Assembly (NCBI RefSeq): GCF_004001325.1
Contig: NZ_AP018722.1
Location: 1,860,001-1,924,000 of the forward strand
Length of the DNA stretch: 64,000 bases
Reading direction: 5' to 3'
From: Thiomicrorhabdus aquaedulcis
GTDB lineage: Bacteria > Pseudomonadota > Gammaproteobacteria > Thiomicrospirales > Thiomicrospiraceae
Shown: in pieces, positions 1 through 64,000 of the stretch
Position numbering within the stretch: position 1 is the stretch's first letter
Layout: each line of letters begins with the position of its first letter
Translations under genes and position numbers: made by a program
The notes under the pieces: model-generated
Told to the model about the DNA's origin: nothing
Seen by the model: the letters and a program-made list of their open reading frames with translations, nothing else
Database searches by the model: none

Positions 1-1
1 C

Positions 2-463
2 TTAAGCCAAGCGCAAACACAATCTGCTCCGGCCAGCGGTGCACTTAAACCCGTACCCGAACTGCAAGACGCGCCCACCGAGCGTTTTCCGGGCGATCCA
101 GCGCAACACAAAGCGGTGTACATGTTTAACAAAGCCGACCCCGATTATCAATTGGGAATTTTAAATTCAATTCAGGCCATGATTAAACGCTACGGCGACA
201 ACGTGGACATTGCCGTGGTCGCGATTGGTCCTGGGTTGCATGTATTGGCCAAAAACCCGACCCGTAAAGTAGACCCCCTTACCTACGAACGCGTGGCGAG
301 TTTTGCTAAAGACTACAACGTGCGCTGGATTGCGTGCGGCAACACTATGAACACCCTGCACTGGAAAGACGCCGACATGCGTGACTTTGCCGAATACGCC
401 GAAGTGGGTGCGGCGGCGTTAATGGAGCTGCAAGAAGAAGGTTACAAACCGTTATTTTGGTAA
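2..463 (+). CDS. DsrE/DsrF-like family protein, 3' part
   Basis: The reading frame is open to the left edge of the window, so the start lies outside. The visible part reads as a small DsrE/F-like alpha/beta protein: a beta strand with KAVYMFNKAD, a helix, a second strand with IAVVAIGPGLH, then a conserved-looking WIACGNTMNTLHW segment and a C-terminal helix rich in Glu. Family members bind or relay sulfur, or are uncharacterised periplasmic or cytoplasmic proteins; the Cys in WIACG is the only Cys visible and is where the family often has its active residue. The segment before the domain is rich in Ala, Gln and Pro and could be the linker after a signal peptide. A sulfur-oxidation role is an inference from family only. 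Confidence 0.65.
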   Translation, partial: LSQAQTQSAPASGALKPVPELQDAPTERFPGDPAQHKAVYMFNKADPDYQLGILNSIQAMIKRYGDNVDIAVVAIGPGLHVLAKNPTRKVDPLTYERVASFAKDYNVRWIACGNTMNTLHWKDADMRDFAEYAEVGAAALMELQEEGYKPLFW

Positions 464-511
464 TGCATCACGGCTAATTTGTAAATTACTCTTTACTTCA
501 CCTTTTACATT

Positions 512-523
512 ACCAGGCCTGGT
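512..523. repeat. ACCAGGCCTGGT palindrome, copy 1
   Basis: Exact copy between the DsrE-like gene and the sodium channel gene, extended to TACCAGGCCTGGTA. Lies 29 bp from the next copy. Member of the family of 19 exact copies in this window. Confidence 0.9.
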
Positions 524-552
524 AGATTTGTTAAATTTTGTAAATTCAAATG

Positions 553-564
553 ACCAGGCCTGGT
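553..564. repeat. ACCAGGCCTGGT palindrome, copy 2
   Basis: Exact copy in the same convergent intergenic space as the copy at 512. The space has no other obvious terminator, so the paired copies may end transcription from one or both sides (inference). Confidence 0.9.
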
Positions 565-599
565 TTAACCGCTCTATTTAACCGCTCTAATTAACGACT

Positions 600-1466
600 C
601 TATTTAACCGCTTGTTGTGCCAAAAGCGCGTCCAGTTTTTGATGCAACGCCTGCAACTCTTGCTCAATGCGCATCTCGTAGTCCACGTGTTCTTGTTTTT
701 CTAGGTCGTCTTGATCGGCGGTTAATTTTTTATGCTCTTCGTCTAACACCTCAACCACAATCCCAATCATCATGTTAAAAAACACAAACGCCGAAAAGAA
801 AATAAACGTTAAATAATAAATCCAACTTAAGCCGTACATCGCCATGGTTTCGTACATTACGCTGGTCCAGCTTTCAAATGTGGCCACTCTAAACAGGGTG
901 AGCAACGACACACCCAAATCGCCCCACAGCACCGGATTAATGTTTTCAAACAACAAGTTTCCAATGACTGCGTACACATAAAAGATAATAAACATTAATA
1001 ACGCCACATACCCCATGCGCGGTAAGGCGCTGAGTAAAGCGCTTACCAACACGCGCAGCTCAGGAATAAACGAGATTAAACGCATGACCCTAAACAAACG
1101 CAACATTCGCGCAATAAGGGCGTATTGCGAATCGTCTAGCGGAATTAAACTCACCGCCACAATCACAAAGTCAAAAATATTCCAGCCCTTTTTAAAGAAG
1201 TCTTTTAGACGGTCTTCGGCCGCCATGCGAATGCTTATTTCTAGCAAAAAGAACAGGGTGACGGCGTAATCTAAACCCCATAAAATTTGTTCGGCCACCG
1301 GATGCATCTCGTAGGTGCGAATACCAATCATCAACGATGAAAAAATAATCACCCCAATCACAAACAGCTCAAATGCTTTGTTGTCACGAATAGTTTGAAA
1401 GCGATTTTGAAAGTCATTCCAGGTCATAAACACAATCTTCTTTTGTTTTTTAAATAAGAGGGGCAT
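600..1466 (-). CDS. Bacterial voltage-gated sodium channel (NaChBac/NavAb family)
   Basis: Single-domain six-helix cation channel of 288 residues, about the usual length of the family. The voltage sensor S4 is visible around residues 119-139, with Arg at 120, 123, 126 and 129 spaced every three residues. The pore loop holds TFESWTS (about 196-202); the Glu and Trp match the TLESW selectivity filter of NaChBac and NavAb, with Phe in place of Leu. The last 40 residues are a charged, heptad-like stretch that fits the C-terminal coiled coil that tetramerises these channels. A second start, MTWNDFQ at 1427, is as likely as the upstream Met because the first 13 residues are only basic. It probably admits sodium and may be tied to motility or ion balance. 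The gene stands alone between a DsrE-like gene and a ferredoxin gene. Confidence 0.9.
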   Translation of the reverse strand: MPLLFKKQKKIVFMTWNDFQNRFQTIRDNKAFELFVIGVIIFSSLMIGIRTYEMHPVAEQILWGLDYAVTLFFLLEISIRMAAEDRLKDFFKKGWNIFDFVIVAVSLIPLDDSQYALIARMLRLFRVMRLISFIPELRVLVSALLSALPRMGYVALLMFIIFYVYAVIGNLLFENINPVLWGDLGVSLLTLFRVATFESWTSVMYETMAMYGLSWIYYLTFIFFSAFVFFNMMIGIVVEVLDEEHKKLTADQDDLEKQEHVDYEMRIEQELQALHQKLDALLAQQAVK

Positions 1467-1543
1467 TTTACTGCAAAGCCCTTATCAATCGTTGTTAAAA
1501 TACACCACGTTAAATGACCCATCCAAAACAAAAAGGAAATACC

Positions 1544-1795
1544 ATGGCAAAGATTCAAGTCGTAGGACAAGGTGAGTGTGAATTTACCGGACAGTTTTCA
1601 CTGTTAGAAGCCTTAGATGAAAACGGTTTTGACATGCCCTACAGTTGCCGTGGTGGCAATTGCGGCGCGTGTACTGTGCGATTAATATCCGGAAAAGTAG
1701 AAGAAATTCAAAGTCCCGCTTACGATACGCGGGCGGGTGAGATTTTAACCTGCAGCGTAATTCCGTTAACCGATGTGGTTATTGAGTTAATTTAA
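1544..1795 (+). CDS. 2Fe-2S ferredoxin, plant/YfaE type
   Basis: Small electron carrier of 83 residues with the plant-type cluster signature C-x4-C-x2-C (SCRGGNCGAC) followed by the fourth Cys near the end (LTCS). The length is that of short YfaE-like ferredoxins, which in Escherichia coli serve ribonucleotide reductase; no nrd genes are near, so its partner is unknown. The start at 1544 is chosen because AAAAGGA sits about 7 bases upstream; an upstream in-frame ATG at 1514 would add ten poorly conserved residues and lacks a ribosome binding site. The gene ends just before a strong hairpin terminator. Confidence 0.88.
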   Translation: MAKIQVVGQGECEFTGQFSLLEALDENGFDMPYSCRGGNCGACTVRLISGKVEEIQSPAYDTRAGEILTCSVIPLTDVVIELI

Positions 1796-1807
1796 CTTAA
1801 ATCGGAT

Positions 1808-1843
1808 ACACAAAAAACCCACTAAAAAGTGGGTTTTTTGTGT
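1808..1843. terminator. Bidirectional terminator between ferredoxin gene and pstS
   Basis: Near-perfect inverted repeat: arms of 16 bp reading ACACAAAAAACCCACT and its complement around a 4-base loop. A and T runs lie inside the arms on both sides, so it can end transcription from both converging genes. Confidence 0.85.
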
Positions 1844-1876
1844 CAATATGGCCTATTAAGGCCAATAAACCATCTG

Positions 1877-1902
1877 CTTAACGCATTGTTCAATGCGTTA
1901 AG
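1877..1902. terminator. Hairpin just downstream of pstS
   Basis: Arms CTTAACGCATTG and its complement separated by two bases. There is only a short T run on either side, so it may act as an mRNA-stabilising 3' hairpin for pstS rather than as a full terminator. Confidence 0.5.
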
Positions 1903-1914
1903 TTTTGCATCATA

Positions 1915-2883
1915 TTACTTAATAGCCGCTAATTGCTTAGCAACGATTTCAGCAGGAAGTGCAATGTAACCATCCTTCTCAACGTCTTCTTGGCCTTTTT
2001 TAGACAATACTAACTTTAAGAACTCACCCACAACTGGCTCGATAGGCTTGTTAGGCGCTTTGTTAACATACACATACAATAAACGTGACAATGGGTAAGT
2101 ACCATTTAACGCGTTTTCAGTAGTGGCTGCAACGTGCTTATCGCCCTCTTTCTTGCCTAATGCTAAAGCTTTAACACCGGCTGTTTTGTAACCGATTCCA
2201 GAATAACCAATCCCGTTTAAAGAAGCTGAAACAGATTGTACAACCGATGCAGAACCAGGTTGCTCGTTAACTGACGACTTAAAGTCACCTTTACAAAGCG
2301 CTTTTTCTTTGTAGTATCCGTAAGTTCCAGACACTGAGTTACGTCCAAATAACTGAATGTCTTTATCAGATAAAGTCCCTGTTGCGCCAATCTGACCCCA
2401 GTTAGTAATATCTTCTTTAGCACCACATGTACGTGTTGTAGAGAAAATAGCGTCTACTTGTGCAAGAGACAAACCGTCAATTGGGTTGTCTTTGTTTACG
2501 TATACAGCCAAGGCATCAATCGCAACGGCAACAGCAGTAGGCTTGTAACCGTGTTTTTCTTCAAACGAAGAAATTTCTTTGTCTTTCATTTTACGGCTCA
2601 TAGGGCCAATGTTAGACGTGCTTTCAGCTAGTGCTGGTGGCGCAGTAGAAGAACCAGCCGCCTGAATTTGGATGTTAACGTTTGGATACGTACGCTTAAA
2701 CTCTTCAGCCCAAAGGGTCATTAAGTTAGCAAGGGTATCTGAACCCACTGAGTTTAAGTTACCAGAAACACCTGAAACTTTTTCGTAAACAGGTAAATTA
2801 GCGTCTACGGCGTGAGCGGCGTTTGATGCCATTACGGTAGTAGCAGCAAGACCCATGGCCATTAAAAACTTACGTTTAATCAT
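1915..2883 (-). CDS. pstS: Phosphate ABC transporter, periplasmic binding protein PstS
   Basis: Binds orthophosphate in the periplasm and delivers it to the PstCAB permease. The 322-residue precursor starts with a clear signal peptide, basic MIKRK followed by a hydrophobic stretch and AHA at about residue 25 as cleavage site. Family landmarks are visible: GSDTL near residue 48, [18 protein letters not shown] and the later [15 protein letters not shown] loop. It belongs to the longer PstS type found in vibrios and pseudomonads. It is separated from pstCAB by pit, phoR, phoB and phoU, and has its own Pho-box-like site upstream, so strong PhoB-dependent expression under phosphate limitation is likely. 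Confidence 0.95.
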
Positions 2884-2955
2884 GTTTATACTCCGAGTTA
2901 ATAATAAAAACGTTCTTTACGGGACAAAAGTATAAGCACACTTCATAACACGCAA

Positions 2956-2973
2956 TTGACAGAAATATGACAA
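2956..2973 (-). promoter_or_regulatory. Pho box upstream of pstS
   Basis: On the minus strand the sequence reads TTGTCATATTTCTGTCAA. Against the known Pho-box pattern of two CTGTCAT-like 7-mers separated by 4 AT-rich bases it differs mainly at the first base. It lies about 70 bp upstream of the pstS start; TTATGA and TATACT further down are candidate -10 elements. The PhoB binding role is inferred from the consensus. Confidence 0.75.
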
Positions 2974-3054
2974 CTGTGTGACGTCGTACCTAACCGTGCT
3001 TAAAAGCACGAAAATATTCATGGCCTAACACCCCAAAAGAGACCATTACTTATC

Positions 3055-3072
3055 TTGTCATCTTTTTGTAAT
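3055..3072 (+). promoter_or_regulatory. Pho-box-like site upstream of the PiT gene
   Basis: Reads TTGTCATCTTTTTGTAAT, with a good first half (TTGTCAT) and a second half TTGTAAT at the right spacing. About 14 of 18 positions agree with the Pho-box consensus by eye. It lies about 70 bp before the pit start and about 80 bp from the pstS box, so the divergent pstS and pit promoters may share PhoB control. Confidence 0.5.
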
Positions 3073-3143
3073 ATTCCGCCCTTTTTAAGCGGTTTTTATA
3101 TACAATTCACGCCTAATTTAGCCAACAGTAGAGCTTTAAGCTT

Positions 3144-4715
3144 ATGGAATTACGAGATATTAACGACATAGAAAACGCCACCCAGCGCGGCCGCAAAGAA
3201 ATGTTTCGCTTTGGTACGGCTCTGCTCTTTATTATTATGATTATGATGTTTACCGCAAACCTGCAAACGGGCACGGGCGTGGTCAGCATCGAACTGGTTA
3301 TCGCCGCCATGATTGGTGGTTACATGGCACTTAACATTGGTGCCAATGACGTGGCCAACAACGTAGGTCCCGCGGTGGGTTCTAAGGCGCTTACGCTTAC
3401 AGGTGCCATCGTCTTAGCCGCTATATTTGAAACCGCCGGCGCGCTCATTGCGGGGGGTGACGTAATCAGCACCATCAAAAATGGCATCATTGACCCTCAA
3501 TTAATTAACGACAGCGACACGTTTATTTGGCTCATGATTGCCGCTTTATTGGCCGGCGCATTATGGTTAAACCTAGCGACCGCTATGGGTGCACCCGTTT
3601 CTACCACGCATTCGATTGTTGGCGGGGTTTTAGGGGCGGGCATTGCCGCCGCCGGTTGGGACATTGCCAACTGGAACCAAATGGGGGCTATTGCTGCCAG
3701 CTGGGTTATCTCACCCATTTTAGGCGGCTTAATTGCCGCCGGGTTTCTGTTTTGGATAAAGCGCACGATCACCTACAAAGACGATATGGTGGCGGCTTCT
3801 AAGCGCATGTTGCCTATTTTAATTGCTCTTATGGCGTGGGCATTTTCAACTTATTTGGTTATGAAAGGCTTAAAAACCCTTTGGAAAGCAGAGTTTTACG
3901 AAGCCGCATTGATTGGTTTAATCATTGCCTTGCTAACCTATTGGGGCGTAAAACGCATTATTAACCGCAACGCCAACAGCATGCAAAATAACAAAAACAG
4001 CGTTAACAAGTTGTTTACCATTCCGCTTATTTTTGCGGCCGCTTTATTGAGCTTTGCTCACGGTGCCAATGACGTAGCCAATGCCGTAGGGCCTTTGGCA
4101 GCCATTTACGATGCTGTGCAAACCCACGGCGTTTCAGCCAGTGCGGCTATTCCATTGTGGATTTTAGTGATTGGTGCGCTTGGCATCAGTTTAGGGCTAC
4201 TCTTGTTTGGCCCTAAACTTATTAAAACAGTTGGCAGTGAAATTACCGAACTGGATCAAATGCGCGCCTATTCTGTGGCTATGGCGGCCTCTGTCACGGT
4301 GATTGTTGCCTCTCAACTGGGATTACCCGTAAGCTCTACCCACATTGCGGTAGGCGGCATTTTTGGCGTTGGGTTCTTGCGTGAATATTTAAAACGCAAT
4401 TACGCCAATACCATACAAGAGATTCGTGACCACCATCAAGGTGCCGATCATCACGTTACTGAACGCTTTATTCAAAAATTTGAAAAAGCATCAGTAAAAC
4501 AGAAAAAACTCATGCTGGCGCAATTAAAAGACAAGCAAACAGAGCTAGAACTAACCAAAAAAGAGCGTAAATCGCTTAACAAGGTTTATCAAAAAGAGTT
4601 GGTAAAACGCTCGGCGTTCTTAAAAATTGTGGCCGCCTGGGTCATTACGGTTCCTGCGTCGGCTCTGTTGGCTGCATTGATATATTATGCAATTCGCGGA
4701 ATGATGGTGCCTTAA
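3144..4715 (+). CDS. pit: PiT-family inorganic phosphate transporter
   Basis: Membrane phosphate symporter of 523 residues. Both family signature repeats are present: GANDVANNVGPAVGS near residue 66 and GANDVANAVGPLAA near residue 310, each followed later by a PVSTTHS or PVSSTHI segment, which shows the internal duplication of the family. Ten or more hydrophobic helices are visible, with a charged cytoplasmic segment around residues 430-490 just before the last helix. The family uses sodium or protons to bring in phosphate or metal phosphate. It is divergent from pstS and convergent with phoR, inside a phosphate gene block, which supports a phosphate role. Confidence 0.93.
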   Translation: MELRDINDIENATQRGRKEMFRFGTALLFIIMIMMFTANLQTGTGVVSIELVIAAMIGGYMALNIGANDVANNVGPAVGSKALTLTGAIVLAAIFETAGALIAGGDVISTIKNGIIDPQLINDSDTFIWLMIAALLAGALWLNLATAMGAPVSTTHSIVGGVLGAGIAAAGWDIANWNQMGAIAASWVISPILGGLIAAGFLFWIKRTITYKDDMVAASKRMLPILIALMAWAFSTYLVMKGLKTLWKAEFYEAALIGLIIALLTYWGVKRIINRNANSMQNNKNSVNKLFTIPLIFAAALLSFAHGANDVANAVGPLAAIYDAVQTHGVSASAAIPLWILVIGALGISLGLLLFGPKLIKTVGSEITELDQMRAYSVAMAASVTVIVASQLGLPVSSTHIAVGGIFGVGFLREYLKRNYANTIQEIRDHHQGADHHVTERFIQKFEKASVKQKKLMLAQLKDKQTELELTKKERKSLNKVYQKELVKRSAFLKIVAAWVITVPASALLAALIYYAIRGMMVP

Positions 4716-4775
4716 TGACCTTTAACCACCCTTTACAACATAACGCTTATTCAGTTTTTTATTAAATATATTTTA

Positions 4776-4787
4776 ACCAGGCCTGGT
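4776..4787. repeat. ACCAGGCCTGGT palindrome, copy 3
   Basis: Exact copy downstream of pit, 27 bp from the next copy. The pit-phoR convergent space has two copies and a MITE but no other clear terminator. Confidence 0.9.
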
Positions 4788-4814
4788 TGTTTGCATACAT
4801 TCATCAACAACCTC

Positions 4815-4826
4815 ACCAGGCCTGGT
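4815..4826. repeat. ACCAGGCCTGGT palindrome, copy 4
   Basis: Exact copy, flanked as TCACCAGGCCTGGTCA, 30 bp before the short MITE at 4857. Confidence 0.9.
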
Positions 4827-4856
4827 CACTGCGCTTAAATCAAACACTTCTATATA

Positions 4857-4933
4857 GAGACCTTTGCACGAGTGGATGTACGGCCAAAAATTTTTCCTCA
4901 TTTTTTCTCGTACCCCACTCGTGCAAAGGTCTC
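4857..4933. mobile_element. Short MITE, 77 bp
   Basis: Bounded by perfect 18-bp inverted ends, GAGACCTTTGCACGAGTG and its complement. The middle is AT-rich and too short to code. The bases ATA lie on both sides and may be a target duplication. The ends match the longer elements at 7015 and 53505, so this looks like an internal-deletion derivative. The end sequence resembles those of IS5-group elements, from memory of the family. Confidence 0.85.
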
Positions 4934-4939
4934 ATATAC

Positions 4940-6241
4940 TTAATCTGGCGTTTGCTCAATCACCTTTTTAGCAGAGAACTTACAACTAAACGTTGACCCT
5001 TTACCCAACTGACTGTTAATTGCCAATGAAGAGCCATGACGCTCTAAAATGTGTTTTACAATGGCCAGCCCCAACCCTGTTCCCCCCGTGCCACGTGAAC
5101 GTGCTGTGTCAACACGGTAAAAACGTTCGGTAATGCGGCTAATGTGCTCGGGTGCAATGCCAATGCCGTTGTCTTTGACGGAAAATTGCGCGCTATTTTT
5201 TTCTTTAAACCAACGCACTTCTATCACACCGCCTTCTGGCGTATAGCGAATAGCATTTGACACCAAGTTCATAAACACACTTTTAAGCGGTTCAGGTTGC
5301 CCCATCACGCCAAGACAAGGGTCTACATCAAAAACAATTTTATGCTGCCCTTGACTGAGCTGATTGGCCTCTACTTCAAGTTTAACCAGCATATCAGGCA
5401 CATCAACCGGTTCTTCTTTGGCGGTTAAGGTTTCGGACTCCATGCGCGACAACATAAGCAAATCTTCAATAATAGCCTGCATGCGATCCGATTGATTTTG
5501 CATATTGCTCAAAGCGCCCTGCCATTGTGCTTGATGCGGCCCTGGGGTGTCGAGCATGACTTCTAAATACCCTTTTAACACCGTAAGCGGGGTACGCAAC
5601 TCGTGCGAGGCGTTGGCTATAAAATCTCGCCGCACTTGTGCCAAATTATAAAGCTCACTAATATCTCTTAAAATCAATAGCTTATGATTGTTAAAATACG
5701 GGATAATTTGCACATTGTAAATGCGTTGCTGACCTTGCAACCGTTTAATGGTTAAGGAAGACGTGTGTTGTTTTAGTTTTAAATACGCTAAAAAATCAGG
5801 ATGCCGCATCAAACTTTCAATTTTACGACCGACATCATCACGCTTAAACTCTAAAATACTTTCGGTTGAGGCATTAAACCATTCAATGTAGTTTTTAGAA
5901 TCTAACGAAATAATGGCATCAGGAATCAGCATGGATGCGGCTTTAAATTGCTCTGACTTATACAGTTGCAAATCGGCGTGCTTTTCAACCGCTCGCTGTT
6001 TCTTTGACACCAAGTAGCTTAGCTCGCTCCAAAACCCAGACGTGGGTGGAAAAGCCGATTGGGTACCGCCTTCCATCCACCGCTCAAATTTGCGCATACT
6101 CCACAACTGTCGAGCCACATAAAAAACGGCATACGCCACAAAGCTTTGTAGCCACCAACTGGTAAGCCAAGCAAAAAACATCACCCCCCACAACGAGGTA
6201 ACTAGCCAAGTGAGTTCGCGGCGAACGCCGCTGGACAACAA
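4940..6241 (-). CDS. phoR: Phosphate regulon sensor histidine kinase PhoR
   Basis: Membrane sensor kinase of 433 residues, the usual length. Order: two close N-terminal hydrophobic helices with almost no periplasmic loop (about 10-45), a PAS domain (about 100-200), the H box ASHELRTPLT with His213 as the phosphorylated residue, the N box NLVSNAIRYTPEGG, and the G boxes DNGIGIAP and GTGLGLAIV. It follows phoB with a 3-bp gap in the same operon. The known role of the family is to phosphorylate PhoB when PstSCAB and PhoU report low phosphate. A MITE sits seven bases beyond its stop codon. Confidence 0.93.
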   Translation of the reverse strand: MLSSGVRRELTWLVTSLWGVMFFAWLTSWWLQSFVAYAVFYVARQLWSMRKFERWMEGGTQSAFPPTSGFWSELSYLVSKKQRAVEKHADLQLYKSEQFKAASMLIPDAIISLDSKNYIEWFNASTESILEFKRDDVGRKIESLMRHPDFLAYLKLKQHTSSLTIKRLQGQQRIYNVQIIPYFNNHKLLILRDISELYNLAQVRRDFIANASHELRTPLTVLKGYLEVMLDTPGPHQAQWQGALSNMQNQSDRMQAIIEDLLMLSRMESETLTAKEEPVDVPDMLVKLEVEANQLSQGQHKIVFDVDPCLGVMGQPEPLKSVFMNLVSNAIRYTPEGGVIEVRWFKEKNSAQFSVKDNGIGIAPEHISRITERFYRVDTARSRGTGGTGLGLAIVKHILERHGSSLAINSQLGKGSTFSCKFSAKKVIEQTPD

Positions 6242-6244
6242 CGC

Positions 6245-6943
6245 TTAAACCTCAAGCGCCGAAAATCGGTAGCCGGTGCCGCGAATAGTTTGAATGTAAT
6301 CGGCGACATTAAGCGGTTCAAGAATTTTACGTAACCGACGAATATGAACGTCAACCGTGCGGTCTTCGACCACAATGTTTTCGCCCCAGACGTGATTAAG
6401 TAATTGCGTCCGTGAATAGACGCGGTTGGGATGAGACATAAAAAACTGAATCAACTTAAACTCAGTAGGGCCTAATTTAACTTCTTGTTGGTCTACTAAA
6501 AAACGGTGACTGGTTAAGTCTAAGTGCATTTTTCCGGCCACTAAGGCATCAACCGATTGAACGTCACTTTCTTGACGACGCAATATGGCTTTTACCCTAG
6601 CCACTAAGGCGCGCGGAGAAAATGGTTTAACCACGTAATCGTCTGCACCGGCTTCAAAGCCTTTAACCTGATCGTTTTCTTCACCGCGAGCGGTTAACAA
6701 AATAATGGGCACCGCACGCGTTTTGTCATTTTGTCTAATGCGTTGCGCCAGTGAAACACCGCTGATGCCGGGAAGCATCCAATCCAATAAAATCAGATCG
6801 GGTTGTTGCTCAAGCACCATTAACCAGGCCTGCTCAGCGTTCGCCGCTTCTATTACCGTGTATTCCGAAGATTCCAAGGTAAATCTAAGCATATCGCGAA
6901 TTGCAGCTTCGTCCTCAACAATCAAAATGGTGGGTTGTGACAT
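6245..6943 (-). CDS. phoB: Phosphate regulon response regulator PhoB
   Basis: OmpR/PhoB-type regulator of 232 residues. The receiver domain has the acidic pair EDE near residue 10, the phosphorylation site Asp54 in LLDWMLPG, the Thr in LLTARGEE and Lys in VVKPFSPR. The C-terminal winged helix holds RTVDVHIRRLRKIL and ends with the typical IRGTGYRF. It lies directly before phoR. It should bind the Pho boxes seen ahead of pstS and pit. An imperfect copy of the window's palindrome (6833-6844) falls in its coding sequence and encodes EQAWLM. Confidence 0.95.
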   Translation of the reverse strand: MSQPTILIVEDEAAIRDMLRFTLESSEYTVIEAANAEQAWLMVLEQQPDLILLDWMLPGISGVSLAQRIRQNDKTRAVPIILLTARGEENDQVKGFEAGADDYVVKPFSPRALVARVKAILRRQESDVQSVDALVAGKMHLDLTSHRFLVDQQEVKLGPTEFKLIQFFMSHPNRVYSRTQLLNHVWGENIVVEDRTVDVHIRRLRKILEPLNVADYIQTIRGTGYRFSALEV

Positions 6944-7014
6944 TAATGTCTTTCTCCTATTGGGTGGTGCAGACTCGTGAGCCAGACCACCTTTGCACGT
7001 CTTTTAGGCTTAAT

Positions 7015-7173
7015 GAGACCTTTGCACGAGTGAATTCACGAATAAAAATGGTTAAAATTCACCCGATTTTTGTTGAAAAACTTGCGAATAGCCAGCTATT
7101 CACTGCATTTCCCGCCGCAATCAGGCAAATTTTCCCGCATTTTTCTTTCGCGCCTCACTCGTGCAAAGGTCTC
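7015..7173 (+). mobile_element. MITE, 159 bp, between phoU and phoB
   Basis: Inverted ends begin GAGACCTTTGCACGAGTGA on the left and end in the complement on the right. TAAT flanks both sides and fits a target-site duplication. The interior is closely similar to the element at 53505 in reverse orientation. Both can be read as a short peptide containing FTAF-AAIRQI, perhaps a relic of the parent element; no transposase is encoded. It splits phoU from phoB in an otherwise compact operon and may alter their linkage. A decayed end (CCTTTGCACGTC) lies just before it at about 6990. Confidence 0.88.
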
Positions 7174-7199
7174 TAATAATTAAACGGGTTTAACGCCTT

Positions 7200-7913
7200 T
7201 TAAAAGTCTGCTAGTTTATCTGAATCCATATTGCGAATGTCTTGACCTTCGACCAAGTACACGACGCTTTCGGCAATATTAACCGCATGGTCGGTAATAC
7301 GCTCGGCGGCACGCAACGCATAAATCATTTCGATTAAATACTCTGGTGGAATATTGGTACTGTTAAAACCTTGCAACACGCTTTGAGTAGCGGTTTTTAG
7401 GGCAATGTCCATGCGTTCTTCATCGTCGATTATATCCGCAATTTCGGATAAGTCTAACCGTGAAAAGGCATTGAGTGACTTTTTAAGCATTTCAGTGGCG
7501 CAGGTGGCAATTTCTATCAAACCTAAGTAACCCGGAATGCTTTCGCAACGATAATCACTGTCGGCAATTTTAATGGCTAATTTGGCGGCGTTAACCGACT
7601 CATCGCCCATTCGCTCTAAATCGACTGCAATTCGGATGGCAATAATAATTAAACGTAAATCTGACGCCGTAGGTTGTTGACGTGCTAAAACGCTGGCGCA
7701 CAAACGGTTAATTTCCATCTCTTCTTTGTTGACAATTTTGTCCAACACTTTAATGTTTTTTGCCAATGGCAAATCGTTACATTTAATAGCTTCTAGGGCG
7801 TTATCGAGTTGTTTTTCGACCATTCCACCCATTTCTAATACTTGGTTAAACAGGTCTTCTAAATTGCGATTGTATTGCTCAGAAATATGCGCTTTAAATT
7901 CAGTACGTTCCAT
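7200..7913 (-). CDS. phoU: Phosphate-specific transport system accessory protein PhoU
   Basis: Cytoplasmic negative regulator of the Pho system, 237 residues, made of two repeats of a three-helix bundle. The metal-binding E/D-x3-D signatures are visible in both halves: ERMGDESVNAAK near residues 95-106 and ERITDHAVNIAE near 198-209. It follows pstB on the minus strand, the normal pst operon order. The known role is to couple PstB activity to PhoR so that the kinase is held off when phosphate is plentiful. Confidence 0.94.
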   Translation of the reverse strand: MERTEFKAHISEQYNRNLEDLFNQVLEMGGMVEKQLDNALEAIKCNDLPLAKNIKVLDKIVNKEEMEINRLCASVLARQQPTASDLRLIIIAIRIAVDLERMGDESVNAAKLAIKIADSDYRCESIPGYLGLIEIATCATEMLKKSLNAFSRLDLSEIADIIDDEERMDIALKTATQSVLQGFNSTNIPPEYLIEMIYALRAAERITDHAVNIAESVVYLVEGQDIRNMDSDKLADF

Positions 7914-7959
7914 GGTTACACTCCTAAAAACAGCTTTAATAAAATATATGCGGATTTTT

Positions 7960-7983
7960 GCGTTGACCAGGCCTGGTCAACGC
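7960..7983. repeat. 24-bp perfect palindrome with ACCAGGCCTGGT core (copy 5), between pstB and phoU
   Basis: Core at 7966-7977, extended symmetrically to GCGTTGACCAGG and its complement. It is inside the pst-pho transcript, so it could act as an internal hairpin that lowers phoU-phoBR output relative to pstCAB (inference). AT-rich runs flank it. Confidence 0.85.
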
Positions 7984-8009
7984 CGTTTTAAAACGTTGTG
8001 AAGCGTATA

Positions 8010-8828
8010 TTAGCCATAACGTCCGGTAATGTAATCTTCGGTACGCTTAATTTTAGGGCGCGTAAACAAGCTGTCGGTGTCAGCGTATTCAATGAGTTCA
8101 CCCATGTACATAAAGGCCGTGTAATCTGATACACGTGCCGCTTGTTGCATATTGTGCGTAACAATAACAATAGTAAAGTCTTTTTTAAGCTCAAAAATAA
8201 GTTCTTCAATGGCAAGCGTCGAGATAGGATCTAACGCCGACGTGGGCTCATCCAATAACAGCACTTCAGGCTTAATGGCAATGGCGCGTGCAATGCACAA
8301 ACGTTGCTGTTGTCCACCAGACAATCCCAACGCATTGTCGTGCAAACGATCTTTGGCTTCTTCCCACAATCCTGCGCCTTTTAATGCCCATTCGACCGTT
8401 TCGTCTAATACAGCTTTGTCACTGATGCCTTGCAAACGCAAACCGTAGCAAACATTTTCATAAATGGATTTTGGAAACGGATTAGGCTTTTGAAACACCA
8501 TGCCCACACGGCGGCGTAATGCAGCTACGTCCATTTGCTTGGCGTACATTTCATCGCCATGCAACAACATCTCACCTTTGGTATTCACAATGTCAATAAG
8601 ATCGTTCATGCGATTAAAACAACGCAATAAAGTCGATTTACCGCACCCTGACGGCCCAATAAACGCGGTAACGCGGTTTTCGGGGATAATCATATTTACA
8701 TCCATCAACGCTTGCTTGGTACCGTAATAAAGATTCCAGTTTTTAACTTCAATTGCCACTTTTTCGTTTGCTAACGATAGGCTGCGATCTTCTCTGTCTA
8801 ACGAAATACTCATGTTGTATTCACTCAT
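8010..8828 (-). CDS. pstB: Phosphate ABC transporter ATP-binding protein PstB
   Basis: ATPase subunit of the high-affinity phosphate importer, 272 residues. Walker A is GPSGCGKST, the signature is LSGGQQQR, and Walker B is [13 protein letters not shown] followed by a switch His in [10 protein letters not shown]. The [15 protein letters not shown] segment is typical of PstB. It follows pstA after 42 bp and precedes phoU. The first 25 residues before the ABC domain are slightly longer than in Escherichia coli. Confidence 0.96.
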
Positions 8829-8870
8829 GTCGATTTTCCTTAAAAATAGGGGTCATGCCAAGCATGTAGG

Positions 8871-10523
8871 TTAATGGTCAAGCGCTTTGTAGCGTTCTCT
8901 TAATCGGTTACGAATGGTGATGGCGCCTAAGTTAAGCCCGACAATAATAATCACCAACAATAAAGACGTTGCATACACTAAGGGCTGAGAAGCTTCTATA
9001 TTAGGACTTTGGAAGCCTACGTCGTAGATGTGAAAACCTAAGTGCATAAATTTGCGGTCTAAATGCACAAACGGGGCAATCATGTCTATTGGCAACTCTG
9101 GAGCTAATTTAACCACGCCCACCAACATTAACGGAGCAACCTCACCCGCTGCACGCGCAATAGCCAAAATTAATCCGGTCATAATCGCAGGCATCGCCAT
9201 GGGCAATACTAAACGCATAATGGTTTCGGCTTTAGTTGCACCCAAGGCCAAGCCACCTTCACGTAAAGCACGAGGAATACGCGACAAGCCTTCTTCGGTT
9301 GACACAATCACCACGGGCAACGTTAGCAACGCCATGGTCAATGACGCCCATAATAAGCCTGGCGTTCCAAAAGTAGGACTGGGTAAGGCGTAGTTGTAAA
9401 ACAGTTCGTCTACATTGGCACCTAAAATATATACAAAGAACCCTAATCCAAAAATACCAAAGACAATCGACGGAACACCCGCCAGGTTGTTAATGGATAT
9501 ACGAACCAAACGCAATACCGTGCCTTCTCTAGCGTATTCACGCATGTAAATGGCGGCAATAACGCCCATTGGGGTTACAAATAACGTCATCAATAACACC
9601 ATGGTCACGGTACCAATAATGGCTGGAAACACACCACCTTCGGTATTGGCTTCACGTGGGTCGTCCCACAAGAAGTTGCCCATAGCATTAAAGAAATACC
9701 CCACCTTTTCAGTGGTCGTCATATTGTTAGGCTGCCAAGCGTGTACCATCTTTACCACAGGAACAACGACTTCTTTACCCGTGCTAACGCGTAAAGTTAA
9801 CTCACCCAACAATTTTAACTGATCATAAAAAACCTTAGTTTGCCCTTGGTAGGCAGTAAATTGCTTTTCATATTCGGCGCGTTGTGAATCCAACAGAGCC
9901 TTGCTGTCAGTGGTTAAGGTCTTGTCAGCAATTTGTATTTTTTCTTCTAAACGTAACCCCTCAATTTTGGCGTTTAATTTACCAATCTCGATTTTTTCGA
10001 TGTGACGTATTTCGGCGCGAATATCGGCGCTTTTACCCACTTGCTCATTTAAGCGCGCCAATAACTCGGCAGGCTCTCTGATATCTTGACCGTCCACACT
10101 AAACTGCACCGCGTGACCATACAGATTACCGTACTCAAAACGCTCAACCACCATGACATTGTTAGACAAGGTAGTAAAACCACCTTGCAAGTCCAAACTG
10201 CTGACCCATCTAAAATCAATGCCTAGAATATCGCGGTTACCGGTCTTAATAAGGTGCTGGGGAACGTCGATTTTGCCATGAATTGCTTCTGGCGCATCAC
10301 TTTCAACCACCAACATCTTAGAGTCTTGCCACTCGCCAATCACCGTTTCTAACTGGCCATTGGGTTGCTTAACACTTACCTCATAAACCTCATGTGGCCA
10401 AAAGTGAATCAGGCCTTTATAAGTAATCATCGCCAACAAACCAAACACCAATACCAAACTGATACTGACAGTTGATGCACTAAACCAAATCCAATGTTCG
10501 CCTTTTTTAAACCAGGTTTTCAT
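8871..10523 (-). CDS. pstA: Phosphate ABC transporter permease PstA, long form
   Basis: Permease subunit of 550 residues, almost twice the Escherichia coli length. The C-terminal half (about 305-550) is the usual membrane domain with the EAA-like loop EGLSRIPRALREGGLALGAT that contacts PstB. The N-terminal half has one helix (about 15-38) and then a large external region of about 250 residues with a charged, helical, coiled-coil-like stretch around 165-230. Long PstA proteins of this form are known in pseudomonads and vibrios. It starts 11 bp after pstC ends. The function of the extra domain is not known to me. Confidence 0.92.
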   Translation of the reverse strand: MKTWFKKGEHWIWFSASTVSISLVLVFGLLAMITYKGLIHFWPHEVYEVSVKQPNGQLETVIGEWQDSKMLVVESDAPEAIHGKIDVPQHLIKTGNRDILGIDFRWVSSLDLQGGFTTLSNNVMVVERFEYGNLYGHAVQFSVDGQDIREPAELLARLNEQVGKSADIRAEIRHIEKIEIGKLNAKIEGLRLEEKIQIADKTLTTDSKALLDSQRAEYEKQFTAYQGQTKVFYDQLKLLGELTLRVSTGKEVVVPVVKMVHAWQPNNMTTTEKVGYFFNAMGNFLWDDPREANTEGGVFPAIIGTVTMVLLMTLFVTPMGVIAAIYMREYAREGTVLRLVRISINNLAGVPSIVFGIFGLGFFVYILGANVDELFYNYALPSPTFGTPGLLWASLTMALLTLPVVIVSTEEGLSRIPRALREGGLALGATKAETIMRLVLPMAMPAIMTGLILAIARAAGEVAPLMLVGVVKLAPELPIDMIAPFVHLDRKFMHLGFHIYDVGFQSPNIEASQPLVYATSLLLVIIIVGLNLGAITIRNRLRERYKALDH

Positions 10524-10534
10524 CTCATAACTCC

Positions 10535-12826
10535 TTATAGCGAACCGTATTTGCGACGCATTCTTTGACGAACAACTTCGGCTAATGTGTTAAATACAAA
10601 GGTGAAAATAAACAACACCAGGCCTGATAAAAACAACACTCGATAATGCGAACTGGCGACTTCTGTTTCGGCCATTTCAACCGCTAAGTTGGCCGACAGG
10701 GTACGCAAGCCTTCAAACAGGTTGGTTTCCATAAGCGGCGTATTACCCGATGCCATCAACACAATCATGGTTTCACCCACGCCGCGTCCAAAGCCCAACA
10801 TAATGGCCGAAAAAATCCCAGGACTGGCGGTAGGCAACACTACGCCCACCAAAGTTTGCCAACCGCTTGCACCCAATGCCAAAGAAGCATTAACCAAGTA
10901 GCCCGGTACGTTATAAATAGCGTCCTCGGCCACTGAAAAGATGGTGGGAATTAATGCAAAGCCCATAGCAAAACCGATAACCATGGCGTTACGCTGATCA
11001 AAATCTATGCCTGCACTAACCGTTAACCATTGGCGCATATCACCTTGAAACACAGCGTTTTCAATAGGCACGCTCATAGTCATTGCAACCCAACCTAAGA
11101 ATAAAACAACCGGAATCATTAAGACTGCACGCTTGCCCACAGGGACTTTATGACGCAGGTTTTCGGGCAATTTTGACCACCCATAACCAAAGAGCAATAT
11201 CCCAATGGGCACTACAATAAACAGCGAGAAAAACCCGGGTAAATGCGCTTCCATATAAGGGGCTAACCACAGACCGGCTAAAAACCCTAAAATTACCGTA
11301 GGCAAGGCTTCAATAAGCTCAACCGATGGTTTAATCCACTGGCGAGTTTGTTTATCCATAAAAAACGCTGTAAAAATGGCCGCCAAAACAGCAATAGGCA
11401 CGGCAAACAACATTGAATATAAGGCCGCTTTTAACGTACCAAAGGTTAAAGGCGTTAATGAAAACTTGGGCTCAAAATCTGAGTTAGCCGAAGACGACTG
11501 CCACGTATAAGTAGGCTCGTCATAGCCTTCATACCATACCTTACCCCATAGGTTTGACATGGATACGTCAGGGTGCTCGTTTTCAATATGATACTGCACC
11601 AATTGACCTTCAGCAGTTTCAATCAATGCACCGTTAGCACGCGGCGTAATCGCTACAAAACCAGCACCACTAGAACTAACAAGCTCAGAGTACAAATGAC
11701 GCTCAGAGGTCGAATGAAATAAATCTAACTCTCCCTCTGCATTGGTTGTGGCAAATCCTTTACGCCCTTTCTCAATAGCAATGGTTTCAATGGGAGATTC
11801 GCTGACTTTAAAATTACGAATATTTTTTAAGCTGTAGTCGTTGTTTGCATCACGCACTGGAAACCACTGCATGACCTGACCTTGGCTTGTACCGACCATT
11901 AAAGAATAATCGCCTAGTAAAAAACGCACGGTGGTAACATTTTCTTGCTGCCCTGCAGGCAATAAATCAATTTGCTCAATGTATTCAGGGTTGCGTAAAT
12001 CACGTAGATTAAAATAATGCGCTTCACCGGTTTTGCTTACCGTATACAAATTGCGCATGTTGCCATCCAGTAACAGCCAATCAATTTGACCTTTAGCTTG
12101 AATGCTCACCGCGACATCTTGTTCAAGCGTTATGCCATCGGTCAACATCGACTCAATTTTTGAGAAACGTTTTAACTCAATAGATTCACTTGCCCCTGAT
12201 TGCACATAAGCTATTTGCAAGTCAGACGTTTTATCACGCAAGGCTAAATGCGTAATTTCCGAATCGCCCAACACAAGAGGCGTCTCACCATACGGATAAG
12301 TCATAACCGGCGTAATAGTACGCTGATCGTTAGGATACGTTACTTTGTAGCCATATTTAGCGACCAACACGCCCCCACCAGACAAGCCAAACGCTAAGAT
12401 GTTTTTAGCCTCGTCCACCACATTAAAGCTACTGATTGTTTGACCGCCTAATGGCAAATCTTCTACTAACGTAGTTTCACCCGTTGCGACTGTAAAGCCA
12501 AACATCTTACCCGAGGCACTAAAACGTACCGCAGATTCTTGATATTCATCCATAGCGTAGTAAAGTGTTTTTTCAGAAGCTCCACCGGGCACAGTGTACT
12601 GATTGGCTTTTTCTACAGAGGCTGATATAAATAATGGACCAACCACGTACACCAAAAAGAACATAATTAAAAGAACAGCAAAAATAACACTGATACCACC
12701 CACGGTTATTCCGACTGCGGCTATCGTATCTTTTAAATTTCTTCGTTTGATTCGCTTATCAAACAAAGGTCCTTTTAAGGCTTTGTCTAAAGCGGCTTGC
12801 GCGTTTGAGGAACGGGTTGTACTCAT
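10535..12826 (-). CDS. pstC: Phosphate ABC transporter permease PstC, long form
   Basis: Permease subunit of 763 residues. After a basic N-terminus comes a helix at about 35-68, then a large external domain (about 70-460) with repeated beta-rich units of a WD or propeller-like look, for example EGRKGFATTNAEGELDLF, and then the membrane domain (about 475-760) with the EAA-like loop YLVNASLALGASGWQTL and GRGVGETM. The pair with long PstA suggests that both extra domains meet outside the membrane and may act with PstS. First gene of the pstCAB-phoU-phoBR run. An imperfect palindrome copy (10617-10628) is in its 3' part. Confidence 0.92.
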   Translation of the reverse strand: MSTTRSSNAQAALDKALKGPLFDKRIKRRNLKDTIAAVGITVGGISVIFAVLLIMFFLVYVVGPLFISASVEKANQYTVPGGASEKTLYYAMDEYQESAVRFSASGKMFGFTVATGETTLVEDLPLGGQTISSFNVVDEAKNILAFGLSGGGVLVAKYGYKVTYPNDQRTITPVMTYPYGETPLVLGDSEITHLALRDKTSDLQIAYVQSGASESIELKRFSKIESMLTDGITLEQDVAVSIQAKGQIDWLLLDGNMRNLYTVSKTGEAHYFNLRDLRNPEYIEQIDLLPAGQQENVTTVRFLLGDYSLMVGTSQGQVMQWFPVRDANNDYSLKNIRNFKVSESPIETIAIEKGRKGFATTNAEGELDLFHSTSERHLYSELVSSSGAGFVAITPRANGALIETAEGQLVQYHIENEHPDVSMSNLWGKVWYEGYDEPTYTWQSSSANSDFEPKFSLTPLTFGTLKAALYSMLFAVPIAVLAAIFTAFFMDKQTRQWIKPSVELIEALPTVILGFLAGLWLAPYMEAHLPGFFSLFIVVPIGILLFGYGWSKLPENLRHKVPVGKRAVLMIPVVLFLGWVAMTMSVPIENAVFQGDMRQWLTVSAGIDFDQRNAMVIGFAMGFALIPTIFSVAEDAIYNVPGYLVNASLALGASGWQTLVGVVLPTASPGIFSAIMLGFGRGVGETMIVLMASGNTPLMETNLFEGLRTLSANLAVEMAETEVASSHYRVLFLSGLVLFIFTFVFNTLAEVVRQRMRRKYGSL

Positions 12827-12886
12827 AAGTTTTTAACCTTTCGGCAATCAATTTAAAAAGGAAGCGTTTTTTCACGACGCAACTAT

Positions 12887-12904
12887 AACGACTCAATATG
12901 ACAA
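12887..12904 (-). promoter_or_regulatory. Possible weak Pho box upstream of pstC
   Basis: On the minus strand TTGTCATATTGAGTCGTT has one good Pho half site (TTGTCAT) and a poor second half. TATAGT directly after it could be a -10 element, but the spacing would be unusual. Given because pstC heads the pst-pho operon and should be PhoB-controlled. Confidence 0.3.
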
Positions 12905-12982
12905 TAAGGTTGCAAAACTCGTATATTTCTAAAAAAAACACCGCATTTAATCGCTGCATCGCACCACAATAAAACACCCAAC

Positions 12983-12997
12983 GCACCATATTTGTAC
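12983..12997. promoter_or_regulatory. NtrC-like enhancer site upstream of glnA
   Basis: GCACCATATTTGTAC fits the NtrC pattern GCAC-N7-GTGC with one mismatch. It lies about 100 bp upstream of the sigma-54 type element at 13093, the usual enhancer distance. A further GCACCA half site is at 12961. The interval between pstC and glnA (12827-13161) holds this, the sigma-54 element and the possible Pho box. Confidence 0.5.
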
Positions 12998-13092
12998 ATT
13001 TTTCCATTTTTCTTGCACGCTGTTACGCAAAATACAGCCATCAAACCCGTTAAATTCAAGCAGTTAAAAGATTAATAAATATTATTGGCAAC

Positions 13093-13110
13093 CTGGCACA
13101 ATTCCAGCTA
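13093..13110 (+). promoter_or_regulatory. Sigma-54 type promoter for glnA
   Basis: CTGGCACAATTCCAGCTA has the invariant GG (13095-13096) and GC (13107-13108) exactly 10 bases apart, with a full TGGCAC -24 element. It is about 50 bp upstream of the glnA start. With the NtrC-like site it points to nitrogen-starvation control of glnA. Confidence 0.75.
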
Positions 13111-13161
13111 TTATTTGCAAACTTCATTTCAATCACCTTCGCTGTAAAAGGACATATAACA

Positions 13162-14568
13162 ATGCCACAAGCTATTTTTGATTTAATCCAAGAAAAAGAC
13201 GTCAAATGGGCTGACTTACGCTTTACTGACACACACGGTAAAGAACAACATGTCACCGTTCCTGCGTCTAAAGTAGACGAAGATTTCTTTACCGACGGTC
13301 AATCGTTTGACGGCTCATCTATCGAAGGTTGGAAAGGCATTCATAATTCAGACATGATTCTGATGCCACAAACCGACGGTTACGTAATAGATCCTTTCAC
13401 CAACGATCCAACCATCATCATTCGCTGTATGGTTATTGACCCCAACACCATGGAATCTTATGAAAAAGATCCACGTGGTATTGCGTTAAAAGCAGAAGCT
13501 TACCTAAAATCAACCGGCATTGCCGACACAGCGTTTTTTGGTCCAGAACCTGAATTCTTCATTTTTGATGACGTTCGTTGGGGCGCTGACATCTCTGGTT
13601 GCTTTGTTAAGATTGACGGTGGCGAAGCCGCTTGGAACTCTGAAAAAGCCTACGAAGGCGGCAACATGGGTCACCGCCCAAGCATTAAAGGCGGTTATTT
13701 TCCAGTTCCTCCGGTTGACCAGTTGCACGAAGTACGTGCCGACATCTGCGTTATGGCCGAAGAAATGGGTCTAAAAATTGAAGCGCACCACCACGAAGTG
13801 GCCACCGCTGGACAGTGCGAATTAGCTGTAGGTGGTAACACCCTTACCGCTAAAGCCGACGAAGTGCAAATTCTTAAATACGCCGTGCACAACACCTGTC
13901 ACGCCTTGGGCAAAACCGCTACGTTTATGGCCAAACCCATCGTAGGCGACAACGGTTCAGGCATGCACATTAACCAGTCTTTAACCAAAAATGGCAAAAA
14001 CATTTTTGCCGGTGACGTATATTCTGGTTTATCGCAAGAAGCCATTTGGTACATTGGCGGCTTAATGAAGCACGCCCGCGCCCTAAACGCCTTTACTAAC
14101 CCTGGAACTAACTCATACAAGCGTTTGGTTCCTGGCTTTGAAGCGCCTATTTTATTGGCCTACTCTGGTAAAAACCGTTCAGCCTCTATTCGCATCCCTT
14201 ACGCGCCGTCTGAGCGCGCACGTCGTGTTGAATTACGTTTTCCAGATCCAACGGCTAACCCATACCTAGCGTTTGCGGCAAGCTTAATGGCTGGTTTAGA
14301 CGGTATTTTAAATAAAATTGATCCAGGCGCTCCGGCTGAAAAAGATCTTTACGATTTAGAGCCAGAAGAAGAAGCGCAATTTAAAACCGTTTGCTCATCA
14401 CTAGACCAAGCGTTAGAAGAGTTGGATAAAGACCGTGAATTCTTGACCAAAAGCGGTGTGTTCACCGACGAGATGATTGACGCGTACATTGAACTAAAAA
14501 TGAAAGACGTTACTCGCATGCGCGCCACCACGCACCCGATTGAGTTTGACATGTACTATTCAATGTAA
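13162..14568 (+). CDS. glnA: Glutamine synthetase, type I
   Basis: Makes glutamine from glutamate, ammonia and ATP in the cytoplasm. The 468-residue length and the sequence match the dodecameric GSI-beta form. Visible landmarks: FDGSSIEGW, the metal-binding GPEPEFF, the ATP-binding [12 protein letters not shown] and the substrate loop NRSASIRIP. Tyr397 in [10 protein letters not shown] is the adenylylation site, and the modifying enzyme gene glnE lies next to it in convergent orientation. AAAGGA precedes the ATG at a good distance. Regulation probably by NtrC and sigma-54 at transcription and by GlnE at the protein. Confidence 0.97.
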
Positions 14569-14585
14569 TTGCATTAAACGCTCTT

Positions 14586-14617
14586 ATAAAAAAACCGCAG
14601 AAATGCGGTTTTTTTAT
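14586..14617. terminator. glnA terminator
   Basis: Stem with arms ATAAAAAAACCGCA and its complement around a GAAA loop, with a run of T in the downstream arm. Confidence 0.88.
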
Positions 14618-14645
14618 GTCTTAAATTTAACGTCTAAATTAATAA

Positions 14646-14681
14646 AAAAAGCGTTTGACCAGGCCTGGTTAAACGCTTTTT
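14646..14681. terminator. Palindromic terminator with ACCAGGCCTGGT core (copy 6), between glnA and glnE
   Basis: Core at 14658-14669. The symmetry extends to AAAAAGCGTTT on the left and its complement on the right with one mismatched pair. A and T runs at the two ends suit termination from both convergent genes. Second hairpin after glnA within 30 bp. Confidence 0.8.
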
Positions 14682-14713
14682 ACTTACATTTATCTACACT
14701 TAATTACACCTAT

Positions 14714-17458
14714 CTAACCCGCCAACATCAACCCCTTCCAAACCGCGACCACAGCTTGACGCTCTTCCGAGTAGCACTCTGAACTTACCATGGGCGCTTG
14801 ATTTTGTAAGGCCATGCGGTGGTATTTTGACCGGTACACTTTGTAGGCCTGCGTTAACATATCCACCGATTCACTGGGCAATAACTGGGTGGCTTTAACG
14901 GCTTCTAAGATACGCACGTTATCGCTAAATTGAGACAACTGCGGGTATTGTTGTGCAAAGGCCAGGACTAAATATTGCATCATAAATTCTATGTCTACAA
15001 TGCCACCCTGCCCTTGCTTTAAATCAAACTCTTGAGCCGTGCTTTTATCCAGTGAGGCTTGCATTTTTTGGCGCATTTCAACCACTTCGGCGCGCACCGT
15101 TTGTGGGTTGCGTGCTTGTTGCAAAAAGCTTTGTTTAAAAGCATCAAAATGAGCCACACTTTGTGCGTCACCCACCACTGCTCTGGCACGTACAAACGCT
15201 TGATGCTCCCAGTTCCAGGCTTTTTGCTCTATGTATTTGGTAAAGCCATCAAAATCAATCACCATCATGCCCGACACGCCGTTGGGGCGTAAGCGGGTGT
15301 CCACTTCGTAGAGTACACCTGCGGGCATGAGCGTGGTCATGAGCGAGATGATTTTTTGCCCCATGCGCACAAAGTAAATAGAGTTATCCACCGCTTTGCC
15401 ACTCGGATTAATGGATTGCGCACTGGGGTTAAGCCCTTCGTAGACAAACACAATGTCCAAATCCGAACCATAACCCAGCTCAATACCGCCCAGCTTACCG
15501 TAACCAATCACCATAAAAGGGTTGCGCTGATTATCGGGGGTCATGCCACCCGGCAGCCCCGATTTTTTAAGGCTAAGTTGCCAAGCAAACTCCACCACGG
15601 CGTGCAAAACGGCTTGGGCAATCCAGGTTAAATAGTCACTGACTTGCATAATAGGCACATTGCCGGTAATGTCGGCCGCCGCCACTTTAAACACTTGGGC
15701 GTGTTTCCATTGGCGAATCTCTTCCATAAATTGCTCTTCGTCACCGTTGGCGTTGTGCAATAAGCTTGTTACTTCACGCTGCAATGCTTGAGCGTTCATG
15801 GGTTCGTAGAGCGTTCGCTCGTCGAGCAACTGATCCATCAAGGCTGGGTATTTGACCAACATATCGGCCACCCACAAACTCACCTGACACAACTTAACCA
15901 GGTTTTTAAGCGCCTGAGGATTTTCTTTCAGCAGAACCAAATAGACGCTGCGTTTAACCACCGATTCGACCACCGCTAACACGCGCTTGAGCAGTTCTGG
16001 GCTGTAATCGCACTGCAAGACCTCACGCATAATGAGCGGTATGGTGGCGTTAAGTCGTTCAGTGCCTTCTTTGCCCAGCGTTTGCACCATTCGACTGGTT
16101 TTAAAACTGAGTAATTGAGCTAAAAAGTCGTCTGCATCGTGAGACGATAAACTAAATTCGGCCAGTTTATCGGCTTCGTCCAAGGCACTTAACCACAGCT
16201 CGGTCATTAAATCGTGTGTGCCACAAGCCTCGTCTACGGCAAAGACTTCGGCAAATTGCGCTTCTACAAAGTTGCGATGCACGTTTAAGGTGGTTAAGAA
16301 GGCCGCGTAATCAGCAAACCCCATGGCATTGGCCAGCATAAGTTGCTGATGCGATTCTTTAGGCAAGCTGTGGGTTTGTTGGTCGTCCCAGGCTTGCAAA
16401 CGATTTTCGGCGCGCCGTAAAAACACATACGCCTCTTTAAGCCCTTGATACACGGTTATATCAATAAACCCGTGCTGACATAAAATCTCTAACATGGGCA
16501 ACAGCGCGCGTCCTTGTAGGGTTTTGTCGCGTCCGCCGTGCACCAGTTGAAACGCTTGAGTTATAAATTCAATTTCTCTAATTCCGCCGCGTCCCAACTT
16601 AATATTGTCGTGCATGCCTTTTTTAGCGACTTCGGCGGCAATCATCTGTTTAAGCTCACGCAACGAATCCATGGCACTAAAGTCAACATATCGTCGATAG
16701 ACAAACGGCCGTAAAACATTAAACAGTGCTTGCGCCTCATCGACATTTCCAGCCATTACACGGGCTTTTACCAACGCATAACGCTCCCAAGCTCGGCCAT
16801 GCAGCTCATAGTAATGCTCAAGCCCTGCAAAACTCACCGCCAAAGGCCCACCATCGCCAAACGGCCGCAGCCGCATATCCACCCTATAGACAAAGCCATC
16901 GCCGGTCATTTCTACCAACGATTTATTAAGCGCCTGCCCTAAGCGAATAAAAAACTGATCGTTAGCCAATGGACGCGAAGCGCCCTGGGTTTCACCGCCC
17001 TCTGGATACGCAAAAATAAGATCAATGTCCGATGAGAAGTTTAGTTCTTGTCCGCCCAATTTACCCATACCAATCACCAGCATGGTTTGTGGCTTGCCCG
17101 ACTCACGCCCTATTGGCGTGCCGTAACGCACACAAAAACGTTCATAGTGCCAATCCAACGCACTGGTTACTAAGGCATCGGCCAAGTCTGAAATAGCCGC
17201 CATACTCTCTTCTAATGAGGCCAAGCCCATTAAATCGCGCACGGCGATGCGTGTCATCATACGATTACGTTGCACCCGCAAATGCATTTTTAACTCGGTC
17301 TCGTCGGTGGACGCTATCGCCGTTTGATAAACCGTGTTGTAAAGTGTTCGTTCTGGCCAAGCGTCACGCCACACCTCTGGGGTGTGTAAATCGTTAAAAC
17401 GCTTAAACATATTGCTAACATACAAACTCCAAGCTTGCACTTGTTCTAATGAATACAT
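14714..17458 (-). CDS. glnE: Bifunctional glutamine synthetase adenylyltransferase/adenylyl-removing enzyme
   Basis: Adds AMP to or removes it from the regulatory Tyr of glutamine synthetase in answer to PII and glutamine. The 914 residues contain two nucleotidyltransferase domains, each with its motif: GMGKLGGQELNFSSDIDLIF near residue 130 (removal domain) and GYGKLGGIELGYGSDLDIVF near 660 (addition domain), plus helical GlnD-type linkers. It is a few dozen residues shorter at the N-terminus than the Escherichia coli protein. It converges with glnA, its substrate gene, and glnK lies upstream, so the whole PII-GlnE-GS control set is here except glnD. Confidence 0.95.
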   Translation of the reverse strand: MYSLEQVQAWSLYVSNMFKRFNDLHTPEVWRDAWPERTLYNTVYQTAIASTDETELKMHLRVQRNRMMTRIAVRDLMGLASLEESMAAISDLADALVTSALDWHYERFCVRYGTPIGRESGKPQTMLVIGMGKLGGQELNFSSDIDLIFAYPEGGETQGASRPLANDQFFIRLGQALNKSLVEMTGDGFVYRVDMRLRPFGDGGPLAVSFAGLEHYYELHGRAWERYALVKARVMAGNVDEAQALFNVLRPFVYRRYVDFSAMDSLRELKQMIAAEVAKKGMHDNIKLGRGGIREIEFITQAFQLVHGGRDKTLQGRALLPMLEILCQHGFIDITVYQGLKEAYVFLRRAENRLQAWDDQQTHSLPKESHQQLMLANAMGFADYAAFLTTLNVHRNFVEAQFAEVFAVDEACGTHDLMTELWLSALDEADKLAEFSLSSHDADDFLAQLLSFKTSRMVQTLGKEGTERLNATIPLIMREVLQCDYSPELLKRVLAVVESVVKRSVYLVLLKENPQALKNLVKLCQVSLWVADMLVKYPALMDQLLDERTLYEPMNAQALQREVTSLLHNANGDEEQFMEEIRQWKHAQVFKVAAADITGNVPIMQVSDYLTWIAQAVLHAVVEFAWQLSLKKSGLPGGMTPDNQRNPFMVIGYGKLGGIELGYGSDLDIVFVYEGLNPSAQSINPSGKAVDNSIYFVRMGQKIISLMTTLMPAGVLYEVDTRLRPNGVSGMMVIDFDGFTKYIEQKAWNWEHQAFVRARAVVGDAQSVAHFDAFKQSFLQQARNPQTVRAEVVEMRQKMQASLDKSTAQEFDLKQGQGGIVDIEFMMQYLVLAFAQQYPQLSQFSDNVRILEAVKATQLLPSESVDMLTQAYKVYRSKYHRMALQNQAPMVSSECYSEERQAVVAVWKGLMLAG

Positions 17459-17505
17459 TGTTAAACCCTACTAAAAAGACTAAAAAAGACTAAAAATTAA
17501 ATTCA

Positions 17506-17517
17506 ACCAGGCCTGGT
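17506..17517. repeat. ACCAGGCCTGGT palindrome, copy 7
   Basis: Exact copy between the methyltransferase gene and glnE; its last base is part of the methyltransferase stop codon. Confidence 0.9.
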
Positions 17518-18320
17518 CATATTTTGTAAATAAACAATTGGGTTTGCCGAGCGTCGCTTAAAATCCATACTTCGGTGGGCTCTACGTCGGGCACCGCAAA
17601 ACTGTTGCTCACAAACACCGCGCCACTGGGCAGCTCTTGCGACACTTTTTGCCAAAGCTTAACCATTGGTTCGGGGGATAAAAAAGCGTACACCATATTA
17701 TAATCAGCCAAAGACACCTTCCATAAATCGGTGGCAAACGTTTCACCGCCTCGCAAGGTCGTGTGCATTTTAGACAACAAATACGGAATAGGCGCGGTTT
17801 CTACCCCGTGTGAAACCTGCACATTGGGCACCTGCGCCATAAACACTACGTTGCCGCCAAGGCCGCAACCTAAATCAATAAAGCGCACGTTTTGCGCACT
17901 GTCATGCTCACTACAGTGCAAAGCCACTTGCTCGGCCACCAACGCTTTAAGCGCTTGGCGGGTGACTGAGTTGGTTAAATACAGCGGCACGCGCTCGTGT
18001 CCGGCGTTAGAAAACACCAAACCAATCAACACAAACAGAGCCAATCCCCACCAAGGATTAACGCCGGCCGATAATGCGCCATACAACCCTAACGGAATTA
18101 ACAATTGAATCCAACGCCACCAACTGGGTAAACCCAGCCAATGGCTTAACACGGCGGCCAACACACCTTGCACCAACACCAGCGGCCAGTAGGCGTAAGG
18201 TGGTGCAATCCACTGACTGGCCAACATTACCCCCAGCGCCAACACCATTAACGCCAAAGCCTGAGCCAGTAAAGCCACCAAAATTTTAGGCCATTTAACC
18301 AACCAACGTTTTAATACCAC
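17517..18320 (-). CDS. Membrane-anchored class I SAM-dependent methyltransferase-like protein
   Basis: Unnamed protein of 267 residues. The first ~110 residues hold about four hydrophobic helices. The C-terminal part is a class I methyltransferase-like domain: motif I is visible as FIDLGCGLGGNVVFMA (about 145-160), followed by GVETAPIPYLLSK as the acidic strand 2 and MVYAFLSPEPM as a strand 4-like segment. The substrate is unknown. It sits upstream of glnE and is divergent from glnK, but nothing in the sequence links it to nitrogen control. Similar proteins in related bacteria carry the same two-part layout as far as I know. Confidence 0.7.
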   Translation of the reverse strand: MVLKRWLVKWPKILVALLAQALALMVLALGVMLASQWIAPPYAYWPLVLVQGVLAAVLSHWLGLPSWWRWIQLLIPLGLYGALSAGVNPWWGLALFVLIGLVFSNAGHERVPLYLTNSVTRQALKALVAEQVALHCSEHDSAQNVRFIDLGCGLGGNVVFMAQVPNVQVSHGVETAPIPYLLSKMHTTLRGGETFATDLWKVSLADYNMVYAFLSPEPMVKLWQKVSQELPSGAVFVSNSFAVPDVEPTEVWILSDARQTQLFIYKI

Positions 18321-18480
18321 GCTTTATGTCTCATCTGTCTACATTCCTTAAACACCGATTGCACCACAAAATAAAAACCCTGCACCAAAAAAACAAATCC
18401 ACCTTAAATAAACCCCTAAAAAAGCAAAAAACCACATAAATAAAACACTATCTTGTTGTTTTAAAAGTTATTTTAATTTT

Positions 18481-18498
18481 TTGGCACATTCCAGGCTT
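18481..18498 (+). promoter_or_regulatory. Sigma-54 type promoter for glnK-amtB
   Basis: TTGGCACATTCCAGGCTT has GG (18483-18484) and GC (18495-18496) exactly 10 bases apart and a perfect TTGGCAC -24 element. It is about 50 bp before glnK. Two GCACCA half sites at 18361 and 18382 may be remnants of NtrC sites. It resembles the glnA promoter, so both are expected to be NtrC-dependent. Confidence 0.78.
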
Positions 18499-18535
18499 AA
18501 CAATCATCGAAAACGTATTATTAATAACATTTTGA

Positions 18536-18883
<348 letters not shown>

Positions 18884-18897
18884 AAAAGGAATTAATT

Positions 18898-20145
18898 ATG
18901 GAACAAGTACTTCAATTAAGCTATGCGCTTGATACCTTTTATTTCTTAATGTCCGGCGCGTTAGTCATGTGGATGGCCGCCGGATTTGCCATGCTCGAAG
19001 CCGGTTTGGTGCGCTCTAAGAACACCACCGAAATTTTAGCTAAAAACATCGGTTTGTTTGCCATTGCCTGTGTTATGTACATGTTGGTCGGTTACAACAT
19101 TATGTATCCAGCCGAAGCGATTAACAGCTTTATCCCAGGGTTAAGCTTTTTAATTGGTGGTGATAACGAAGTGGCCGCTGTAATTGCAGGTGGTGACGAT
19201 GCGCCTTATTACTCAGGCATGTCTGACTTCTTCTTTCAAGTTGTGTTTGTGGCAACCGCCATGTCCGTGGTGTCAGGTGCAGTGGCTGAACGTATGAAGT
19301 TGATGTCGTTTTTTGCCTTTGCTATCGTATTTACAGCGGTAATCTACCCGATGGCTGGTTTCTGGAAATGGGGCGGCGGGTTCTTAGACGAATTGGGCTT
19401 CCTTGACTTTGCAGGTTCTGGTCTAGTTCACATGGCGGGTGCTGCAGCGGCGTTAGCAGGTGTGTTATTGCTAGGAGCGCGTAAAGGTAAATACGGTCCA
19501 AACGGTGAGTCACGTGCAATTCCCGGTGCTAACCTACCGATGGCGACACTAGGAACGTTTATTTTATGGCTAGGTTGGTTTGGTTTTAACGGCGGCTCTG
19601 AGCTTAAGATTTCTAACGTTGAAGAAGCCAATGCAGTTGCTATGATTTTTGTAAACACCTTAATGGCCGCTGCAGCCGGTGTGATTGGTGCGCTGTTAGC
19701 CTCTAAATTAAAATTTGGTAAAGCCGACTTAACCATGATGCTAAACGGCGCATTAGCAGGCCTGGTAGCTATTACCGCAGAACCGCTAACCCCTACTGCA
19801 TTAGAAGCAACATTGATTGGTCTAGTTGCTGGTATCTTAGTGGTGTTTGTAATTTTAATCATGGATCGTAAGTTTAAAATTGATGATCCAGTGGGTGCGA
19901 TTTCAGTTCACGGTGTTATTGGTATCTTTGGTTTGATTGCGGTCACGTTCACAAATCCAGATTCAAGCTTAGTAGCGCAGTTAACCGGGATTGTCGTAAT
20001 CTTTACTTGGGTGTTCTTAACCAGCTTAATTTTGTGGTCAATCATCAAAGCAGTCATGGGAATTCGTGTTAGCGAAGAAGATGAATACACCGGTGTTGAT
20101 CAGTCAGAATGTGGTATGGAAGCGTACCCTGAGTTTAAAAAGTAA
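18898..20145 (+). CDS. amtB: Ammonium transporter AmtB
   Basis: Membrane ammonium channel of 415 residues with eleven hydrophobic helices. Family landmarks seen: FAMLEAGLVRSKN, the twin-His pore residues in GLVHMAGAAAAL and VHGVIGIFG, and the Phe-rich gate region. There is no separate signal peptide: the first residues run directly into helix 1. Cotranscribed with glnK. The C-terminal tail with SEEDEYTGVDQSECGMEAYP is the usual PII-responsive tail. A partial palindrome (AGGCCTGGT at 19758) is inside the gene. Confidence 0.96.
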   Translation: MEQVLQLSYALDTFYFLMSGALVMWMAAGFAMLEAGLVRSKNTTEILAKNIGLFAIACVMYMLVGYNIMYPAEAINSFIPGLSFLIGGDNEVAAVIAGGDDAPYYSGMSDFFFQVVFVATAMSVVSGAVAERMKLMSFFAFAIVFTAVIYPMAGFWKWGGGFLDELGFLDFAGSGLVHMAGAAAALAGVLLLGARKGKYGPNGESRAIPGANLPMATLGTFILWLGWFGFNGGSELKISNVEEANAVAMIFVNTLMAAAAGVIGALLASKLKFGKADLTMMLNGALAGLVAITAEPLTPTALEATLIGLVAGILVVFVILIMDRKFKIDDPVGAISVHGVIGIFGLIAVTFTNPDSSLVAQLTGIVVIFTWVFLTSLILWSIIKAVMGIRVSEEDEYTGVDQSECGMEAYPEFKK

Positions 20146-20216
20146 GTTTTAAGTTAGAGAACGTAACTTAGTTGTAAATGTTAAATCCTTCATGTTGTAA
20201 ATGCTCCTCGTTTTTT

Positions 20217-20242
20217 GCCCCGCTTAGTCGGGGCTTTTTTTT
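20217..20242 (+). terminator. glnK-amtB terminator
   Basis: GC-rich stem GCCCCG/CGGGGC with a six-base loop followed by eight T. Confidence 0.9.
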
Positions 20243-20343
20243 GCGTAAAATACGCCTCATCCCCCCGTGTTTTCGCTACAATAACACTCATTGCATTCAT
20301 CCTATTACTATTACTCAAAACATCCTAACCCAGAGAATTATAT

Positions 20344-20805
20344 ATGTCCTTACACCGTTTACTGTCTTCTTTGCTGCTGAGCAGTATTTTTATGTTAAAC
20401 CCGGTCTTGTCCTTCGCCGAAGAAGCCGCCACCGGCAAAACCTACTCACCCAAATACAAGCAATTTGAAGCCCCCAAAGAGAACATTCCAAAATACTTTG
20501 CCATGGAAAAAAACGTGGTGAATTTTAAGGGTGAAGGTCAAGCGAAGTTTTTAGCCATTGATTTAAAATTTATGTCGTACTACCCACAAATTGTTGAAAT
20601 AGAAATGGAGCATTTACGCCCTATTTTAAAAAATGACATTGATCGCTTATTACGCAATAAAACTTACACTCAACTAAAGTCACCCACCGGACCCGATGAG
20701 CTAAGAGCCGAAATACTAAAAGTAGCGCGCGATATTTTAGAAAAACACAATCTGTTTCCAGACTTGTTAGAAGACGTGTATCTTGAACGCTTTGTAATGC
20801 AATAA
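20344..20805 (+). CDS. FliL-like protein with signal peptide
   Basis: Protein of 153 residues whose last ~100 residues look like the FliL domain: FLAIDLKFMSYYP, a central helix with IDRLLRNKTYTQLKSPTG, then LREEIL-like RAEILKVARDILEK and the C-terminal strand VYLERFVMQ. In place of the usual inner-membrane anchor it has a cleavable-looking signal peptide ending near SFA at about residue 25, so it may be periplasmic. FliL normally assists the flagellar stator; no other basal-body genes are near, only a short flagellin downstream. A stand-alone FliL-like helper is the best description. Confidence 0.75.
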   Translation: MSLHRLLSSLLLSSIFMLNPVLSFAEEAATGKTYSPKYKQFEAPKENIPKYFAMEKNVVNFKGEGQAKFLAIDLKFMSYYPQIVEIEMEHLRPILKNDIDRLLRNKTYTQLKSPTGPDELRAEILKVARDILEKHNLFPDLLEDVYLERFVMQ

Positions 20806-20842
20806 TTAGCACACAAACGCAATACATAACCCAGAAATACAT

Positions 20843-20864
20843 AATCCCGAGTTAACTCGGGATT
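20843..20864. terminator. Hairpin after the FliL-like gene
   Basis: Perfect 22-bp palindrome, AATCCCGAGTT and its complement, between convergent genes. Poly-A or poly-T runs nearby are short, so strength is uncertain. Confidence 0.65.
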
Positions 20865-20877
20865 AATAAAAAGTACC

Positions 20878-21306
20878 CTAAAACGTTCTTAACTTATAAA
20901 GCCACTTATAGAGCACCATTTTTAAACTTGGTTTTACCTCAATAGGATGCTTAAACACCAAAACAACCGCTTGTTCATTGGGGTTGCGTAACGGGTGGTT
21001 ATACCAATCCAACAAGCTTTCGTATTCATAACCGCTGTCTAACGCAATAAGTTGCCAAGGCAAAGGGCGTACCGCAGAATCAACTTTTATGCCTTGTGGT
21101 GTAAATTCAAGCGCAATTTTTTCGTCAATAAAGACTGGTTTAGCTTTACCAGACTCCATCCAAATACGCACCACCTCTCCTGCTTGCAACAACGTACCAT
21201 AAGGTAAAAATAAATACTGTGCGTTTAGACTGTTCACAGGGTTGTCCAATAACGGTGGCCCATCAGGAAACGTAAACTTGCAATAACCTCCAGAACAACA
21301 TGACAT
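20878..21306 (-). CDS. Uncharacterised protein with N-terminal Cys cluster
   Basis: 142 residues, not recognised. The start MSCCSGGYCKF carries three Cys in the first nine residues, which might bind a metal. The rest is beta-rich with several Trp and Tyr (GEVVRIWMES, RPLPWQLIALDSGYEYESLLDWYNHP) and a basic C-terminus. No signal peptide or membrane helix is seen. It is divergent from the flagellin gene with about 68 bp between the starts. The good codon usage and the hairpin at its 3' end support a real gene. Confidence 0.6.
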   Translation of the reverse strand: MSCCSGGYCKFTFPDGPPLLDNPVNSLNAQYLFLPYGTLLQAGEVVRIWMESGKAKPVFIDEKIALEFTPQGIKVDSAVRPLPWQLIALDSGYEYESLLDWYNHPLRNPNEQAVVLVFKHPIEVKPSLKMVLYKWLYKLRTF

Positions 21307-21374
21307 TTTATTTTCCTTACGTGCAAAAAGAGTTTATTATTATAACCATAGCCTTTAGCCTTGGAGCGATTCAA

Positions 21375-22163
21375 ATGGTCATTAACTCTAACCCCATCTC
21401 ACCCAGCTACTTTAATCAGATAAACCAGGTTAATCAGACACTTAGTTCTGGAAGCCAAATCAACAGTGCAGCCGACAATCCTGCAGGTAGCGCCATTGTT
21501 AGTGCTTTAACCGCGCAAGTCAATAGCCGCGATATGGCTACCCAAAATGCCAACCAAGGCATAGGATTATTGCAAACCGCCGACGGTGCGAGCAACACCA
21601 TTGGTCAAGCGTTGTTGCGCATGAACGAACTGGCTCTGCAAGCCCAAAATGGCACACTTAACGATGGCCAACGTGGTGCGTTAAACGCAGAGTTTCAGCA
21701 AAACCTGCAAAGCATTAATCAAACGGCACAAAACACCGCGTTTAATGGGCAACCGCTCTTAAACGGTCAAAGCCCTAGCGTTAACATTAACCTGGGCGAC
21801 AGCAGTAACAGCACCTTAACCCTGCCCAACCAGAGCAGTGACGGCTTGGCCATTAGTGGTTTAAACATCGGCAACGCCGCCGACGCTTCTTTGGCCTTTG
21901 CCGGTGTCACCACCGCGCTTGAGCAACTCACCACTCAGCGCAGTGAATTTGGTGCACAACAAAATGGTTTAGTCCGCGCGATTGATAATTTAGCCACTCA
22001 AAACATCAATAGCCAAGCCAGTCGCAGTCAAATCAGCGACACCGACTTTGCCCGCGCCATGACCGAAAAAATTAGACAACAAACCCTAAACGAAAGCTCA
22101 ATTGCCATGCAAGCACAAAGCAATCAAACCCGAGGCAACGTGTTGCAACTGCTGAGTTTTTAA
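21375..22163 (+). CDS. Short flagellin
   Basis: Flagellin-type protein of 262 residues. The N-terminal D0/D1 helices are seen in INQVNQTLSSGSQINSAADNPAGSAI and LLQTADGASNTIGQALLRMNELALQAQNGT; the C-terminal D1/D0 part is ISDTDFARAMTEKIRQQTLNESSIAMQAQ and ends in VLQLLSF. The central variable domain is almost missing. The start at 21375 is chosen because GGAG lies upstream; a longer frame from 21300 would add a hydrophobic leader that flagellins do not have. It may be a minor filament protein; there are no other flagellar genes apart from the FliL-like one. Confidence 0.85.
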   Translation: MVINSNPISPSYFNQINQVNQTLSSGSQINSAADNPAGSAIVSALTAQVNSRDMATQNANQGIGLLQTADGASNTIGQALLRMNELALQAQNGTLNDGQRGALNAEFQQNLQSINQTAQNTAFNGQPLLNGQSPSVNINLGDSSNSTLTLPNQSSDGLAISGLNIGNAADASLAFAGVTTALEQLTTQRSEFGAQQNGLVRAIDNLATQNINSQASRSQISDTDFARAMTEKIRQQTLNESSIAMQAQSNQTRGNVLQLLSF

Positions 22164-22186
22164 CCACATTAAAACCCCCACTCTCC

Positions 22187-22217
22187 TTAAAACGGCCGAA
22201 CTTTTCGGCCGTTTTAA
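22187..22217 (+). terminator. Flagellin gene terminator
   Basis: Perfect arms TTAAAACGGCCGAA and complement around a 3-base loop, with T run in the right arm. Confidence 0.88.
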
Positions 22218-22301
22218 TTTGTAGCACGTTTAAATTTCAATGACTGTCTTGTTGTAGCCCACTTTTTTAACCGCCCACTTACAGACAACCGCCCAAGCGA
22301 T

Positions 22302-22310
22302 TGTTATAAT
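22302..22310 (+). promoter_or_regulatory. Extended -10 promoter for valS
   Basis: TGTTATAAT combines a perfect -10 (22305-22310) with an upstream TG, 43 bp before the valS start. The matching -35 region is weak, as is usual for extended -10 promoters. Confidence 0.5.
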
Positions 22311-22352
22311 CGCGTCAATATTTTTTATTAAAAAGAGTTTAATAAACGTCCT

Positions 22353-25120
22353 ATGGAAAAGCATTTCGACCCCAATATTATTGAAACTAAGTGGTACCAA
22401 ATCTGGGAAAAAAAGGGCTACTTTAAGCCGCAAAACAACCAGGCCAGCCCTTACAGCATTATGATTCCGCCGCCTAACGTGACCGGCAGTTTGCACATGG
22501 GACACGCGTTTCAAGACACCATTATGGACACCTTGATTCGCTACCACCGCATGAAAGGCGAAGACACTCTTTGGCAACCCGGTACCGACCACGCGGGCAT
22601 TGCCACGCAAATGGTGGTTGAACGTCAACTGGCCGCCAAAGACTTAAGCCGTCACGATGTAGGGCGCGAAAAGTTCATTGAAAAAGTCTGGGAATGGAAA
22701 GAAGAATCCGGTGGCACCATTACCAAACAATTGCGTCGCATGGGTGCGTCGGCCGATTGGAGTCGCGAACGTTTTACCATGGACGACGGTTTATCCAACG
22801 CGGTAAAAGAAGTCTTTGTACAGCTTTACAATGAAAACCTCATTTACCGTGGCAAGCGCCTTGTCAACTGGGACCCGGTACTGCACACCGCCGTGTCGGA
22901 CTTAGAAGTTATTTCAGAAGAAGAACAAGGCAATTTGTGGCACATGCGCTACCCACTGAGCGACGGCTCAGGGTTTTTGGTGGTGGCCACCACACGCCCC
23001 GAAACCATGTTGGGCGACCAAGCGGTTGCCGTGCATCCCGAAGACGAACGCTATGTGCATTTAATTGGTAAAACCATTACCTTGCCCTTAGTAGGTCGAG
23101 AAATCCCCATTATTGGCGACGATTATGTGGATAAAGACTTTGGTACCGGTTGCGTCAAAATCACCCCCGCTCACGATTTTAACGACTACGAAATGGGCAA
23201 ACGTCATAACCTACCCATGCTGAACATCTTAACGGTGGATGCGGCGATCAACGACCAAGCGCCTGAAAAATATCAAGGGCTTGATCGTTACGAAGCGCGC
23301 AAACAAATCGTAGCCGACTTAGACGCATTAGGCTTAATGGACGCCATTAAACCGCATACCTTAATGGTGCCACGCGGTGACCGTTCGCATGCAGTAATCG
23401 AACCCTTATTAACCGACCAATGGTACGTTGCGGTGCAAGAGTTGGCCAAACCCGCGATTGACGCGGTTAAAAATGGCGACATTGAGTTTGTGCCCAAAAA
23501 CTGGGAAAACACCTATTTTGAGTGGATGAACAACATTCAAGACTGGTGCATTTCACGCCAAATTTGGTGGGGACACCGAATTCCCGCTTGGTACGATAAC
23601 GACGGTAAAATTTACGTTGGTCGCAGCGAAGCGGAAGTACGTGCCCAGCATCAATTAAGCCCAGACCATATTCTTAAACAAGACGAAGACGTGTTAGACA
23701 CTTGGTTTAGCTCGGCGTTATGGACGTTTTCGACCCTAGGCTGGCCCGAAAAAACGCCTGAACTTGCCAAGTTTCACCCCACATCTGTCTTAGTGACTGG
23801 CTTTGACATCATCTTTTTCTGGGTTGCCAGAATGATTATGATGGGACTAAAATTTACCGGCGAAGTGCCGTTTAAACAAGTTTACGTACACGGCTTAGTG
23901 CGCGATGGCGAAGGCCAAAAAATGTCAAAATCCAAGGGCAACGTGCTTGACCCACTGGATTTAATTGACGGCATTGAGCTGGAAGAACTGGTTAAAAAGC
24001 GCACCTACGGCATGATGCAACCCGAAAAAGCCGCGCAAATTGAAAAAGCCACCCGCAAACAATTTGCCGATGGTATCCCTGCATTTGGTACCGACGCGTT
24101 GCGCTTTACCTTTGCCTCATTGGCCTCAACCGGTCGCGACATTCGGTTTGATTTAAACCGCGCCGAAGGTTATCGCAACTTTTGCAACAAGCTGTGGAAC
24201 GCCACGCGCTATGTGCTAATGAACACCGAGGGCTTTGACACCGGCGTAGACGATAAACAACCCATAGAACTCTCTTTAGCCGACCGCTGGATTAACGCAC
24301 GCTTGCAAGACGTTATGAGTGAAGTCAATCGTCACTTTGACGGCTATCGTTTTGATTTAGCCGCCACGGTGTTGTATGAATTTACCTGGAACGAATATTG
24401 CGACTGGTACTTAGAACTGGCCAAACCGGTATTGAACAAAGACGCCAGCGACGCCGCCAAACGAGGCACTCGTAAAACTTTGGTGGGTGTACTAGAACAA
24501 CTGTTACGTTTACTGCACCCTATTATTCCGTTTATTACCGAAGAAGCGTGGCAAGCGGTTGCTCCTTTAGCGGGCAAACACAATGCCACCATCATGCTTG
24601 AACCTTACCCACAAGCCAATTCAGTGCTTATGGACGCGCCGGCGGTATTGGAGCTGGAATGGGTTAAACAATTTATTGTCAGTGTGCGTAAAATTCGCTC
24701 AGAAATGGACATTGCTCCCAGCAAAGCCCTGCCTGTTTTACTCAGCTGTTTAAACGACAATGACCAGGCCTGGTTAAACAACAATCACGTTTCACTGACC
24801 ACTTTAGCCAAACTGGCCAGCATTGATGTGGTTGAAGATGAAAGCAGTGTTCCCGAATCGGCTGTGGCGCTGGTGGGTGAAATGAAAATTTACATTCCAA
24901 TGGCCGGCTTAATCGACAAAGAAGCTGAACTTGGGCGTTTAACCAAAGAAATTGGCAAGCTCGTAGGCGAAATTCAACGCCTAAGCGGCAAGCTTAACAA
25001 CGATGGTTTTATTGCCAAAGCGCCCGAAGCGGTCGTGGCGGTAGAGCGCAAAAAACTCAACGATTATGAAATCGCCCTTAACAACCTAGAGGCACAGTAT
25101 GAAAAATGCTTCAACTTTAA
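22353..25120 (+). CDS. valS: Valyl-tRNA synthetase (stop lost by an apparent one-base deletion)
   Basis: Charges tRNA-Val with valine and edits mischarged Thr. Class I landmarks: the HIGH motif as HMGH in [14 protein letters not shown] near residue 50, the editing domain around 200-340, KMSKSKGN near 530, the anticodon domain, and a C-terminal coiled coil from about 850. As written, the frame runs on into the next gene to give 1155 residues. Alignment by eye to Escherichia coli ValRS puts the natural end at YEKCFNF. One extra T in the TTT run at 25116-25118 gives TTT-TAA exactly there. A true fusion is therefore unlikely. Gives about 922 residues. Confidence 0.93.
24763..24774. repeat. ACCAGGCCTGGT palindrome, copy 8, inside valS
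   Basis: Exact copy in the coding sequence near the start of the C-terminal region, read as D-Q-A-W-L. It falls in a hydrophilic, poorly conserved stretch. Confidence 0.9.
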
Positions 25121-25820
25121 GCGTTCACAACGCGCACTGTCGGTAACGGCATTGCTTATGTCTATGAGCCTAAGTGCCCTACCAGGCCTGGCGAGTGCCG
25201 CAGAAGGCAGTTATAAAAACTACGTTACCGATGCTGTGGATGTGCCAGTGCGTAAAGGCGCTGATTATAAGTTTAAAATTTCGCACATGCTAAAATCGGG
25301 CACGCCCGTGACCATTCTAACCGTGGACAGCGCTGGCTGGGCAAATGTGGAATTTATGAGAAGTGGTAAAACAGTCACCGGCTGGATGCCCACCAGTGTA
25401 TTGCAAAATGAGCCCGTGGCCAAAGAACGCCTGAGTGCACAAATGGCAAAAACAACGGCCGTTGAACAAAAACACAACGCACTATTACAAGAACTAGACA
25501 CGCTTAAAGCGCGTTTTGACAGCACTGAGCTAGAACTGACCGCCATTAAACAAGAAAACTTTGAACTCACTCAAGAGTTAACTCGTTTAAAATCCATTTC
25601 GAGCAACGCACTCGAACTGGATGAAGAAAATCAAACCATGAAAAAACGGTTGTCGGCATTTGAAACTGACAACGCTATTATGAAAGAACAAATTGACGCG
25701 TCAAACGACGCTATTCAACGCCAATGGTTTTTAACCGGTGGCGGCGTGTTGTTGCTAGGTTTACTGTTAGGACGTTTCTTCCGCCTGCCTAATAAGCGTA
25801 AAAAATGGGACAGCTTTTAG
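25099..25820 (+). CDS. SH3-domain membrane protein, TIGR04211/YgiM-like (frameshifted start)
   Basis: With one extra T in the run at 25116-25118 an ATG at 25099, preceded by AGAGG, opens a normal signal peptide ([15 protein letters not shown], then a hydrophobic core and ALPGLASA) joined to the rest of the frame. The mature part has a bacterial SH3 domain (about 40-105, with [20 protein letters not shown] and GWANVEF), a long coiled coil (about 110-200) and a C-terminal helix [15 protein letters not shown] with a basic tail. That layout is that of YgiM-type proteins. It would overlap the valS end by about 20 bp. Function unknown. Partial palindrome copy at 25181-25192. Confidence 0.8.
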
Positions 25821-25860
25821 CAGACCGCTTAAATTTAGTACTGGGGTAGGCTTAAACTTT

Positions 25861-25899
25861 ACCCATAAAAAACCCTTTTAAAAGGGTTTTTTTACGGGT
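25861..25899. terminator. Terminator after the SH3 protein gene
   Basis: Arms ACCCATAAAAAACCCTTTT and the near-complement, with long A and T tracts, between convergent genes. Confidence 0.85.
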
Positions 25900-25921
25900 A
25901 ACACTCTAGGCTATTTAAGTC

Positions 25922-25936
25922 GAGACTTTTGCACGA
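25922..25936 (+). repeat. Solo decayed MITE end
   Basis: GAGACTTTTGCACGA matches the left end of the MITE family with one change and has no partner nearby. It is directly next to the dsbC stop. Confidence 0.55.
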
Positions 25937-25941
25937 CTAAA

Positions 25942-26667
25942 TTACTTTGCCAAAAGTTTAATCAACTCTTTGGCCGGAACATAACCTGGCAATAACTCGC
26001 CGCTGTCTAATACAATGTTGGGCGTACCATTTACTCCAAATAATTCGGCTTGCATCATATGATTTTCCACTGGATTTTTGCAAGTTTTAGGCTCTACCAC
26101 CCCACCTTTCATAGCCTCGTCCATGGTTTTTCCCTTATCAGCAGAACACCATACCGACACCGCTTTTAGATACGATGGCGTTGCTAAACCCGAGCGTGGA
26201 TGCGCCATGTAACGCACAGCAATGCCTGCTTTATTCAGTTCAGGAATCTCTTTGTGCAACTTAGCGCAATAAGGGCAGTCAATGTCGGTAAATACAGTAA
26301 CACGATGCTTTTGCTCGCCTTGTGCTGGGTACACAATCAGAGTGCTTTCTTCTATTTTATCCAACTCAGATTTACGCGCACTGGCCTTAGCCAATTCGGT
26401 TAGGTTTTCACGCGTGTCTAAACGAATCAAATCGCCGTTAAGTAAGTATTGACCGTCCTTTGACATGTAAATCACCATAGGTCCCACACTCACCTGATAC
26501 ACTCCCGGAAACGGACTGGGAGTAATTTGAGCGGCCGGCGCATCTGGTATCACCTTTTTAAGCTGTGCTTGTATGGCCGAATACTCTTCGGCCGAAAACG
26601 CCTGCGATACCAAGCTGGCCGATAACGCCAACACCCATACACTTTTTTTAATAATCGACCCTTTCAT
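25942..26667 (-). CDS. dsbC: Periplasmic disulfide isomerase, DsbC/DsbG family
   Basis: Protein of 241 residues with a signal peptide (MKGSIIKKSVWVLALS, cleavage near FSA about residue 25), an N-terminal dimerisation domain (about 30-90) and a C-terminal thioredoxin fold. The active site is CPYC in FTDIDCPYCAKLH near residue 138; DsbC of Escherichia coli has CGYC and DsbG has CPYC. The cis-Pro loop is visible as NGTPNIVL. A second Cys pair (WCSADKGK and PKTCKN) fits the structural disulfide of DsbC. It shuffles disulfides in exported proteins. Whether it acts as DsbC or DsbG cannot be told from this. Confidence 0.85.
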   Translation of the reverse strand: MKGSIIKKSVWVLALSASLVSQAFSAEEYSAIQAQLKKVIPDAPAAQITPSPFPGVYQVSVGPMVIYMSKDGQYLLNGDLIRLDTRENLTELAKASARKSELDKIEESTLIVYPAQGEQKHRVTVFTDIDCPYCAKLHKEIPELNKAGIAVRYMAHPRSGLATPSYLKAVSVWCSADKGKTMDEAMKGGVVEPKTCKNPVENHMMQAELFGVNGTPNIVLDSGELLPGYVPAKELIKLLAK

Positions 26668-26808
26668 AACAAAATAACATCCTACTTAGTACTGTTAATA
26701 AACACTGCTCATAAAAACCGCTCATAAATACTGCTCATATTGCTAAATTTAATCTCTAACAATCGCTACCATTAATGTTGGTTAATATAACACAAATTAT
26801 GTTCCATT

Positions 26809-27737
26809 TTAGCCACGCGGATGATGCTGCTGGTGCAAGCTAGCTAAGCGGTCTTTGGCCACATGGGTATAAATTTGAGTCGAAGACAAATCACTGTGAC
26901 CCAACAACAGTTGCACTGTGCGTAAATCAGCGCCGTGGTTAATTAAATGGGTGGCAAAGCATGTCGCAGAGTGTGCGGCGACAAATTTGCATCAATACCG
27001 GCTTTTATCGCTAATTGACGAATACGGTGCCACAGCGTTTGCCGCGTCATCGTCCGTCCAATCCGGGAAATAAACACACTGTTTACCCATGCACCTTTTA
27101 ACAAAACTGGCCGAGCATCTCTCATATAACGCTCTAACCATTCAATGGCAAACTCACCCAGTGGCACAATACGCTCTTTATTGCCCTTGCCGGTAACGCG
27201 AACCAAACCGGCCGATAAATTAACCTGTTCAAACGGCAACGTGACTGTTTCAGATACCCGAAGTCCGGTGGCGTACATGAGTTCTAAAATAGCGCGGTCA
27301 CGCAATCCTAACGCTGTGGTCACGTCCGGTGCTGCCAACAACATCACAACCTGCTGCTCACTTAAAGTACTGGGCAAAGTTTGCGCACGTTTGGGTGATT
27401 TAATCAGCGCGGTTGGATCAATAATAAACTGTTGATGAACACAACCCCATTGATAAAATCGTTTTAAAGTCGACAATAAGCGAGCGTTGCTTTTAGCATC
27501 GCGGCCAACGGTGTGTAAATGATGCATAAACGCTTCAAGAGTAGATGCGCTAGGCGCTTGTAAATCAGGTACGTCAACGCTTATCAACCAGGCCTGGTAG
27601 AGTTCTAAATCGCGGCGGTAGGCCATAAGTGTATTGTGACTTAAGCCTTCTGAAAGCTGTAAAAATTCAATAAATTGATGTACTAAGGTGGGCGAATTAG
27701 ACAAGGGGAGTGACTCAGGCGAATTTGTATTTTGCAT
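26809..27737 (-). CDS. xerD: Tyrosine recombinase XerD (one-base frameshift near the 3' end)
   Basis: Site-specific recombinase that resolves chromosome dimers at dif with XerC. The N-terminal SAM-like domain is at about 15-105 ([20 protein letters not shown]), the catalytic domain follows with Arg in ATGLRVSE. As written the frame stops after [13 protein letters not shown]. Adding one A to the AAA run at 26956-26958 (a T on the coding strand) gives [34 protein letters not shown] and an end at 26809, with the His-Arg-His-Tyr catalytic set complete. A sequence error is more likely than a pseudogene. A -10-like TATAAT lies 13 bases before the ATG. Confidence 0.9.
27587..27598. repeat. ACCAGGCCTGGT palindrome, copy 9, inside xerD
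   Basis: Exact copy near the 5' end of the gene, read on the coding strand as Y-Q-A-W-L. Falls in the variable surface of the N-terminal domain. Confidence 0.9.
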
Positions 27738-27765
27738 GGCAAAATTATAGCAAACTCAACCCAAA

Positions 27766-27789
27766 AAAACGCCCAATAAAGGGCGTTTT
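27766..27789. terminator. Terminator downstream of rplS
   Basis: Arms AAAACGCCC and GGGCGTTTT around AATAAA. On the minus strand it is followed by a T run, so it ends the rpsP-rimM-trmD-rplS transcript just before xerD. Confidence 0.85.
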
Positions 27790-27829
27790 AAACAAAGAAA
27801 ACCAAAGTAATCGTGTTAGTAATAAACGA

Positions 27830-28174
27830 TTATACTTTTTCTCTGATACGAGCGGCTTTACCAGAAAGCTCACGCAAGTAGTACAATTTAGCACGACGAA
27901 CCGCACCACGGCGTTTTAGCGTAATGCTATCAACCATTGGGCTGTAGGTTTGGAAAGTACGCTCAACACCAACACCGTGTGAAATTTTACGCACGATGAA
28001 GTTTGAGTTAATTCCACGATTTTTGATGGCAATAACTACGCCTTCAAATGCCTGCAAACGCTCACTTGCGCCGTCTTTTACTTTTACTTGTACAACAATA
28101 GTATCACCAGGAGCAAATGCCGGAATTTCTTTGGTCATTTGTTCTGCTTCAATACGCTTAATGATATTGCTCAT
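27830..28174 (-). CDS. rplS: 50S ribosomal protein L19
   Basis: Ribosomal protein of 114 residues, standard length, with [28 protein letters not shown] and the C-terminal [25 protein letters not shown]. The start at 28174 is preferred to the ATG at 28189 because GGAGAAG, a ribosome binding site, lies between them. Last gene of the rpsP-rimM-trmD-rplS set, after a gap of about 140 bp from trmD. Confidence 0.96.
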
Positions 28175-28315
28175 TTTAAGCTTCTCCACTTAGGACGGTC
28201 GGGACTTTTGCCACCGAACCATAAGGTCATTACAACCTTATATTTAATTTATTCAACATACGCTAACCCATGTTAACCAGAGGTTGAATCCGAATTTTAA
28301 AACTGTATAGGTTAT

Positions 28316-28996
28316 TTAACCCAATATTAAATCAGGCCGACGTTGCTGAGTTCGCGCTAACTTTTGGGCGTGTCGCCAGGCCTCAATTTTAGCGTGATGC
28401 CCTTCAAGCAACACGGCAGGAACGTCTAAACCATCTACCACTTCAGGTCGGGTATAATGTGGGCAGTCCAATAAACCGTCCGAAAACGAGTCTTGTTCGG
28501 CCGACTGCGCATGCCCTAATGCCCCTGGAATTAAGCGAATCATCGCATCCATCAACATCATAGCCGGCAGTTCGCCACCACTTACTACAAAATCCCCAAT
28601 GCTAATCTCTTCGTCAACCGATGAGGCAATTAAGCGCTCATCAATTCCTTCATAGCGACCACACAGCAGTGTTAGATTGGCGTGTTCTAATAACTGCACC
28701 ACCTTACGTTGAGTTAACGGCTGACCTTGTGGTGATAAATACACCACGTGTGGTTTTTGGGTTAACTCAGCTTCAATGGCACACAATGTCTCTTTTAAGG
28801 GTTGGTACAGCATCACCATTCCAGGACCACCGCCATAAGGCCGATCGTCTACTGTGCGATGTTTATCGCGCGTAAAATCACGAGGATTCCACAAGGTAAG
28901 TTGATAAAGATTGGCCACATTGGCGCGTCTACTCACCCCCGATTCCGTTAATGCACTAAACATTTCGGGAAACAGGGTGATGACATCAAATCTCAC
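28316..28996 (-). CDS. trmD: tRNA (guanine-37-N1)-methyltransferase TrmD
   Basis: Methylates G37 of tRNAs that read codons starting with C, preventing frameshifts. 226 residues; the trefoil-knot SAM site is seen in [25 protein letters not shown] and [17 protein letters not shown]. The C-terminal tRNA-binding domain ends a little earlier than in enterobacteria. Its start overlaps the rimM stop by 4 bases (ATGA), showing tight coupling. Confidence 0.96.
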
Positions 28997-29514
28997 AACG
29001 TTTCTTCCAATGGTTCAATATCCCAAATAACATTAATGCGCTTATTGACAATGTCTACTGACACCACAAACCGCTCCATTACAAAGGGAATTAAATCACT
29101 GTGCTCACCTTTAACACGCATTACATCGTGAACGCCGGTTTCGACCATTTCAGTGATTTCACCCAAAACGATGCCATCTTGGTTGGTCACTGTGCAACCA
29201 ATTAAATCAATCCAATAAAGATTTTCTTCTGGATTTTTTAACTGATTACGGTCTATTGCAATATCGCATCCCATGTATTCACGGGCTACATCACGATCCG
29301 GCACACCCTCAAGTAACGCGACTAAAGTCTTGCCACCTTGTTGCACTTTACTGTCCAACACTTTAACTTGTCGCCATTCGCCCTTGCATTTAATCCACCA
29401 GGGAGAATACGCTAAAATATTTTGTCTGGGCTCGGTATGAGAAAATATTTTGACCCAACCTGCTACACCAAACACACCATTAATTTGGCCAACCATCAAT
29501 TTTTCTTGCGACAT
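28993..29514 (-). CDS. rimM: 16S rRNA processing protein RimM
   Basis: Assists maturation of the 30S head by binding S19. 173 residues with the N-terminal barrel ([22 protein letters not shown]) and the C-terminal PRC barrel ([33 protein letters not shown]). AAAGGA precedes the start. Between rpsP and trmD as in most proteobacteria. Confidence 0.95.
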
Positions 29515-29545
29515 AAATCGTCCTTTGACGGCGGTTAAAAAATGA

Positions 29546-29791
29546 TTAAGCTTTAGCTGCTAATTTGATAATACCTTTTACGCGTGGGCTCATTTGAGCG
29601 CCTAGTGCAATCCAGTGATCAACTCTCGCCTGATCAACACGGGTTTTTTCTTCATTACCGGTTGCTACTGGGTTGTGAAAACCAACTTGTTCAATAAAAC
29701 GACCGGTTGCGCTGTTGCGCTGATCGGCTACAACCATTTTGTAAAACGGACGCTTTTTAGATCCACCACGTGCTAAACGAATAACTACCAT
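29546..29791 (-). CDS. rpsP: 30S ribosomal protein S16
   Basis: Ribosomal protein of 81 residues, starting [20 protein letters not shown], a typical S16 N-terminus, with [14 protein letters not shown] following. AAAGGA lies upstream. First gene of the rpsP-rimM-trmD-rplS unit, with its own promoter at 29889-29917. Confidence 0.97.
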
Positions 29792-29888
29792 TTTTGATTC
29801 CTTTATTTAATCAGGCGATGAGAGGAATTCCTCTCAACAATTTCTTCTTTTGACTCACTAAATTTCACCGTAGTTGGCGAAAGGCGGA

Positions 29889-29917
29889 ATTATACTGAAA
29901 AGCATTTTTTAAATCAA
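29889..29917 (-). promoter_or_regulatory. Sigma-70 promoter for rpsP
   Basis: On the minus strand TTGATT (29912-29917) and TATAAT (29889-29894) are separated by exactly 17 bp, about 100 bp upstream of rpsP. The 386-bp space between ffh and rpsP (29792-30177) holds this promoter, the rpsP leader and the palindromic terminator at 30038; nothing else was seen in it. Confidence 0.75.
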
Positions 29918-30037
29918 TTACTTAAACGTATTTTATTTAATAACTTAAACCGCCAGCCTGACATTGGCAATGTGCGGTAAAAAATTACATAATCCATAAC
30001 AAGACTTCATAAACCAGACTGTTTTAGATAATTTATT

Positions 30038-30075
30038 AAAAAACCGTTTGACCAGGCCTGGTCAAACGGTTTTTT
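30038..30075. terminator. 38-bp perfect palindrome with ACCAGGCCTGGT core (copy 10), after ffh
   Basis: Core at 30051-30062; arms extend without mismatch to AAAAAACCGTTTG and its complement. A6 and T6 at the ends make it a strong terminator in both directions. It separates ffh from the rpsP promoter. Confidence 0.9.
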
Positions 30076-30177
30076 GAATGTCTAATGTTGTATTATCTGT
30101 CGTTTTTAAAGAGCGTCTTATAAAGAGTTTTATAAAGAGCGCGTTGCACACGTAAGGTGCAATGCTCTCAAAAAGAC

Positions 30178-31581
30178 TTATCGTGACTTGGGCGGCAAGC
30201 CCGGCATACCACCCATACCCAAACTGCCCGCCATACCAGGCGGCAATTTACCAGCCAAACCACGCATCATGTTTTTCATGCCGCCTTTAGACATTTTTTT
30301 CATCATCTTTTGCATTTGCGTAAACTGCTTAAGCAATTTATTTACGTCCTGCACCGACGTACCCGAACCCATAGCAATACGACGTTTACGCGAGCCTTTA
30401 ATCACCGCTGGAAACAAACGCTCTTGCTTGGTCATAGAGTGAATAATAGCCTCTAAACGTCTAAACTCGCGCTCGGCGACTTCGTTATTCATCTGTTCTT
30501 TCATTTGCCCCATACCAGGCAACTTACCCATCAAGCCGCTAACACCGCCCATAGACTGAATTTGCTGCAACTGCTCAAGAAAATCGGCCAGGTCAAAATC
30601 GCCTGACTTTTGCATTTTTTGAGCAAATTGCGCGGCTTTTTTCTGATCGATTTTAGCCTCAGCCTCTTCAATCAGACTGAGTACATCGCCCATACCCAAA
30701 ATGCGCCCGGCCATACGATCGGGGTGAAAGGTTTCTAACGCATCGGTTTTTTCACCCGCACCAATAAACTTAATGGGTTTACCGGTAATTTCTCGAATGG
30801 ACAATGCGGCACCACCGCGTGCATCGCCATCTGTCTTGGTTAAAATAATTCCGGTCAACGGCAAAGCATCATTAAACGCTTTGGCGGTATTCGCCGCGTC
30901 TTGCCCGGTCATCGAATCGACCACAAACAGCGTTTCTATCGGTTTCACACTTTGATGCAATGCTTGAATTTCACGCATCATGTCGTCGTCAATGTGCAAG
31001 CGCCCAGCGGTGTCTAATATAAGCACATCCACAAACTGTTTTTTGGCCGCGGCGTGCGCATTGCGGGCAATCTCAATAGGGTCTTGGTCGGCGCTAGAAG
31101 GAAAAAACAGCACGTCTACTTGTTGAGCCAGCGTTTCTAACTGTTTTATTGCGGCGGGACGATAAACGTCAGCCGACACCACCATGACTTTTTTCTTTTC
31201 ACGCTCTTTTAACCACTTAGCCAACTTAGCGACCGTAGTGGTTTTACCTGCGCCTTGCAAACCGGCCAACATAATAACCGCTGGCGGCTCTACGTTAAAT
31301 TTAAGCGGCTGCGCTTCTGACCCCATTACCTCGGCCAATTGTTCGCGTACAATTTTAATGAACGCTTGACCAGGGTTTAAACTGCTTGATACTTCTTGGC
31401 CTATGGCGCGCTCTTGAACCTTTGTGGTAAAGATTTTTACCACGCTTAAGGCCACGTCCGCTTCTAAAAGCGCACGGCGCACATCGCGCATCGCGTCTTT
31501 AATATTGTCTTCGGTTAAACGCCCTTGTCCACGAATGGCTTTAAACGTTTGAGCCAAACGGTCTGCTAAATTGTCAAACAT
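30178..31581 (-). CDS. ffh: Signal recognition particle protein Ffh (SRP54)
   Basis: GTPase that brings nascent membrane proteins to FtsY with 4.5S RNA. 467 residues with N domain, G domain (GLQGAGKTTT near residue 105, DTAGR, TKTDGDARGG) and a Met-rich M domain (FTQMQKMMKKM and GGMKNMMRGL) ending in Gly/Pro/Met repeats. The start at 31581 (MFDNLADRL) is chosen because AGGAG is upstream; an earlier in-frame ATG at 31617 adds 12 atypical residues. Upstream of the ribosomal rpsP group, as in many proteobacteria. Confidence 0.96.
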   Translation of the reverse strand: MFDNLADRLAQTFKAIRGQGRLTEDNIKDAMRDVRRALLEADVALSVVKIFTTKVQERAIGQEVSSSLNPGQAFIKIVREQLAEVMGSEAQPLKFNVEPPAVIMLAGLQGAGKTTTVAKLAKWLKEREKKKVMVVSADVYRPAAIKQLETLAQQVDVLFFPSSADQDPIEIARNAHAAAKKQFVDVLILDTAGRLHIDDDMMREIQALHQSVKPIETLFVVDSMTGQDAANTAKAFNDALPLTGIILTKTDGDARGGAALSIREITGKPIKFIGAGEKTDALETFHPDRMAGRILGMGDVLSLIEEAEAKIDQKKAAQFAQKMQKSGDFDLADFLEQLQQIQSMGGVSGLMGKLPGMGQMKEQMNNEVAEREFRRLEAIIHSMTKQERLFPAVIKGSRKRRIAMGSGTSVQDVNKLLKQFTQMQKMMKKMSKGGMKNMMRGLAGKLPPGMAGSLGMGGMPGLPPKSR

Positions 31582-31651
31582 ACAAAATATACTCCTGCCC
31601 ACACGGCGGTTTGCCAAGCGACAAGGCGACTATAAAACGGTGCTTGCTTAT

Positions 31652-31681
31652 TAAGACCTTTGCTCATAAGCAAAGGTCTTA
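31652..31681. repeat. Tiny inverted repeat with MITE-like ends upstream of ffh
   Basis: TAAGACCTTTGCT and its complement around CATA. The arms share GACCTTTGC with the MITE ends, so it may be a MITE cut down to its two tips; it could also be a leader hairpin or terminator-like element. It lies between the divergent ffh and CcsA-like genes. Confidence 0.55.
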
Positions 31682-31861
31682 TAATAATGAACCGCCGTTT
31701 TAACCGCCTTGCAGACTACTAATTAAAATTCAATTCCGCTATTATAACTAAAGTTAGCGCATGTATGCGCCAAAGCAGTTTGTTTGACTGTTTTTGAAAT
31801 TTAATACAATCACCTCATTACGTACTCTTTTACCGTGCAATAGTGATTAAAGGTTTTTTTT

Positions 31862-32650
31862 ATGCTCGTTAGCGGAATCACCGCGCTGTTTGCCAGCGTA
31901 CTTTATTTGTATGCAAGCGCTTTAATTTGGCAAAGAATTCAGTCGACTTCAAGTGCCGCTCAGCGCAGCAAAGTGCTTATTATCGCCATTTGCGCCACAG
32001 TACTGCACGCTTACACGCTGAGTAACACGCTGTGGGTAGATCAACAAATTAACTTTCACATTGGCAATGGACTTTCGTTAGTGGCGTTATTGGGCAGTGC
32101 TATTTTATTAATCACCAACATTAATAAAAGCACCGAAACTTTAGGCATATTCATCTATCCTTTTGCCGCCCTTACAACGTTACTGCCGTTAATGGTGCTT
32201 ACCACCACCTATTTACCGTTTGAGTTGGGCACGCACGTGCTTATTTCTATTTCGGCTTACAGCATTATGGGCATAGCGACCGCTCAAGCCATTTTATATG
32301 CACAACAAGAACGTCTGTTTAGAACCAAAAAACTTTCTAAATTAATGAACGCACTGCCGCCATTGCAAGTAATGGAAACCACCCTAGTTCAGCTAATTTT
32401 GATTGGTTTTGTATTTTTAAGTTTTGCATTAATCAGCGGCGCTCTGTTTATAGAAAACATGTTTGCTCAACATTTAGTACATAAAACGTTTTTTGCCGTT
32501 CTTTCTTGGCTGGTGTATGCAGTATTACTTTTGGGGCATTTTAAGCGCGGTTGGCGCGGGCAAAAAGCAGCCACCTATTCTATTTGGGCGTACTTTTTAC
32601 TCATACTTAGTTACATTGGCACAGAGTTAACGTTGGCCATGTTACGCTGA
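31862..32650 (+). CDS. CcsA/YpjD-like inner membrane protein
   Basis: Membrane protein of 262 residues with eight hydrophobic helices. It fits the cytochrome c assembly (CcsA) family form known as YpjD, usually found next to ffh and a CorC-type gene in gammaproteobacteria. Conserved features: HAYTLSNTLW, FELGTHVLISISAYSIMGIATAQA with the His of the family, and HKTFFAVLSWLVYAVLL. Whether it handles haem in this branch is not established. Divergent from ffh, followed by the CNNM/CorC gene after 190 bp. Confidence 0.85.
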   Translation: MLVSGITALFASVLYLYASALIWQRIQSTSSAAQRSKVLIIAICATVLHAYTLSNTLWVDQQINFHIGNGLSLVALLGSAILLITNINKSTETLGIFIYPFAALTTLLPLMVLTTTYLPFELGTHVLISISAYSIMGIATAQAILYAQQERLFRTKKLSKLMNALPPLQVMETTLVQLILIGFVFLSFALISGALFIENMFAQHLVHKTFFAVLSWLVYAVLLLGHFKRGWRGQKAATYSIWAYFLLILSYIGTELTLAMLR

Positions 32651-32782
32651 CACTCAGGTTTACCAAAATTTGAAGCGCTACCGGCAACCTTATATAAACA
32701 AATATATTACAAATATATAACGAATGGATAACCGCTTCATAACGGACAGCGCTTTAACCATCATTGATTGGCAAAATAAGCT

Positions 32783-32810
32783 TTTTTATCCATCCATCAA
32801 CCGTTATAAT
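32783..32810 (+). promoter_or_regulatory. Possible promoter for the CNNM/CorC gene
   Basis: Perfect TATAAT at 32805-32810 with a weak TTTTTA 16 bp upstream, about 30 bp before the start. Confidence 0.35.
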
Positions 32811-32840
32811 TTAGATTCACTCATAACCCATTGAACGATT

Positions 32841-34127
32841 TTGAACTCTCTTGATATCTCTACCCTATTTGGAATACTTTTACTAATGATTGTGCTTTCT
32901 GCTTTGTTTTCAGCCTCTGAAACCAGCATGATGGCGCTTAACAAATACCGTTTAAGACACCAAGTTAAATCAGGTCACAAAGGTGCTATTAAAGCTCAAA
33001 AACTGCTCGAAACTCCCGACCGCTTGTTGGGCGTAATTTTACTTGGCAATAACTTTGTTAATATCTTTGCCTCTTCCATCGCCACCATTATTGCCATGAA
33101 ACTGATTGGTGAGGCTGGAATTGCTCTAGCGGCAGGCTTGCTAACCTTTGTTATTTTAGTGTTTTCAGAAGTCGCTCCTAAAACGCTAGCCGCGCTGTAT
33201 CCCGAAAAAATTGCCTATCCAGCCGCCTATCTGTTAACACCCATTCTTAAAGCCCTATCGCCCGTAGTTTGGTTAATTAACTTATTTGCCAACAACTTTT
33301 TACGTCTGTTTGGCGTGAACACCAAAGCAGGCGACGACCCGCATTCACTGACCCATGAAGAGTTGCAAACCTTAATTTACGAAGCCACCAGCCAACTGCC
33401 CGACACCTACCGTGCTATGCTCACCAGCGTACTGCAGTTAGAGTATGTGACCGTTGAAGACGTCATGATTCCCAAACAAGACATTTACGGTGTGGACATT
33501 GACCAACCATTAGAAGATATCTTAAAAGCTCTTCAACAATCACCTTACACACGCATCCCGCTGTATAGAGGCTCTATTGATGAAGAACTTATCGGCATCT
33601 TAAATTTACGCCGTGCTCTGCCTTTATTAATGCGCCAAGAAATTACATTAAAAGACATTATTAGAATCACCAGGCCTGCTTACTTTATTCCTGAAACCAC
33701 TTCGTTAAACGTGCAACTGGGTAAATTTAATCACCATAAGCGTCGTATGGCTTTTATTGTTGACGAATACGGCGACTTGCAAGGTTTGCTTACCATGGAA
33801 GACTTGTTAGAAGAAATTGTGGGCAAACTATCAACCGACGCTAAAGCCAAACCTATTGAACTGGCGGTGAGCTTAAACGAAGACGGCAGCATGAACGTAG
33901 ATGCCTCGGAATTTATTCGTGAACTTAATAAAGAATTTGACCTATGTCTACCCACTGACGGCCCCAAGACTTTAAACGGTTTAATTCAAGAAGAACTTGA
34001 ATCTTTGCCTACGCCTGGGACATGTTTAAAAATTAACGACTACATTCTTGAAGTATTAACCACCTCGACCAACACCATTGAGCTGGTCAAATTAACCCCA
34101 CCAAATAACGATCCAAGAGACAATTAA
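32841..34127 (+). CDS. CNNM/CorC-family (HlyC/CorC, YfjD-like) membrane protein
   Basis: 428 residues: an N-terminal DUF21/CNNM membrane domain (about 1-180, with FSASETSMMALN and SEVAPKTLAA), a CBS pair (about 195-335, with MIPKQDIYGVD and AFIVDEYGDLQGLLTMEDLLEEIVG) and a C-terminal CorC-HlyC domain. The family is linked to magnesium or other divalent cation transport. The start appears to be TTG at 32841 because a stop lies 9 bases upstream in frame and no ATG occurs before residue 17. Followed after 2 bp by the phosphatase gene, so cotranscribed. Partial palindrome at 33669-33680. Confidence 0.88.
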   Translation: MNSLDISTLFGILLLMIVLSALFSASETSMMALNKYRLRHQVKSGHKGAIKAQKLLETPDRLLGVILLGNNFVNIFASSIATIIAMKLIGEAGIALAAGLLTFVILVFSEVAPKTLAALYPEKIAYPAAYLLTPILKALSPVVWLINLFANNFLRLFGVNTKAGDDPHSLTHEELQTLIYEATSQLPDTYRAMLTSVLQLEYVTVEDVMIPKQDIYGVDIDQPLEDILKALQQSPYTRIPLYRGSIDEELIGILNLRRALPLLMRQEITLKDIIRITRPAYFIPETTSLNVQLGKFNHHKRRMAFIVDEYGDLQGLLTMEDLLEEIVGKLSTDAKAKPIELAVSLNEDGSMNVDASEFIRELNKEFDLCLPTDGPKTLNGLIQEELESLPTPGTCLKINDYILEVLTTSTNTIELVKLTPPNNDPRDN

Positions 34128-34129
34128 CC

Positions 34130-34942
34130 ATGTCAACTGTACAAGAACACCCTTTTTTAAGCGAGCATAACTGGCAACTGCTTAAATCGGGTATTCGTCA
34201 ATTGGCTTTAAACGAGGTGTTGTCACGATTTGAAAAGGTTGGCTTTGAAGAAAAAGCCGACGGCTCATTATTGACCGAAGCCGACACTCAAATGCAGCTT
34301 AAAACCCAAGAATTTTTAGCGCATCACTGGCCTAAGTTTGCATTTTTAGGGGAAGAATCGTCGCTTGAACAGCAACAAAATGCGCTGCAAAGTACGCAAG
34401 GTTGTTGGATTTTAGACCCAGTAGACGGCACCAGCAATTTTGCCAGTGGCATTCCTGTGTTTGCGGTGTCGCTGGCATTAATCATAAATAAAGAAATAGT
34501 GATGGGGTTAATTTACGACCCCTGCCGTGATGAGCTTTTTGCAGCAAGAGCGCACCTGGGCGCCCAACTTAATGACCAAACTCTGCTGGCCAAAACATCC
34601 AAAACGGCTGTAAAGCAATGCAGTGGCATTATTGACTTTAAACGCTTACCGACCAATTTAGCACATCAACTGGCGCTGAACCCGCCCTACTCGTCACAAC
34701 GTAGCTTTGGTTCGGTTGCTCTTGATTGGTGTTGGATTGCAGCCGGTCGCGGCCAAGTTTATTGCCATGGCGCGCAAAATATTTGGGACTACGCCGCAGG
34801 CTGGTTAATATTAGAAGAAGCTGGCGGAAAAAGCAGCACACTGCAAGGCGATTCGGTTTTAATCGCTAAAGTTGAAAAGCGTTCGGCCATTGCGGCCACC
34901 ACACCGGAGCTGTTTAAACAATGGCAAATGGCCATTCTTTAA
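34130..34942 (+). CDS. Inositol monophosphatase family protein
   Basis: Metal-dependent phosphatase of 270 residues. The three metal-binding motifs are present: GEESS near residue 75, DPVDGTSNF near 102-110 and WDYAAGWLILEEAGG near 222. Substrate could be inositol phosphate, histidinol phosphate or a related sugar phosphate; hisD and hisG occur elsewhere in this window but not next to it, so a HisN role is only a possibility. Starts 2 bp after the CNNM/CorC gene. Confidence 0.85.
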   Translation: MSTVQEHPFLSEHNWQLLKSGIRQLALNEVLSRFEKVGFEEKADGSLLTEADTQMQLKTQEFLAHHWPKFAFLGEESSLEQQQNALQSTQGCWILDPVDGTSNFASGIPVFAVSLALIINKEIVMGLIYDPCRDELFAARAHLGAQLNDQTLLAKTSKTAVKQCSGIIDFKRLPTNLAHQLALNPPYSSQRSFGSVALDWCWIAAGRGQVYCHGAQNIWDYAAGWLILEEAGGKSSTLQGDSVLIAKVEKRSAIAATTPELFKQWQMAIL

Positions 34943-35022
34943 ACTACCTGCTGCATTCAACAAAGACCTCTTAAAACCCAGCCAGTAAAACCCAGCCAGC
35001 GTATATTTATAAGCCCATCAAC

Positions 35023-37320
35023 CTATCGACTTACCAAACTCCACACGGCTAGAGCGCGTTTAAGGGCTTGAATGTCTATGGGCTTAGACAAGTAGTCGTT
35101 CATACCGGCTTGTAAAACTCGTGCACGGTCTCCGTCCATGGCGTTGGCCGTTAAGGCCACAATAGGAATATTTGCATTCCTAGAATCGAGCAACCTAATG
35201 GCTTGAGTGGCGCTGATTCCGTCCATTATAGGCATTTGCATGTCCATCAAGACCAAATCAAACTCATCGCCATATGTTTGCACCAGCTCTACCGCTTTAA
35301 GGCCGTTATCGGCCAAACTTACCCGATGACCCAACTTGCTTAAAATGGCTTTAATTAATAATTGATTAGACGCATTGTCTTCAGCCACCAATATAGACAA
35401 GGGGCGAGCATCTTCAAGTTCTTGTTCACTGTTTTCGGTTAACACCTCATTCACGTTGGGCAAGTTAAACGGAATTTCAAACCAAAACACACTGCCTTTG
35501 CCCAATTCGCTGATAATGCCGATTTCGCCTTTCATGGCTTCAACTAAACGCTTACTAATCGACAAACCTAGCCCTGTGCCGCCGTGTTGTCGGGTGGTTG
35601 AGGCATCCACTTGGGTAAACTCTGAAAACAGCTTGGTTAAACTTTTCTGAGGAATTCCCATGCCTGTGTCTTGCACTTCAAAACGTACACGCTGTCCACC
35701 GCTTGAGGCATGACCAAATTCATCCATATCGCGCCCTGCTAACAGCTTAACGGTGACGTGCCCATGGTAGGTAAACTTAATGGCGTTGCCGACTAAATTT
35801 AATAAAATTTGCCTTAGTCGCGCTTCATCCCCTTTGTAAAACTTAGGCAACGAAGCGTCTAAAGAGTAACTTAAGGTTAAATGCTTTAGCTTCGCTTGCG
35901 TGCTGCTCATATCAATAACGGTTTTAATGGGTTGCTCTAATTCAAACACTCTTTGCTCTAGCTCAACTTTGCCAGCGTCCAATTTATTAAAGTCTAAAAT
36001 ATCGTTAATTAAATACAATAAATGCTCACCCGAGCGTTTAATCATCTCGACGTATTGCCCTTGCTCATCGTCTAAATCCGAATCAAGCAACAAACCAGAT
36101 GTACCAATTACCGAATTAAGCGGTGTACGAATTTCATGGCTCATCACCGATAAAAAGTCAGCCTTGGCTTTTGCCGAACTTTCGGCGTCTTGCCGCGCCG
36201 TTTTAAGCATCTCTTCCATGGCTTTACGTTGTGTGATGTCAAGCGAAAACCCCAAAATCCAAACTTCTGGAGTGCGCTCAGGTCGTTCAACTTTAATAGG
36301 TCCTTTGCCCATCATGAGCCAACGCGGCTCGCCGTTTAACAAAAGTGACTCTTCTGAAATAATAAGCCTATTTTCTTCTTTAGCCACCTGATCCCCATGC
36401 AAATGTTGGTGAGCAAGGTCTAACGGAAAAATCTCATAATCGGTACGTCCAATGGCTTGCGCGCGGGACACGCCCGTGTCGCGTTCGGTTTGCTTACTAA
36501 AAAACCGAAAGCACCCTTGACCGTCTTTAACGTAAATACTGATGGGCAAGGCATCAATAATTTGCTCAATTAATGCCTCTTTTTGTTGCACTTGCTGCTG
36601 CGCTTGTTTACGTGCACTTATATCGACTAACGTGCCAGCCACTCTAATGGGTAAGCGGTGTGCATCATCCCAAATACTTTGGGCCGTTACTTGCAACCAA
36701 TTATAACTGCCGTGCTGATTGCGGACTCTAAACTCAACATCAAACGGCCAATGTTCATCAAAATGCGCTGCCAAAGCCTCACTCACCCGCACGCTGTCGG
36801 CAGGGTGAACATGAGCCATTAAACTGGCTTGACTGCTGCCCAACTGAGCGGGGGCGATGTCTAAAATAGTATAGGCGCGCTGTGAGTAATGAATAAAATC
36901 TTGCGCCACGTTCCAATCAAAAACCCCAAAATTAGCACCCTCTACCACCCATTGATACAGTGAGGTATTTAAGGCATCGCTTACTAATACAGGTTCAGAT
37001 TTTCGCTGGCTTTCAGGTAAGAAACTCACCAGCAACGCGTTCTGCTCGGGAGAGGCTGTAAAACGATAAGCCTCTAAAGCGTGATGAAAAGTGTGTAAAA
37101 AAGTCGATGCACTGGCGCGCGTCATGGCATCCATTAATTCAAGCTTTAAAGCCAAATCGTCGTTAAGCGCATAATCACCCCAAATGGCTTGAGCCGCCGC
37201 ATTATGCCAAAAAAGTTGCCATTGCGCGTCGTCATCACGTTTTACAACCGCGTGCGCTAGGGGTAAAAAACCAAACAACAACTCCAATTCATCAGGGGTT
37301 TTACTCGAAAACATAGGCAT
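35023..37320 (-). CDS. PAS-domain hybrid sensor histidine kinase
   Basis: Cytoplasmic-looking kinase of 765 residues without clear membrane helices. Order: a divergent N-terminal sensory part, two PAS/PAC domains (about 135-240 and 250-370), a HisKA domain with SHEIRTPLNSVIG, a HATPase domain with NLVGNAIKFT, DTGMGIP and GGTGLGLSIS, and a receiver domain with LVLMDMQMPIMDG and LTANAMDGD near the end. It resembles BarA- or TorS-like architectures without an Hpt domain, so phosphate must pass to a separate partner. No adjacent response regulator is present, so the signal and target are unknown. Confidence 0.9.
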   Translation of the reverse strand: MPMFSSKTPDELELLFGFLPLAHAVVKRDDDAQWQLFWHNAAAQAIWGDYALNDDLALKLELMDAMTRASASTFLHTFHHALEAYRFTASPEQNALLVSFLPESQRKSEPVLVSDALNTSLYQWVVEGANFGVFDWNVAQDFIHYSQRAYTILDIAPAQLGSSQASLMAHVHPADSVRVSEALAAHFDEHWPFDVEFRVRNQHGSYNWLQVTAQSIWDDAHRLPIRVAGTLVDISARKQAQQQVQQKEALIEQIIDALPISIYVKDGQGCFRFFSKQTERDTGVSRAQAIGRTDYEIFPLDLAHQHLHGDQVAKEENRLIISEESLLLNGEPRWLMMGKGPIKVERPERTPEVWILGFSLDITQRKAMEEMLKTARQDAESSAKAKADFLSVMSHEIRTPLNSVIGTSGLLLDSDLDDEQGQYVEMIKRSGEHLLYLINDILDFNKLDAGKVELEQRVFELEQPIKTVIDMSSTQAKLKHLTLSYSLDASLPKFYKGDEARLRQILLNLVGNAIKFTYHGHVTVKLLAGRDMDEFGHASSGGQRVRFEVQDTGMGIPQKSLTKLFSEFTQVDASTTRQHGGTGLGLSISKRLVEAMKGEIGIISELGKGSVFWFEIPFNLPNVNEVLTENSEQELEDARPLSILVAEDNASNQLLIKAILSKLGHRVSLADNGLKAVELVQTYGDEFDLVLMDMQMPIMDGISATQAIRLLDSRNANIPIVALTANAMDGDRARVLQAGMNDYLSKPIDIQALKRALAVWSLVSR

Positions 37321-37430
37321 CTCTTGGCAGGGCAGAGTGATTAAATAAGTCCGTTATTCTACTGCAACTGCAAAGCGTATAGTAAATTAAACCGTAATTA
37401 ATAAGGTGCGGTTTTAAGCAATAAAATGCA

Positions 37431-37466
37431 AAAATCGTTTTAACCAGGCCTGGTTAAAACGATTTT
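37431..37466. terminator. 36-bp perfect palindrome with ACCAGGCCTGGT core (copy 11)
   Basis: Core at 37443-37454; arms extend without mismatch to AAAATCGTTTTA and its complement. It lies between fadL and the hybrid kinase gene on the minus strand and is suited to terminate fadL. Confidence 0.85.
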
Positions 37467-37521
37467 GACCTTGTTTATATACAAAGAAACAGCGCTTAAA
37501 ACGTTATTAAGACCTGCGCAA

Positions 37522-38799
37522 TTAATATGTCCAAACGAGCTGCGCGCTTACAATGTCGACGGCAGAATCGTAAGAGCCCACTAAATATTGAGTGTTATCG
37601 GTCGTGTAATTAACAGCGGCACGATCTGCAAATAAATGACTGTAGGCGACATCTAAATTAAGCGTCTTATTCATTGCATAACCCAAACCAACCGACACCC
37701 ACTTGCGATCCGAATCAGGAGTTCTTGGACTGCGATTCACTTCACTCGAAATAGGCGTTTGATCCAATGCCATACCGGCACGCAACTTAAGTGCCTCGGT
37801 TAACTCAACCAGACCGCCTAACGACAAACGCCAACTGTCTTTAAAGTCTTGACGCGCATTAAACGCTTCCTGCATTGAGTCGAATTCAATCTCCAACTCT
37901 TTATAATCGCTCCACTGTGTCCAAGTGGCATCGGCCAAGACATGCACATTATCGCCAACCGCTTGCTTAATACTAAACGACGCAGTGGCCGGCAAATGTA
38001 CTGTTGATGTCACATTAGCATCGGTCAATTTTTTAACCGCCGCCAAGGTCGGATTTAAATTATCACTGTAATCAACCTTACCCTTAGCATCGTGAGTCAC
38101 TTTGGAACGGAAAGCAAACCCTAAATCGGTGCTTAAAGTGGGTTGATAAAGCAAGCCAAAGTTAAAACCATACGCCCAACTGTCGGCGGTTATTTTGGCA
38201 TTGGCATCGCCCACGCCGCCCGCTAATGCATTATTGAGCTTACTTTCTAAAATCAAATCGACATATTGTGCATTTAACCCAAAACCAAAAGACCACTTAT
38301 CGTTTAATTTACGTGCCAATGCAGGATTTATATTAACGGTTTTAAGATCGGTTTCAGTGGCATGATAACGCCCAACCCAAGCAGCATCGTATGAAATATG
38401 CTGTCCGTAAGGTACATTAATACCCAAACCTAAATCGTAATCGCCTGCTTTACCCTTCCAATAAAAATTAGGCACTAAACCAACGGTTGCGCCATCGTCT
38501 CCCGCACCGTTAAGGGTGTTTGCAGGCACACCCACGTATGAACCTTCATTTTTAAACTGCGCTTTAGGTGCAATAATATGCACCGCACCAATCAGTTGAT
38601 GCCCATCAATCTGGGTTAAACCGGCCGGATTAAACCACATTACACTGGCGTCTTCGGCGTTGGCGGCGGCACCAGCGTAAGACAAACCTTGGCCACTGGC
38701 GCTTTGCTCTATTAAAGAAAATCCGGCGGTTGCAGCGGTTTGACTCACTAAAGCAAGCATTACCGCGCTGATGATTTTAGTGTCATTTTTAAGGTTCAT
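37522..38799 (-). CDS. FadL/OmpP1-family outer membrane transporter
   Basis: Outer membrane beta-barrel protein of 425 residues with a signal peptide (about 1-25, ending TATA/TAAT-like AATAG) and the family hatch region FSLIEQSASGQGLSYAGAAA near the mature start followed by SVMWFNPAGLT. It ends in an aromatic residue after SAQLVWTY, typical of barrel proteins. The family carries long-chain fatty acids or other hydrophobic compounds; there is no neighbour to tell the substrate. Single gene flanked by palindrome copies on both sides. Confidence 0.9.
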   Translation of the reverse strand: MNLKNDTKIISAVMLALVSQTAATAGFSLIEQSASGQGLSYAGAAANAEDASVMWFNPAGLTQIDGHQLIGAVHIIAPKAQFKNEGSYVGVPANTLNGAGDDGATVGLVPNFYWKGKAGDYDLGLGINVPYGQHISYDAAWVGRYHATETDLKTVNINPALARKLNDKWSFGFGLNAQYVDLILESKLNNALAGGVGDANAKITADSWAYGFNFGLLYQPTLSTDLGFAFRSKVTHDAKGKVDYSDNLNPTLAAVKKLTDANVTSTVHLPATASFSIKQAVGDNVHVLADATWTQWSDYKELEIEFDSMQEAFNARQDFKDSWRLSLGGLVELTEALKLRAGMALDQTPISSEVNRSPRTPDSDRKWVSVGLGYAMNKTLNLDVAYSHLFADRAAVNYTTDNTQYLVGSYDSAVDIVSAQLVWTY

Positions 38800-38919
38800 A
38801 CACGTTCCAATTTAAGGTAATTCACAAAGTGCGTAATATTAACACTACACACTAAAAAGAACACCTAAAGGTTTAAAGGCGCCAATAAATACTTTTAATA
38901 CCCATAAATAACAAGTATG

Positions 38920-38931
38920 ACCAGGCCTGGT
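38920..38931. repeat. ACCAGGCCTGGT palindrome, copy 12
   Basis: Exact copy directly after the radA stop codon, extended to TGACCAGGCCTGGTCA. Likely acts as a terminator hairpin for radA or is merely placed there. Confidence 0.9.
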
Positions 38932-38935
38932 CAAC

Positions 38936-40303
38936 TTACAAAACATCCAATGCCTGCTGTAGGGTTTTAACTCCAATAATTTCCATGCCCGGCACACCTC
39001 CTTTTGGAACGTTGCCTAATGGCACAATAGCGCGTTTAAAGCCGTGTTTGGCGGCTTCGATTATGCGCTCTTGCCCGCTGGGCACTGGACGAATCTCGCC
39101 GGCTAAGCCAATTTCACCAAAAATAATCAATCCTTGATCCAGCACCTGATTGCGCATACTGGATAAAATTGCGCACAACAACGCCAAGTCGGCGCTGGTT
39201 TCGGTGACTTTTACGCCCCCCACCACGTTTACATACACATCTTGGTCGCTGGCTTGAATCCCACCGTGACGGTGCATAACCGCCAACAGCATGGTGATGC
39301 GATTTTGATCAACGCCCACGGTCACTCGACGCGGTGAGCCGTACAATGACTCGTCTACCAACGCTTGAATTTCGACCAGCAAGGGGCGTGAGCCTTCCCA
39401 AATGACCATCACCACCGAGCCGGCGGAAGGTTCGTCGCCACGCGATAAAAATATCGCTGAGGGGTTGGTAATTTGCTTCATGCCTTTTTCGGTCATGGCA
39501 AATACGCCCAGCTCGTTCACCGCTCCAAAACGATTTTTAATGGCACGCAAGGTTCTAAAACGACTGTCGGACTGACCTTCTAAAAAAATAACCGTGTCCA
39601 CAATGTGCTCTAACACCCTAGGCCCGGCCACCTCGCCCGATTTGGTAACGTGCCCCACCAAAAACACCGCTATGTTATTTTGCTTGGCGTACCGAGTTAA
39701 GTAGGCGGCCGACTCTTTTACTTGTGACACGCCGCCGGCAGCGCTGCCCACTTCGGCCAATTGCATGGTTTGAATCGAGTCCACGACCATGACTTTAGGC
39801 TGCTCTTGGTGCGCGGCGGCGATAATACTTTCAACGTCGGTTTCGGTGAGCAACCGCAAATGCTCGTCCGGTAATTGCATGCGTTTGGCGCGCATAGCGA
39901 CTTGTTGCAGTGATTCTTCACCAGTAACATACAGTACGGTTTGCCGAGTACTTAGGTAGCACATGACTTGCAATAAAATAGAGCTTTTACCAATTCCGGG
40001 ATCACCGCCAATCAGCACTACCGAGCCGGGTACAATCCCACCTCCCAAAACGCGGTCAAGCTCGCTCATGCCCGATAAAATACGCGGGACAACGGACAAA
40101 TCGACCTCACTGATGGACTTAACTTGGTTTTCGAGCACTCCGGCGTAGCCTGTGGCTTTGGCCATAGCGGTGGTCTTTTTAACCGTACTGAGCTTAAACT
40201 CTTTTAGCGTGTTCCACGCCCCACAACTGGCGCACTGACCTTGCCATTGATTGTGCTGCGTTCCACAGTCGGTGCAAACATACGCCAATTTTTCTTTTGC
40301 CAT
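38936..40303 (-). CDS. radA: DNA repair protein RadA
   Basis: Branch-migration helicase-like protein used in recombination and natural transformation. 455 residues with an N-terminal zinc finger (CTDCGTQHNQWQGQCASC), the Walker A GDPGIGKSS near residue 100, the RadA-specific KNRFG motif and a Lon-protease-like C-terminal domain (GGVKVTETSADLALL). Full length. Stands before petC in the same direction with a terminator between. Confidence 0.95.
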   Translation of the reverse strand: MAKEKLAYVCTDCGTQHNQWQGQCASCGAWNTLKEFKLSTVKKTTAMAKATGYAGVLENQVKSISEVDLSVVPRILSGMSELDRVLGGGIVPGSVVLIGGDPGIGKSSILLQVMCYLSTRQTVLYVTGEESLQQVAMRAKRMQLPDEHLRLLTETDVESIIAAAHQEQPKVMVVDSIQTMQLAEVGSAAGGVSQVKESAAYLTRYAKQNNIAVFLVGHVTKSGEVAGPRVLEHIVDTVIFLEGQSDSRFRTLRAIKNRFGAVNELGVFAMTEKGMKQITNPSAIFLSRGDEPSAGSVVMVIWEGSRPLLVEIQALVDESLYGSPRRVTVGVDQNRITMLLAVMHRHGGIQASDQDVYVNVVGGVKVTETSADLALLCAILSSMRNQVLDQGLIIFGEIGLAGEIRPVPSGQERIIEAAKHGFKRAIVPLGNVPKGGVPGMEIIGVKTLQQALDVL

Positions 40304-40377
40304 AATCGCGCTCTCTTTTAATAATGCGTTTAGTTGTGCAATTTTTGCAACACGTAGACCGACAAAGCGGCAGCGAT

Positions 40378-40401
40378 AAAAAAGCCCGCAAAGCGGGCTT
40401 T
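40378..40401 (-). terminator. petABC terminator
   Basis: Arms AAAGCCCGC and GCGGGCTTT around AAA; on the minus strand followed by a run of T. Lies about 35 bp beyond the petC stop. Confidence 0.85.
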
Positions 40402-40435
40402 AAAAACAGTACTTATGACGCGTTGGACACATTAC

Positions 40436-41095
40436 TTAATGCTTAATATCACGCCAATATTCACGTTTTAACAAATAGGTTAACAGCAATAAAAACAATA
40501 AGAAGGCAATAACTTTCCAACCCAAATCCAAACGCTTTAGTTGAGCCGGCTCGCCCACATACTCCATAAAATTGGCAATATCACGGGTGGTTTGGGCAAA
40601 CTCTTCTTCACTCATTTGACGCTGTAAACTCTCGAGCACATTAGGCATTGACGTGCCTGGTAGCGCATGATTGTTCCAGTTGCCTTTATCGTCTTCATAA
40701 TAACTGCGTAAAAAAGTGTAAATGTAATCGGTGCCTTTTAAACGTGCCATCAACGATAAATCAGGTGGTTCTACGCCCAATACCGCCAAACCTGTTTCGG
40801 GTAACATGCGAGTTTGGATGATGTCAACGACCTTATTTTGGCCATAAGCCATTTTAGCCAACACCTCTTCATCCGTCCAACCCAAATCTCTGGCCACACG
40901 ATTGTAGCGCATATACTTAACCGAATGGCACGCCATACAGTAATTAGCAAAATGCACCGCACCACGCTGTAACGAGTCTTGATCTTGCAGGTTGTTTTGT
41001 GCAGGCTCTAACTCTATTTTGTATCCACCGGCCGCATTAACCAAAGAGGCTGATAATGCGGTAAGTAGACTTATCATCCATACAAATTTTTTCAT
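40436..41095 (-). CDS. petC: Ubiquinol-cytochrome c reductase, cytochrome c1 subunit
   Basis: Haem c subunit of the bc1 complex, 219 residues. A signal peptide (about 1-21) precedes the mature part; haem attaches at CMACH near residue 53-57; the axial Met is probably in PGTSMPNVL; one C-terminal helix (VIAFLLFLLLLTYLL) anchors it. Directly follows petB with no gap. Confidence 0.95.
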   Translation of the reverse strand: MKKFVWMISLLTALSASLVNAAGGYKIELEPAQNNLQDQDSLQRGAVHFANYCMACHSVKYMRYNRVARDLGWTDEEVLAKMAYGQNKVVDIIQTRMLPETGLAVLGVEPPDLSLMARLKGTDYIYTFLRSYYEDDKGNWNNHALPGTSMPNVLESLQRQMSEEEFAQTTRDIANFMEYVGEPAQLKRLDLGWKVIAFLLFLLLLTYLLKREYWRDIKH

Positions 41096-42340
41096 TTAAC
41101 TAACCCTCTCTGGAACCGGTTTGGTTCGTTCGTTAATAGAGGTAAACGGCAATACCAAAAAGAATGCAAAATAGGTCGCCGTAAAAATTTGTGCCAGTTT
41201 GGTTAATTCAGGTGTCGCAGGTTGAGTGCCTAAATAACCCAGCACCACAAAACTCACCACCAACATGGTTAATAATATTTTAAATGAAATTCCACGGTAA
41301 CGAATCGAGCGCACCTTGCAACGATCTAACCAAGGCATTGCAAACAGCACGGCAATAGCGCCACCCATAGCAACCACGCCTAAAAACTTATCAGGAATAG
41401 CGCGTAAAATGGCATAAAACGGTGTGAAATACCACACTGGTGCAATGTGATCTGGCGTTACCAAAGGGTTTGCCGGTTCAAAGTTTGGCGGCTCTAAGAA
41501 AAACCCACCACCCTCTGGCCAGTAAAACACTACCGTAGCAAAAATAACCATAAAGAACGCCGCGCCCATCATATCTTTAACCGAAAAATACGGATGAAAC
41601 GGAATCCCGTCAATTGGCAAGCCTTCGGCATTTTTGTATTTTTTAATCTCTACGCCGTCCGGATTGTTAGAACCGACTTTGTGTAACGCCACAATGTGCA
41701 TAAATACCAAAATCATTAACACCATCGGAAGTGCAATCACGTGCAAAGCAAAAAAGCGGTTAAGTGTCGCGTCCGAGATAACAAAGTCACCGCGAACCCA
41801 CAAGGCCAAATCAGCGCCAATTACCGGAATCGCTCCAAACAACGAGATAATAACCTGTGCGCCCCAATACGACATTTGTCCCCAAGGCAGTAAATACCCC
41901 ATAAACGCTTCGGCCATTAACACTAAGAATAACATCATACCAATTAACCACACCAACTCACGGGGCTTTTTGTATGAGCCATACAGCAGGCCACGCATCA
42001 TGTGCAGATAAATTACAATAAAAAACGCCGACGCGCCGGTTGAGTGCATGTAGCGAATTAACCAACCCCACTCCACGTCACGCATAATGTATTCAACCGA
42101 ATTAAAGGCTTCTTCGGCACTGGGTTTATAGCTCATGGTCAGCCAAATACCGGTAATAAACTGGTTTACCAACACCAATAAAGCCAAGGCACCAAAAAAG
42201 TACCAAAAGTTAAAGTTTTTAGGCGCGTAATACTGCCCAACGTGGGCGTTCCAGGTGCTAATTAGGGGATAACGAGCATCTATCCAACCCAGCAACGAGC
42301 CGGGCTTAGCCTGATTCTCTTCAACATCGTATTTTGCCAT
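41096..42340 (-). CDS. petB: Ubiquinol-cytochrome c reductase, cytochrome b subunit
   Basis: Integral membrane subunit, 414 residues and eight or nine helices, carrying both quinone sites and two b haems. Haem-ligand His residues are seen in IRYMHSTGASAFF/YLHMMRG and in FALHVIALPM/MHIVALH; the Qo motif is PEGGG-like near residue 265 (FYWPEGGG), in place of the usual PEWY segment position. Start codon overlaps the restored petA stop (TAATG). Confidence 0.93.
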   Translation of the reverse strand: MAKYDVEENQAKPGSLLGWIDARYPLISTWNAHVGQYYAPKNFNFWYFFGALALLVLVNQFITGIWLTMSYKPSAEEAFNSVEYIMRDVEWGWLIRYMHSTGASAFFIVIYLHMMRGLLYGSYKKPRELVWLIGMMLFLVLMAEAFMGYLLPWGQMSYWGAQVIISLFGAIPVIGADLALWVRGDFVISDATLNRFFALHVIALPMVLMILVFMHIVALHKVGSNNPDGVEIKKYKNAEGLPIDGIPFHPYFSVKDMMGAAFFMVIFATVVFYWPEGGGFFLEPPNFEPANPLVTPDHIAPVWYFTPFYAILRAIPDKFLGVVAMGGAIAVLFAMPWLDRCKVRSIRYRGISFKILLTMLVVSFVVLGYLGTQPATPELTKLAQIFTATYFAFFLVLPFTSINERTKPVPERVS

Positions 42341-42956
42341 TATGCCGCGTCTCCTGTCGTGGGATCTAAACCGATACGAATCACGTTTTCAGTCAAAAAT
42401 GATACGGGGGAACTTCTAAATTGGTTGGTGCGGGCACCGACTGAAACACGCGTCCGGCTAAGTCAAAGCGAGAGCCATGGCAAGGACAAAAGAAACCGCC
42501 TTGCCAATCGGCACCCACGTCAGCTGCACCCAATTCAGGACGATACAAAGGCGCACAACCCAAATGAGTACAAATTCCCACTACCACTAAATATTCATCT
42601 TTAACGGCGCGACTTGGATTTTTACAATACTCAGGTTGATCCGATGCGTTAGACGCAGGATCACGCAACTGCGTATCCAAAGGCGCTAAACCTTGCAGCA
42701 TCTCAGGTGTCCGGCGTACCACCCACACAGGCTTGCCACGCCATGCTACTGTGAGCATTTGACCAGGTTGCAACAAACTCACATCTGCATCTACTGGAGC
42801 ACCGGCGGCTTTAGCTTTTTCACTAGGCTGCCAAGAGCTGACAAAAGGCACGGCTAAAAAAGTTGCCCCTGCCGCGCCCACCACACCAGTAGCACCGGTT
42901 AGGATTTTTCTGCGTAAAATATTTACGCCCTGATGGTTATGTTCTGTGTTTGACAT
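42340..42956 (-). CDS. petA: Ubiquinol-cytochrome c reductase, Rieske iron-sulfur subunit (one-base frameshift)
   Basis: Twin-arginine exported 2Fe-2S protein (NILRRKILTG) with one helix. Cluster motifs CTHLGC and CPCHGS are present, near residues 129 and 157. As written the frame stops at VPPYHF. One extra A in the run at 42395-42399 extends it as HFLTENVIRIGLDPT and ends at 42340, overlapping the petB start as TAATG, the normal Rieske C-terminus. The bc1 complex passes electrons from ubiquinol to cytochrome c. Full restored length is about 205 residues. Confidence 0.92.
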
Positions 42957-43088
42957 ATCTGTCTTCCCTTTATCGGCACATTATTCGCAAGCAAATCCAC
43001 CCCATTCTACCTAAGGAGCCCTAAAACTTAAATTAATATTACTAATGCATGACATAATAAATTTTATCTATAGCTTATAACAAGCCAT

Positions 43089-43841
43089 TTACACCGGATT
43101 TGCAATGTCCACAAAATGACATTGCAACCCAAATTTGTCTGCTAAATGCTCGCCCAACGCTTTTATCCCCAAACGCTCGGTGGCATGATGTCCAGCGGCA
43201 AAGTAGTGCACACCGCCCTCTTTGGCCAAATGGGTGGTTTGCTCCGAAACTTCGCCGCTAATGTAAACATCGGCCTGCCACGCAATGGCCTGATCAATGT
43301 AATTTTGCGCCCCACCACTGCACCAAGCGACTGTTTGAACGGTATTTTTTCCGCCGGACAGATGCAACACCGGGCGCTGTAAACTGTTTGAAACCAGCGT
43401 TGCAAAGGCATCAATAGAACACGCCTTTGGTAAACGCCCTAATCTCACTAAACTGTCTAAACCAACCAGGCCTGGTGTGATGTCTTGCAAACCCCATAAT
43501 TGACCCAGCAACACGTTATTGCCTAACACCGCATGTTGATCAAGCGGTAAATGATATGCCAGTAAATTGATGTCGTGCGCCAGCAAAGCCTTAACACGTT
43601 TTTGTTTTATGCCCACAATTTGCGCGGGTTCGTTTTTCCAAAAATATCCGTGGTGCACCAAAACAGCATCAGCTTGTAACGCAATCGCCGCGTCAATCAA
43701 TGCCTGACACGCGGTTACACCGGTTACGATGGTTTTAATGGTGTCCCGACCTTCAATTTGCAAACCGTTGGGCGCATAGTCATTAAAATTGGCTATGTTT
43801 AAATAGTCGTTTAAATAAGCCACCAACTCAGTACGCTGCAT
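43089..43841 (-). CDS. Nif3-like dinuclear metal centre protein
   Basis: Cytoplasmic protein of 250 residues of the NIF3/YbgI/DUF34 family. Metal-binding His residues are seen in VLVHHGYFW near residue 62, in AYHLPLDQH near 95, and in YFAAGHHATE near 217. The fold is known but the role is unsettled; GTP cyclohydrolase I type 2 is a misleading label sometimes used. The ATG at 43841 is chosen because AAAAGGA is 7 bases away; an upstream GTG is too close. Confidence 0.9.
   Translation of the reverse strand: MQRTELVAYLNDYLNIANFNDYAPNGLQIEGRDTIKTIVTGVTACQALIDAAIALQADAVLVHHGYFWKNEPAQIVGIKQKRVKALLAHDINLLAYHLPLDQHAVLGNNVLLGQLWGLQDITPGLVGLDSLVRLGRLPKACSIDAFATLVSNSLQRPVLHLSGGKNTVQTVAWCSGGAQNYIDQAIAWQADVYISGEVSEQTTHLAKEGGVHYFAAGHHATERLGIKALGEHLADKFGLQCHFVDIANPV
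43465..43476. repeat. ACCAGGCCTGGT palindrome, copy 13, inside the Nif3-like gene
   Basis: Exact copy, read on the coding strand as T-P-G-L-V, another frame than in valS or xerD. Confidence 0.9.
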
Positions 43842-43922
43842 GCACACTTCCTTTTGACCGAATTAAGCACATTATTAATCCAACCGTATTCAGCCAAATA
43901 CACCAATCAACATTCGCATAAA

Positions 43923-43957
43923 AAAGCCACCAGACTTTTACCAGGCCTGGTGGCTTT
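43923..43957 (-). terminator. hisD terminator built on ACCAGGCCTGGT (copy 14 at 43940-43951)
   Basis: Arms AAAGCCACCAG and its complement; the right arm takes in half of the palindrome. On the minus strand a T run follows. Lies just after the hisD stop. Confidence 0.8.
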
Positions 43958-43985
43958 ACTGCAACGAAAAAATACTACTGTAGCA

Positions 43986-45287
43986 CTAATCTTTAACGCG
44001 GTAACGTGCCGATGCAGCGTGCGCATGCAAACCTTCACCATCGGCCAATACGCCGGCAATTTTCCCTAAGGCACTTGCGCCATCGGCCGAACACATAATT
44101 AGGCTAGAACGCTTTTGAAAATCGTACACACCCAAGGGGGATGAAAAACGCGCGGTTCTTGAGGTAGGCAATACATGGTTGGGACCGGCGCAATAGTCGC
44201 CCAAAGCCTCAGCCGTATAACGTCCCATAAAAATAGCTCCGGCATGACGAATGCGCGGCAACAACGCTTGTGGATCATCCACCGACAACTCCAAATGTTC
44301 GGGAGCAATTAGGTTAATCATCTCTAGCGCTTGCTCTTCGTTGTCCACCACAATAATTGCACCACGGTCGTCTAACGCTTTACGAATAATGGCGTGACGC
44401 GGCATGGTGGGCAATAAACGGTTCATGCTGTCCACTACTTTTTGAGCAAACTCGGCATCAGTGGTCACTAAAATAGACTGTGCGTCTTCATCGTGTTCGG
44501 CTTGTGAGAACAGGTCAACTGCAATCCAATCAGGGTTGGTTTTACCGTCGCAATACACCAAAATTTCAGACGGTCCGGCAATCATATCAATGCCCACAGT
44601 ACCAAACACCATACGCTTAGCGGTGGCCACATAAATATTGCCCGGCCCTACTACTTTATCGACCGCGGGTACGGTTTGCGTGCCATACGCCAAAGCGGCA
44701 ACGGCTTGCGCGCCACCCAAGGTAAACACCGCGTCCACATCACAAATGGCAGCGGCTGCCAAGACCATGTCGTTAACTTCGCCATCGGGGGTTGGCACAA
44801 CCATAATTAACGTTTTAACCCCGGCCACTTTTGCCGGAACCGCGTTCATAATCACTGACGATGGATACGCCGCTTTGCCGCCCGGCACATACAATCCCAC
44901 GCTGTCTAACGGCGTGACTTGCTGACCCAACAACGTGCCGTCCGACTCAGTGTAGCTCCAAGACTCTTGCACTTGACGCTCGTGATACGCACGCACGCGT
45001 TGCGCCGAAATCTCTAATGCTTCACGCTGGTCGACTGGAATACGCTCTAGCGCTGCAAACAAACGCGCTTTAGAAATTTGTAAATCGGCCGCATTGGTTA
45101 AGCTTAAACGGTCAAATCGTGCGGTGTACTCTAGTAACGCTGCGTCACCTTGGGTGCGAACGTTGTTCACCACTTCTTTAACAATATCGTTAACCGCTTC
45201 ATTGGAAACGGTTTCCCACGCTAACAGCGTGTCTAACTCTTCTCTAAAGCCTGCTTGGTTAGCAGATAATCGACGGATATTAAGCAT
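43986..45287 (-). CDS. hisD: Histidinol dehydrogenase
   Basis: Zinc enzyme that oxidises histidinol to histidine, the last step of histidine synthesis. 433 residues with [27 protein letters not shown] and the catalytic/zinc His in AEHDEDAQS and [14 protein letters not shown]. Overlaps hisG by 8 bp and ends with a hairpin terminator, so it is the last gene of the murA/his group. Confidence 0.96.
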
Positions 45288-45921
45288 GTTGACTCTCTAT
45301 GACGGTTTTGAATTGAGTGATGATTTCATTAATTTGACTAAACTTGGTTTTGTAAGCGTGTTGGTTAACAATCAAGCGCGAGCTGATGTCAGCAATGTGC
45401 TCAAGGGGAATTAGCCCGTTAGCACGCAACGTGTTGCCCGTGTCCACCAAATCGACAATGCGGTCGGCCAAATCAATCAGTGGCGCAATTTCCATTGAGC
45501 CGTACAATTTAATCAAATCGACCTGCTCGCCTTTTTGAGCGTAATAAGCCTGCGCCGATTTTAAATATTTGGTGGCAATTTTTAACCGGTGGCCGTGCGG
45601 CTTTTCAACCACGGGGCCTGCTACCATCAATTTACAACGGGCAATTTGCAAATCCAATAACTCATACAAATTATCGGTGGGCGCTTCCATTAACACGTCT
45701 TTACCCGCCACGCCCATGTCAGCGGCACCATGCGCTACATAAGTAGGCGCGTCGGTGGCGCGCACAATCAGTAAACGCACCAGTGGATTATTGGTGGGCA
45801 AAATTAATTTGCGACTTTTACTAGGGTCTTCCAAAGGCGCAATGCCAGCGGCTTCTAGTAATGGCAAGGTATCTTCATAAATGCGCCCTTTGGACAGCGC
45901 AATGGTAATTTGTTGGTTCAT
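45280..45921 (-). CDS. hisG: ATP phosphoribosyltransferase, short form
   Basis: Catalyses the first step of histidine synthesis. The 213-residue length marks the short form, which in known organisms needs the regulatory partner HisZ; no hisZ is in the window. Motifs: [30 protein letters not shown] and [15 protein letters not shown]. Overlaps hisD, follows murA by 66 bp. Confidence 0.95.
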
Positions 45922-45987
45922 AGTAGATTCATTTTTTTAATAATAATTAAAATAAGTTTAAGAAACCTTAACGTGCGGGTTTAATTT

Positions 45988-47265
<1,278 letters not shown>

Positions 47266-47334
47266 TTAATTTTGACCAAACAGGCGTTAACAACGCGGCG
47301 TGTGAATTATTCAACTTTGGTTATTCAAACTTGA

Positions 47335-47553
47335 TTATTCGGCTTTGGTTTTAATGGACAACGCATGCAACTCACCATTGGCAAATTGCGTTTTAAACAC
47401 GTCGTTTACCATGCGATGACGTGCTAAAGGACTTAGACCAGCAAACACAGGACTGGTCACCACAATAGTAAAATTACAGTCTTCACCAGCGGTTTCGACC
47501 TTGCATTCTGGGATTACAGCGCGAATCATATCGCGAATGGTATTAGGGGACAC
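47335..47553 (-). CDS. ibaG: BolA-family protein IbaG
   Basis: Small protein of 72 residues of the BolA fold, with the FAGLSPLARHRMVNDVF signature (conserved His and Arg). BolA proteins with monothiol glutaredoxins help in iron-sulfur handling; IbaG is the acid-responsive member next to murA. Lies between the ABC-2 permease gene and murA. Confidence 0.9.
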   Translation of the reverse strand: MSPNTIRDMIRAVIPECKVETAGEDCNFTIVVTSPVFAGLSPLARHRMVNDVFKTQFANGELHALSIKTKAE

Positions 47554-47572
47554 AGCAACCTACTCCAATTTT

Positions 47573-48343
47573 TTAGTGACGTATTTTAACGCCTTTATGC
47601 AATAAAATCAGATTTATCGCCGAGATGACCAGCAAGAAAGCCACCGTCACCGCCAAGCTTAAATAAACCGACACGTCTGATTGTTGAAAAAAACCATATC
47701 GAAACCCGTCTACCATGTAAAAAAACGGATTAAAGTGTGAAATTTTTTGCCATACCTCGGGCAAAGCGTGAATCGAATAAAATACTCCGCTTAAAAAGGT
47801 TAAAGGCATAATAATAAAATTTTGAAACGCCGCTAGATGATCGTATTTTTCAGACACAATGCCCGCCAACATACCCAATCCGCCCATCATTGCAGCACTT
47901 AAGACGGCAAACACCACAATCCAAATAGGGGCATGCCAAGTTAAATCAAACCATACAATGCCTACCAGCAAAATACCCAAGCCCACTGCCACACCACGCA
48001 CCACAGACGCGGCAATAAACGCAACGTACAGCTCCAGTGGCGAAATAGGACTTAACAATACAAAGGTTAAATTACCGTGCATTTTTGATTGGATTAGACT
48101 CGATGAACTATTGGAAAACGCGTTTTGCAAAATAGCCATCATCACCAGGCCTGGTATTAAAAACTGACTGTAACTCAAGCCGCTAAACACATCTATTTGA
48201 CTGTTAATAACCGTGCCAAACACCAACAAATACAATAAGGTGGCAACCACTGGCGCAAAAATAGTTTGCACCGCAACCGAATAAAATCGGCGCACTTCTT
48301 TAATAAACAGCGCCCAACAACCGGTAAAATTAAAGGCCATCAT
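47573..48343 (-). CDS. yadH: ABC-2 type transporter permease (YadH-like)
   Basis: Six-helix export permease of 256 residues with the ABC-2 pattern (SYSQFLIPGLVMMAILQNAFSN near residue 58 and MPLTFLSGVFYSIHALP near 175). It overlaps the ATPase gene by 4 bp. Substrate unknown; names are based on resemblance to YadGH of Escherichia coli. It is inserted between mlaB and ibaG, where other gammaproteobacteria usually have nothing. Confidence 0.88.
   Translation of the reverse strand: MMAFNFTGCWALFIKEVRRFYSVAVQTIFAPVVATLLYLLVFGTVINSQIDVFSGLSYSQFLIPGLVMMAILQNAFSNSSSSLIQSKMHGNLTFVLLSPISPLELYVAFIAASVVRGVAVGLGILLVGIVWFDLTWHAPIWIVVFAVLSAAMMGGLGMLAGIVSEKYDHLAAFQNFIIMPLTFLSGVFYSIHALPEVWQKISHFNPFFYMVDGFRYGFFQQSDVSVYLSLAVTVAFLLVISAINLILLHKGVKIRH
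48144..48155. repeat. ACCAGGCCTGGT palindrome, copy 15, inside yadH
   Basis: Exact copy, read on the coding strand as I-P-G-L-V-M, at a place where Pro-Gly-Leu is part of the common ABC-2 motif. Confidence 0.9.
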
Positions 48344-49266
48344 AAGACTGCCTCGCGGGTTAAATCCATAAAGACTTCTTCAAGAGACGCATCACGTGTG
48401 CTCACATCACACACCGCCATGCCACTTTGATGCAACCAACCCAACATATCGGTCATAGAATGCTGTTTTTCAAGCCTAAAGACATACCCGTTAGACTCTT
48501 GCTCAACCAAACGCTCGGCCAGCGGTGCTATTAAACTTTCAGAACGCTGCTCAACCGATACTCTAATGTAGCGATATGGGTGTTTTGACAACAGCGCACT
48601 GGTTTTATCCAACGCTTTAATGGCACCGTTTTGCATAATCGCTACTTTATCGCACAGCGCTTCAGCTTCGTCTAAATAATGCGTGGTTAAAATAATGGTG
48701 TGCCCTTGTTGATGCAACTCTTTAGCAAACGCCCACAAGGTACGGCGCAAATCGACGTCTACGCCGGCCGTGGGTTCATCCAGCACCAATACGCGTGGCT
48801 TATGCACCAAAGCCATTGCAATTAATACTCGACGTTTCATGCCGCCCGATAACTGACTGGTGTTGGCATTCGCTTTGTCGCTCAGTGCCAAACGTTCCAG
48901 TAATTCGTTAATCCACTGGGTTTGTTGTGCGCCTTTAATGCCAAAATAACCCGACTGGAGTTGCAACAACTCCTTAATGGAAAAAAACGGGTCTGAAATT
49001 AACTCTTGCGGCACCAAACCTAAAAACCGTCGGGTTTGACGATACTCTTTAATGACATCACACCCTTTTACACGAATGTGACCACTGCTGGGAATAACCA
49101 GGCCTGACATGGCATTAATGAGGGTCGATTTTCCGGCACCATTAGGTCCTAGCAAACCAAAAAAAGCCCCCTCTTCAACATTAAAGGTAATGCCATTAAG
49201 CGCTGAAAATTGTCCATATTGTTTTGTGACCGCATAAAACTCAACCGCGGGGTTAGAGTGCATCAT
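48340..49266 (-). CDS. yadG: ABC transporter ATP-binding protein (YadG-like)
   Basis: ATPase of 308 residues with Walker A GPNGAGKST, signature LSGGMKRR, Walker B VLVLDEPTAGVD and switch TTHYLDEA, then a C-terminal extension of about 90 residues usual for ABC-2 exporters. Pairs with the overlapping permease gene. Partial palindrome at 49097-49108. Confidence 0.9.
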   Translation of the reverse strand: MMHSNPAVEFYAVTKQYGQFSALNGITFNVEEGAFFGLLGPNGAGKSTLINAMSGLVIPSSGHIRVKGCDVIKEYRQTRRFLGLVPQELISDPFFSIKELLQLQSGYFGIKGAQQTQWINELLERLALSDKANANTSQLSGGMKRRVLIAMALVHKPRVLVLDEPTAGVDVDLRRTLWAFAKELHQQGHTIILTTHYLDEAEALCDKVAIMQNGAIKALDKTSALLSKHPYRYIRVSVEQRSESLIAPLAERLVEQESNGYVFRLEKQHSMTDMLGWLHQSGMAVCDVSTRDASLEEVFMDLTREAVL

Positions 49267-49317
49267 TAACGATCCTTTGTTTAAATGTTAGACCTTAAAA
49301 CAAGCGGGTTAAAATAA

Positions 49318-49453
49318 GGAACCTTTGCACAAGTGAACGTACGCAAAAGATTGACAGAACAACAATCCACTCGCGCAACAACGTATGGTAAAAATGTGCT
49401 GTTTAAAAACTGACCAGGCCTGGTTGCTTTATTTTAAGACCTTTGCCCGACTG
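49318..49453 (+). repeat. Two decayed MITE ends in the yadG-mlaB space
   Basis: GGAACCTTTGCACAAGTG at 49318 and AAGACCTTTGCCCGACTG at 49436 both resemble the left MITE end, in the same orientation, so they are separate remnants rather than one element. A palindrome copy lies between them. The 234-bp space carries no gene. Confidence 0.5.
49413..49424. repeat. ACCAGGCCTGGT palindrome, copy 16
   Basis: Exact copy between mlaB and yadG, after the decayed MITE end at 49318. Confidence 0.9.
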
Positions 49454-49500
49454 AAGGTTAATAGCCTGCGGTTTAAAACCATTTAGCTCTTTTAACTGTT

Positions 49501-49791
49501 TTAACTCTTTTTAACGGCCGCTAAAATAGGTTCAAGCTGGTACAAACCCACTAAAGTTTTTAGCGTTTGCGGTAAATTAATAACCGTTATAGGACGTTGC
49601 GCTACACCGTACCAAGTCAAAAGTAAACTCAACATAGCACTGTCAGCGTGGGTAACCTGAGTAAAGTCAACTGTACCCACGCAATACGACAACCAATCTT
49701 GTTTTTTTAACAACAACGGCAACGTGTGCACGTTAACCACCGCAGGTAACGTTACACACTGGCTGTCTTTGTCAAAATGTATTTCGTTCAT
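49501..49791 (-). CDS. mlaB: STAS-domain protein MlaB
   Basis: Cytoplasmic protein of 96 residues with a STAS fold (VDFTQVTHADSAMLSLLLTW contains the usual Ser/Asp region). In the Mla complex it binds and stabilises the MlaF ATPase. Start overlaps mlaC by 4 bp, the usual mlaFEDCB order. Confidence 0.88.
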   Translation of the reverse strand: MNEIHFDKDSQCVTLPAVVNVHTLPLLLKKQDWLSYCVGTVDFTQVTHADSAMLSLLLTWYGVAQRPITVINLPQTLKTLVGLYQLEPILAAVKKS

Positions 49792-50465
49792 AACGAAGCA
49801 CTTTCCGAGCTGTTAAACGTTTTATTCTGGATATTCATTTGCTCCACAACAGCATCAACACCCATTTTTTCGAAGTCAGAAGCGTAGGCTTTTCGATAGT
49901 TTAGCAACATGCTAATCCCTTCAATAGCCACGTCATACACCATCCACTTTTGCGTGTCTTTGTCTACAAATAAACGATACACCACTTGGGTATTATTGCC
50001 ATCGGCTTGCAATACCTCGGTGGGAACAGTAACGCGATCAGCTTGCTCAACTTGCACTGTTTTAACCGTAACCGAAGTGATGTTAAGCTTAAGCAAACTT
50101 TGTGAGTAAGAGCGAATTAACGTGGTGGTAAACGCATCGGTAAAGGCCTTTTGTTGCGCCTCAGTGGTGGTACGCCAGTAATTACCCATAACATAACGTG
50201 CCATTCTAGACGTGTCTAGATAGGGCAAAACATACTGTTTGGCAAACGCCTTAATTTTTTCGGGCTGACCTTCAAGTTCAACTCGCTGCACATTAAGCGC
50301 ATCAATAATGCTGCTAGACACCTCTTGCATCATTTTACCTGGCTCGTCTTGCGCCACCGCCGCTGCATGGGCATGGGCATGCCCTAACAATAACCCTAGT
50401 ACACTGGCAACACCCACCAAACTCAAAAAACGACTTAGCCAATTTTTTTTATTTAACCCACTCAT
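49788..50465 (-). CDS. mlaC: Periplasmic phospholipid carrier MlaC
   Basis: 225-residue secreted protein with signal peptide (about 1-35, ending AHAHA-like). The mature part fits the MlaC/Ttg2D family: FAKQYVLPYLDTSRMARYVMGNYWR and KWMVYDVAIEGISMLLNYR. It moves phospholipids between the outer-membrane MlaA and inner-membrane MlaD. Confidence 0.93.
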   Translation of the reverse strand: MSGLNKKNWLSRFLSLVGVASVLGLLLGHAHAHAAAVAQDEPGKMMQEVSSSIIDALNVQRVELEGQPEKIKAFAKQYVLPYLDTSRMARYVMGNYWRTTTEAQQKAFTDAFTTTLIRSYSQSLLKLNITSVTVKTVQVEQADRVTVPTEVLQADGNNTQVVYRLFVDKDTQKWMVYDVAIEGISMLLNYRKAYASDFEKMGVDAVVEQMNIQNKTFNSSESASL

Positions 50466-50488
50466 ACTGATTCCTTATACGCGCTGTA

Positions 50489-50956
50489 TTAATCTTTGCT
50501 GTCACTGAATTTAACCAAAAACTGGCCAATTAAATCTTCAAGCACCAAGGCCGATTGCGTGAGTTGCAATGTAGCACCTTCTTTTAATAAATCGTCTTCG
50601 GAGCCCACTTCCAGTCCGATGTATTGTTCGCCCAACAATCCAGCGGTTAAAATAGAGGCTGCACTGTCCACCGGCAAAGCGTTGTAATCAGTGTAAATAC
50701 TCATTTGCACTCGCGCTTTATACGACTGGGAGTCCACTGCAATTTGCGTGACTCGCCCAACGACCACTCCGCTTATTTTAACCGGCGCACGCACTTTTAA
50801 CCCACCAATATTGTTAAATAACGCCGATACCTGATAGCTTGGACGCTCTTTAAGCGCACTGAAGTTACTCACCTGAAATGCAATCATTAACAACGCAAGC
50901 AGTGCCAAAAGCACCAACAACCCCACCCAAATTTCTACTTTCAACTGTCGTTTCAT
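50489..50956 (-). CDS. mlaD: MCE-domain protein MlaD
   Basis: 155 residues: one N-terminal membrane helix (about 10-30), a single MCE domain (about 38-118, with VSALFNNIGGLKVRAPVKISGVVVGRV) and a short tail. MlaD forms a hexameric ring on MlaFE in the periplasm. Slightly shorter than the Escherichia coli protein. Separated from mlaE by a MITE-like remnant. Confidence 0.93.
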   Translation of the reverse strand: MKRQLKVEIWVGLLVLLALLALLMIAFQVSNFSALKERPSYQVSALFNNIGGLKVRAPVKISGVVVGRVTQIAVDSQSYKARVQMSIYTDYNALPVDSAASILTAGLLGEQYIGLEVGSEDDLLKEGATLQLTQSALVLEDLIGQFLVKFSDSKD

Positions 50957-50990
50957 TGCATCACCTTGTTTTTAACCACGCCAAACACCG

Positions 50991-51098
50991 TTAAGACCTT
51001 TACACCCGTGAGTTGTCGGCCGAGATGCCCTTAAAGATATTAAATTTTCTGTCATTTTTATCTCGACCCCCGCAGGTCTAAAAGTAAAGGCCTCTTAA
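50991..51098. repeat. Decayed MITE-like element between mlaE and mlaD
   Basis: Imperfect inverted ends TTAAGACCTTTAC and GTAAAGGCCTCTTAA bound about 108 bp; the inside has no gene. The ends match the MITE family poorly (CCTTTGCAC changed to CCTTTACAC). The right end takes in the mlaE stop codon. Confidence 0.5.
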
Positions 51099-51879
51099 GC
51101 AAACATAAGAGACGTTAGTACAAAATCCAACCCTAACACGCCAAGGGACGAATGCACGACCGTACGAGTGGTCGCATTGCTCACCCCTTCGGACGTAGGA
51201 ATGGCATCGTGACCGTGGTACAGAGCCAAAATAGCAATTAATACTGCAAAAGCAATGGATTTTATCACACCGTTTAACACGTCCTCATGCCAATCGACTT
51301 GCGCGTTCATTTGCGACCAAAACGCCCCTTCGTCCACGCCTAACCAACCAACTGCCACCATGTAACCACCAAAATACCTAAGGCGGTAAACATGAGCGTG
51401 AGCATCGGCAGGGTAATAATAACCGCACAAAAACGCGGTGCATAAATATACTTTAGCGGGTCGATGGCCATCATTTCCAAAGCAGACAGCTGCTCGGTTG
51501 AGCGCATTAAACCAATCTCGGCCGTTAACGCCGAACCCGCTCGACCTGCAAACAATAATGCAGACACCACGGGCCCTAACTCGCGCAACAGTGATAACGC
51601 CGTCATACTGCCTACGGCTTCGGCCGAATTATAATCGACCAATACATTGTAGCCCTGCAAACTCAAGACCATGCCCACAAACAACCCAGCGGTCAAAATA
51701 ATGGGCAGTGACAGCACACCCGAAAAATACACTTGCTTTAACAGCAAATCAAACCGCCAAAACGCATAGGGAATGGCAGGAAACAACGACACCACAAAAA
51801 ACCATGCGCGTCCTAGCGCACTTAACAGCGCCAAAGTTTTGCCGCCCATTGTCGCTAATAAGGTTATGAAACTAGTCAT
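51095..51879 (-). CDS. mlaE: Phospholipid ABC transporter permease MlaE (one-base frameshift)
   Basis: Integral membrane permease of the MlaE/YrbE family. The first part reads normally through [42 protein letters not shown] and [14 protein letters not shown]. As written it stops after [14 protein letters not shown]. One extra C in the CC run at 51369-51370 (G on the coding strand) gives [23 protein letters not shown] and joins the downstream frame that ends at 51095. Restored length is about 262 residues, the family norm. The ATG at 51879 overlaps mlaF by 8 bp; a TTG at 51903 is the less likely start. Confidence 0.92.
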
Positions 51880-52720
51880 GGTTATTGGCTCGTGCAAAAT
51901 CAACAGAATTCGACTTACGGCTTAAAAACTGTAAATCTTGGGCGTATTGTTCATTGGGATAATGAAACGGAATAGGTCCGTCTGCCAACCCATTAATAAA
52001 TTGTTTTACAAAGCCATTGGTCTGAGCCTGCAAGTCTTCACGAGAACCTTGCGCGACCACTTTTCCTTCGGAAATAACAAAAATAAACTCGGCTATTTTC
52101 ATCACTTCGGCCACGTCATGCGACACCATAACACTGCTTAGACCCAAACTACTGTTAAGCTTTTTAATTAATTCTACCAACACCGCCATGGTAATTGGGT
52201 CTTGCCCTACAAAAGGCTCGTCGTAAAATACCATAGCCGGATCAAGCGCTATGGCACGCGCCAAAGCCACACGCCGTGCCATACCACCCGACAACTGTGA
52301 GGGCATTAAGGCTTTTGCGCCGCGCAAACCCACCGCTTGCAGTTTCATAAGCACCAATGCATGAATTAAAGTTTCGGGCAAGCCCGAATGCTCTCTAAGC
52401 GGAAACGCCACATTATCAAACACCGACAAATCGGTGAGTAACGCGCCACTTTGAAACAACATGCCCATCTTTTGACGCAATGCGTACAACTGAGTGCGCT
52501 TTAACGTGTGTACATTAACACCATCAACCCATATTTCGCCTGCATCGGGCGTAAGCTGGCCAGCAATAAGCTTAAGCAAAGTGGTTTTTCCCGAACCACT
52601 GGGCCCCATAATTGCAGTAATTTTACCTTTGGGGATGCTCAACGTTATATCGTCAAAAATCTTGCGATTACCCCGTAAAAAGGTCAAATTTTTAATTTCA
52701 ATAACGTTGTCAAATGACAT
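51872..52720 (-). CDS. mlaF: Phospholipid ABC transporter ATPase MlaF
   Basis: 282 residues with Walker A GPSGSGKTT, signature LSGGMARR and Walker B MVFYDEPFVGQDP, the Mla-specific FVGQDP variant. Powers retrograde phospholipid transport that keeps the outer leaflet of the outer membrane free of phospholipid. First gene of mlaFEDCB. The ATG at 52720 has AAGAG at 10 bases; a TTG at 52726 is an alternative. Confidence 0.94.
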   Translation of the reverse strand: MSFDNVIEIKNLTFLRGNRKIFDDITLSIPKGKITAIMGPSGSGKTTLLKLIAGQLTPDAGEIWVDGVNVHTLKRTQLYALRQKMGMLFQSGALLTDLSVFDNVAFPLREHSGLPETLIHALVLMKLQAVGLRGAKALMPSQLSGGMARRVALARAIALDPAMVFYDEPFVGQDPITMAVLVELIKKLNSSLGLSSVMVSHDVAEVMKIAEFIFVISEGKVVAQGSREDLQAQTNGFVKQFINGLADGPIPFHYPNEQYAQDLQFLSRKSNSVDFARANNHD

Positions 52721-52757
52721 ACCCAAAATACTCTTAATTCATGCCATCTTAAATAAC

Positions 52758-52778
52758 ATAAGACTTTTGCACGGATGG
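52758..52778 (+). repeat. Solo decayed MITE end upstream of mlaF
   Basis: ATAAGACTTTTGCACGGATGG resembles the MITE end (AGACCTTTGCACGAG) with changes and has no partner nearby. Confidence 0.4.
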
Positions 52779-52831
52779 ATGGTTGGCTAAGATGATTAAC
52801 AGGCTAATACCGCGCTGCTTTAAAAATGCCT

Positions 52832-53443
52832 TTAATACCCTAAAAATTCATTGACTGTTTTAGCGTTGGCAACCGCCAACATATCAACCTCTAAACCACC
52901 GACAATAAATACCACACCATTAGACTGCGGTGGCAAACTGGCTTTAAAGTCTTTAAGCAAGGCGGCTTGTTGTTTGCCCTGGGCAGGCAGTGTAAAAACG
53001 TATCCCAATGGTGCGCCCGAAACCCACACACCACTCGTCTGCCAGCACCAACCAGGTAACTTATAATTTTTAGACACCAAGGTAACAGATAGATTTTGCA
53101 AAGTTGTTGGCAATGGTAATGTCGGCATTTTCACATCATTAAACAAAACCAATCCGGCTAAAGCCGGGCTTAACTCATTTAAAATGGCCTCAATAACCTG
53201 AACTTTTTCATCGTTTAAGTCTGAGTCGACCGCCAAATAAAACCGAAACCCGCTAGCAAGGTCCAATCCTAAATCGCCCGCTAATGCATGCAATACATGG
53301 CCTTGCCAGGTCATCCACTGCTCTTGCGGCACCAATACCACATGATAAGCATTGGCGTAAAATTCAAAATACCACTCACTTGGCATGTCTTCTGGGTAAA
53401 ACGTACCCTCCCAAGAAGGGTGCAACCAGCCAAAAGTACCCAT
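52832..53443 (-). CDS. DUF72/YecE-like protein, divergent
   Basis: 203 residues. The start MGTFGWLHPSWEGTFYP fits the DUF72 N-terminus (GTSGW...W.G.FYP pattern) and the last part (GLEVDMLAVANAKTV) fits the end of that family, but the catalytic-looking centre is shorter than in YecE. A longer reading from 53629 is open only because the upstream MITE supplies 40-odd extra residues; those residues are MITE-derived and should not be included. The ATG at 53443 is the first start after the element. Confidence 0.65.
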   Translation of the reverse strand: MGTFGWLHPSWEGTFYPEDMPSEWYFEFYANAYHVVLVPQEQWMTWQGHVLHALAGDLGLDLASGFRFYLAVDSDLNDEKVQVIEAILNELSPALAGLVLFNDVKMPTLPLPTTLQNLSVTLVSKNYKLPGWCWQTSGVWVSGAPLGYVFTLPAQGKQQAALLKDFKASLPPQSNGVVFIVGGLEVDMLAVANAKTVNEFLGY

Positions 53444-53504
53444 TTGTAAATTTTCTAAATAATTCAATATTGCCTCAAAAAAACATGTCAATAAATTAAA
53501 CAAT

Positions 53505-53662
53505 GAGACCTTTGCACGAGTGAGGTGCGAGGAAAAATGAGATAAAATTTGCCTAATTGCGGCGGAAAACGCAGTGAATAGCGGGCTATTCGCAAGGTTT
53601 TCAACAAAAATAAGGTAAATTTTAGCCATTTTTTACCGTGCCTTGACTCGTGCAAAGGTCTC
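53505..53662 (-). mobile_element. MITE, 158 bp, upstream of the DUF72-like gene
   Basis: Ends GAGACCTTTGCACGAGTG and the near-complement ACTCGTGCAAAGGTCTC. ACAAT flanks both sides as a likely target duplication of five bases. The inside matches the 7015 element on the opposite strand over its whole length with scattered changes. No transposase. Its minus-strand frame reads into the DUF72-like gene and misleads start prediction. Confidence 0.88.
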
Positions 53663-53857
53663 ACAATGGTAAAGCCGGTCATTTTAACGTGAGTTAGATG
53701 AATAAACAGTAAAAATTGTTTTTTTACCACCTCGGTACTTTTAGTCTGATTAAATACTAGACCTAATAGGTCACAAATTTGTACACGCAAACGCCTAACA
53801 ATAAATAACACCCCTCTTTGCACAAATTTTCTTTATAATGTTCCAACATTTTTTATT
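53663..53857 (+). other. Upstream region of yrbG
   Basis: The space from 53444 to 53857 holds the MITE and then about 195 bp without a gene. A TATAAT at 53834-53839 is a plausible -10 for yrbG, but no good -35 is seen. Nothing else was found. Confidence 0.4.
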
Positions 53858-54865
53858 ATGAGCCCTGTCCAAATCATGTCAACTACCCTTTTACTGCCCA
53901 TTATTGCTCTTATTATCGGTTTGATTATCTTAGTATGGAGCTCGGATATTTTTATTGACGGCGCGGCAAGTACCGCAAAACATTTTAATATATCGCCTCT
54001 TATTATTGGAATAGTGGTGTTAGGTTTTGGCACCTCGATGCCAGAAATGCTAGTGTCTACCATGGCGGCATTAGACAACAGCCCAGGCATTGCCATTGGC
54101 AACGCAGTAGGCTCTAACATTGTTAACATTGGACTGGTGCTGGGCGTAACCGCTTTGATTGCACCCATTTTGGTTAAATCATCTTTGCTTAAACGTGAAC
54201 TGCCCGTATTGCTATTGGTGTCGCTGATTGCCTACGGCCTTATTTTAGACGGCACCTTGAGTGTCACAGATGGCATTATCTTAATCATCTTGCTGATAGC
54301 CACGTTAGTTTGGATGATTAAGGTGAATAAAAACATCGATCCCAGCGACCCATTAGCCGACGAAACATTAAGTGAAGTCAATTCTATGCCAACACTTTCA
54401 CTAAGAAAAGGCATCTTGTTTTTAATAATAGGCCTGACGATTTTAATTTTAAGCGCCAAAACCATGGTGTGGGGCGCGGTCGAAATTGCACACGCATTTG
54501 GTGTACCCGAACTGATTATTGGGCTTACCATTATTGCCGTAGGCACGAGCTTACCAGAACTGGCCGCATCGATATCGGCCGCGCTTAAAAATGAAGCCGA
54601 TTTGGTCATTGGTAACATTGTAGGTTCTAACTTATTTAACATTTTAGCGGTACTGGCCGTGCCGGCTATTTTGTCGCCTTCGACCCTCGACCGCAGTATA
54701 CTAACGGTCGATTTTCCAGTAATGCTGGGTTTTACCGCAGTAATGCTGCTAATGGCACTGCCGTATAAAGGACAAGCACTGGTCAACGCCCCCAAAGGTT
54801 TACTGCTTTCTTTGGCTTTTGTAGCCTATTTAGGCGTGTTGTACGTCCGCACAGTGACCGCCTAA
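53858..54865 (+). CDS. yrbG: Calcium/sodium antiporter, YrbG family
   Basis: Membrane exchanger of 335 residues with ten helices. The two alpha repeats are GFGTSMPEMLVS with GNAVGSNIVNIGLVLG, and AVGTSLPELAAS with GNIVGSNLFNILAVLA. Often the first gene of the kds-lpt cluster. A start at 53876 (MSTTLLLP) is also possible; neither has a good ribosome binding site. Known members exchange calcium or sodium for protons or each other. Confidence 0.9.
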   Translation: MSPVQIMSTTLLLPIIALIIGLIILVWSSDIFIDGAASTAKHFNISPLIIGIVVLGFGTSMPEMLVSTMAALDNSPGIAIGNAVGSNIVNIGLVLGVTALIAPILVKSSLLKRELPVLLLVSLIAYGLILDGTLSVTDGIILIILLIATLVWMIKVNKNIDPSDPLADETLSEVNSMPTLSLRKGILFLIIGLTILILSAKTMVWGAVEIAHAFGVPELIIGLTIIAVGTSLPELAASISAALKNEADLVIGNIVGSNLFNILAVLAVPAILSPSTLDRSILTVDFPVMLGFTAVMLLMALPYKGQALVNAPKGLLLSLAFVAYLGVLYVRTVTA

Positions 54866-54898
54866 CGCAACCACTTAATATTAAAAAAGAGACACACC

Positions 54899-55440
54899 AT
54901 GCACATAGCCGAGCATTTGCGCCAAAAAGCCCAAAAATTAAACTGTTAATTTTAGACGTAGACGGTGTGTTAACCAATAACTACCTAACCTACAGCGACG
55001 ACGGCCAAGAACACAAAGCGTTTTACACGCGCGACGGTCATGGCATGGTACTGTTGCAAAAAAGTAACGTGGATATTGCCATCATCACCGGACGTAAATC
55101 GCAATTAGTGGCGCATCGCATGCGCGATCTTAAAGTAAAGCATGTACATCAAGGCGTGCCCGACAAACTCCCAACTTTTCTTAAACTGGTCGACGAACTG
55201 GGCTTAAACCTAGAACAAATTGCTTACATTGGCGACGACATTATTGACCTACCTATTTTAAAACGAGTCGGGTTAAGCGTGACCCCACAAGATGGCGACA
55301 CCGAGGTTAAATCTCGCGTAGACTACACATCACCGTTTAACGGCGGCCAAGGTTGTGTGCGTGAAGTGTGCGAGATAATTATGCGCTCACAAGACACTTG
55401 GCAACAACACATGGACTTTTACTTAAGAGACTTAGATTAA
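54899..55440 (+). CDS. kdsC: KDO-8-phosphate phosphatase KdsC (one-base frameshift)
   Basis: HAD-type phosphatase that yields KDO for lipid A core. As written the frame breaks near the start. One extra A in the run AAAAA at 54933-54937 gives MHIAEHLRQKAQKIKLLILDVDGVLTNN, restoring the first HAD motif DVDG; later motifs are AIITGRKS, and GDDIIDLPIL. About 180 residues after correction, the normal size. kdsD, which usually comes before it, is absent: yrbG ends 33 bp upstream. Confidence 0.9.
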
Positions 55441-55486
55441 TATGCTCTCACGGTTAGTGCGTTTATCGCCACGGAGTGAATAAAAG

Positions 55487-56062
55487 ATGCGGTTGTCTCG
55501 ATTTAAATTTGTTCTCATTGCACTCAGCTTAGCCGGGGCAACGCTGTGGATTACCAAACATCAAAATCAAAACGCGACTCACTTAGCCAGCGCAAAGGCT
55601 CCTTTAAGTTACAGCTGGCAATCTAACCACAGCACCACTTGGCAAATAGACCGCGCCACTCCCCAAAAGCAAACGCTTATTTACACTCAACAAATGAACT
55701 ACCAAGACACCAGCCAGCGCAGTGACTTTAGTTACCCCTTTGTACTGCTAATCGACGCTCAACAGCACACTAAAATTCAAAGTCAAACCGGCTTTAGTGA
55801 ACACAATCAGATTATTCACTTTGAAAAAGAGGTATTAATTACCCAATTTGAGCCAAAAAACCCAGAACAAAATAAAACCCTAAGCACCCAAAGCATCACT
55901 TATAATGCGCAGACCAACCAGGTTAGCACAAGCGCACCGGTGGTTATAAAGCAACCGCAAGGCACGCTCACCGGAACCGGGTTAAACGCCAATTTAGAAA
56001 CGGGTTATTATCAACTTTTGTCCAATGTAACCGGCGTATATCAACCGCAATCCCAGCCTTAA
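55487..56062 (+). CDS. lptC: LPS export protein LptC
   Basis: Bitopic inner membrane protein of 191 residues; one N-terminal helix (about 6-24) then a beta-jellyroll periplasmic domain with ISFEKEVLITQ-like region and GTGLNANLETGYYQLLSNVTGVYQ, which fits the LptC end. Links the LptBFG ABC transporter to LptA. GGAG sits before the ATG. Between kdsC and lptA, the normal order. Confidence 0.88.
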   Translation: MRLSRFKFVLIALSLAGATLWITKHQNQNATHLASAKAPLSYSWQSNHSTTWQIDRATPQKQTLIYTQQMNYQDTSQRSDFSYPFVLLIDAQQHTKIQSQTGFSEHNQIIHFEKEVLITQFEPKNPEQNKTLSTQSITYNAQTNQVSTSAPVVIKQPQGTLTGTGLNANLETGYYQLLSNVTGVYQPQSQP

Positions 56063-56165
56063 TACGCAAGCAGCTTGATAATTGGGTTTAACTTTAAGGC
56101 TTAACTTTAGAACGTCCTTAAGGTCTTTTGGGATTTAATATAGGCTTTAATATAGGTTCACATTT

Positions 56166-56738
56166 ATGTCGCATTTAAAAACGCTTTTAACACTGGCTCT
56201 TATAAGCTATTTAGCCTATGCGCCCAAAGCACTGGCCGTAGAAACCCCTAAACCTTCCAATGTCCCCGACGAACAACAGCCCGTTCACATTTTGGCCGAC
56301 CGCCTAGAAGTCGATGAAGGCAAAGGCAAAAGCATTTACTCTGGCCACGTGATCATCACCCAAGGAAGCATGACCTTAACCGGTGAAACCATTACGGTAA
56401 TCCACCCCAATAACCAAGTACAAACCATTGTTTCGGTGGGCAAACCCTCTACGTTTAAACGCTTTAATCCAACTGACCAGGCCTGGTTAAAAGGTCACGC
56501 CAATCAAATTGACTATCACGCCATAAAAAACACCGTCTTATTACAAGGCAATGCACAGGTTGAACAACCTGGCGACCATATTATTAGTGGTCCACAATTA
56601 TTTTACGACATGGCTCAACAAACCCTAAAAGCGCAAAGTACCGCGCAAGAAAAACAACGTATTTCGGTGACTATTAACCCGGCAAGCGCACCAGAAGGCA
56701 GCGCAAAACCACCAGCAACACAAACGCCACAACCTTAA
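56166..56738 (+). CDS. lptA: LPS periplasmic bridge protein LptA
   Basis: 190 residues: signal peptide (about 1-24, ending ALAVE), then the OstA-like jellyroll (ILADRLEVDEGKGKSIYSGHVIITQGSMTLTGETI) and a Pro/Ala/Gln-rich tail. Forms the periplasmic filament that carries LPS to LptD. A palindrome copy is in the middle of the gene. Confidence 0.9.
   Translation: MSHLKTLLTLALISYLAYAPKALAVETPKPSNVPDEQQPVHILADRLEVDEGKGKSIYSGHVIITQGSMTLTGETITVIHPNNQVQTIVSVGKPSTFKRFNPTDQAWLKGHANQIDYHAIKNTVLLQGNAQVEQPGDHIISGPQLFYDMAQQTLKAQSTAQEKQRISVTINPASAPEGSAKPPATQTPQP
56476..56487. repeat. ACCAGGCCTGGT palindrome, copy 17, inside lptA
   Basis: Exact copy read as D-Q-A-W-L, the same peptide as in valS. Confidence 0.9.
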
Positions 56739-56787
56739 AGTTCAAGCACACTAGGCACCTCAACAACCTAATTCACAAGGCGACACT

Positions 56788-57508
56788 ATGGCGCATTTTT
56801 ACGCTCGCAACCTAGCCAAAAGCTACAAAAAAGACAAGTGGTCACCTCGGTCGATTTAGACGTGTACAGCGGTCAAGTGGTGGGGTTGCTAGGGCCAAAC
56901 GGCGCCGGTAAAACCACCACGTTTTATATGATGACGGGGCTTATTGAAAACGACAAAGGGCAAATCTTTTTAGACGACACTGAAATCAGCGCCCTGCCCA
57001 TTCACAAACGCGCCCAACTGGGCATTGGTTATTTACCTCAAGAAGCCTCGGTGTTTCGTAAACTCACCGTCACTCAAAACATTATGGCCATTTTAGAGAT
57101 GCGCCCAAATTTAACCCCCACACAACGCCAAACCTTGTTTGAAAACCTGGTAGACGATTTGCAAATAGGCCATATTTTAGACCAACCTGGCCAAGCCTTA
57201 TCGGGTGGCGAACGCCGTCGTGTAGAAATTGCCCGTGCACTTGCAATGGAGCCCAGTTTTATTTTACTGGACGAACCCTTTGCGGGCGTTGACCCTATTT
57301 CGGTTAAAGACATTCAAAACATCATCATTCACCTTAAACACAAAACATTGGGGTGCTCATTACCGACCACAACGTACGTGAAACCTTAGGCGTGTGCGAC
57401 CACGCCTACATTTTGCACGCGGGAACCATTTTAGCCTCTGGCACGCCCAGCGAAGTGTTAGAGCATGCAGAAGTACGCCGTGTTTACTTAGGCGAGCATT
57501 TCCAATAA
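56788..57508 (+). CDS. lptB: LPS export ABC transporter ATPase LptB (two one-base frameshifts)
   Basis: Cytoplasmic ATPase that drives LPS extraction. Motifs read well in the middle: Walker [18 protein letters not shown], Walker [14 protein letters not shown]. Two runs each need one extra base: AAAAAA at 56827-56832 (gives [19 protein letters not shown]) and GGGG at 57350-57353 (gives [26 protein letters not shown] and an end at 57508 in RVYLGEHFQ). After correction about 240 residues, the family length. An essential gene, so both breaks are almost surely sequence errors. rpoN, which often follows, is absent. Confidence 0.93.
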
Positions 57509-57770
57509 AGTCGCGTTAAGCACCCCTTGACCATAGAAGTCCAATTTTTTGCGCTACCGCATCTTAAGTACGCTTTGTTAAAAAACCAATAACCTTTGAG
57601 TAAAATCTGGTGTTATACTAAAAACGAATACAGTTTTAAGCGCCGCCAATTTATAATAATTGGCCTTCAAGAAAAGAACTCCGTATAAATAAAAACGGTC
57701 TCTAACTCTTGACCAGCCTTAAAATTTAGCACAACCTCATCGCAAAATTACAAAACCAAGGAGCGATACC

Positions 57771-58106
57771 ATGCAAATCAATATCACAGGCCACCACATT
57801 GACGTTACCGACGCACTTCGTAACTACGTTACCGAAAAAATGGGCAAACTTGCACGTCACTTTGATCACGTTACCAACGTTCACGTCATTTTGACCGTTG
57901 AAAAACAAGAGCAAAAAGCCGAAGCCACCGTTCACGTTTCTGGTGCAGATTTATTTGCCCACCACATCACGGATGATATGTATGCTTCTTTAGACGGTTT
58001 AGTGGATAAATTAGACCGCCAAATCATCAAACACAAAGAAAAAATTAGCAGCCACAACCAAAAATCCGGTGGCGTTAAAAACATGCTGGTAGCTGAAGAA
58101 GCGTAA
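57771..58106 (+). CDS. hpf: Ribosome hibernation-promoting factor, short form
   Basis: 111 residues of the HPF/YfiA (sigma-54 modulation) family, with QINITGHHIDVTDALRNYV and a basic, dsRNA-binding-like surface. Short form without the C-terminal dimerisation domain. Binds the 30S subunit and helps form inactive ribosome dimers in stationary cells. AAGGAG precedes the ATG. The 262 bp upstream (57509-57770) holds no gene; TTATACT near 57612 is the only -10-like element noted. Confidence 0.93.
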   Translation: MQINITGHHIDVTDALRNYVTEKMGKLARHFDHVTNVHVILTVEKQEQKAEATVHVSGADLFAHHITDDMYASLDGLVDKLDRQIIKHKEKISSHNQKSGGVKNMLVAEEA

Positions 58107-58128
58107 TTAAACTACCTTTCAAGCACAT

Positions 58129-58156
58129 AAAAAAACGCCTTACGGCGTTTTTTTTT
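58129..58156 (+). terminator. hpf terminator
   Basis: Short stem ACGCC/GGCGT with A and T tracts on both sides, ending in nine T. Confidence 0.85.
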
Positions 58157-58283
58157 ACCTAACAAGACTGTATACAATTATTTTACATAACACCCCGCCA
58201 GTTGCACATACATGTCATATTGTATTGCTACAATACAGAGTTGTATAAACAATTTAAATCAAGGCCTTTGCACAGGAGTCCAC

Positions 58284-59642
58284 ATGGCGCAAACTTTTCC
58301 GTCCATTGACAAAGCCAAACTGACCGAACAACTTCTGCGTGCCGTAGACGCACAAAGCTACGAGCTTATTAAAGATTTGTTTGCGCATTTGGTGGCCGAA
58401 GAAATTGCCGAACTGCTCGAATCAACTCCACCTAAAGCCCGTCATGAACTTTGGGCGTGCATTGACCCTGAGCAACAAGGCGAAATTCTTACTCACACCA
58501 ACGATGAAGTACGCGCCAGCATTCTCGAAAAACTCGAAGCGCACGAAATTGTTGAAATGACCGAGGAGCTCGAAACCGACGACATCACCGACATTGTTCA
58601 ATCGCTGGATAAAGATGGTCAAAAAGCCTTTTTAGAAGCGCTTCCCGATGAAGACCGCTCGGCCATAGAAACCGCTCTAACCTTTCCCGAGGACACCGCC
58701 GGGGGAATGATGAGCGATGACTTCATCTCTATTCGTGCCGACATCAGCTTGGACGTGGTACTGCGTTATTTACGCAAGCTGGGTAAACTTCCCGAATCGA
58801 CCATTGAATTATTTGTGCGTGATCGTGATGACCACTATGTGGGCACGCTCAAACTTACCACCCTGCTCACCACCGATGGCGACACCTTAGTGGCCGATGT
58901 ACTCGAAACCGACCGTCCGGTAATTCACGCATTTATGCCCGAAAAAGAAGTGGCGCAATTGTTCGAAAAAAAGGACTTAATTTCAGCCGCCGTTGTTAAC
59001 GATCATAACCAAATATTAGGGCGTGTTACCATTGATGACGTGGTAGATATTATTCGTGAAGAAGCCGAACACGCGCAAATGGCCAGCGCAGGTTTGGACG
59101 AAGACGAAGACATTTTTGCCCCCGCACAGCGCGCCGCCAAACGACGCACCTTTTGGCTGGGTATTAACTTAATTACCGCTATTTTTGCCTCAATGGTTAT
59201 TGGGTTATTTGAAGCCTCCATTGAAAAAATTGTAGCTCTTGCCGTGCTTATGCCCATTATCGCGAGCATGGGCGGCATTGCCGGTACGCAAACGGCCACC
59301 ATTGTTATCCGAGCCTTGGCCACGGGTAAATTAGGTAAAAGCAACAGTCGTTCTTTGCTTATAAAAGAAACCAGTGTAGGCTTTTTAAACGGTGTTATTT
59401 GGGCGGCGGTAACCGGTCTTGCCGTACAATTGTGGTTTGACGATTGGGCACTTAGCGCCATATTTGCCACCGCCATGATGATAAACCTTTTGGCCGCTGC
59501 GTTTGCGGGCGCGATGATTCCATTGGTATTGCAGCGGATGAAAATTGACCCCGCCCTAGCCTCTGGACTGATGCTTACCACCGTGACCGATTCGTTAGGT
59601 TTTTTTGTCTTTTTAGGCTTAGCGACAATTGTTTTAATTTAA
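58284..59642 (+). CDS. mgtE: Magnesium transporter MgtE
   Basis: 452 residues: an N-terminal superhelical domain (about 10-130), a CBS pair (about 140-260, with DDFISIRADISLDVVLRYLRK) and five helices at the C-terminus with the pore motifs MPIIASMGGIAGTQT and NGVIWAAVTG. The CBS and N domains gate the pore by internal magnesium in known members. The ATG at 58284 with AGGAG at about 6 bases is chosen over an upstream ATG at 58212 that adds 24 atypical residues. CCTTTGCAC just upstream (58263) resembles a MITE end but is short. Confidence 0.93.
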   Translation: MAQTFPSIDKAKLTEQLLRAVDAQSYELIKDLFAHLVAEEIAELLESTPPKARHELWACIDPEQQGEILTHTNDEVRASILEKLEAHEIVEMTEELETDDITDIVQSLDKDGQKAFLEALPDEDRSAIETALTFPEDTAGGMMSDDFISIRADISLDVVLRYLRKLGKLPESTIELFVRDRDDHYVGTLKLTTLLTTDGDTLVADVLETDRPVIHAFMPEKEVAQLFEKKDLISAAVVNDHNQILGRVTIDDVVDIIREEAEHAQMASAGLDEDEDIFAPAQRAAKRRTFWLGINLITAIFASMVIGLFEASIEKIVALAVLMPIIASMGGIAGTQTATIVIRALATGKLGKSNSRSLLIKETSVGFLNGVIWAAVTGLAVQLWFDDWALSAIFATAMMINLLAAAFAGAMIPLVLQRMKIDPALASGLMLTTVTDSLGFFVFLGLATIVLI

Positions 59643-59786
59643 GCGGTTTTAATTTGCCTTTAAAACCCTGACAACAGCATGACGGTTTTAACATTCTGCT
59701 TAAAATTACTTGAACGCAAGGGATATTACCCTTATAAATGTCACAATTATTTAATTAATACAAACACCCTAAATGAGAATTTTTGC

Positions 59787-60431
59787 ATGAATAAAAAACT
59801 ATTAAGCCTTTTTATCGCGGGCGGTTTAATCACCTTAACAGGTTGTTCAACCAACCAATACAAAACCGAAGAGGAGCGCGGTACTGAAAAAAACGTTATT
59901 ACGGCCGCTGCCGCAATTGGTGGGATGTTAGCCGCTAACGCCCTAGGTGTGGACAGCAACATCGGCAAGGTAGCTGTAGGCGCAATTACTGGATTTACCG
60001 CCCGTGCGGTGTACGATGAAGTCAACAAAGGCACAGCATCTGATCCAAATACTACAGTTACGCCGGTCCAAATTGATGGCCAGCAGTACATTCAAGTTGA
60101 AGTAAAAAACGTCAACTTTCAGTCAGGCTCTGCCAATTTAGCCCCCAGCGAGTTAGGCCGTTTATTGCCCATCATTCAAACCATGACCAGTCATCCTAAT
60201 ACAAAGGTTCATATTGAAGGCCACACCGATTCAGACGGCTCTAATGAATTTAACCAACAACTGTCTGACAGCCGAGCACGCAATGTGTCGTTTTATTTAA
60301 TGGACAATGGCATCAGCCGTGATCGCATTGTCACCTATGGCTACGGCGAAGAACGCCCCATTGCCAGCAACAGCACCCCAGAAGGCAAACGTGAAAACCG
60401 TCGCGTAACCTTTTTAATTAGCGAAAACTAA
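59787..60431 (+). CDS. OmpA-family lipoprotein
   Basis: 214 residues. The lipobox LTGCS near residue 19-23 predicts a lipid-modified Cys. A Gly/Ala-rich segment (about 35-75) looks like a glycine-zipper. The C-terminal OmpA domain (about 105-212) has IEGHTDSDGSNEFNQQLSDSRARNV and YGYGEERPI, the peptidoglycan-binding residues (Asp and Arg) included. It probably anchors outer membrane to cell wall. The start at 59787 removes 36 upstream residues that lack a signal form. Confidence 0.88.
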   Translation: MNKKLLSLFIAGGLITLTGCSTNQYKTEEERGTEKNVITAAAAIGGMLAANALGVDSNIGKVAVGAITGFTARAVYDEVNKGTASDPNTTVTPVQIDGQQYIQVEVKNVNFQSGSANLAPSELGRLLPIIQTMTSHPNTKVHIEGHTDSDGSNEFNQQLSDSRARNVSFYLMDNGISRDRIVTYGYGEERPIASNSTPEGKRENRRVTFLISEN

Positions 60432-60485
60432 GCCGTTGTCTTGAGTGGTTATTTAAAACCAAAACGGATCTATTGTGAACATTTA

Positions 60486-60497
60486 ACCAGGCCTGGT
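60486..60497. repeat. ACCAGGCCTGGT palindrome, copy 18
   Basis: Exact copy, first part of a ~55-bp stretch repeated at 62829-62884 in direct orientation on the other side of the GGDEF-EAL gene. Confidence 0.9.
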
Positions 60498-60512
60498 CAA
60501 AGCCCTAAACCC

Positions 60513-60541
60513 AAAAGCCACTCAATTGAGTGGCTTTTTAT
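60513..60541. terminator. Bidirectional terminator after OmpA-like gene and GGDEF-EAL gene
   Basis: AAAAGCCACTCAA and its complement with A and T tracts. Overlaps the stop codon of the minus-strand GGDEF-EAL gene. The same stem is at 62847. Confidence 0.85.
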
Positions 60542-62681
60542 GCGCTTAATAGCCCCACAAAGGCTTTTAATTGTAAAAGCGACAATGGCTTACTAAAAAA
60601 ATAACCTTGAAACTGCCTACAACCAAAAAGCAATAACTGATTAAACTGCTCCTCTGTTTCAACGCCCTCGGCTATGACCCCAATCCCAAAGTTTTTACTT
60701 AAATCGACAATGGCTTTAACCATAATAGAATCCGACTCATCGGTCATTAAATCCCTAATAAAAGATTGGTCGATTTTAATTTCGTTTACCGGCAGACGCT
60801 TTAAATAGCTTAACGAAGAATAACCGGTACCGAAGTCATCCAGCGAAATATGAATACCCAGCTCTTTAAGCACGTGCAATTTATGAATCGTATCGACAAC
60901 ATCGTTTAACAATACACTTTCTGTAATTTCAAGTTTAAGCTGGGCAGGCTTTAGCCCCGCTTGTTTTACAATTTCACAGACTTGTTCAATAAAATTAGGT
61001 TGCCACAGTTGTTTGGCGCTGATGTTGACACTGACGGTCATATCTTTAAGTATTGGATGACTTTGCCAACTCGTTATTTGCTGGCAAGCATGCGTTAACA
61101 CCCATATACCAAGCGGTAAAATCAACCCTGTTTCCTCGGCCATCGGAATAAAGTCCGAGGGTGAAATGTACTCGACCAACGCCAAATCCTTGTTTGGACT
61201 TGGCACGGGCCAACGAATTAAGGCCTCTAAGCCAATAATGCGTCGTTCGTCATTAAACTGTGGCTGGTAAAAAAGCTCAAATTGATTTTGACCGATGGCC
61301 TTACGAAAATTATTTTGTAACTGTTGAGCCGCCCAAAGGTCTTGTTGCATGCTGGGGTCAAATATCACCGTTTGGTTACGACCCTCGGTTTTAGCACGAT
61401 ACAGTGCTAAATCTGCCAACTTTAACAGCTCATCCACCTCGGTAAAATTGCGGCCGTTAAAAATGACCACCCCAATACTGGCGGTTAACTGATGCTCAAC
61501 ATGAATGCCTTTTTCAACCCCTGGTATATTAGACGTTAAAAAAAACGGCTTAGACAAAGCCATGTGAACGTGTTTTGCAATATCAAATACTTGCTGAGCG
61601 GCAGCCGAATGATTTAAATCAAGCTTATTAATCACCATGACAAATTCATCACCACCAAAACGCGCAATGGTATTTTCTTGAACAATGGCCGCTTTTAATC
61701 GATGTGCCACCTCAACCAACAATAAATCGCCAAATGCATGACCTTGTGTGTCGTTAAGCATTTTAAAATTATCTAAATCCAAAAACATCACCGCCGCAAC
61801 AGAATGATGTTGTTGGTTATAAATAATAGTACGCTCTAGGCATTGGTGTAACAAACGACGGTTAGGCAAAGAGGTTAAAGGGTCATAAAAAGCAAGTTGT
61901 TCAATTTGATGTTTATCGTATTTTTGTTGCGTAATGTCCTGCGCCGCGCCAATCATTCTAAGCGGTTTGCCCAAGGCGTCCCGTTCAACCACCTCACCCC
62001 GATCAAGCACCCAAATAACCTGACCATCGGGGCGATGAATCCTAAACTCAGCACAATATTTTGAATCGCCTTCAAGACAGTTTTTAAGTGCCGTTTGCAC
62101 CTTGGCACGGTCCTCAACCAAAATACACGCTTCAAAATCATCAAAGCTAGACTGACTTTCATTTAAACCCGTTAAGGTGAACCAATACTGGTTGTGAAAC
62201 ACTTTTCCGGCATTAATATCCCAATCCCAAACACCTTCTTGTGTTGTTTCAAGCACGTAGTTTAGGCGTTTTTCATTAAACTCGGCTTGAATTTTAAGCC
62301 GCTTAATGTCGGTGATATCTTTGGCAATCACCAAAATATTCACCTCTTCATCGGCATTTTTAAAGGGCACTTTGTACGATAAAAAATGCCTAACCTCGCC
62401 GGTTTTGGCGTCGGTTGAATCTTCGTAAACCACTTCGGCTTTAAAAGAGCGCATCACCGCTTGAACATTTTCTAAGAAAAAATTGGACTGCTCTTGATTG
62501 CCGGTAAAATAGCCATCGTCATGTCCGAGCATTTTATCTGGGGTTGTATTGTAGAGGGTTGCACAGGCTTGATTGGCGTAAATAAATTTACCGTGCCAAT
62601 TTTTACAATAATTGGGTCTGTATTGGTGTTGATGATTAGCTCCAAAAAGGCAACTCTTTCTTGCTCTGTCATTGGCTTCAT
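60538..62681 (-). CDS. PAS-GGDEF-EAL cyclic-di-GMP protein (one-base frameshift near start)
   Basis: Predicted c-di-GMP enzyme of about 715 residues with two PAS domains (about 10-125 and 130-255), GGDEF (about 265-435) and EAL (about 450-705). The GGDEF site is RFGGDEFV; the upstream inhibitory-site position reads VQEN, not RxxD. EAL residues seem complete: EALIRW, NISAKQL, EITES, DDFGTGYSSLSYL, KIDQSF and EGVET, so it may be mainly a phosphodiesterase. The N-terminus needs one extra T in the run at 62600-62604 (A on the coding strand): this joins MKPMTEQERVAFLELIINTN to KNWHGKFIYANQACATLY, a normal PAS start. Confidence 0.88.
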
Positions 62682-62828
62682 AACACAACACTCTTGCTTT
62701 AATGTTTAGTATTGTAGTCTAGCCTAAACGCTTTTAAAAGAGTGCTACATCAAACAAAAACTCAATTCTAAATAAGTCTAAATAAGAACAAAATAACGAA
62801 AATAACACTATTTTTAAACCTGACTTTG

Positions 62829-62840
62829 ACCAGGCCTGGT
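62829..62840. repeat. ACCAGGCCTGGT palindrome, copy 19
   Basis: Exact copy, extended to TTTGACCAGGCCTGGTCAAA. Seven bases later a 46-bp perfect palindrome begins. Confidence 0.9.
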
Positions 62841-62846
62841 CAAATG

Positions 62847-62892
62847 CCATAAACCAAAAAGCCACTCAATTGAGTGGCTTTTTGGTTTATGG
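62847..62892. terminator. 46-bp perfect palindrome, prfC terminator
   Basis: Reads CCATAAACCAAAAAGCCACT and onward, fully self-complementary over 23-bp arms with no loop. It lies about 37 bp beyond the prfC stop on the minus strand. Its central stem is identical to that of the terminator at 60513. Confidence 0.85.
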
Positions 62893-62929
62893 CTGCTGGC
62901 TCTTGATTGTTGATTATTGAGAACAACAA

Positions 62930-64000
62930 TCAGTGTTCGCGAATGGCCACAAATTTAAGATTAGGCCAACGCTCTTCTATTAGGCTTAAATTAACGCGCG
63001 TAGGCGCAATGTACACCAACTGGTCTGCTCCGTCGTAGGCGACGTTTTCGACCACTTTGGCGGTAAATTTTTCAATTTCGGCCGGTTCTCCCACCACCCA
63101 ACGGGCGGTGGAAACGTTAACGGGTTCAAATAAGCAATTTACGTTGTATTCGTCCATTAAACGCTGTGCGACCACTTCAAATTGCAAAATACCCACTGCG
63201 CCCAAAATTAAATCGTTGTTGCTCACTGGGCGAAACAGCTGGGTTGCCCCTTCTTCGGACAACTGCGTTAAGCCTTTTTGCAGCGATTTCATTTTCATGG
63301 GGTCTTTTAAACGCGCCCGACGAAACAGCTCGGGGGCAAAGTTAGGAATCCCGGTAAACTTCAAATCTTCACCCTGGGTAAAGGTGTCACCAATTTTTAT
63401 GGTGCCGTGGTTGTGCAAGCCAATAATATCACCCGGAAACGCCTCTTCGGCCTGTTCACGCTTATTGGCCAAAAACGTAATGGCTTTACTCACTTTAACT
63501 TCTTTACCCAGACGTACGTGTTTAAGCTTCATGCCTTTTTCGTATTGCCCAGAAACAATGCGCATAAACGCAACACGGTCACGGTGCGCGGGATCCATAT
63601 TGGCCTGAATTTTAAAGATAAATCCGGTTAGTTTCTCTTCACTGGGCGACACCGTGCGTGTTTCGGTGTCGCGCCCACGCGGTTGGGGTGCGTATTTCAC
63701 AAATCCGTCCAACAACTCTTGCAAGCCAAAGTTGTTTACCGCCGAGCCAAAAAACACCGGAGTGAGTTCGCCGGCTAAAAATGCCTTTAAATCAAATTCA
63801 TGGCTCGCACCGCGCACCAGCTCAATCTCATCGCGCAACTCTTGCGCCTGAGCGCCAATAAGCTCATCCAAGCGCGGATTATTAATTCCAGCAATTAACT
63901 CGCCTTCGGCCGCACGCAAGGTATCGGTCACGGCAAACAAGCGAATGGTGTCGTTATAAAGGTGATAAATCCCCTTAAAACGTTTACCCATACCAATTGG
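62930..64000 (-). CDS. prfC: Peptide chain release factor 3, 3' part
   Basis: GTPase that recycles RF1 and RF2 from the ribosome. The visible part runs from [14 protein letters not shown], which in the family follows the G domain, to the end; the G domain lies outside the window. Landmarks: [38 protein letters not shown] and [14 protein letters not shown]. No frame break is seen. Confidence 0.95.

Follow-up and report, generated by a model that had tools for sequence, protein, structure and literature searches.

The 12-bp palindrome ACCAGGCCTGGT is iterated throughout the genome of Thiomicrorhabdus aquaedulcis, and we give an even chance to its marking self DNA across the genome in the manner of DNA uptake sequences. 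This is the best reading of the data, and its main rival is that the copies are the sites of a dimeric DNA-binding protein. The window analyzed was a stretch of 64,000 nucleotides (GCF_004001325.1, NZ_AP018722.1, positions 1,860,001–1,924,000). The initial annotation had reported 19 exact copies of the 12-letter word in this window, 14 of them intergenic, where far less than one copy was expected by chance. All 19 were recovered at the same coordinates, and the expectation from base composition alone was 0.0024 exact copies per 64 kb. With ORFs of 150 aa or longer taken as genes, fourteen copies in the window were intergenic, the one at 17506 touching the last base of an ORF. The five genic copies had been read as QAW or PGLV in valS, xerD, lptA, a Nif3-like gene and yadH, and the translations agreed; the xerD-like frame is truncated and scored under the cut-off for XerD. 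The near copies that had been listed also stood, except that the position 6833 should be 6823 and that a copy at 19755 was overlooked. At two mismatches or fewer the window held 26 sites, compared with a mean of 1.45 and a maximum of 5 in 100 dinucleotide shuffles. The exact copies and the seven near copies, all seven of which were within ORFs, were as follows (window positions, no strand assigned):

512..523, exact copy of ACCAGGCCTGGT, intergenic
553..564, exact copy, intergenic
4776..4787, exact copy, intergenic (convergent)
4815..4826, exact copy, intergenic (convergent)
6823..6834, near copy ACCAGGCCTGCT, within an ORF
7966..7977, exact copy, intergenic; the palindrome runs on for 6 bp per side
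10617..10628, near copy ACCAGGCCTGAT, within an ORF
14658..14669, exact copy, convergent intergenic, adjoining glnE
17506..17517, exact copy, intergenic, touching the neighboring ORF
19755..19766, near copy AGCAGGCCTGGT, within an ORF; the overlooked copy
24763..24774, exact copy, within valS (DQAWL, residue 804)
25181..25192, near copy ACCAGGCCTGGC, within valS
27587..27598, exact copy, within the xerD-like frame (YQAWL)
30051..30062, exact copy, intergenic, center of a perfect palindrome (+13 bp per side)
33669..33680, near copy ACCAGGCCTGCT, within an ORF
37443..37454, exact copy, intergenic, in a perfect palindrome (+12 bp per side)
38920..38931, exact copy, intergenic
43465..43476, exact copy, within the Nif3-like gene (TPGLV)
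43940..43951, exact copy, intergenic
46100..46111, near copy ACCAGGCCTGCT, within an ORF
48144..48155, exact copy, within an ABC permease gene, the yadH of the initial annotation (IPGLV)
49097..49108, near copy ACCAGGCCTGAC, within an ORF
49413..49424, exact copy, intergenic
56476..56487, exact copy, within lptA (DQAWL)
60486..60497, exact copy, convergent intergenic region
62829..62840, exact copy, intergenic

By eye, the copy at 14658 formed part of an extended inverted repeat, broken by a single mismatch adjoining the motif, and the copy at 43940 had an arm in common with a terminator-like inverted repeat. No Rfam family reached its gathering score in the window.

A count over the whole genome (2.54 Mb), which had been proposed as a check, gave 718 exact copies against an expectation of ~0.09, and the reversed-pattern control gave 0. 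In 41 one-mismatch copies, the mismatch fell in the four end positions 38 times and in the 8-bp core three times. The flanks were symmetric, with T at −2 in 74%, and the conserved sequence faded beyond ~16 bp. Such a strict core is expected of a protein site, and the perfect palindrome and its symmetric flank preference also favor one. The copies could form an array for a putative dimeric DNA-binding protein, nucleoid-organizing or a very global regulator, in which the 16-bp palindrome TRACCAGGCCTGGTYA recurs every ~3.4 kb and is kept by selection on many sites; we regard this as possible but rather unlikely. The spacing was not clearly regular (CV 0.905, P 0.18 for the first 100 sites), and the counts in 20-kb bins were underdispersed (P 0.018). 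The signal was weak, and regular spacing was rejected.

A 444-kb sample of the chromosome, which included the window, contained 129 exact copies: 66 were intergenic, 58 coding, and five straddled a gene end. The intergenic share was higher in the window than in this sample, where the density was 1.21 per kb in intergenic and 0.149 per kb in coding DNA (~8-fold). The copies were nearer to 3′ gene ends (median 65 bp) than to 5′ ends (120 bp), and they were densest in convergent spacers (3.5 per kb), followed by tandem (0.99) and divergent (0.79) ones. The palindrome extended perfectly by at least 5 bp in 13 of the 66 intergenic copies vs. none of the 63 others. Such placement and extension would suit transcription terminators, with the word as a favored hairpin stem and no other role. 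This explanation is very improbable, since the 58 coding copies lie wholly within genes, some copies occupy the same codons in several species, and a terminator needs no fixed stem sequence. The divergent spacers, where promoters are located, were not preferred, and this speaks against the binding array. The second contig, a presumed plasmid, had five copies in 96.8 kb (5.7-fold fewer per kb; P ~1e-7), a scarcity that fits both the binding array and an uptake signal. An 80-kb stretch with a relaxase gene, picked because it was empty, held one copy.

Exact ACCAGGCCTGGT was present in 84–718 copies in 27 of the 62 genomes of the Thiomicrorhabdus/Thiomicrospira family, and in 0–1 copies in 21 genomes of other families. 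Sister species use other GGCC-centered words, or dialects (AGCAGGCCTGCT, AACAGGCCTG, the asymmetric AACAGGCCGGGT, and ACCGGCCGGT), which were derived from pooled stretches of 25 genomes, and one genome (G035) had two dialects. A dialect-agnostic pattern split the genus into 18 of 32 species with 127–864 matches and 14 with 1–59 (controls 0–20); the pattern is loose and gave up to 237 matches in unrelated, often GC-rich genomes (controls up to 57). Erosion remnants in the lacking species are not claimed, because their excess over the reversed control resembled that of unrelated families. On a GlnE tree that placed 30 family genomes out of a set of 37, the seven left out including some lacking ones, the bearing/lacking label required three changes vs. 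9.0 under shuffling; the shuffling covers this label only, and the dialects were set on the tree by eye. Losses are the simplest account of the three changes. Selection acting on a binding array site by site, without a drive, could hardly give sister species words of their own in hundreds of copies, an asymmetric word among them, or clear several lineages of the entire set.

Several individual sites were kept in place across genera among the bearing species. At the PPGL residues of YbeY, four of seven bearing species had the word, one had its own dialect, and one had a near copy, whereas seven lacking species used seven other codings. This shows that the word is maintained at the DNA level. 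The DQAWL site of ValS (24763 in the window) was exact in 8 of the 11 bearing genomes examined, from four genera, and in none of the nine lacking genomes examined. Orthologous coding sites were exact in 48 of 56 comparisons between same-dialect genomes, which involved few independent sites and overlapping pairs, and in 0 of 102 against lacking genomes, 8 of which had identical residues. Intergenic presences common to genomes numbered 57 vs. 18.1 (largest 38) in 5000 permutations. Conservation of some positions across genera is also consistent with the binding array. It counts against a mobile or REP-like repeat family, which the many genome-wide copies might have suggested; several copies hold their places across genera and little is conserved beyond ~16 bp, so that such a family is barely conceivable. 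For coding sites of the ACC dialect, the orthologues had a dialect-agnostic word in 0 of 10 cases in G023 and 0 of 5 in G008, compared with 4 of 15 in G020 and 9 of 31 in G005, G018, and G025. In-place rewriting of sites between dialects is not general.

The word contains CCAGG/CCTGG and AGGCCT, and an orphan methyltransferase or biased mismatch repair might read and regenerate the palindrome in a HIP1-like system; HIP1 of cyanobacteria is tied to orphan methyltransferases by Elhai (2015). Methyltransferases were searched in the C5 (PF00145) and beta-class N6/N4 (PF01555) classes. T. aquaedulcis has one PF00145 gene; neither class followed motif presence, and both were rejected as cognate enzymes. 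Eight bearing genomes (G010, which is only 86% complete, G015, G018, G020, G021, G025, G027, and G033) had no match to either family at E ≤ 0.001. On these two classes, the methylation role put forward in the initial annotation is disfavored, and the HIP1-like explanation is improbable. The HIP1 word GCGATCGC is likewise a highly iterated palindrome that is low in some lineage members. It differs in sequence from ACCAGGCCTGGT, which, unlike HIP1, is enriched at gene ends, occurs in several dialects, and has no linked C5 or beta-class methyltransferase.

Genes for DNA uptake were common in the family. At E ≤ 0.001, ComEC was detected in 33 of the 37 genomes, ComEA in 32 (20 above the curated cut-off), and DprA in all 37 (36 above the cut-off). 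Most genomes of both kinds possess comEC, comEA, and dprA, which were rejected as separators of bearing from lacking genomes; among the nearly complete lacking genomes, comEC was missing only in G031. The usual machinery for uptake sequences is a type IV pilus with the secretin PilQ as its pore. None of the 37 family genomes reached the TIGR02515 cut-off for PilQ, which was exceeded in 18 of the 21 genomes of other families; other secretins were present in the family. The uptake machinery would therefore be atypical, and the absence of PilQ is a point in favor of the binding array. A pilin cluster was found in bearing and lacking species alike, its two main protein groups occurring in 18 and 19 of 19 genomes among the matches listed, and it was rejected as a separator as well. 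Among the same matches, the cluster was remodeled in G014 and G031.

The initial annotation had likened the word to HIP1 or uptake sequences and had named several possible roles. The role of uptake signal is the best supported of these, by the dialects, the placement at gene ends, the maintenance at the DNA level and the scarcity on the second contig. Points against it are the missing PilQ, the failure of comEC, comEA, and dprA to separate bearing from lacking species, the limited in-place rewriting, the full palindromy of the word, and the spacing without clear regularity. The uptake machinery would carry a reader acting in trans, perhaps as a dimer, that recognizes the 8-bp core CAGGCCTG and its flanks (approximately T-R-ACCAGGCCTGGT-Y-A). 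DNA carrying the word would be preferentially taken up and then recombined, and this biased uptake would keep restoring the sites. A shift in reader specificity might lead to rewritten sites and hence dialects, and loss of the reader would let the sites decay. The receptor predicted for the Pasteurellaceae USS is a minor pilin, and by analogy we would guess the same for the reader. Natural transformation and uptake bias in the family are what we infer from these patterns.

To our knowledge, uptake sequences are known so far only from Pasteurellaceae and Neisseriaceae, and the usual DUS and USS are not fully palindromic. The Thiomicrospira/Thiomicrorhabdus family could thus be the third bacterial family with a self-DNA watermark, and the first whose watermark is perfectly palindromic and recognized by a receptor dimer; it would do without a PilQ type IV pilus and would span five or more dialects, with the word apparently lost several times. 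We propose this composite claim tentatively, at somewhat under an even chance. If it is true, these free-living sulfur oxidizers, with their palindromic dialects, word-less species, and sites kept in place, would be an independent natural experiment on the origin, switching, and death of watermarks, and DNA would have a way into the cell that does not need PilQ. If the binding array holds instead, there is an undescribed DNA-binding protein with ~700 sites and a specificity that differs between sister species.

A literature search for ACCAGGCCTGGT found no paper containing the sequence in the collection searched. For ACCAGGCCTG with "bacteria," the titles among the matches listed look unrelated, and the family names combined with uptake, competence, pilus, or palindrome gave nothing relevant in the titles and abstract openings of the matches listed. 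A Chi motif was rejected: in a term search, the available text of a Chi survey contained neither the family names searched nor CAGGCC.

The word resembles the USS of Pasteurellaceae in being short, over-represented, and divided into dialects, and differs from it in being palindromic and of another sequence. With the DUS of Neisseriaceae it has in common a 10–12-mer in hundreds to thousands of copies, dialects, association with terminators, members without the word, and one genome with two dialects (here G035). For the DUS, Frye (2013) describes dialects that agree with phylogeny and an association with terminators. Unlike the DUS, the word here is a perfect palindrome of different sequence, has 718 copies vs. 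~1900 DUS 10-mers in meningococcus, and belongs to a family without canonical PilQ. For its dyad symmetry, the same source provides a DUS precedent in S. muelleri, where 1294 DUS occurrences are in overlapping dyad-symmetric pairs.

All 19 exact copies of the 12-bp palindrome ACCAGGCCTGGT listed in the window by the initial annotation were confirmed, and sites with two or fewer mismatches numbered 26 vs. 1.45 expected from shuffles. Five copies lay within genes, as had been stated (valS, the xerD-like frame, the Nif3-like gene, an ABC permease and lptA). Across both contigs of the genome (2,537,035 bases), the word occurred 718 times and the reversed word 0 times. The chromosome (2,440 kb) held 713 copies by subtraction (0.292 per kb), and the second contig (96.8 kb, presumed plasmid) held five (0.052 per kb). 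In genome G036, which matched Thiomicrospira sp. WB1, one copy was present in an 80-kb stretch chosen for its gap in the list of exact copies; a TrwC relaxase and an integrase-core protein were among 10 of its ORFs. The window also contained the following features.

26943–27737, minus strand: xerD-like frame ending early (match to positions 2–241 of a 290-residue model), its missing end seen just downstream in another frame; either a genuine frameshift or a mistake in the assembly
22353–25820: valS, a single ORF of 1155 aa whose C-terminal part matches an SH3-anchor domain (TIGR04211, residues 957–1151), apparently a fusion
4857–4933: MITE-like element, 77 bp, terminal inverted repeats GAGACCTTTGCACGAGT
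7015–7173: MITE-like element, 159 bp, terminal inverted repeats GAGACCTTTGCACGAGT
53505–53662: MITE-like element, 158 bp, terminal inverted repeats GAGACCTTTGCACGAGT

The MITE end word CAAAGGTCTC occurred at least 39 times in 444 kb of the chromosome, mostly but not always at such ends and often as facing pairs.

This 444-kb sample (the window together with 19 stretches, each of 20 kb) contained 129 exact and 41 one-mismatch copies of ACCAGGCCTGGT. The change fell at position 1, 2, 11, or 12 in 38 of the latter and within the core CAGGCCTG in three, and T stood at −2 in 74% of the flanks. The unit can therefore be written as roughly TRACCAGGCCTGGTYA, in which a strict 8-bp core is bordered by softer, palindromic ends. 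A home-made gene caller, which assigned 87.7% of the sample as coding, placed 66 of the exact copies in intergenic and 58 in coding DNA and five across a gene end, which gave densities of 1.21 per kb between genes vs. 0.149 within them. Convergent spacers held 3.5 copies per kb, tandem spacers 0.99 and divergent spacers 0.79. Imperfect copies of the core were distributed as 56 coding, five intergenic, and one straddling (Fisher P 8e-10). Of the 66 intergenic copies, 13 lay in a perfect palindrome that reached 5 bp or more further on each side, vs. none of the 63 others. The coding copies were spread over the three reading frames (6, 27, and 25), and thus they were not explained by any single peptide.

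The word was also abundant outside the window. The named relatives, as identified via glnE, were Thiomicrorhabdus and Thiomicrospira, and five further genomes (G004, G008, G010, G017, and G028) matched named metagenome bins. The order sample comprised 62 genomes, all of one family, in which the exact word alone was counted; 84–718 copies were present in 27 of them (10/32 in the window's genus, 9/9 in genus g5, 7/11 in g6, and 1/1 in g3). None of nine genomes of genera g2, g4, and g28 belonged to this class (0–3 copies each), and 21 genomes of other families had 0 or 1. A dialect-agnostic pattern occurred 127–864 times in 18 of 32 species of the window's genus and 1–59 times in the other 14 (controls 0–20), this pattern being loose enough to reach 237 in unrelated genomes (controls up to 57).

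Pooled stretches from 25 genomes (15–444 kb each) indicated that species poor in ACCAGGCCTGGT have other words with the same GGCC centre.

G008: dialect AGCAGGCCTGCT
G005: dialect AACAGGCCTG
G018 and G025: relaxed CAGGCCTG
G020: asymmetric dialect AACAGGCCGGGT
G023: dialect ACCGGCCGGT
G035: two words simultaneously

No dialect word was seen in nine surveyed genomes: G003, G011, G012 (15 kb only), G013, G014, G019, G024, G026, and G031. For G014 and G019, long local repeats crowded the lists of frequent words. In G019, the word GCAGCTAAGA appeared 97 times in about 10 kb (stretch L074, 5689–15624), which represented a repetitive gene or array.

When 30 genomes of the family were placed on a GlnE tree, the label bearing (palindrome or dialect) or lacking required three changes vs. 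a shuffled mean of 9.0: at G003, at G012 with G017 and G028, and at a clade of seven. Since three bearing genomes from other genera branched outside the window's genus, losses are the simplest reading of the absences on this tree. Seven of 37 family genomes were off the tree (G001, G002, G007, G022, G029, G032, and G034), including the lacking genera g2 and g4, as were g28 and those species of g6 that lacked the exact word; the whole family therefore needs more than three changes.

In the miaB-ybeY-pilin region of 18 genomes, 61 dialect-agnostic sites were found across 10 bearing regions and 0 across eight lacking ones. The YbeY residues PPGL(V/L) were encoded by ACCAGGCCTGGT in the window's genome (G000), G015, G016, and G030, by the own-dialect ACCCGGCCTGTT in G020 and by ACCAGGCCTGCT in G005; G023 (PMGLV) had no motif there. 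Seven lacking species retained PPGL in seven different codings, none with the motif. At ValS DQAWL, ACCAGGCCTGGT followed by TA was present in eight of 11 bearing genomes from four genera (one other was one base off and two had no motif) and in 0 of nine lacking genomes, where the residues differed. A histidine-kinase site was exact in G000, G016, G030, and G033 of a different genus, and its core was kept in 8/10 bearing vs. 0/6 lacking genomes. Coding sites of ACC-dialect genomes in the glnE and pilin regions, in overlapping comparisons from few independent loci, held the exact word in 48/56 comparisons with other ACC-dialect genomes and 0/102 with lacking genomes; genomes of other dialects frequently had no word at the site, which was present in 0/10 for G023, 0/5 for G008, 4/15 for G020, and 9/31 for G005, G018, and G025, whereas G035 had it in 5/5. 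Across 29 orthologous spacers, bearing genomes shared presence in 57 pairs vs. 18.1 (largest 38) in 5000 permutations that ignored spacer length and class, and lacking genomes had 0 motifs wherever the spacer was sampled. Thus, among genomes of one dialect and also across genera, sites stay in place; their in situ rewriting to another dialect was seen at YbeY and some spacers and is not general.

Hundreds of sites differ or are absent together, and so the motif set likely has a trans-acting reader. A methylation site, one role suggested initially, was not borne out by a cognate enzyme: C5 and beta-class methyltransferases were both missing in eight bearing genomes. An uptake signal had also been suggested, and uptake genes were indeed widespread among the 37 family genomes: ComEC in 33, ComEA in 32 and DprA in 37, with the cut-off exceeded in 20 genomes for ComEA and in 36 for DprA. 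For PilQ, the canonical secretin of type IV pili, the cut-off was reached in 0/37 vs. 18/21 genomes of other families. The window's genome had a four-pilin cluster adjoining a large secretin, taken from its arrangement for a type II secretion system, a Tad-like secretin with ATPase, and, apart from these, another pilin cluster accompanied by a two-component pair. Neither the competence genes nor PilQ, the secretins, or the pilin clusters were observed to distinguish bearing from lacking species. A conserved pilin cluster (L128, 8177–16567, and orthologous loci L214–L230) comprised a small pilin, histidine kinase, response regulator, and several large minor pilins, and assembly genes were not seen in its vicinity; it was remodelled in G014 and G031, where the two-component pair was gone. 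This cluster is a possible home of a candidate DNA receptor.

Biased uptake with recombination would impose a drive on motif sites and would produce the dialects, the tolerance of the motif inside genes, its gene-end placement and the few copies on the second contig; the missing PilQ is not accounted for. The main rival is that a dimeric nucleoid or regulatory protein reads the palindrome. We propose that the palindrome works like an uptake sequence, as a candidate rather than proved member alongside the DUS of Neisseriaceae and the USS of Pasteurellaceae. According to Frye et al. (2013), one-mismatch DUS outnumber exact DUS in all species, yet in K. oralis allowing one mismatch gives only 21% more DUS; by comparison, one mismatch adds 32% to this 12-mer (41 to 129, 444 kb). 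That study also describes DUS in overlapping dyad symmetry with a possible dimeric reader (Frye et al., 2013).
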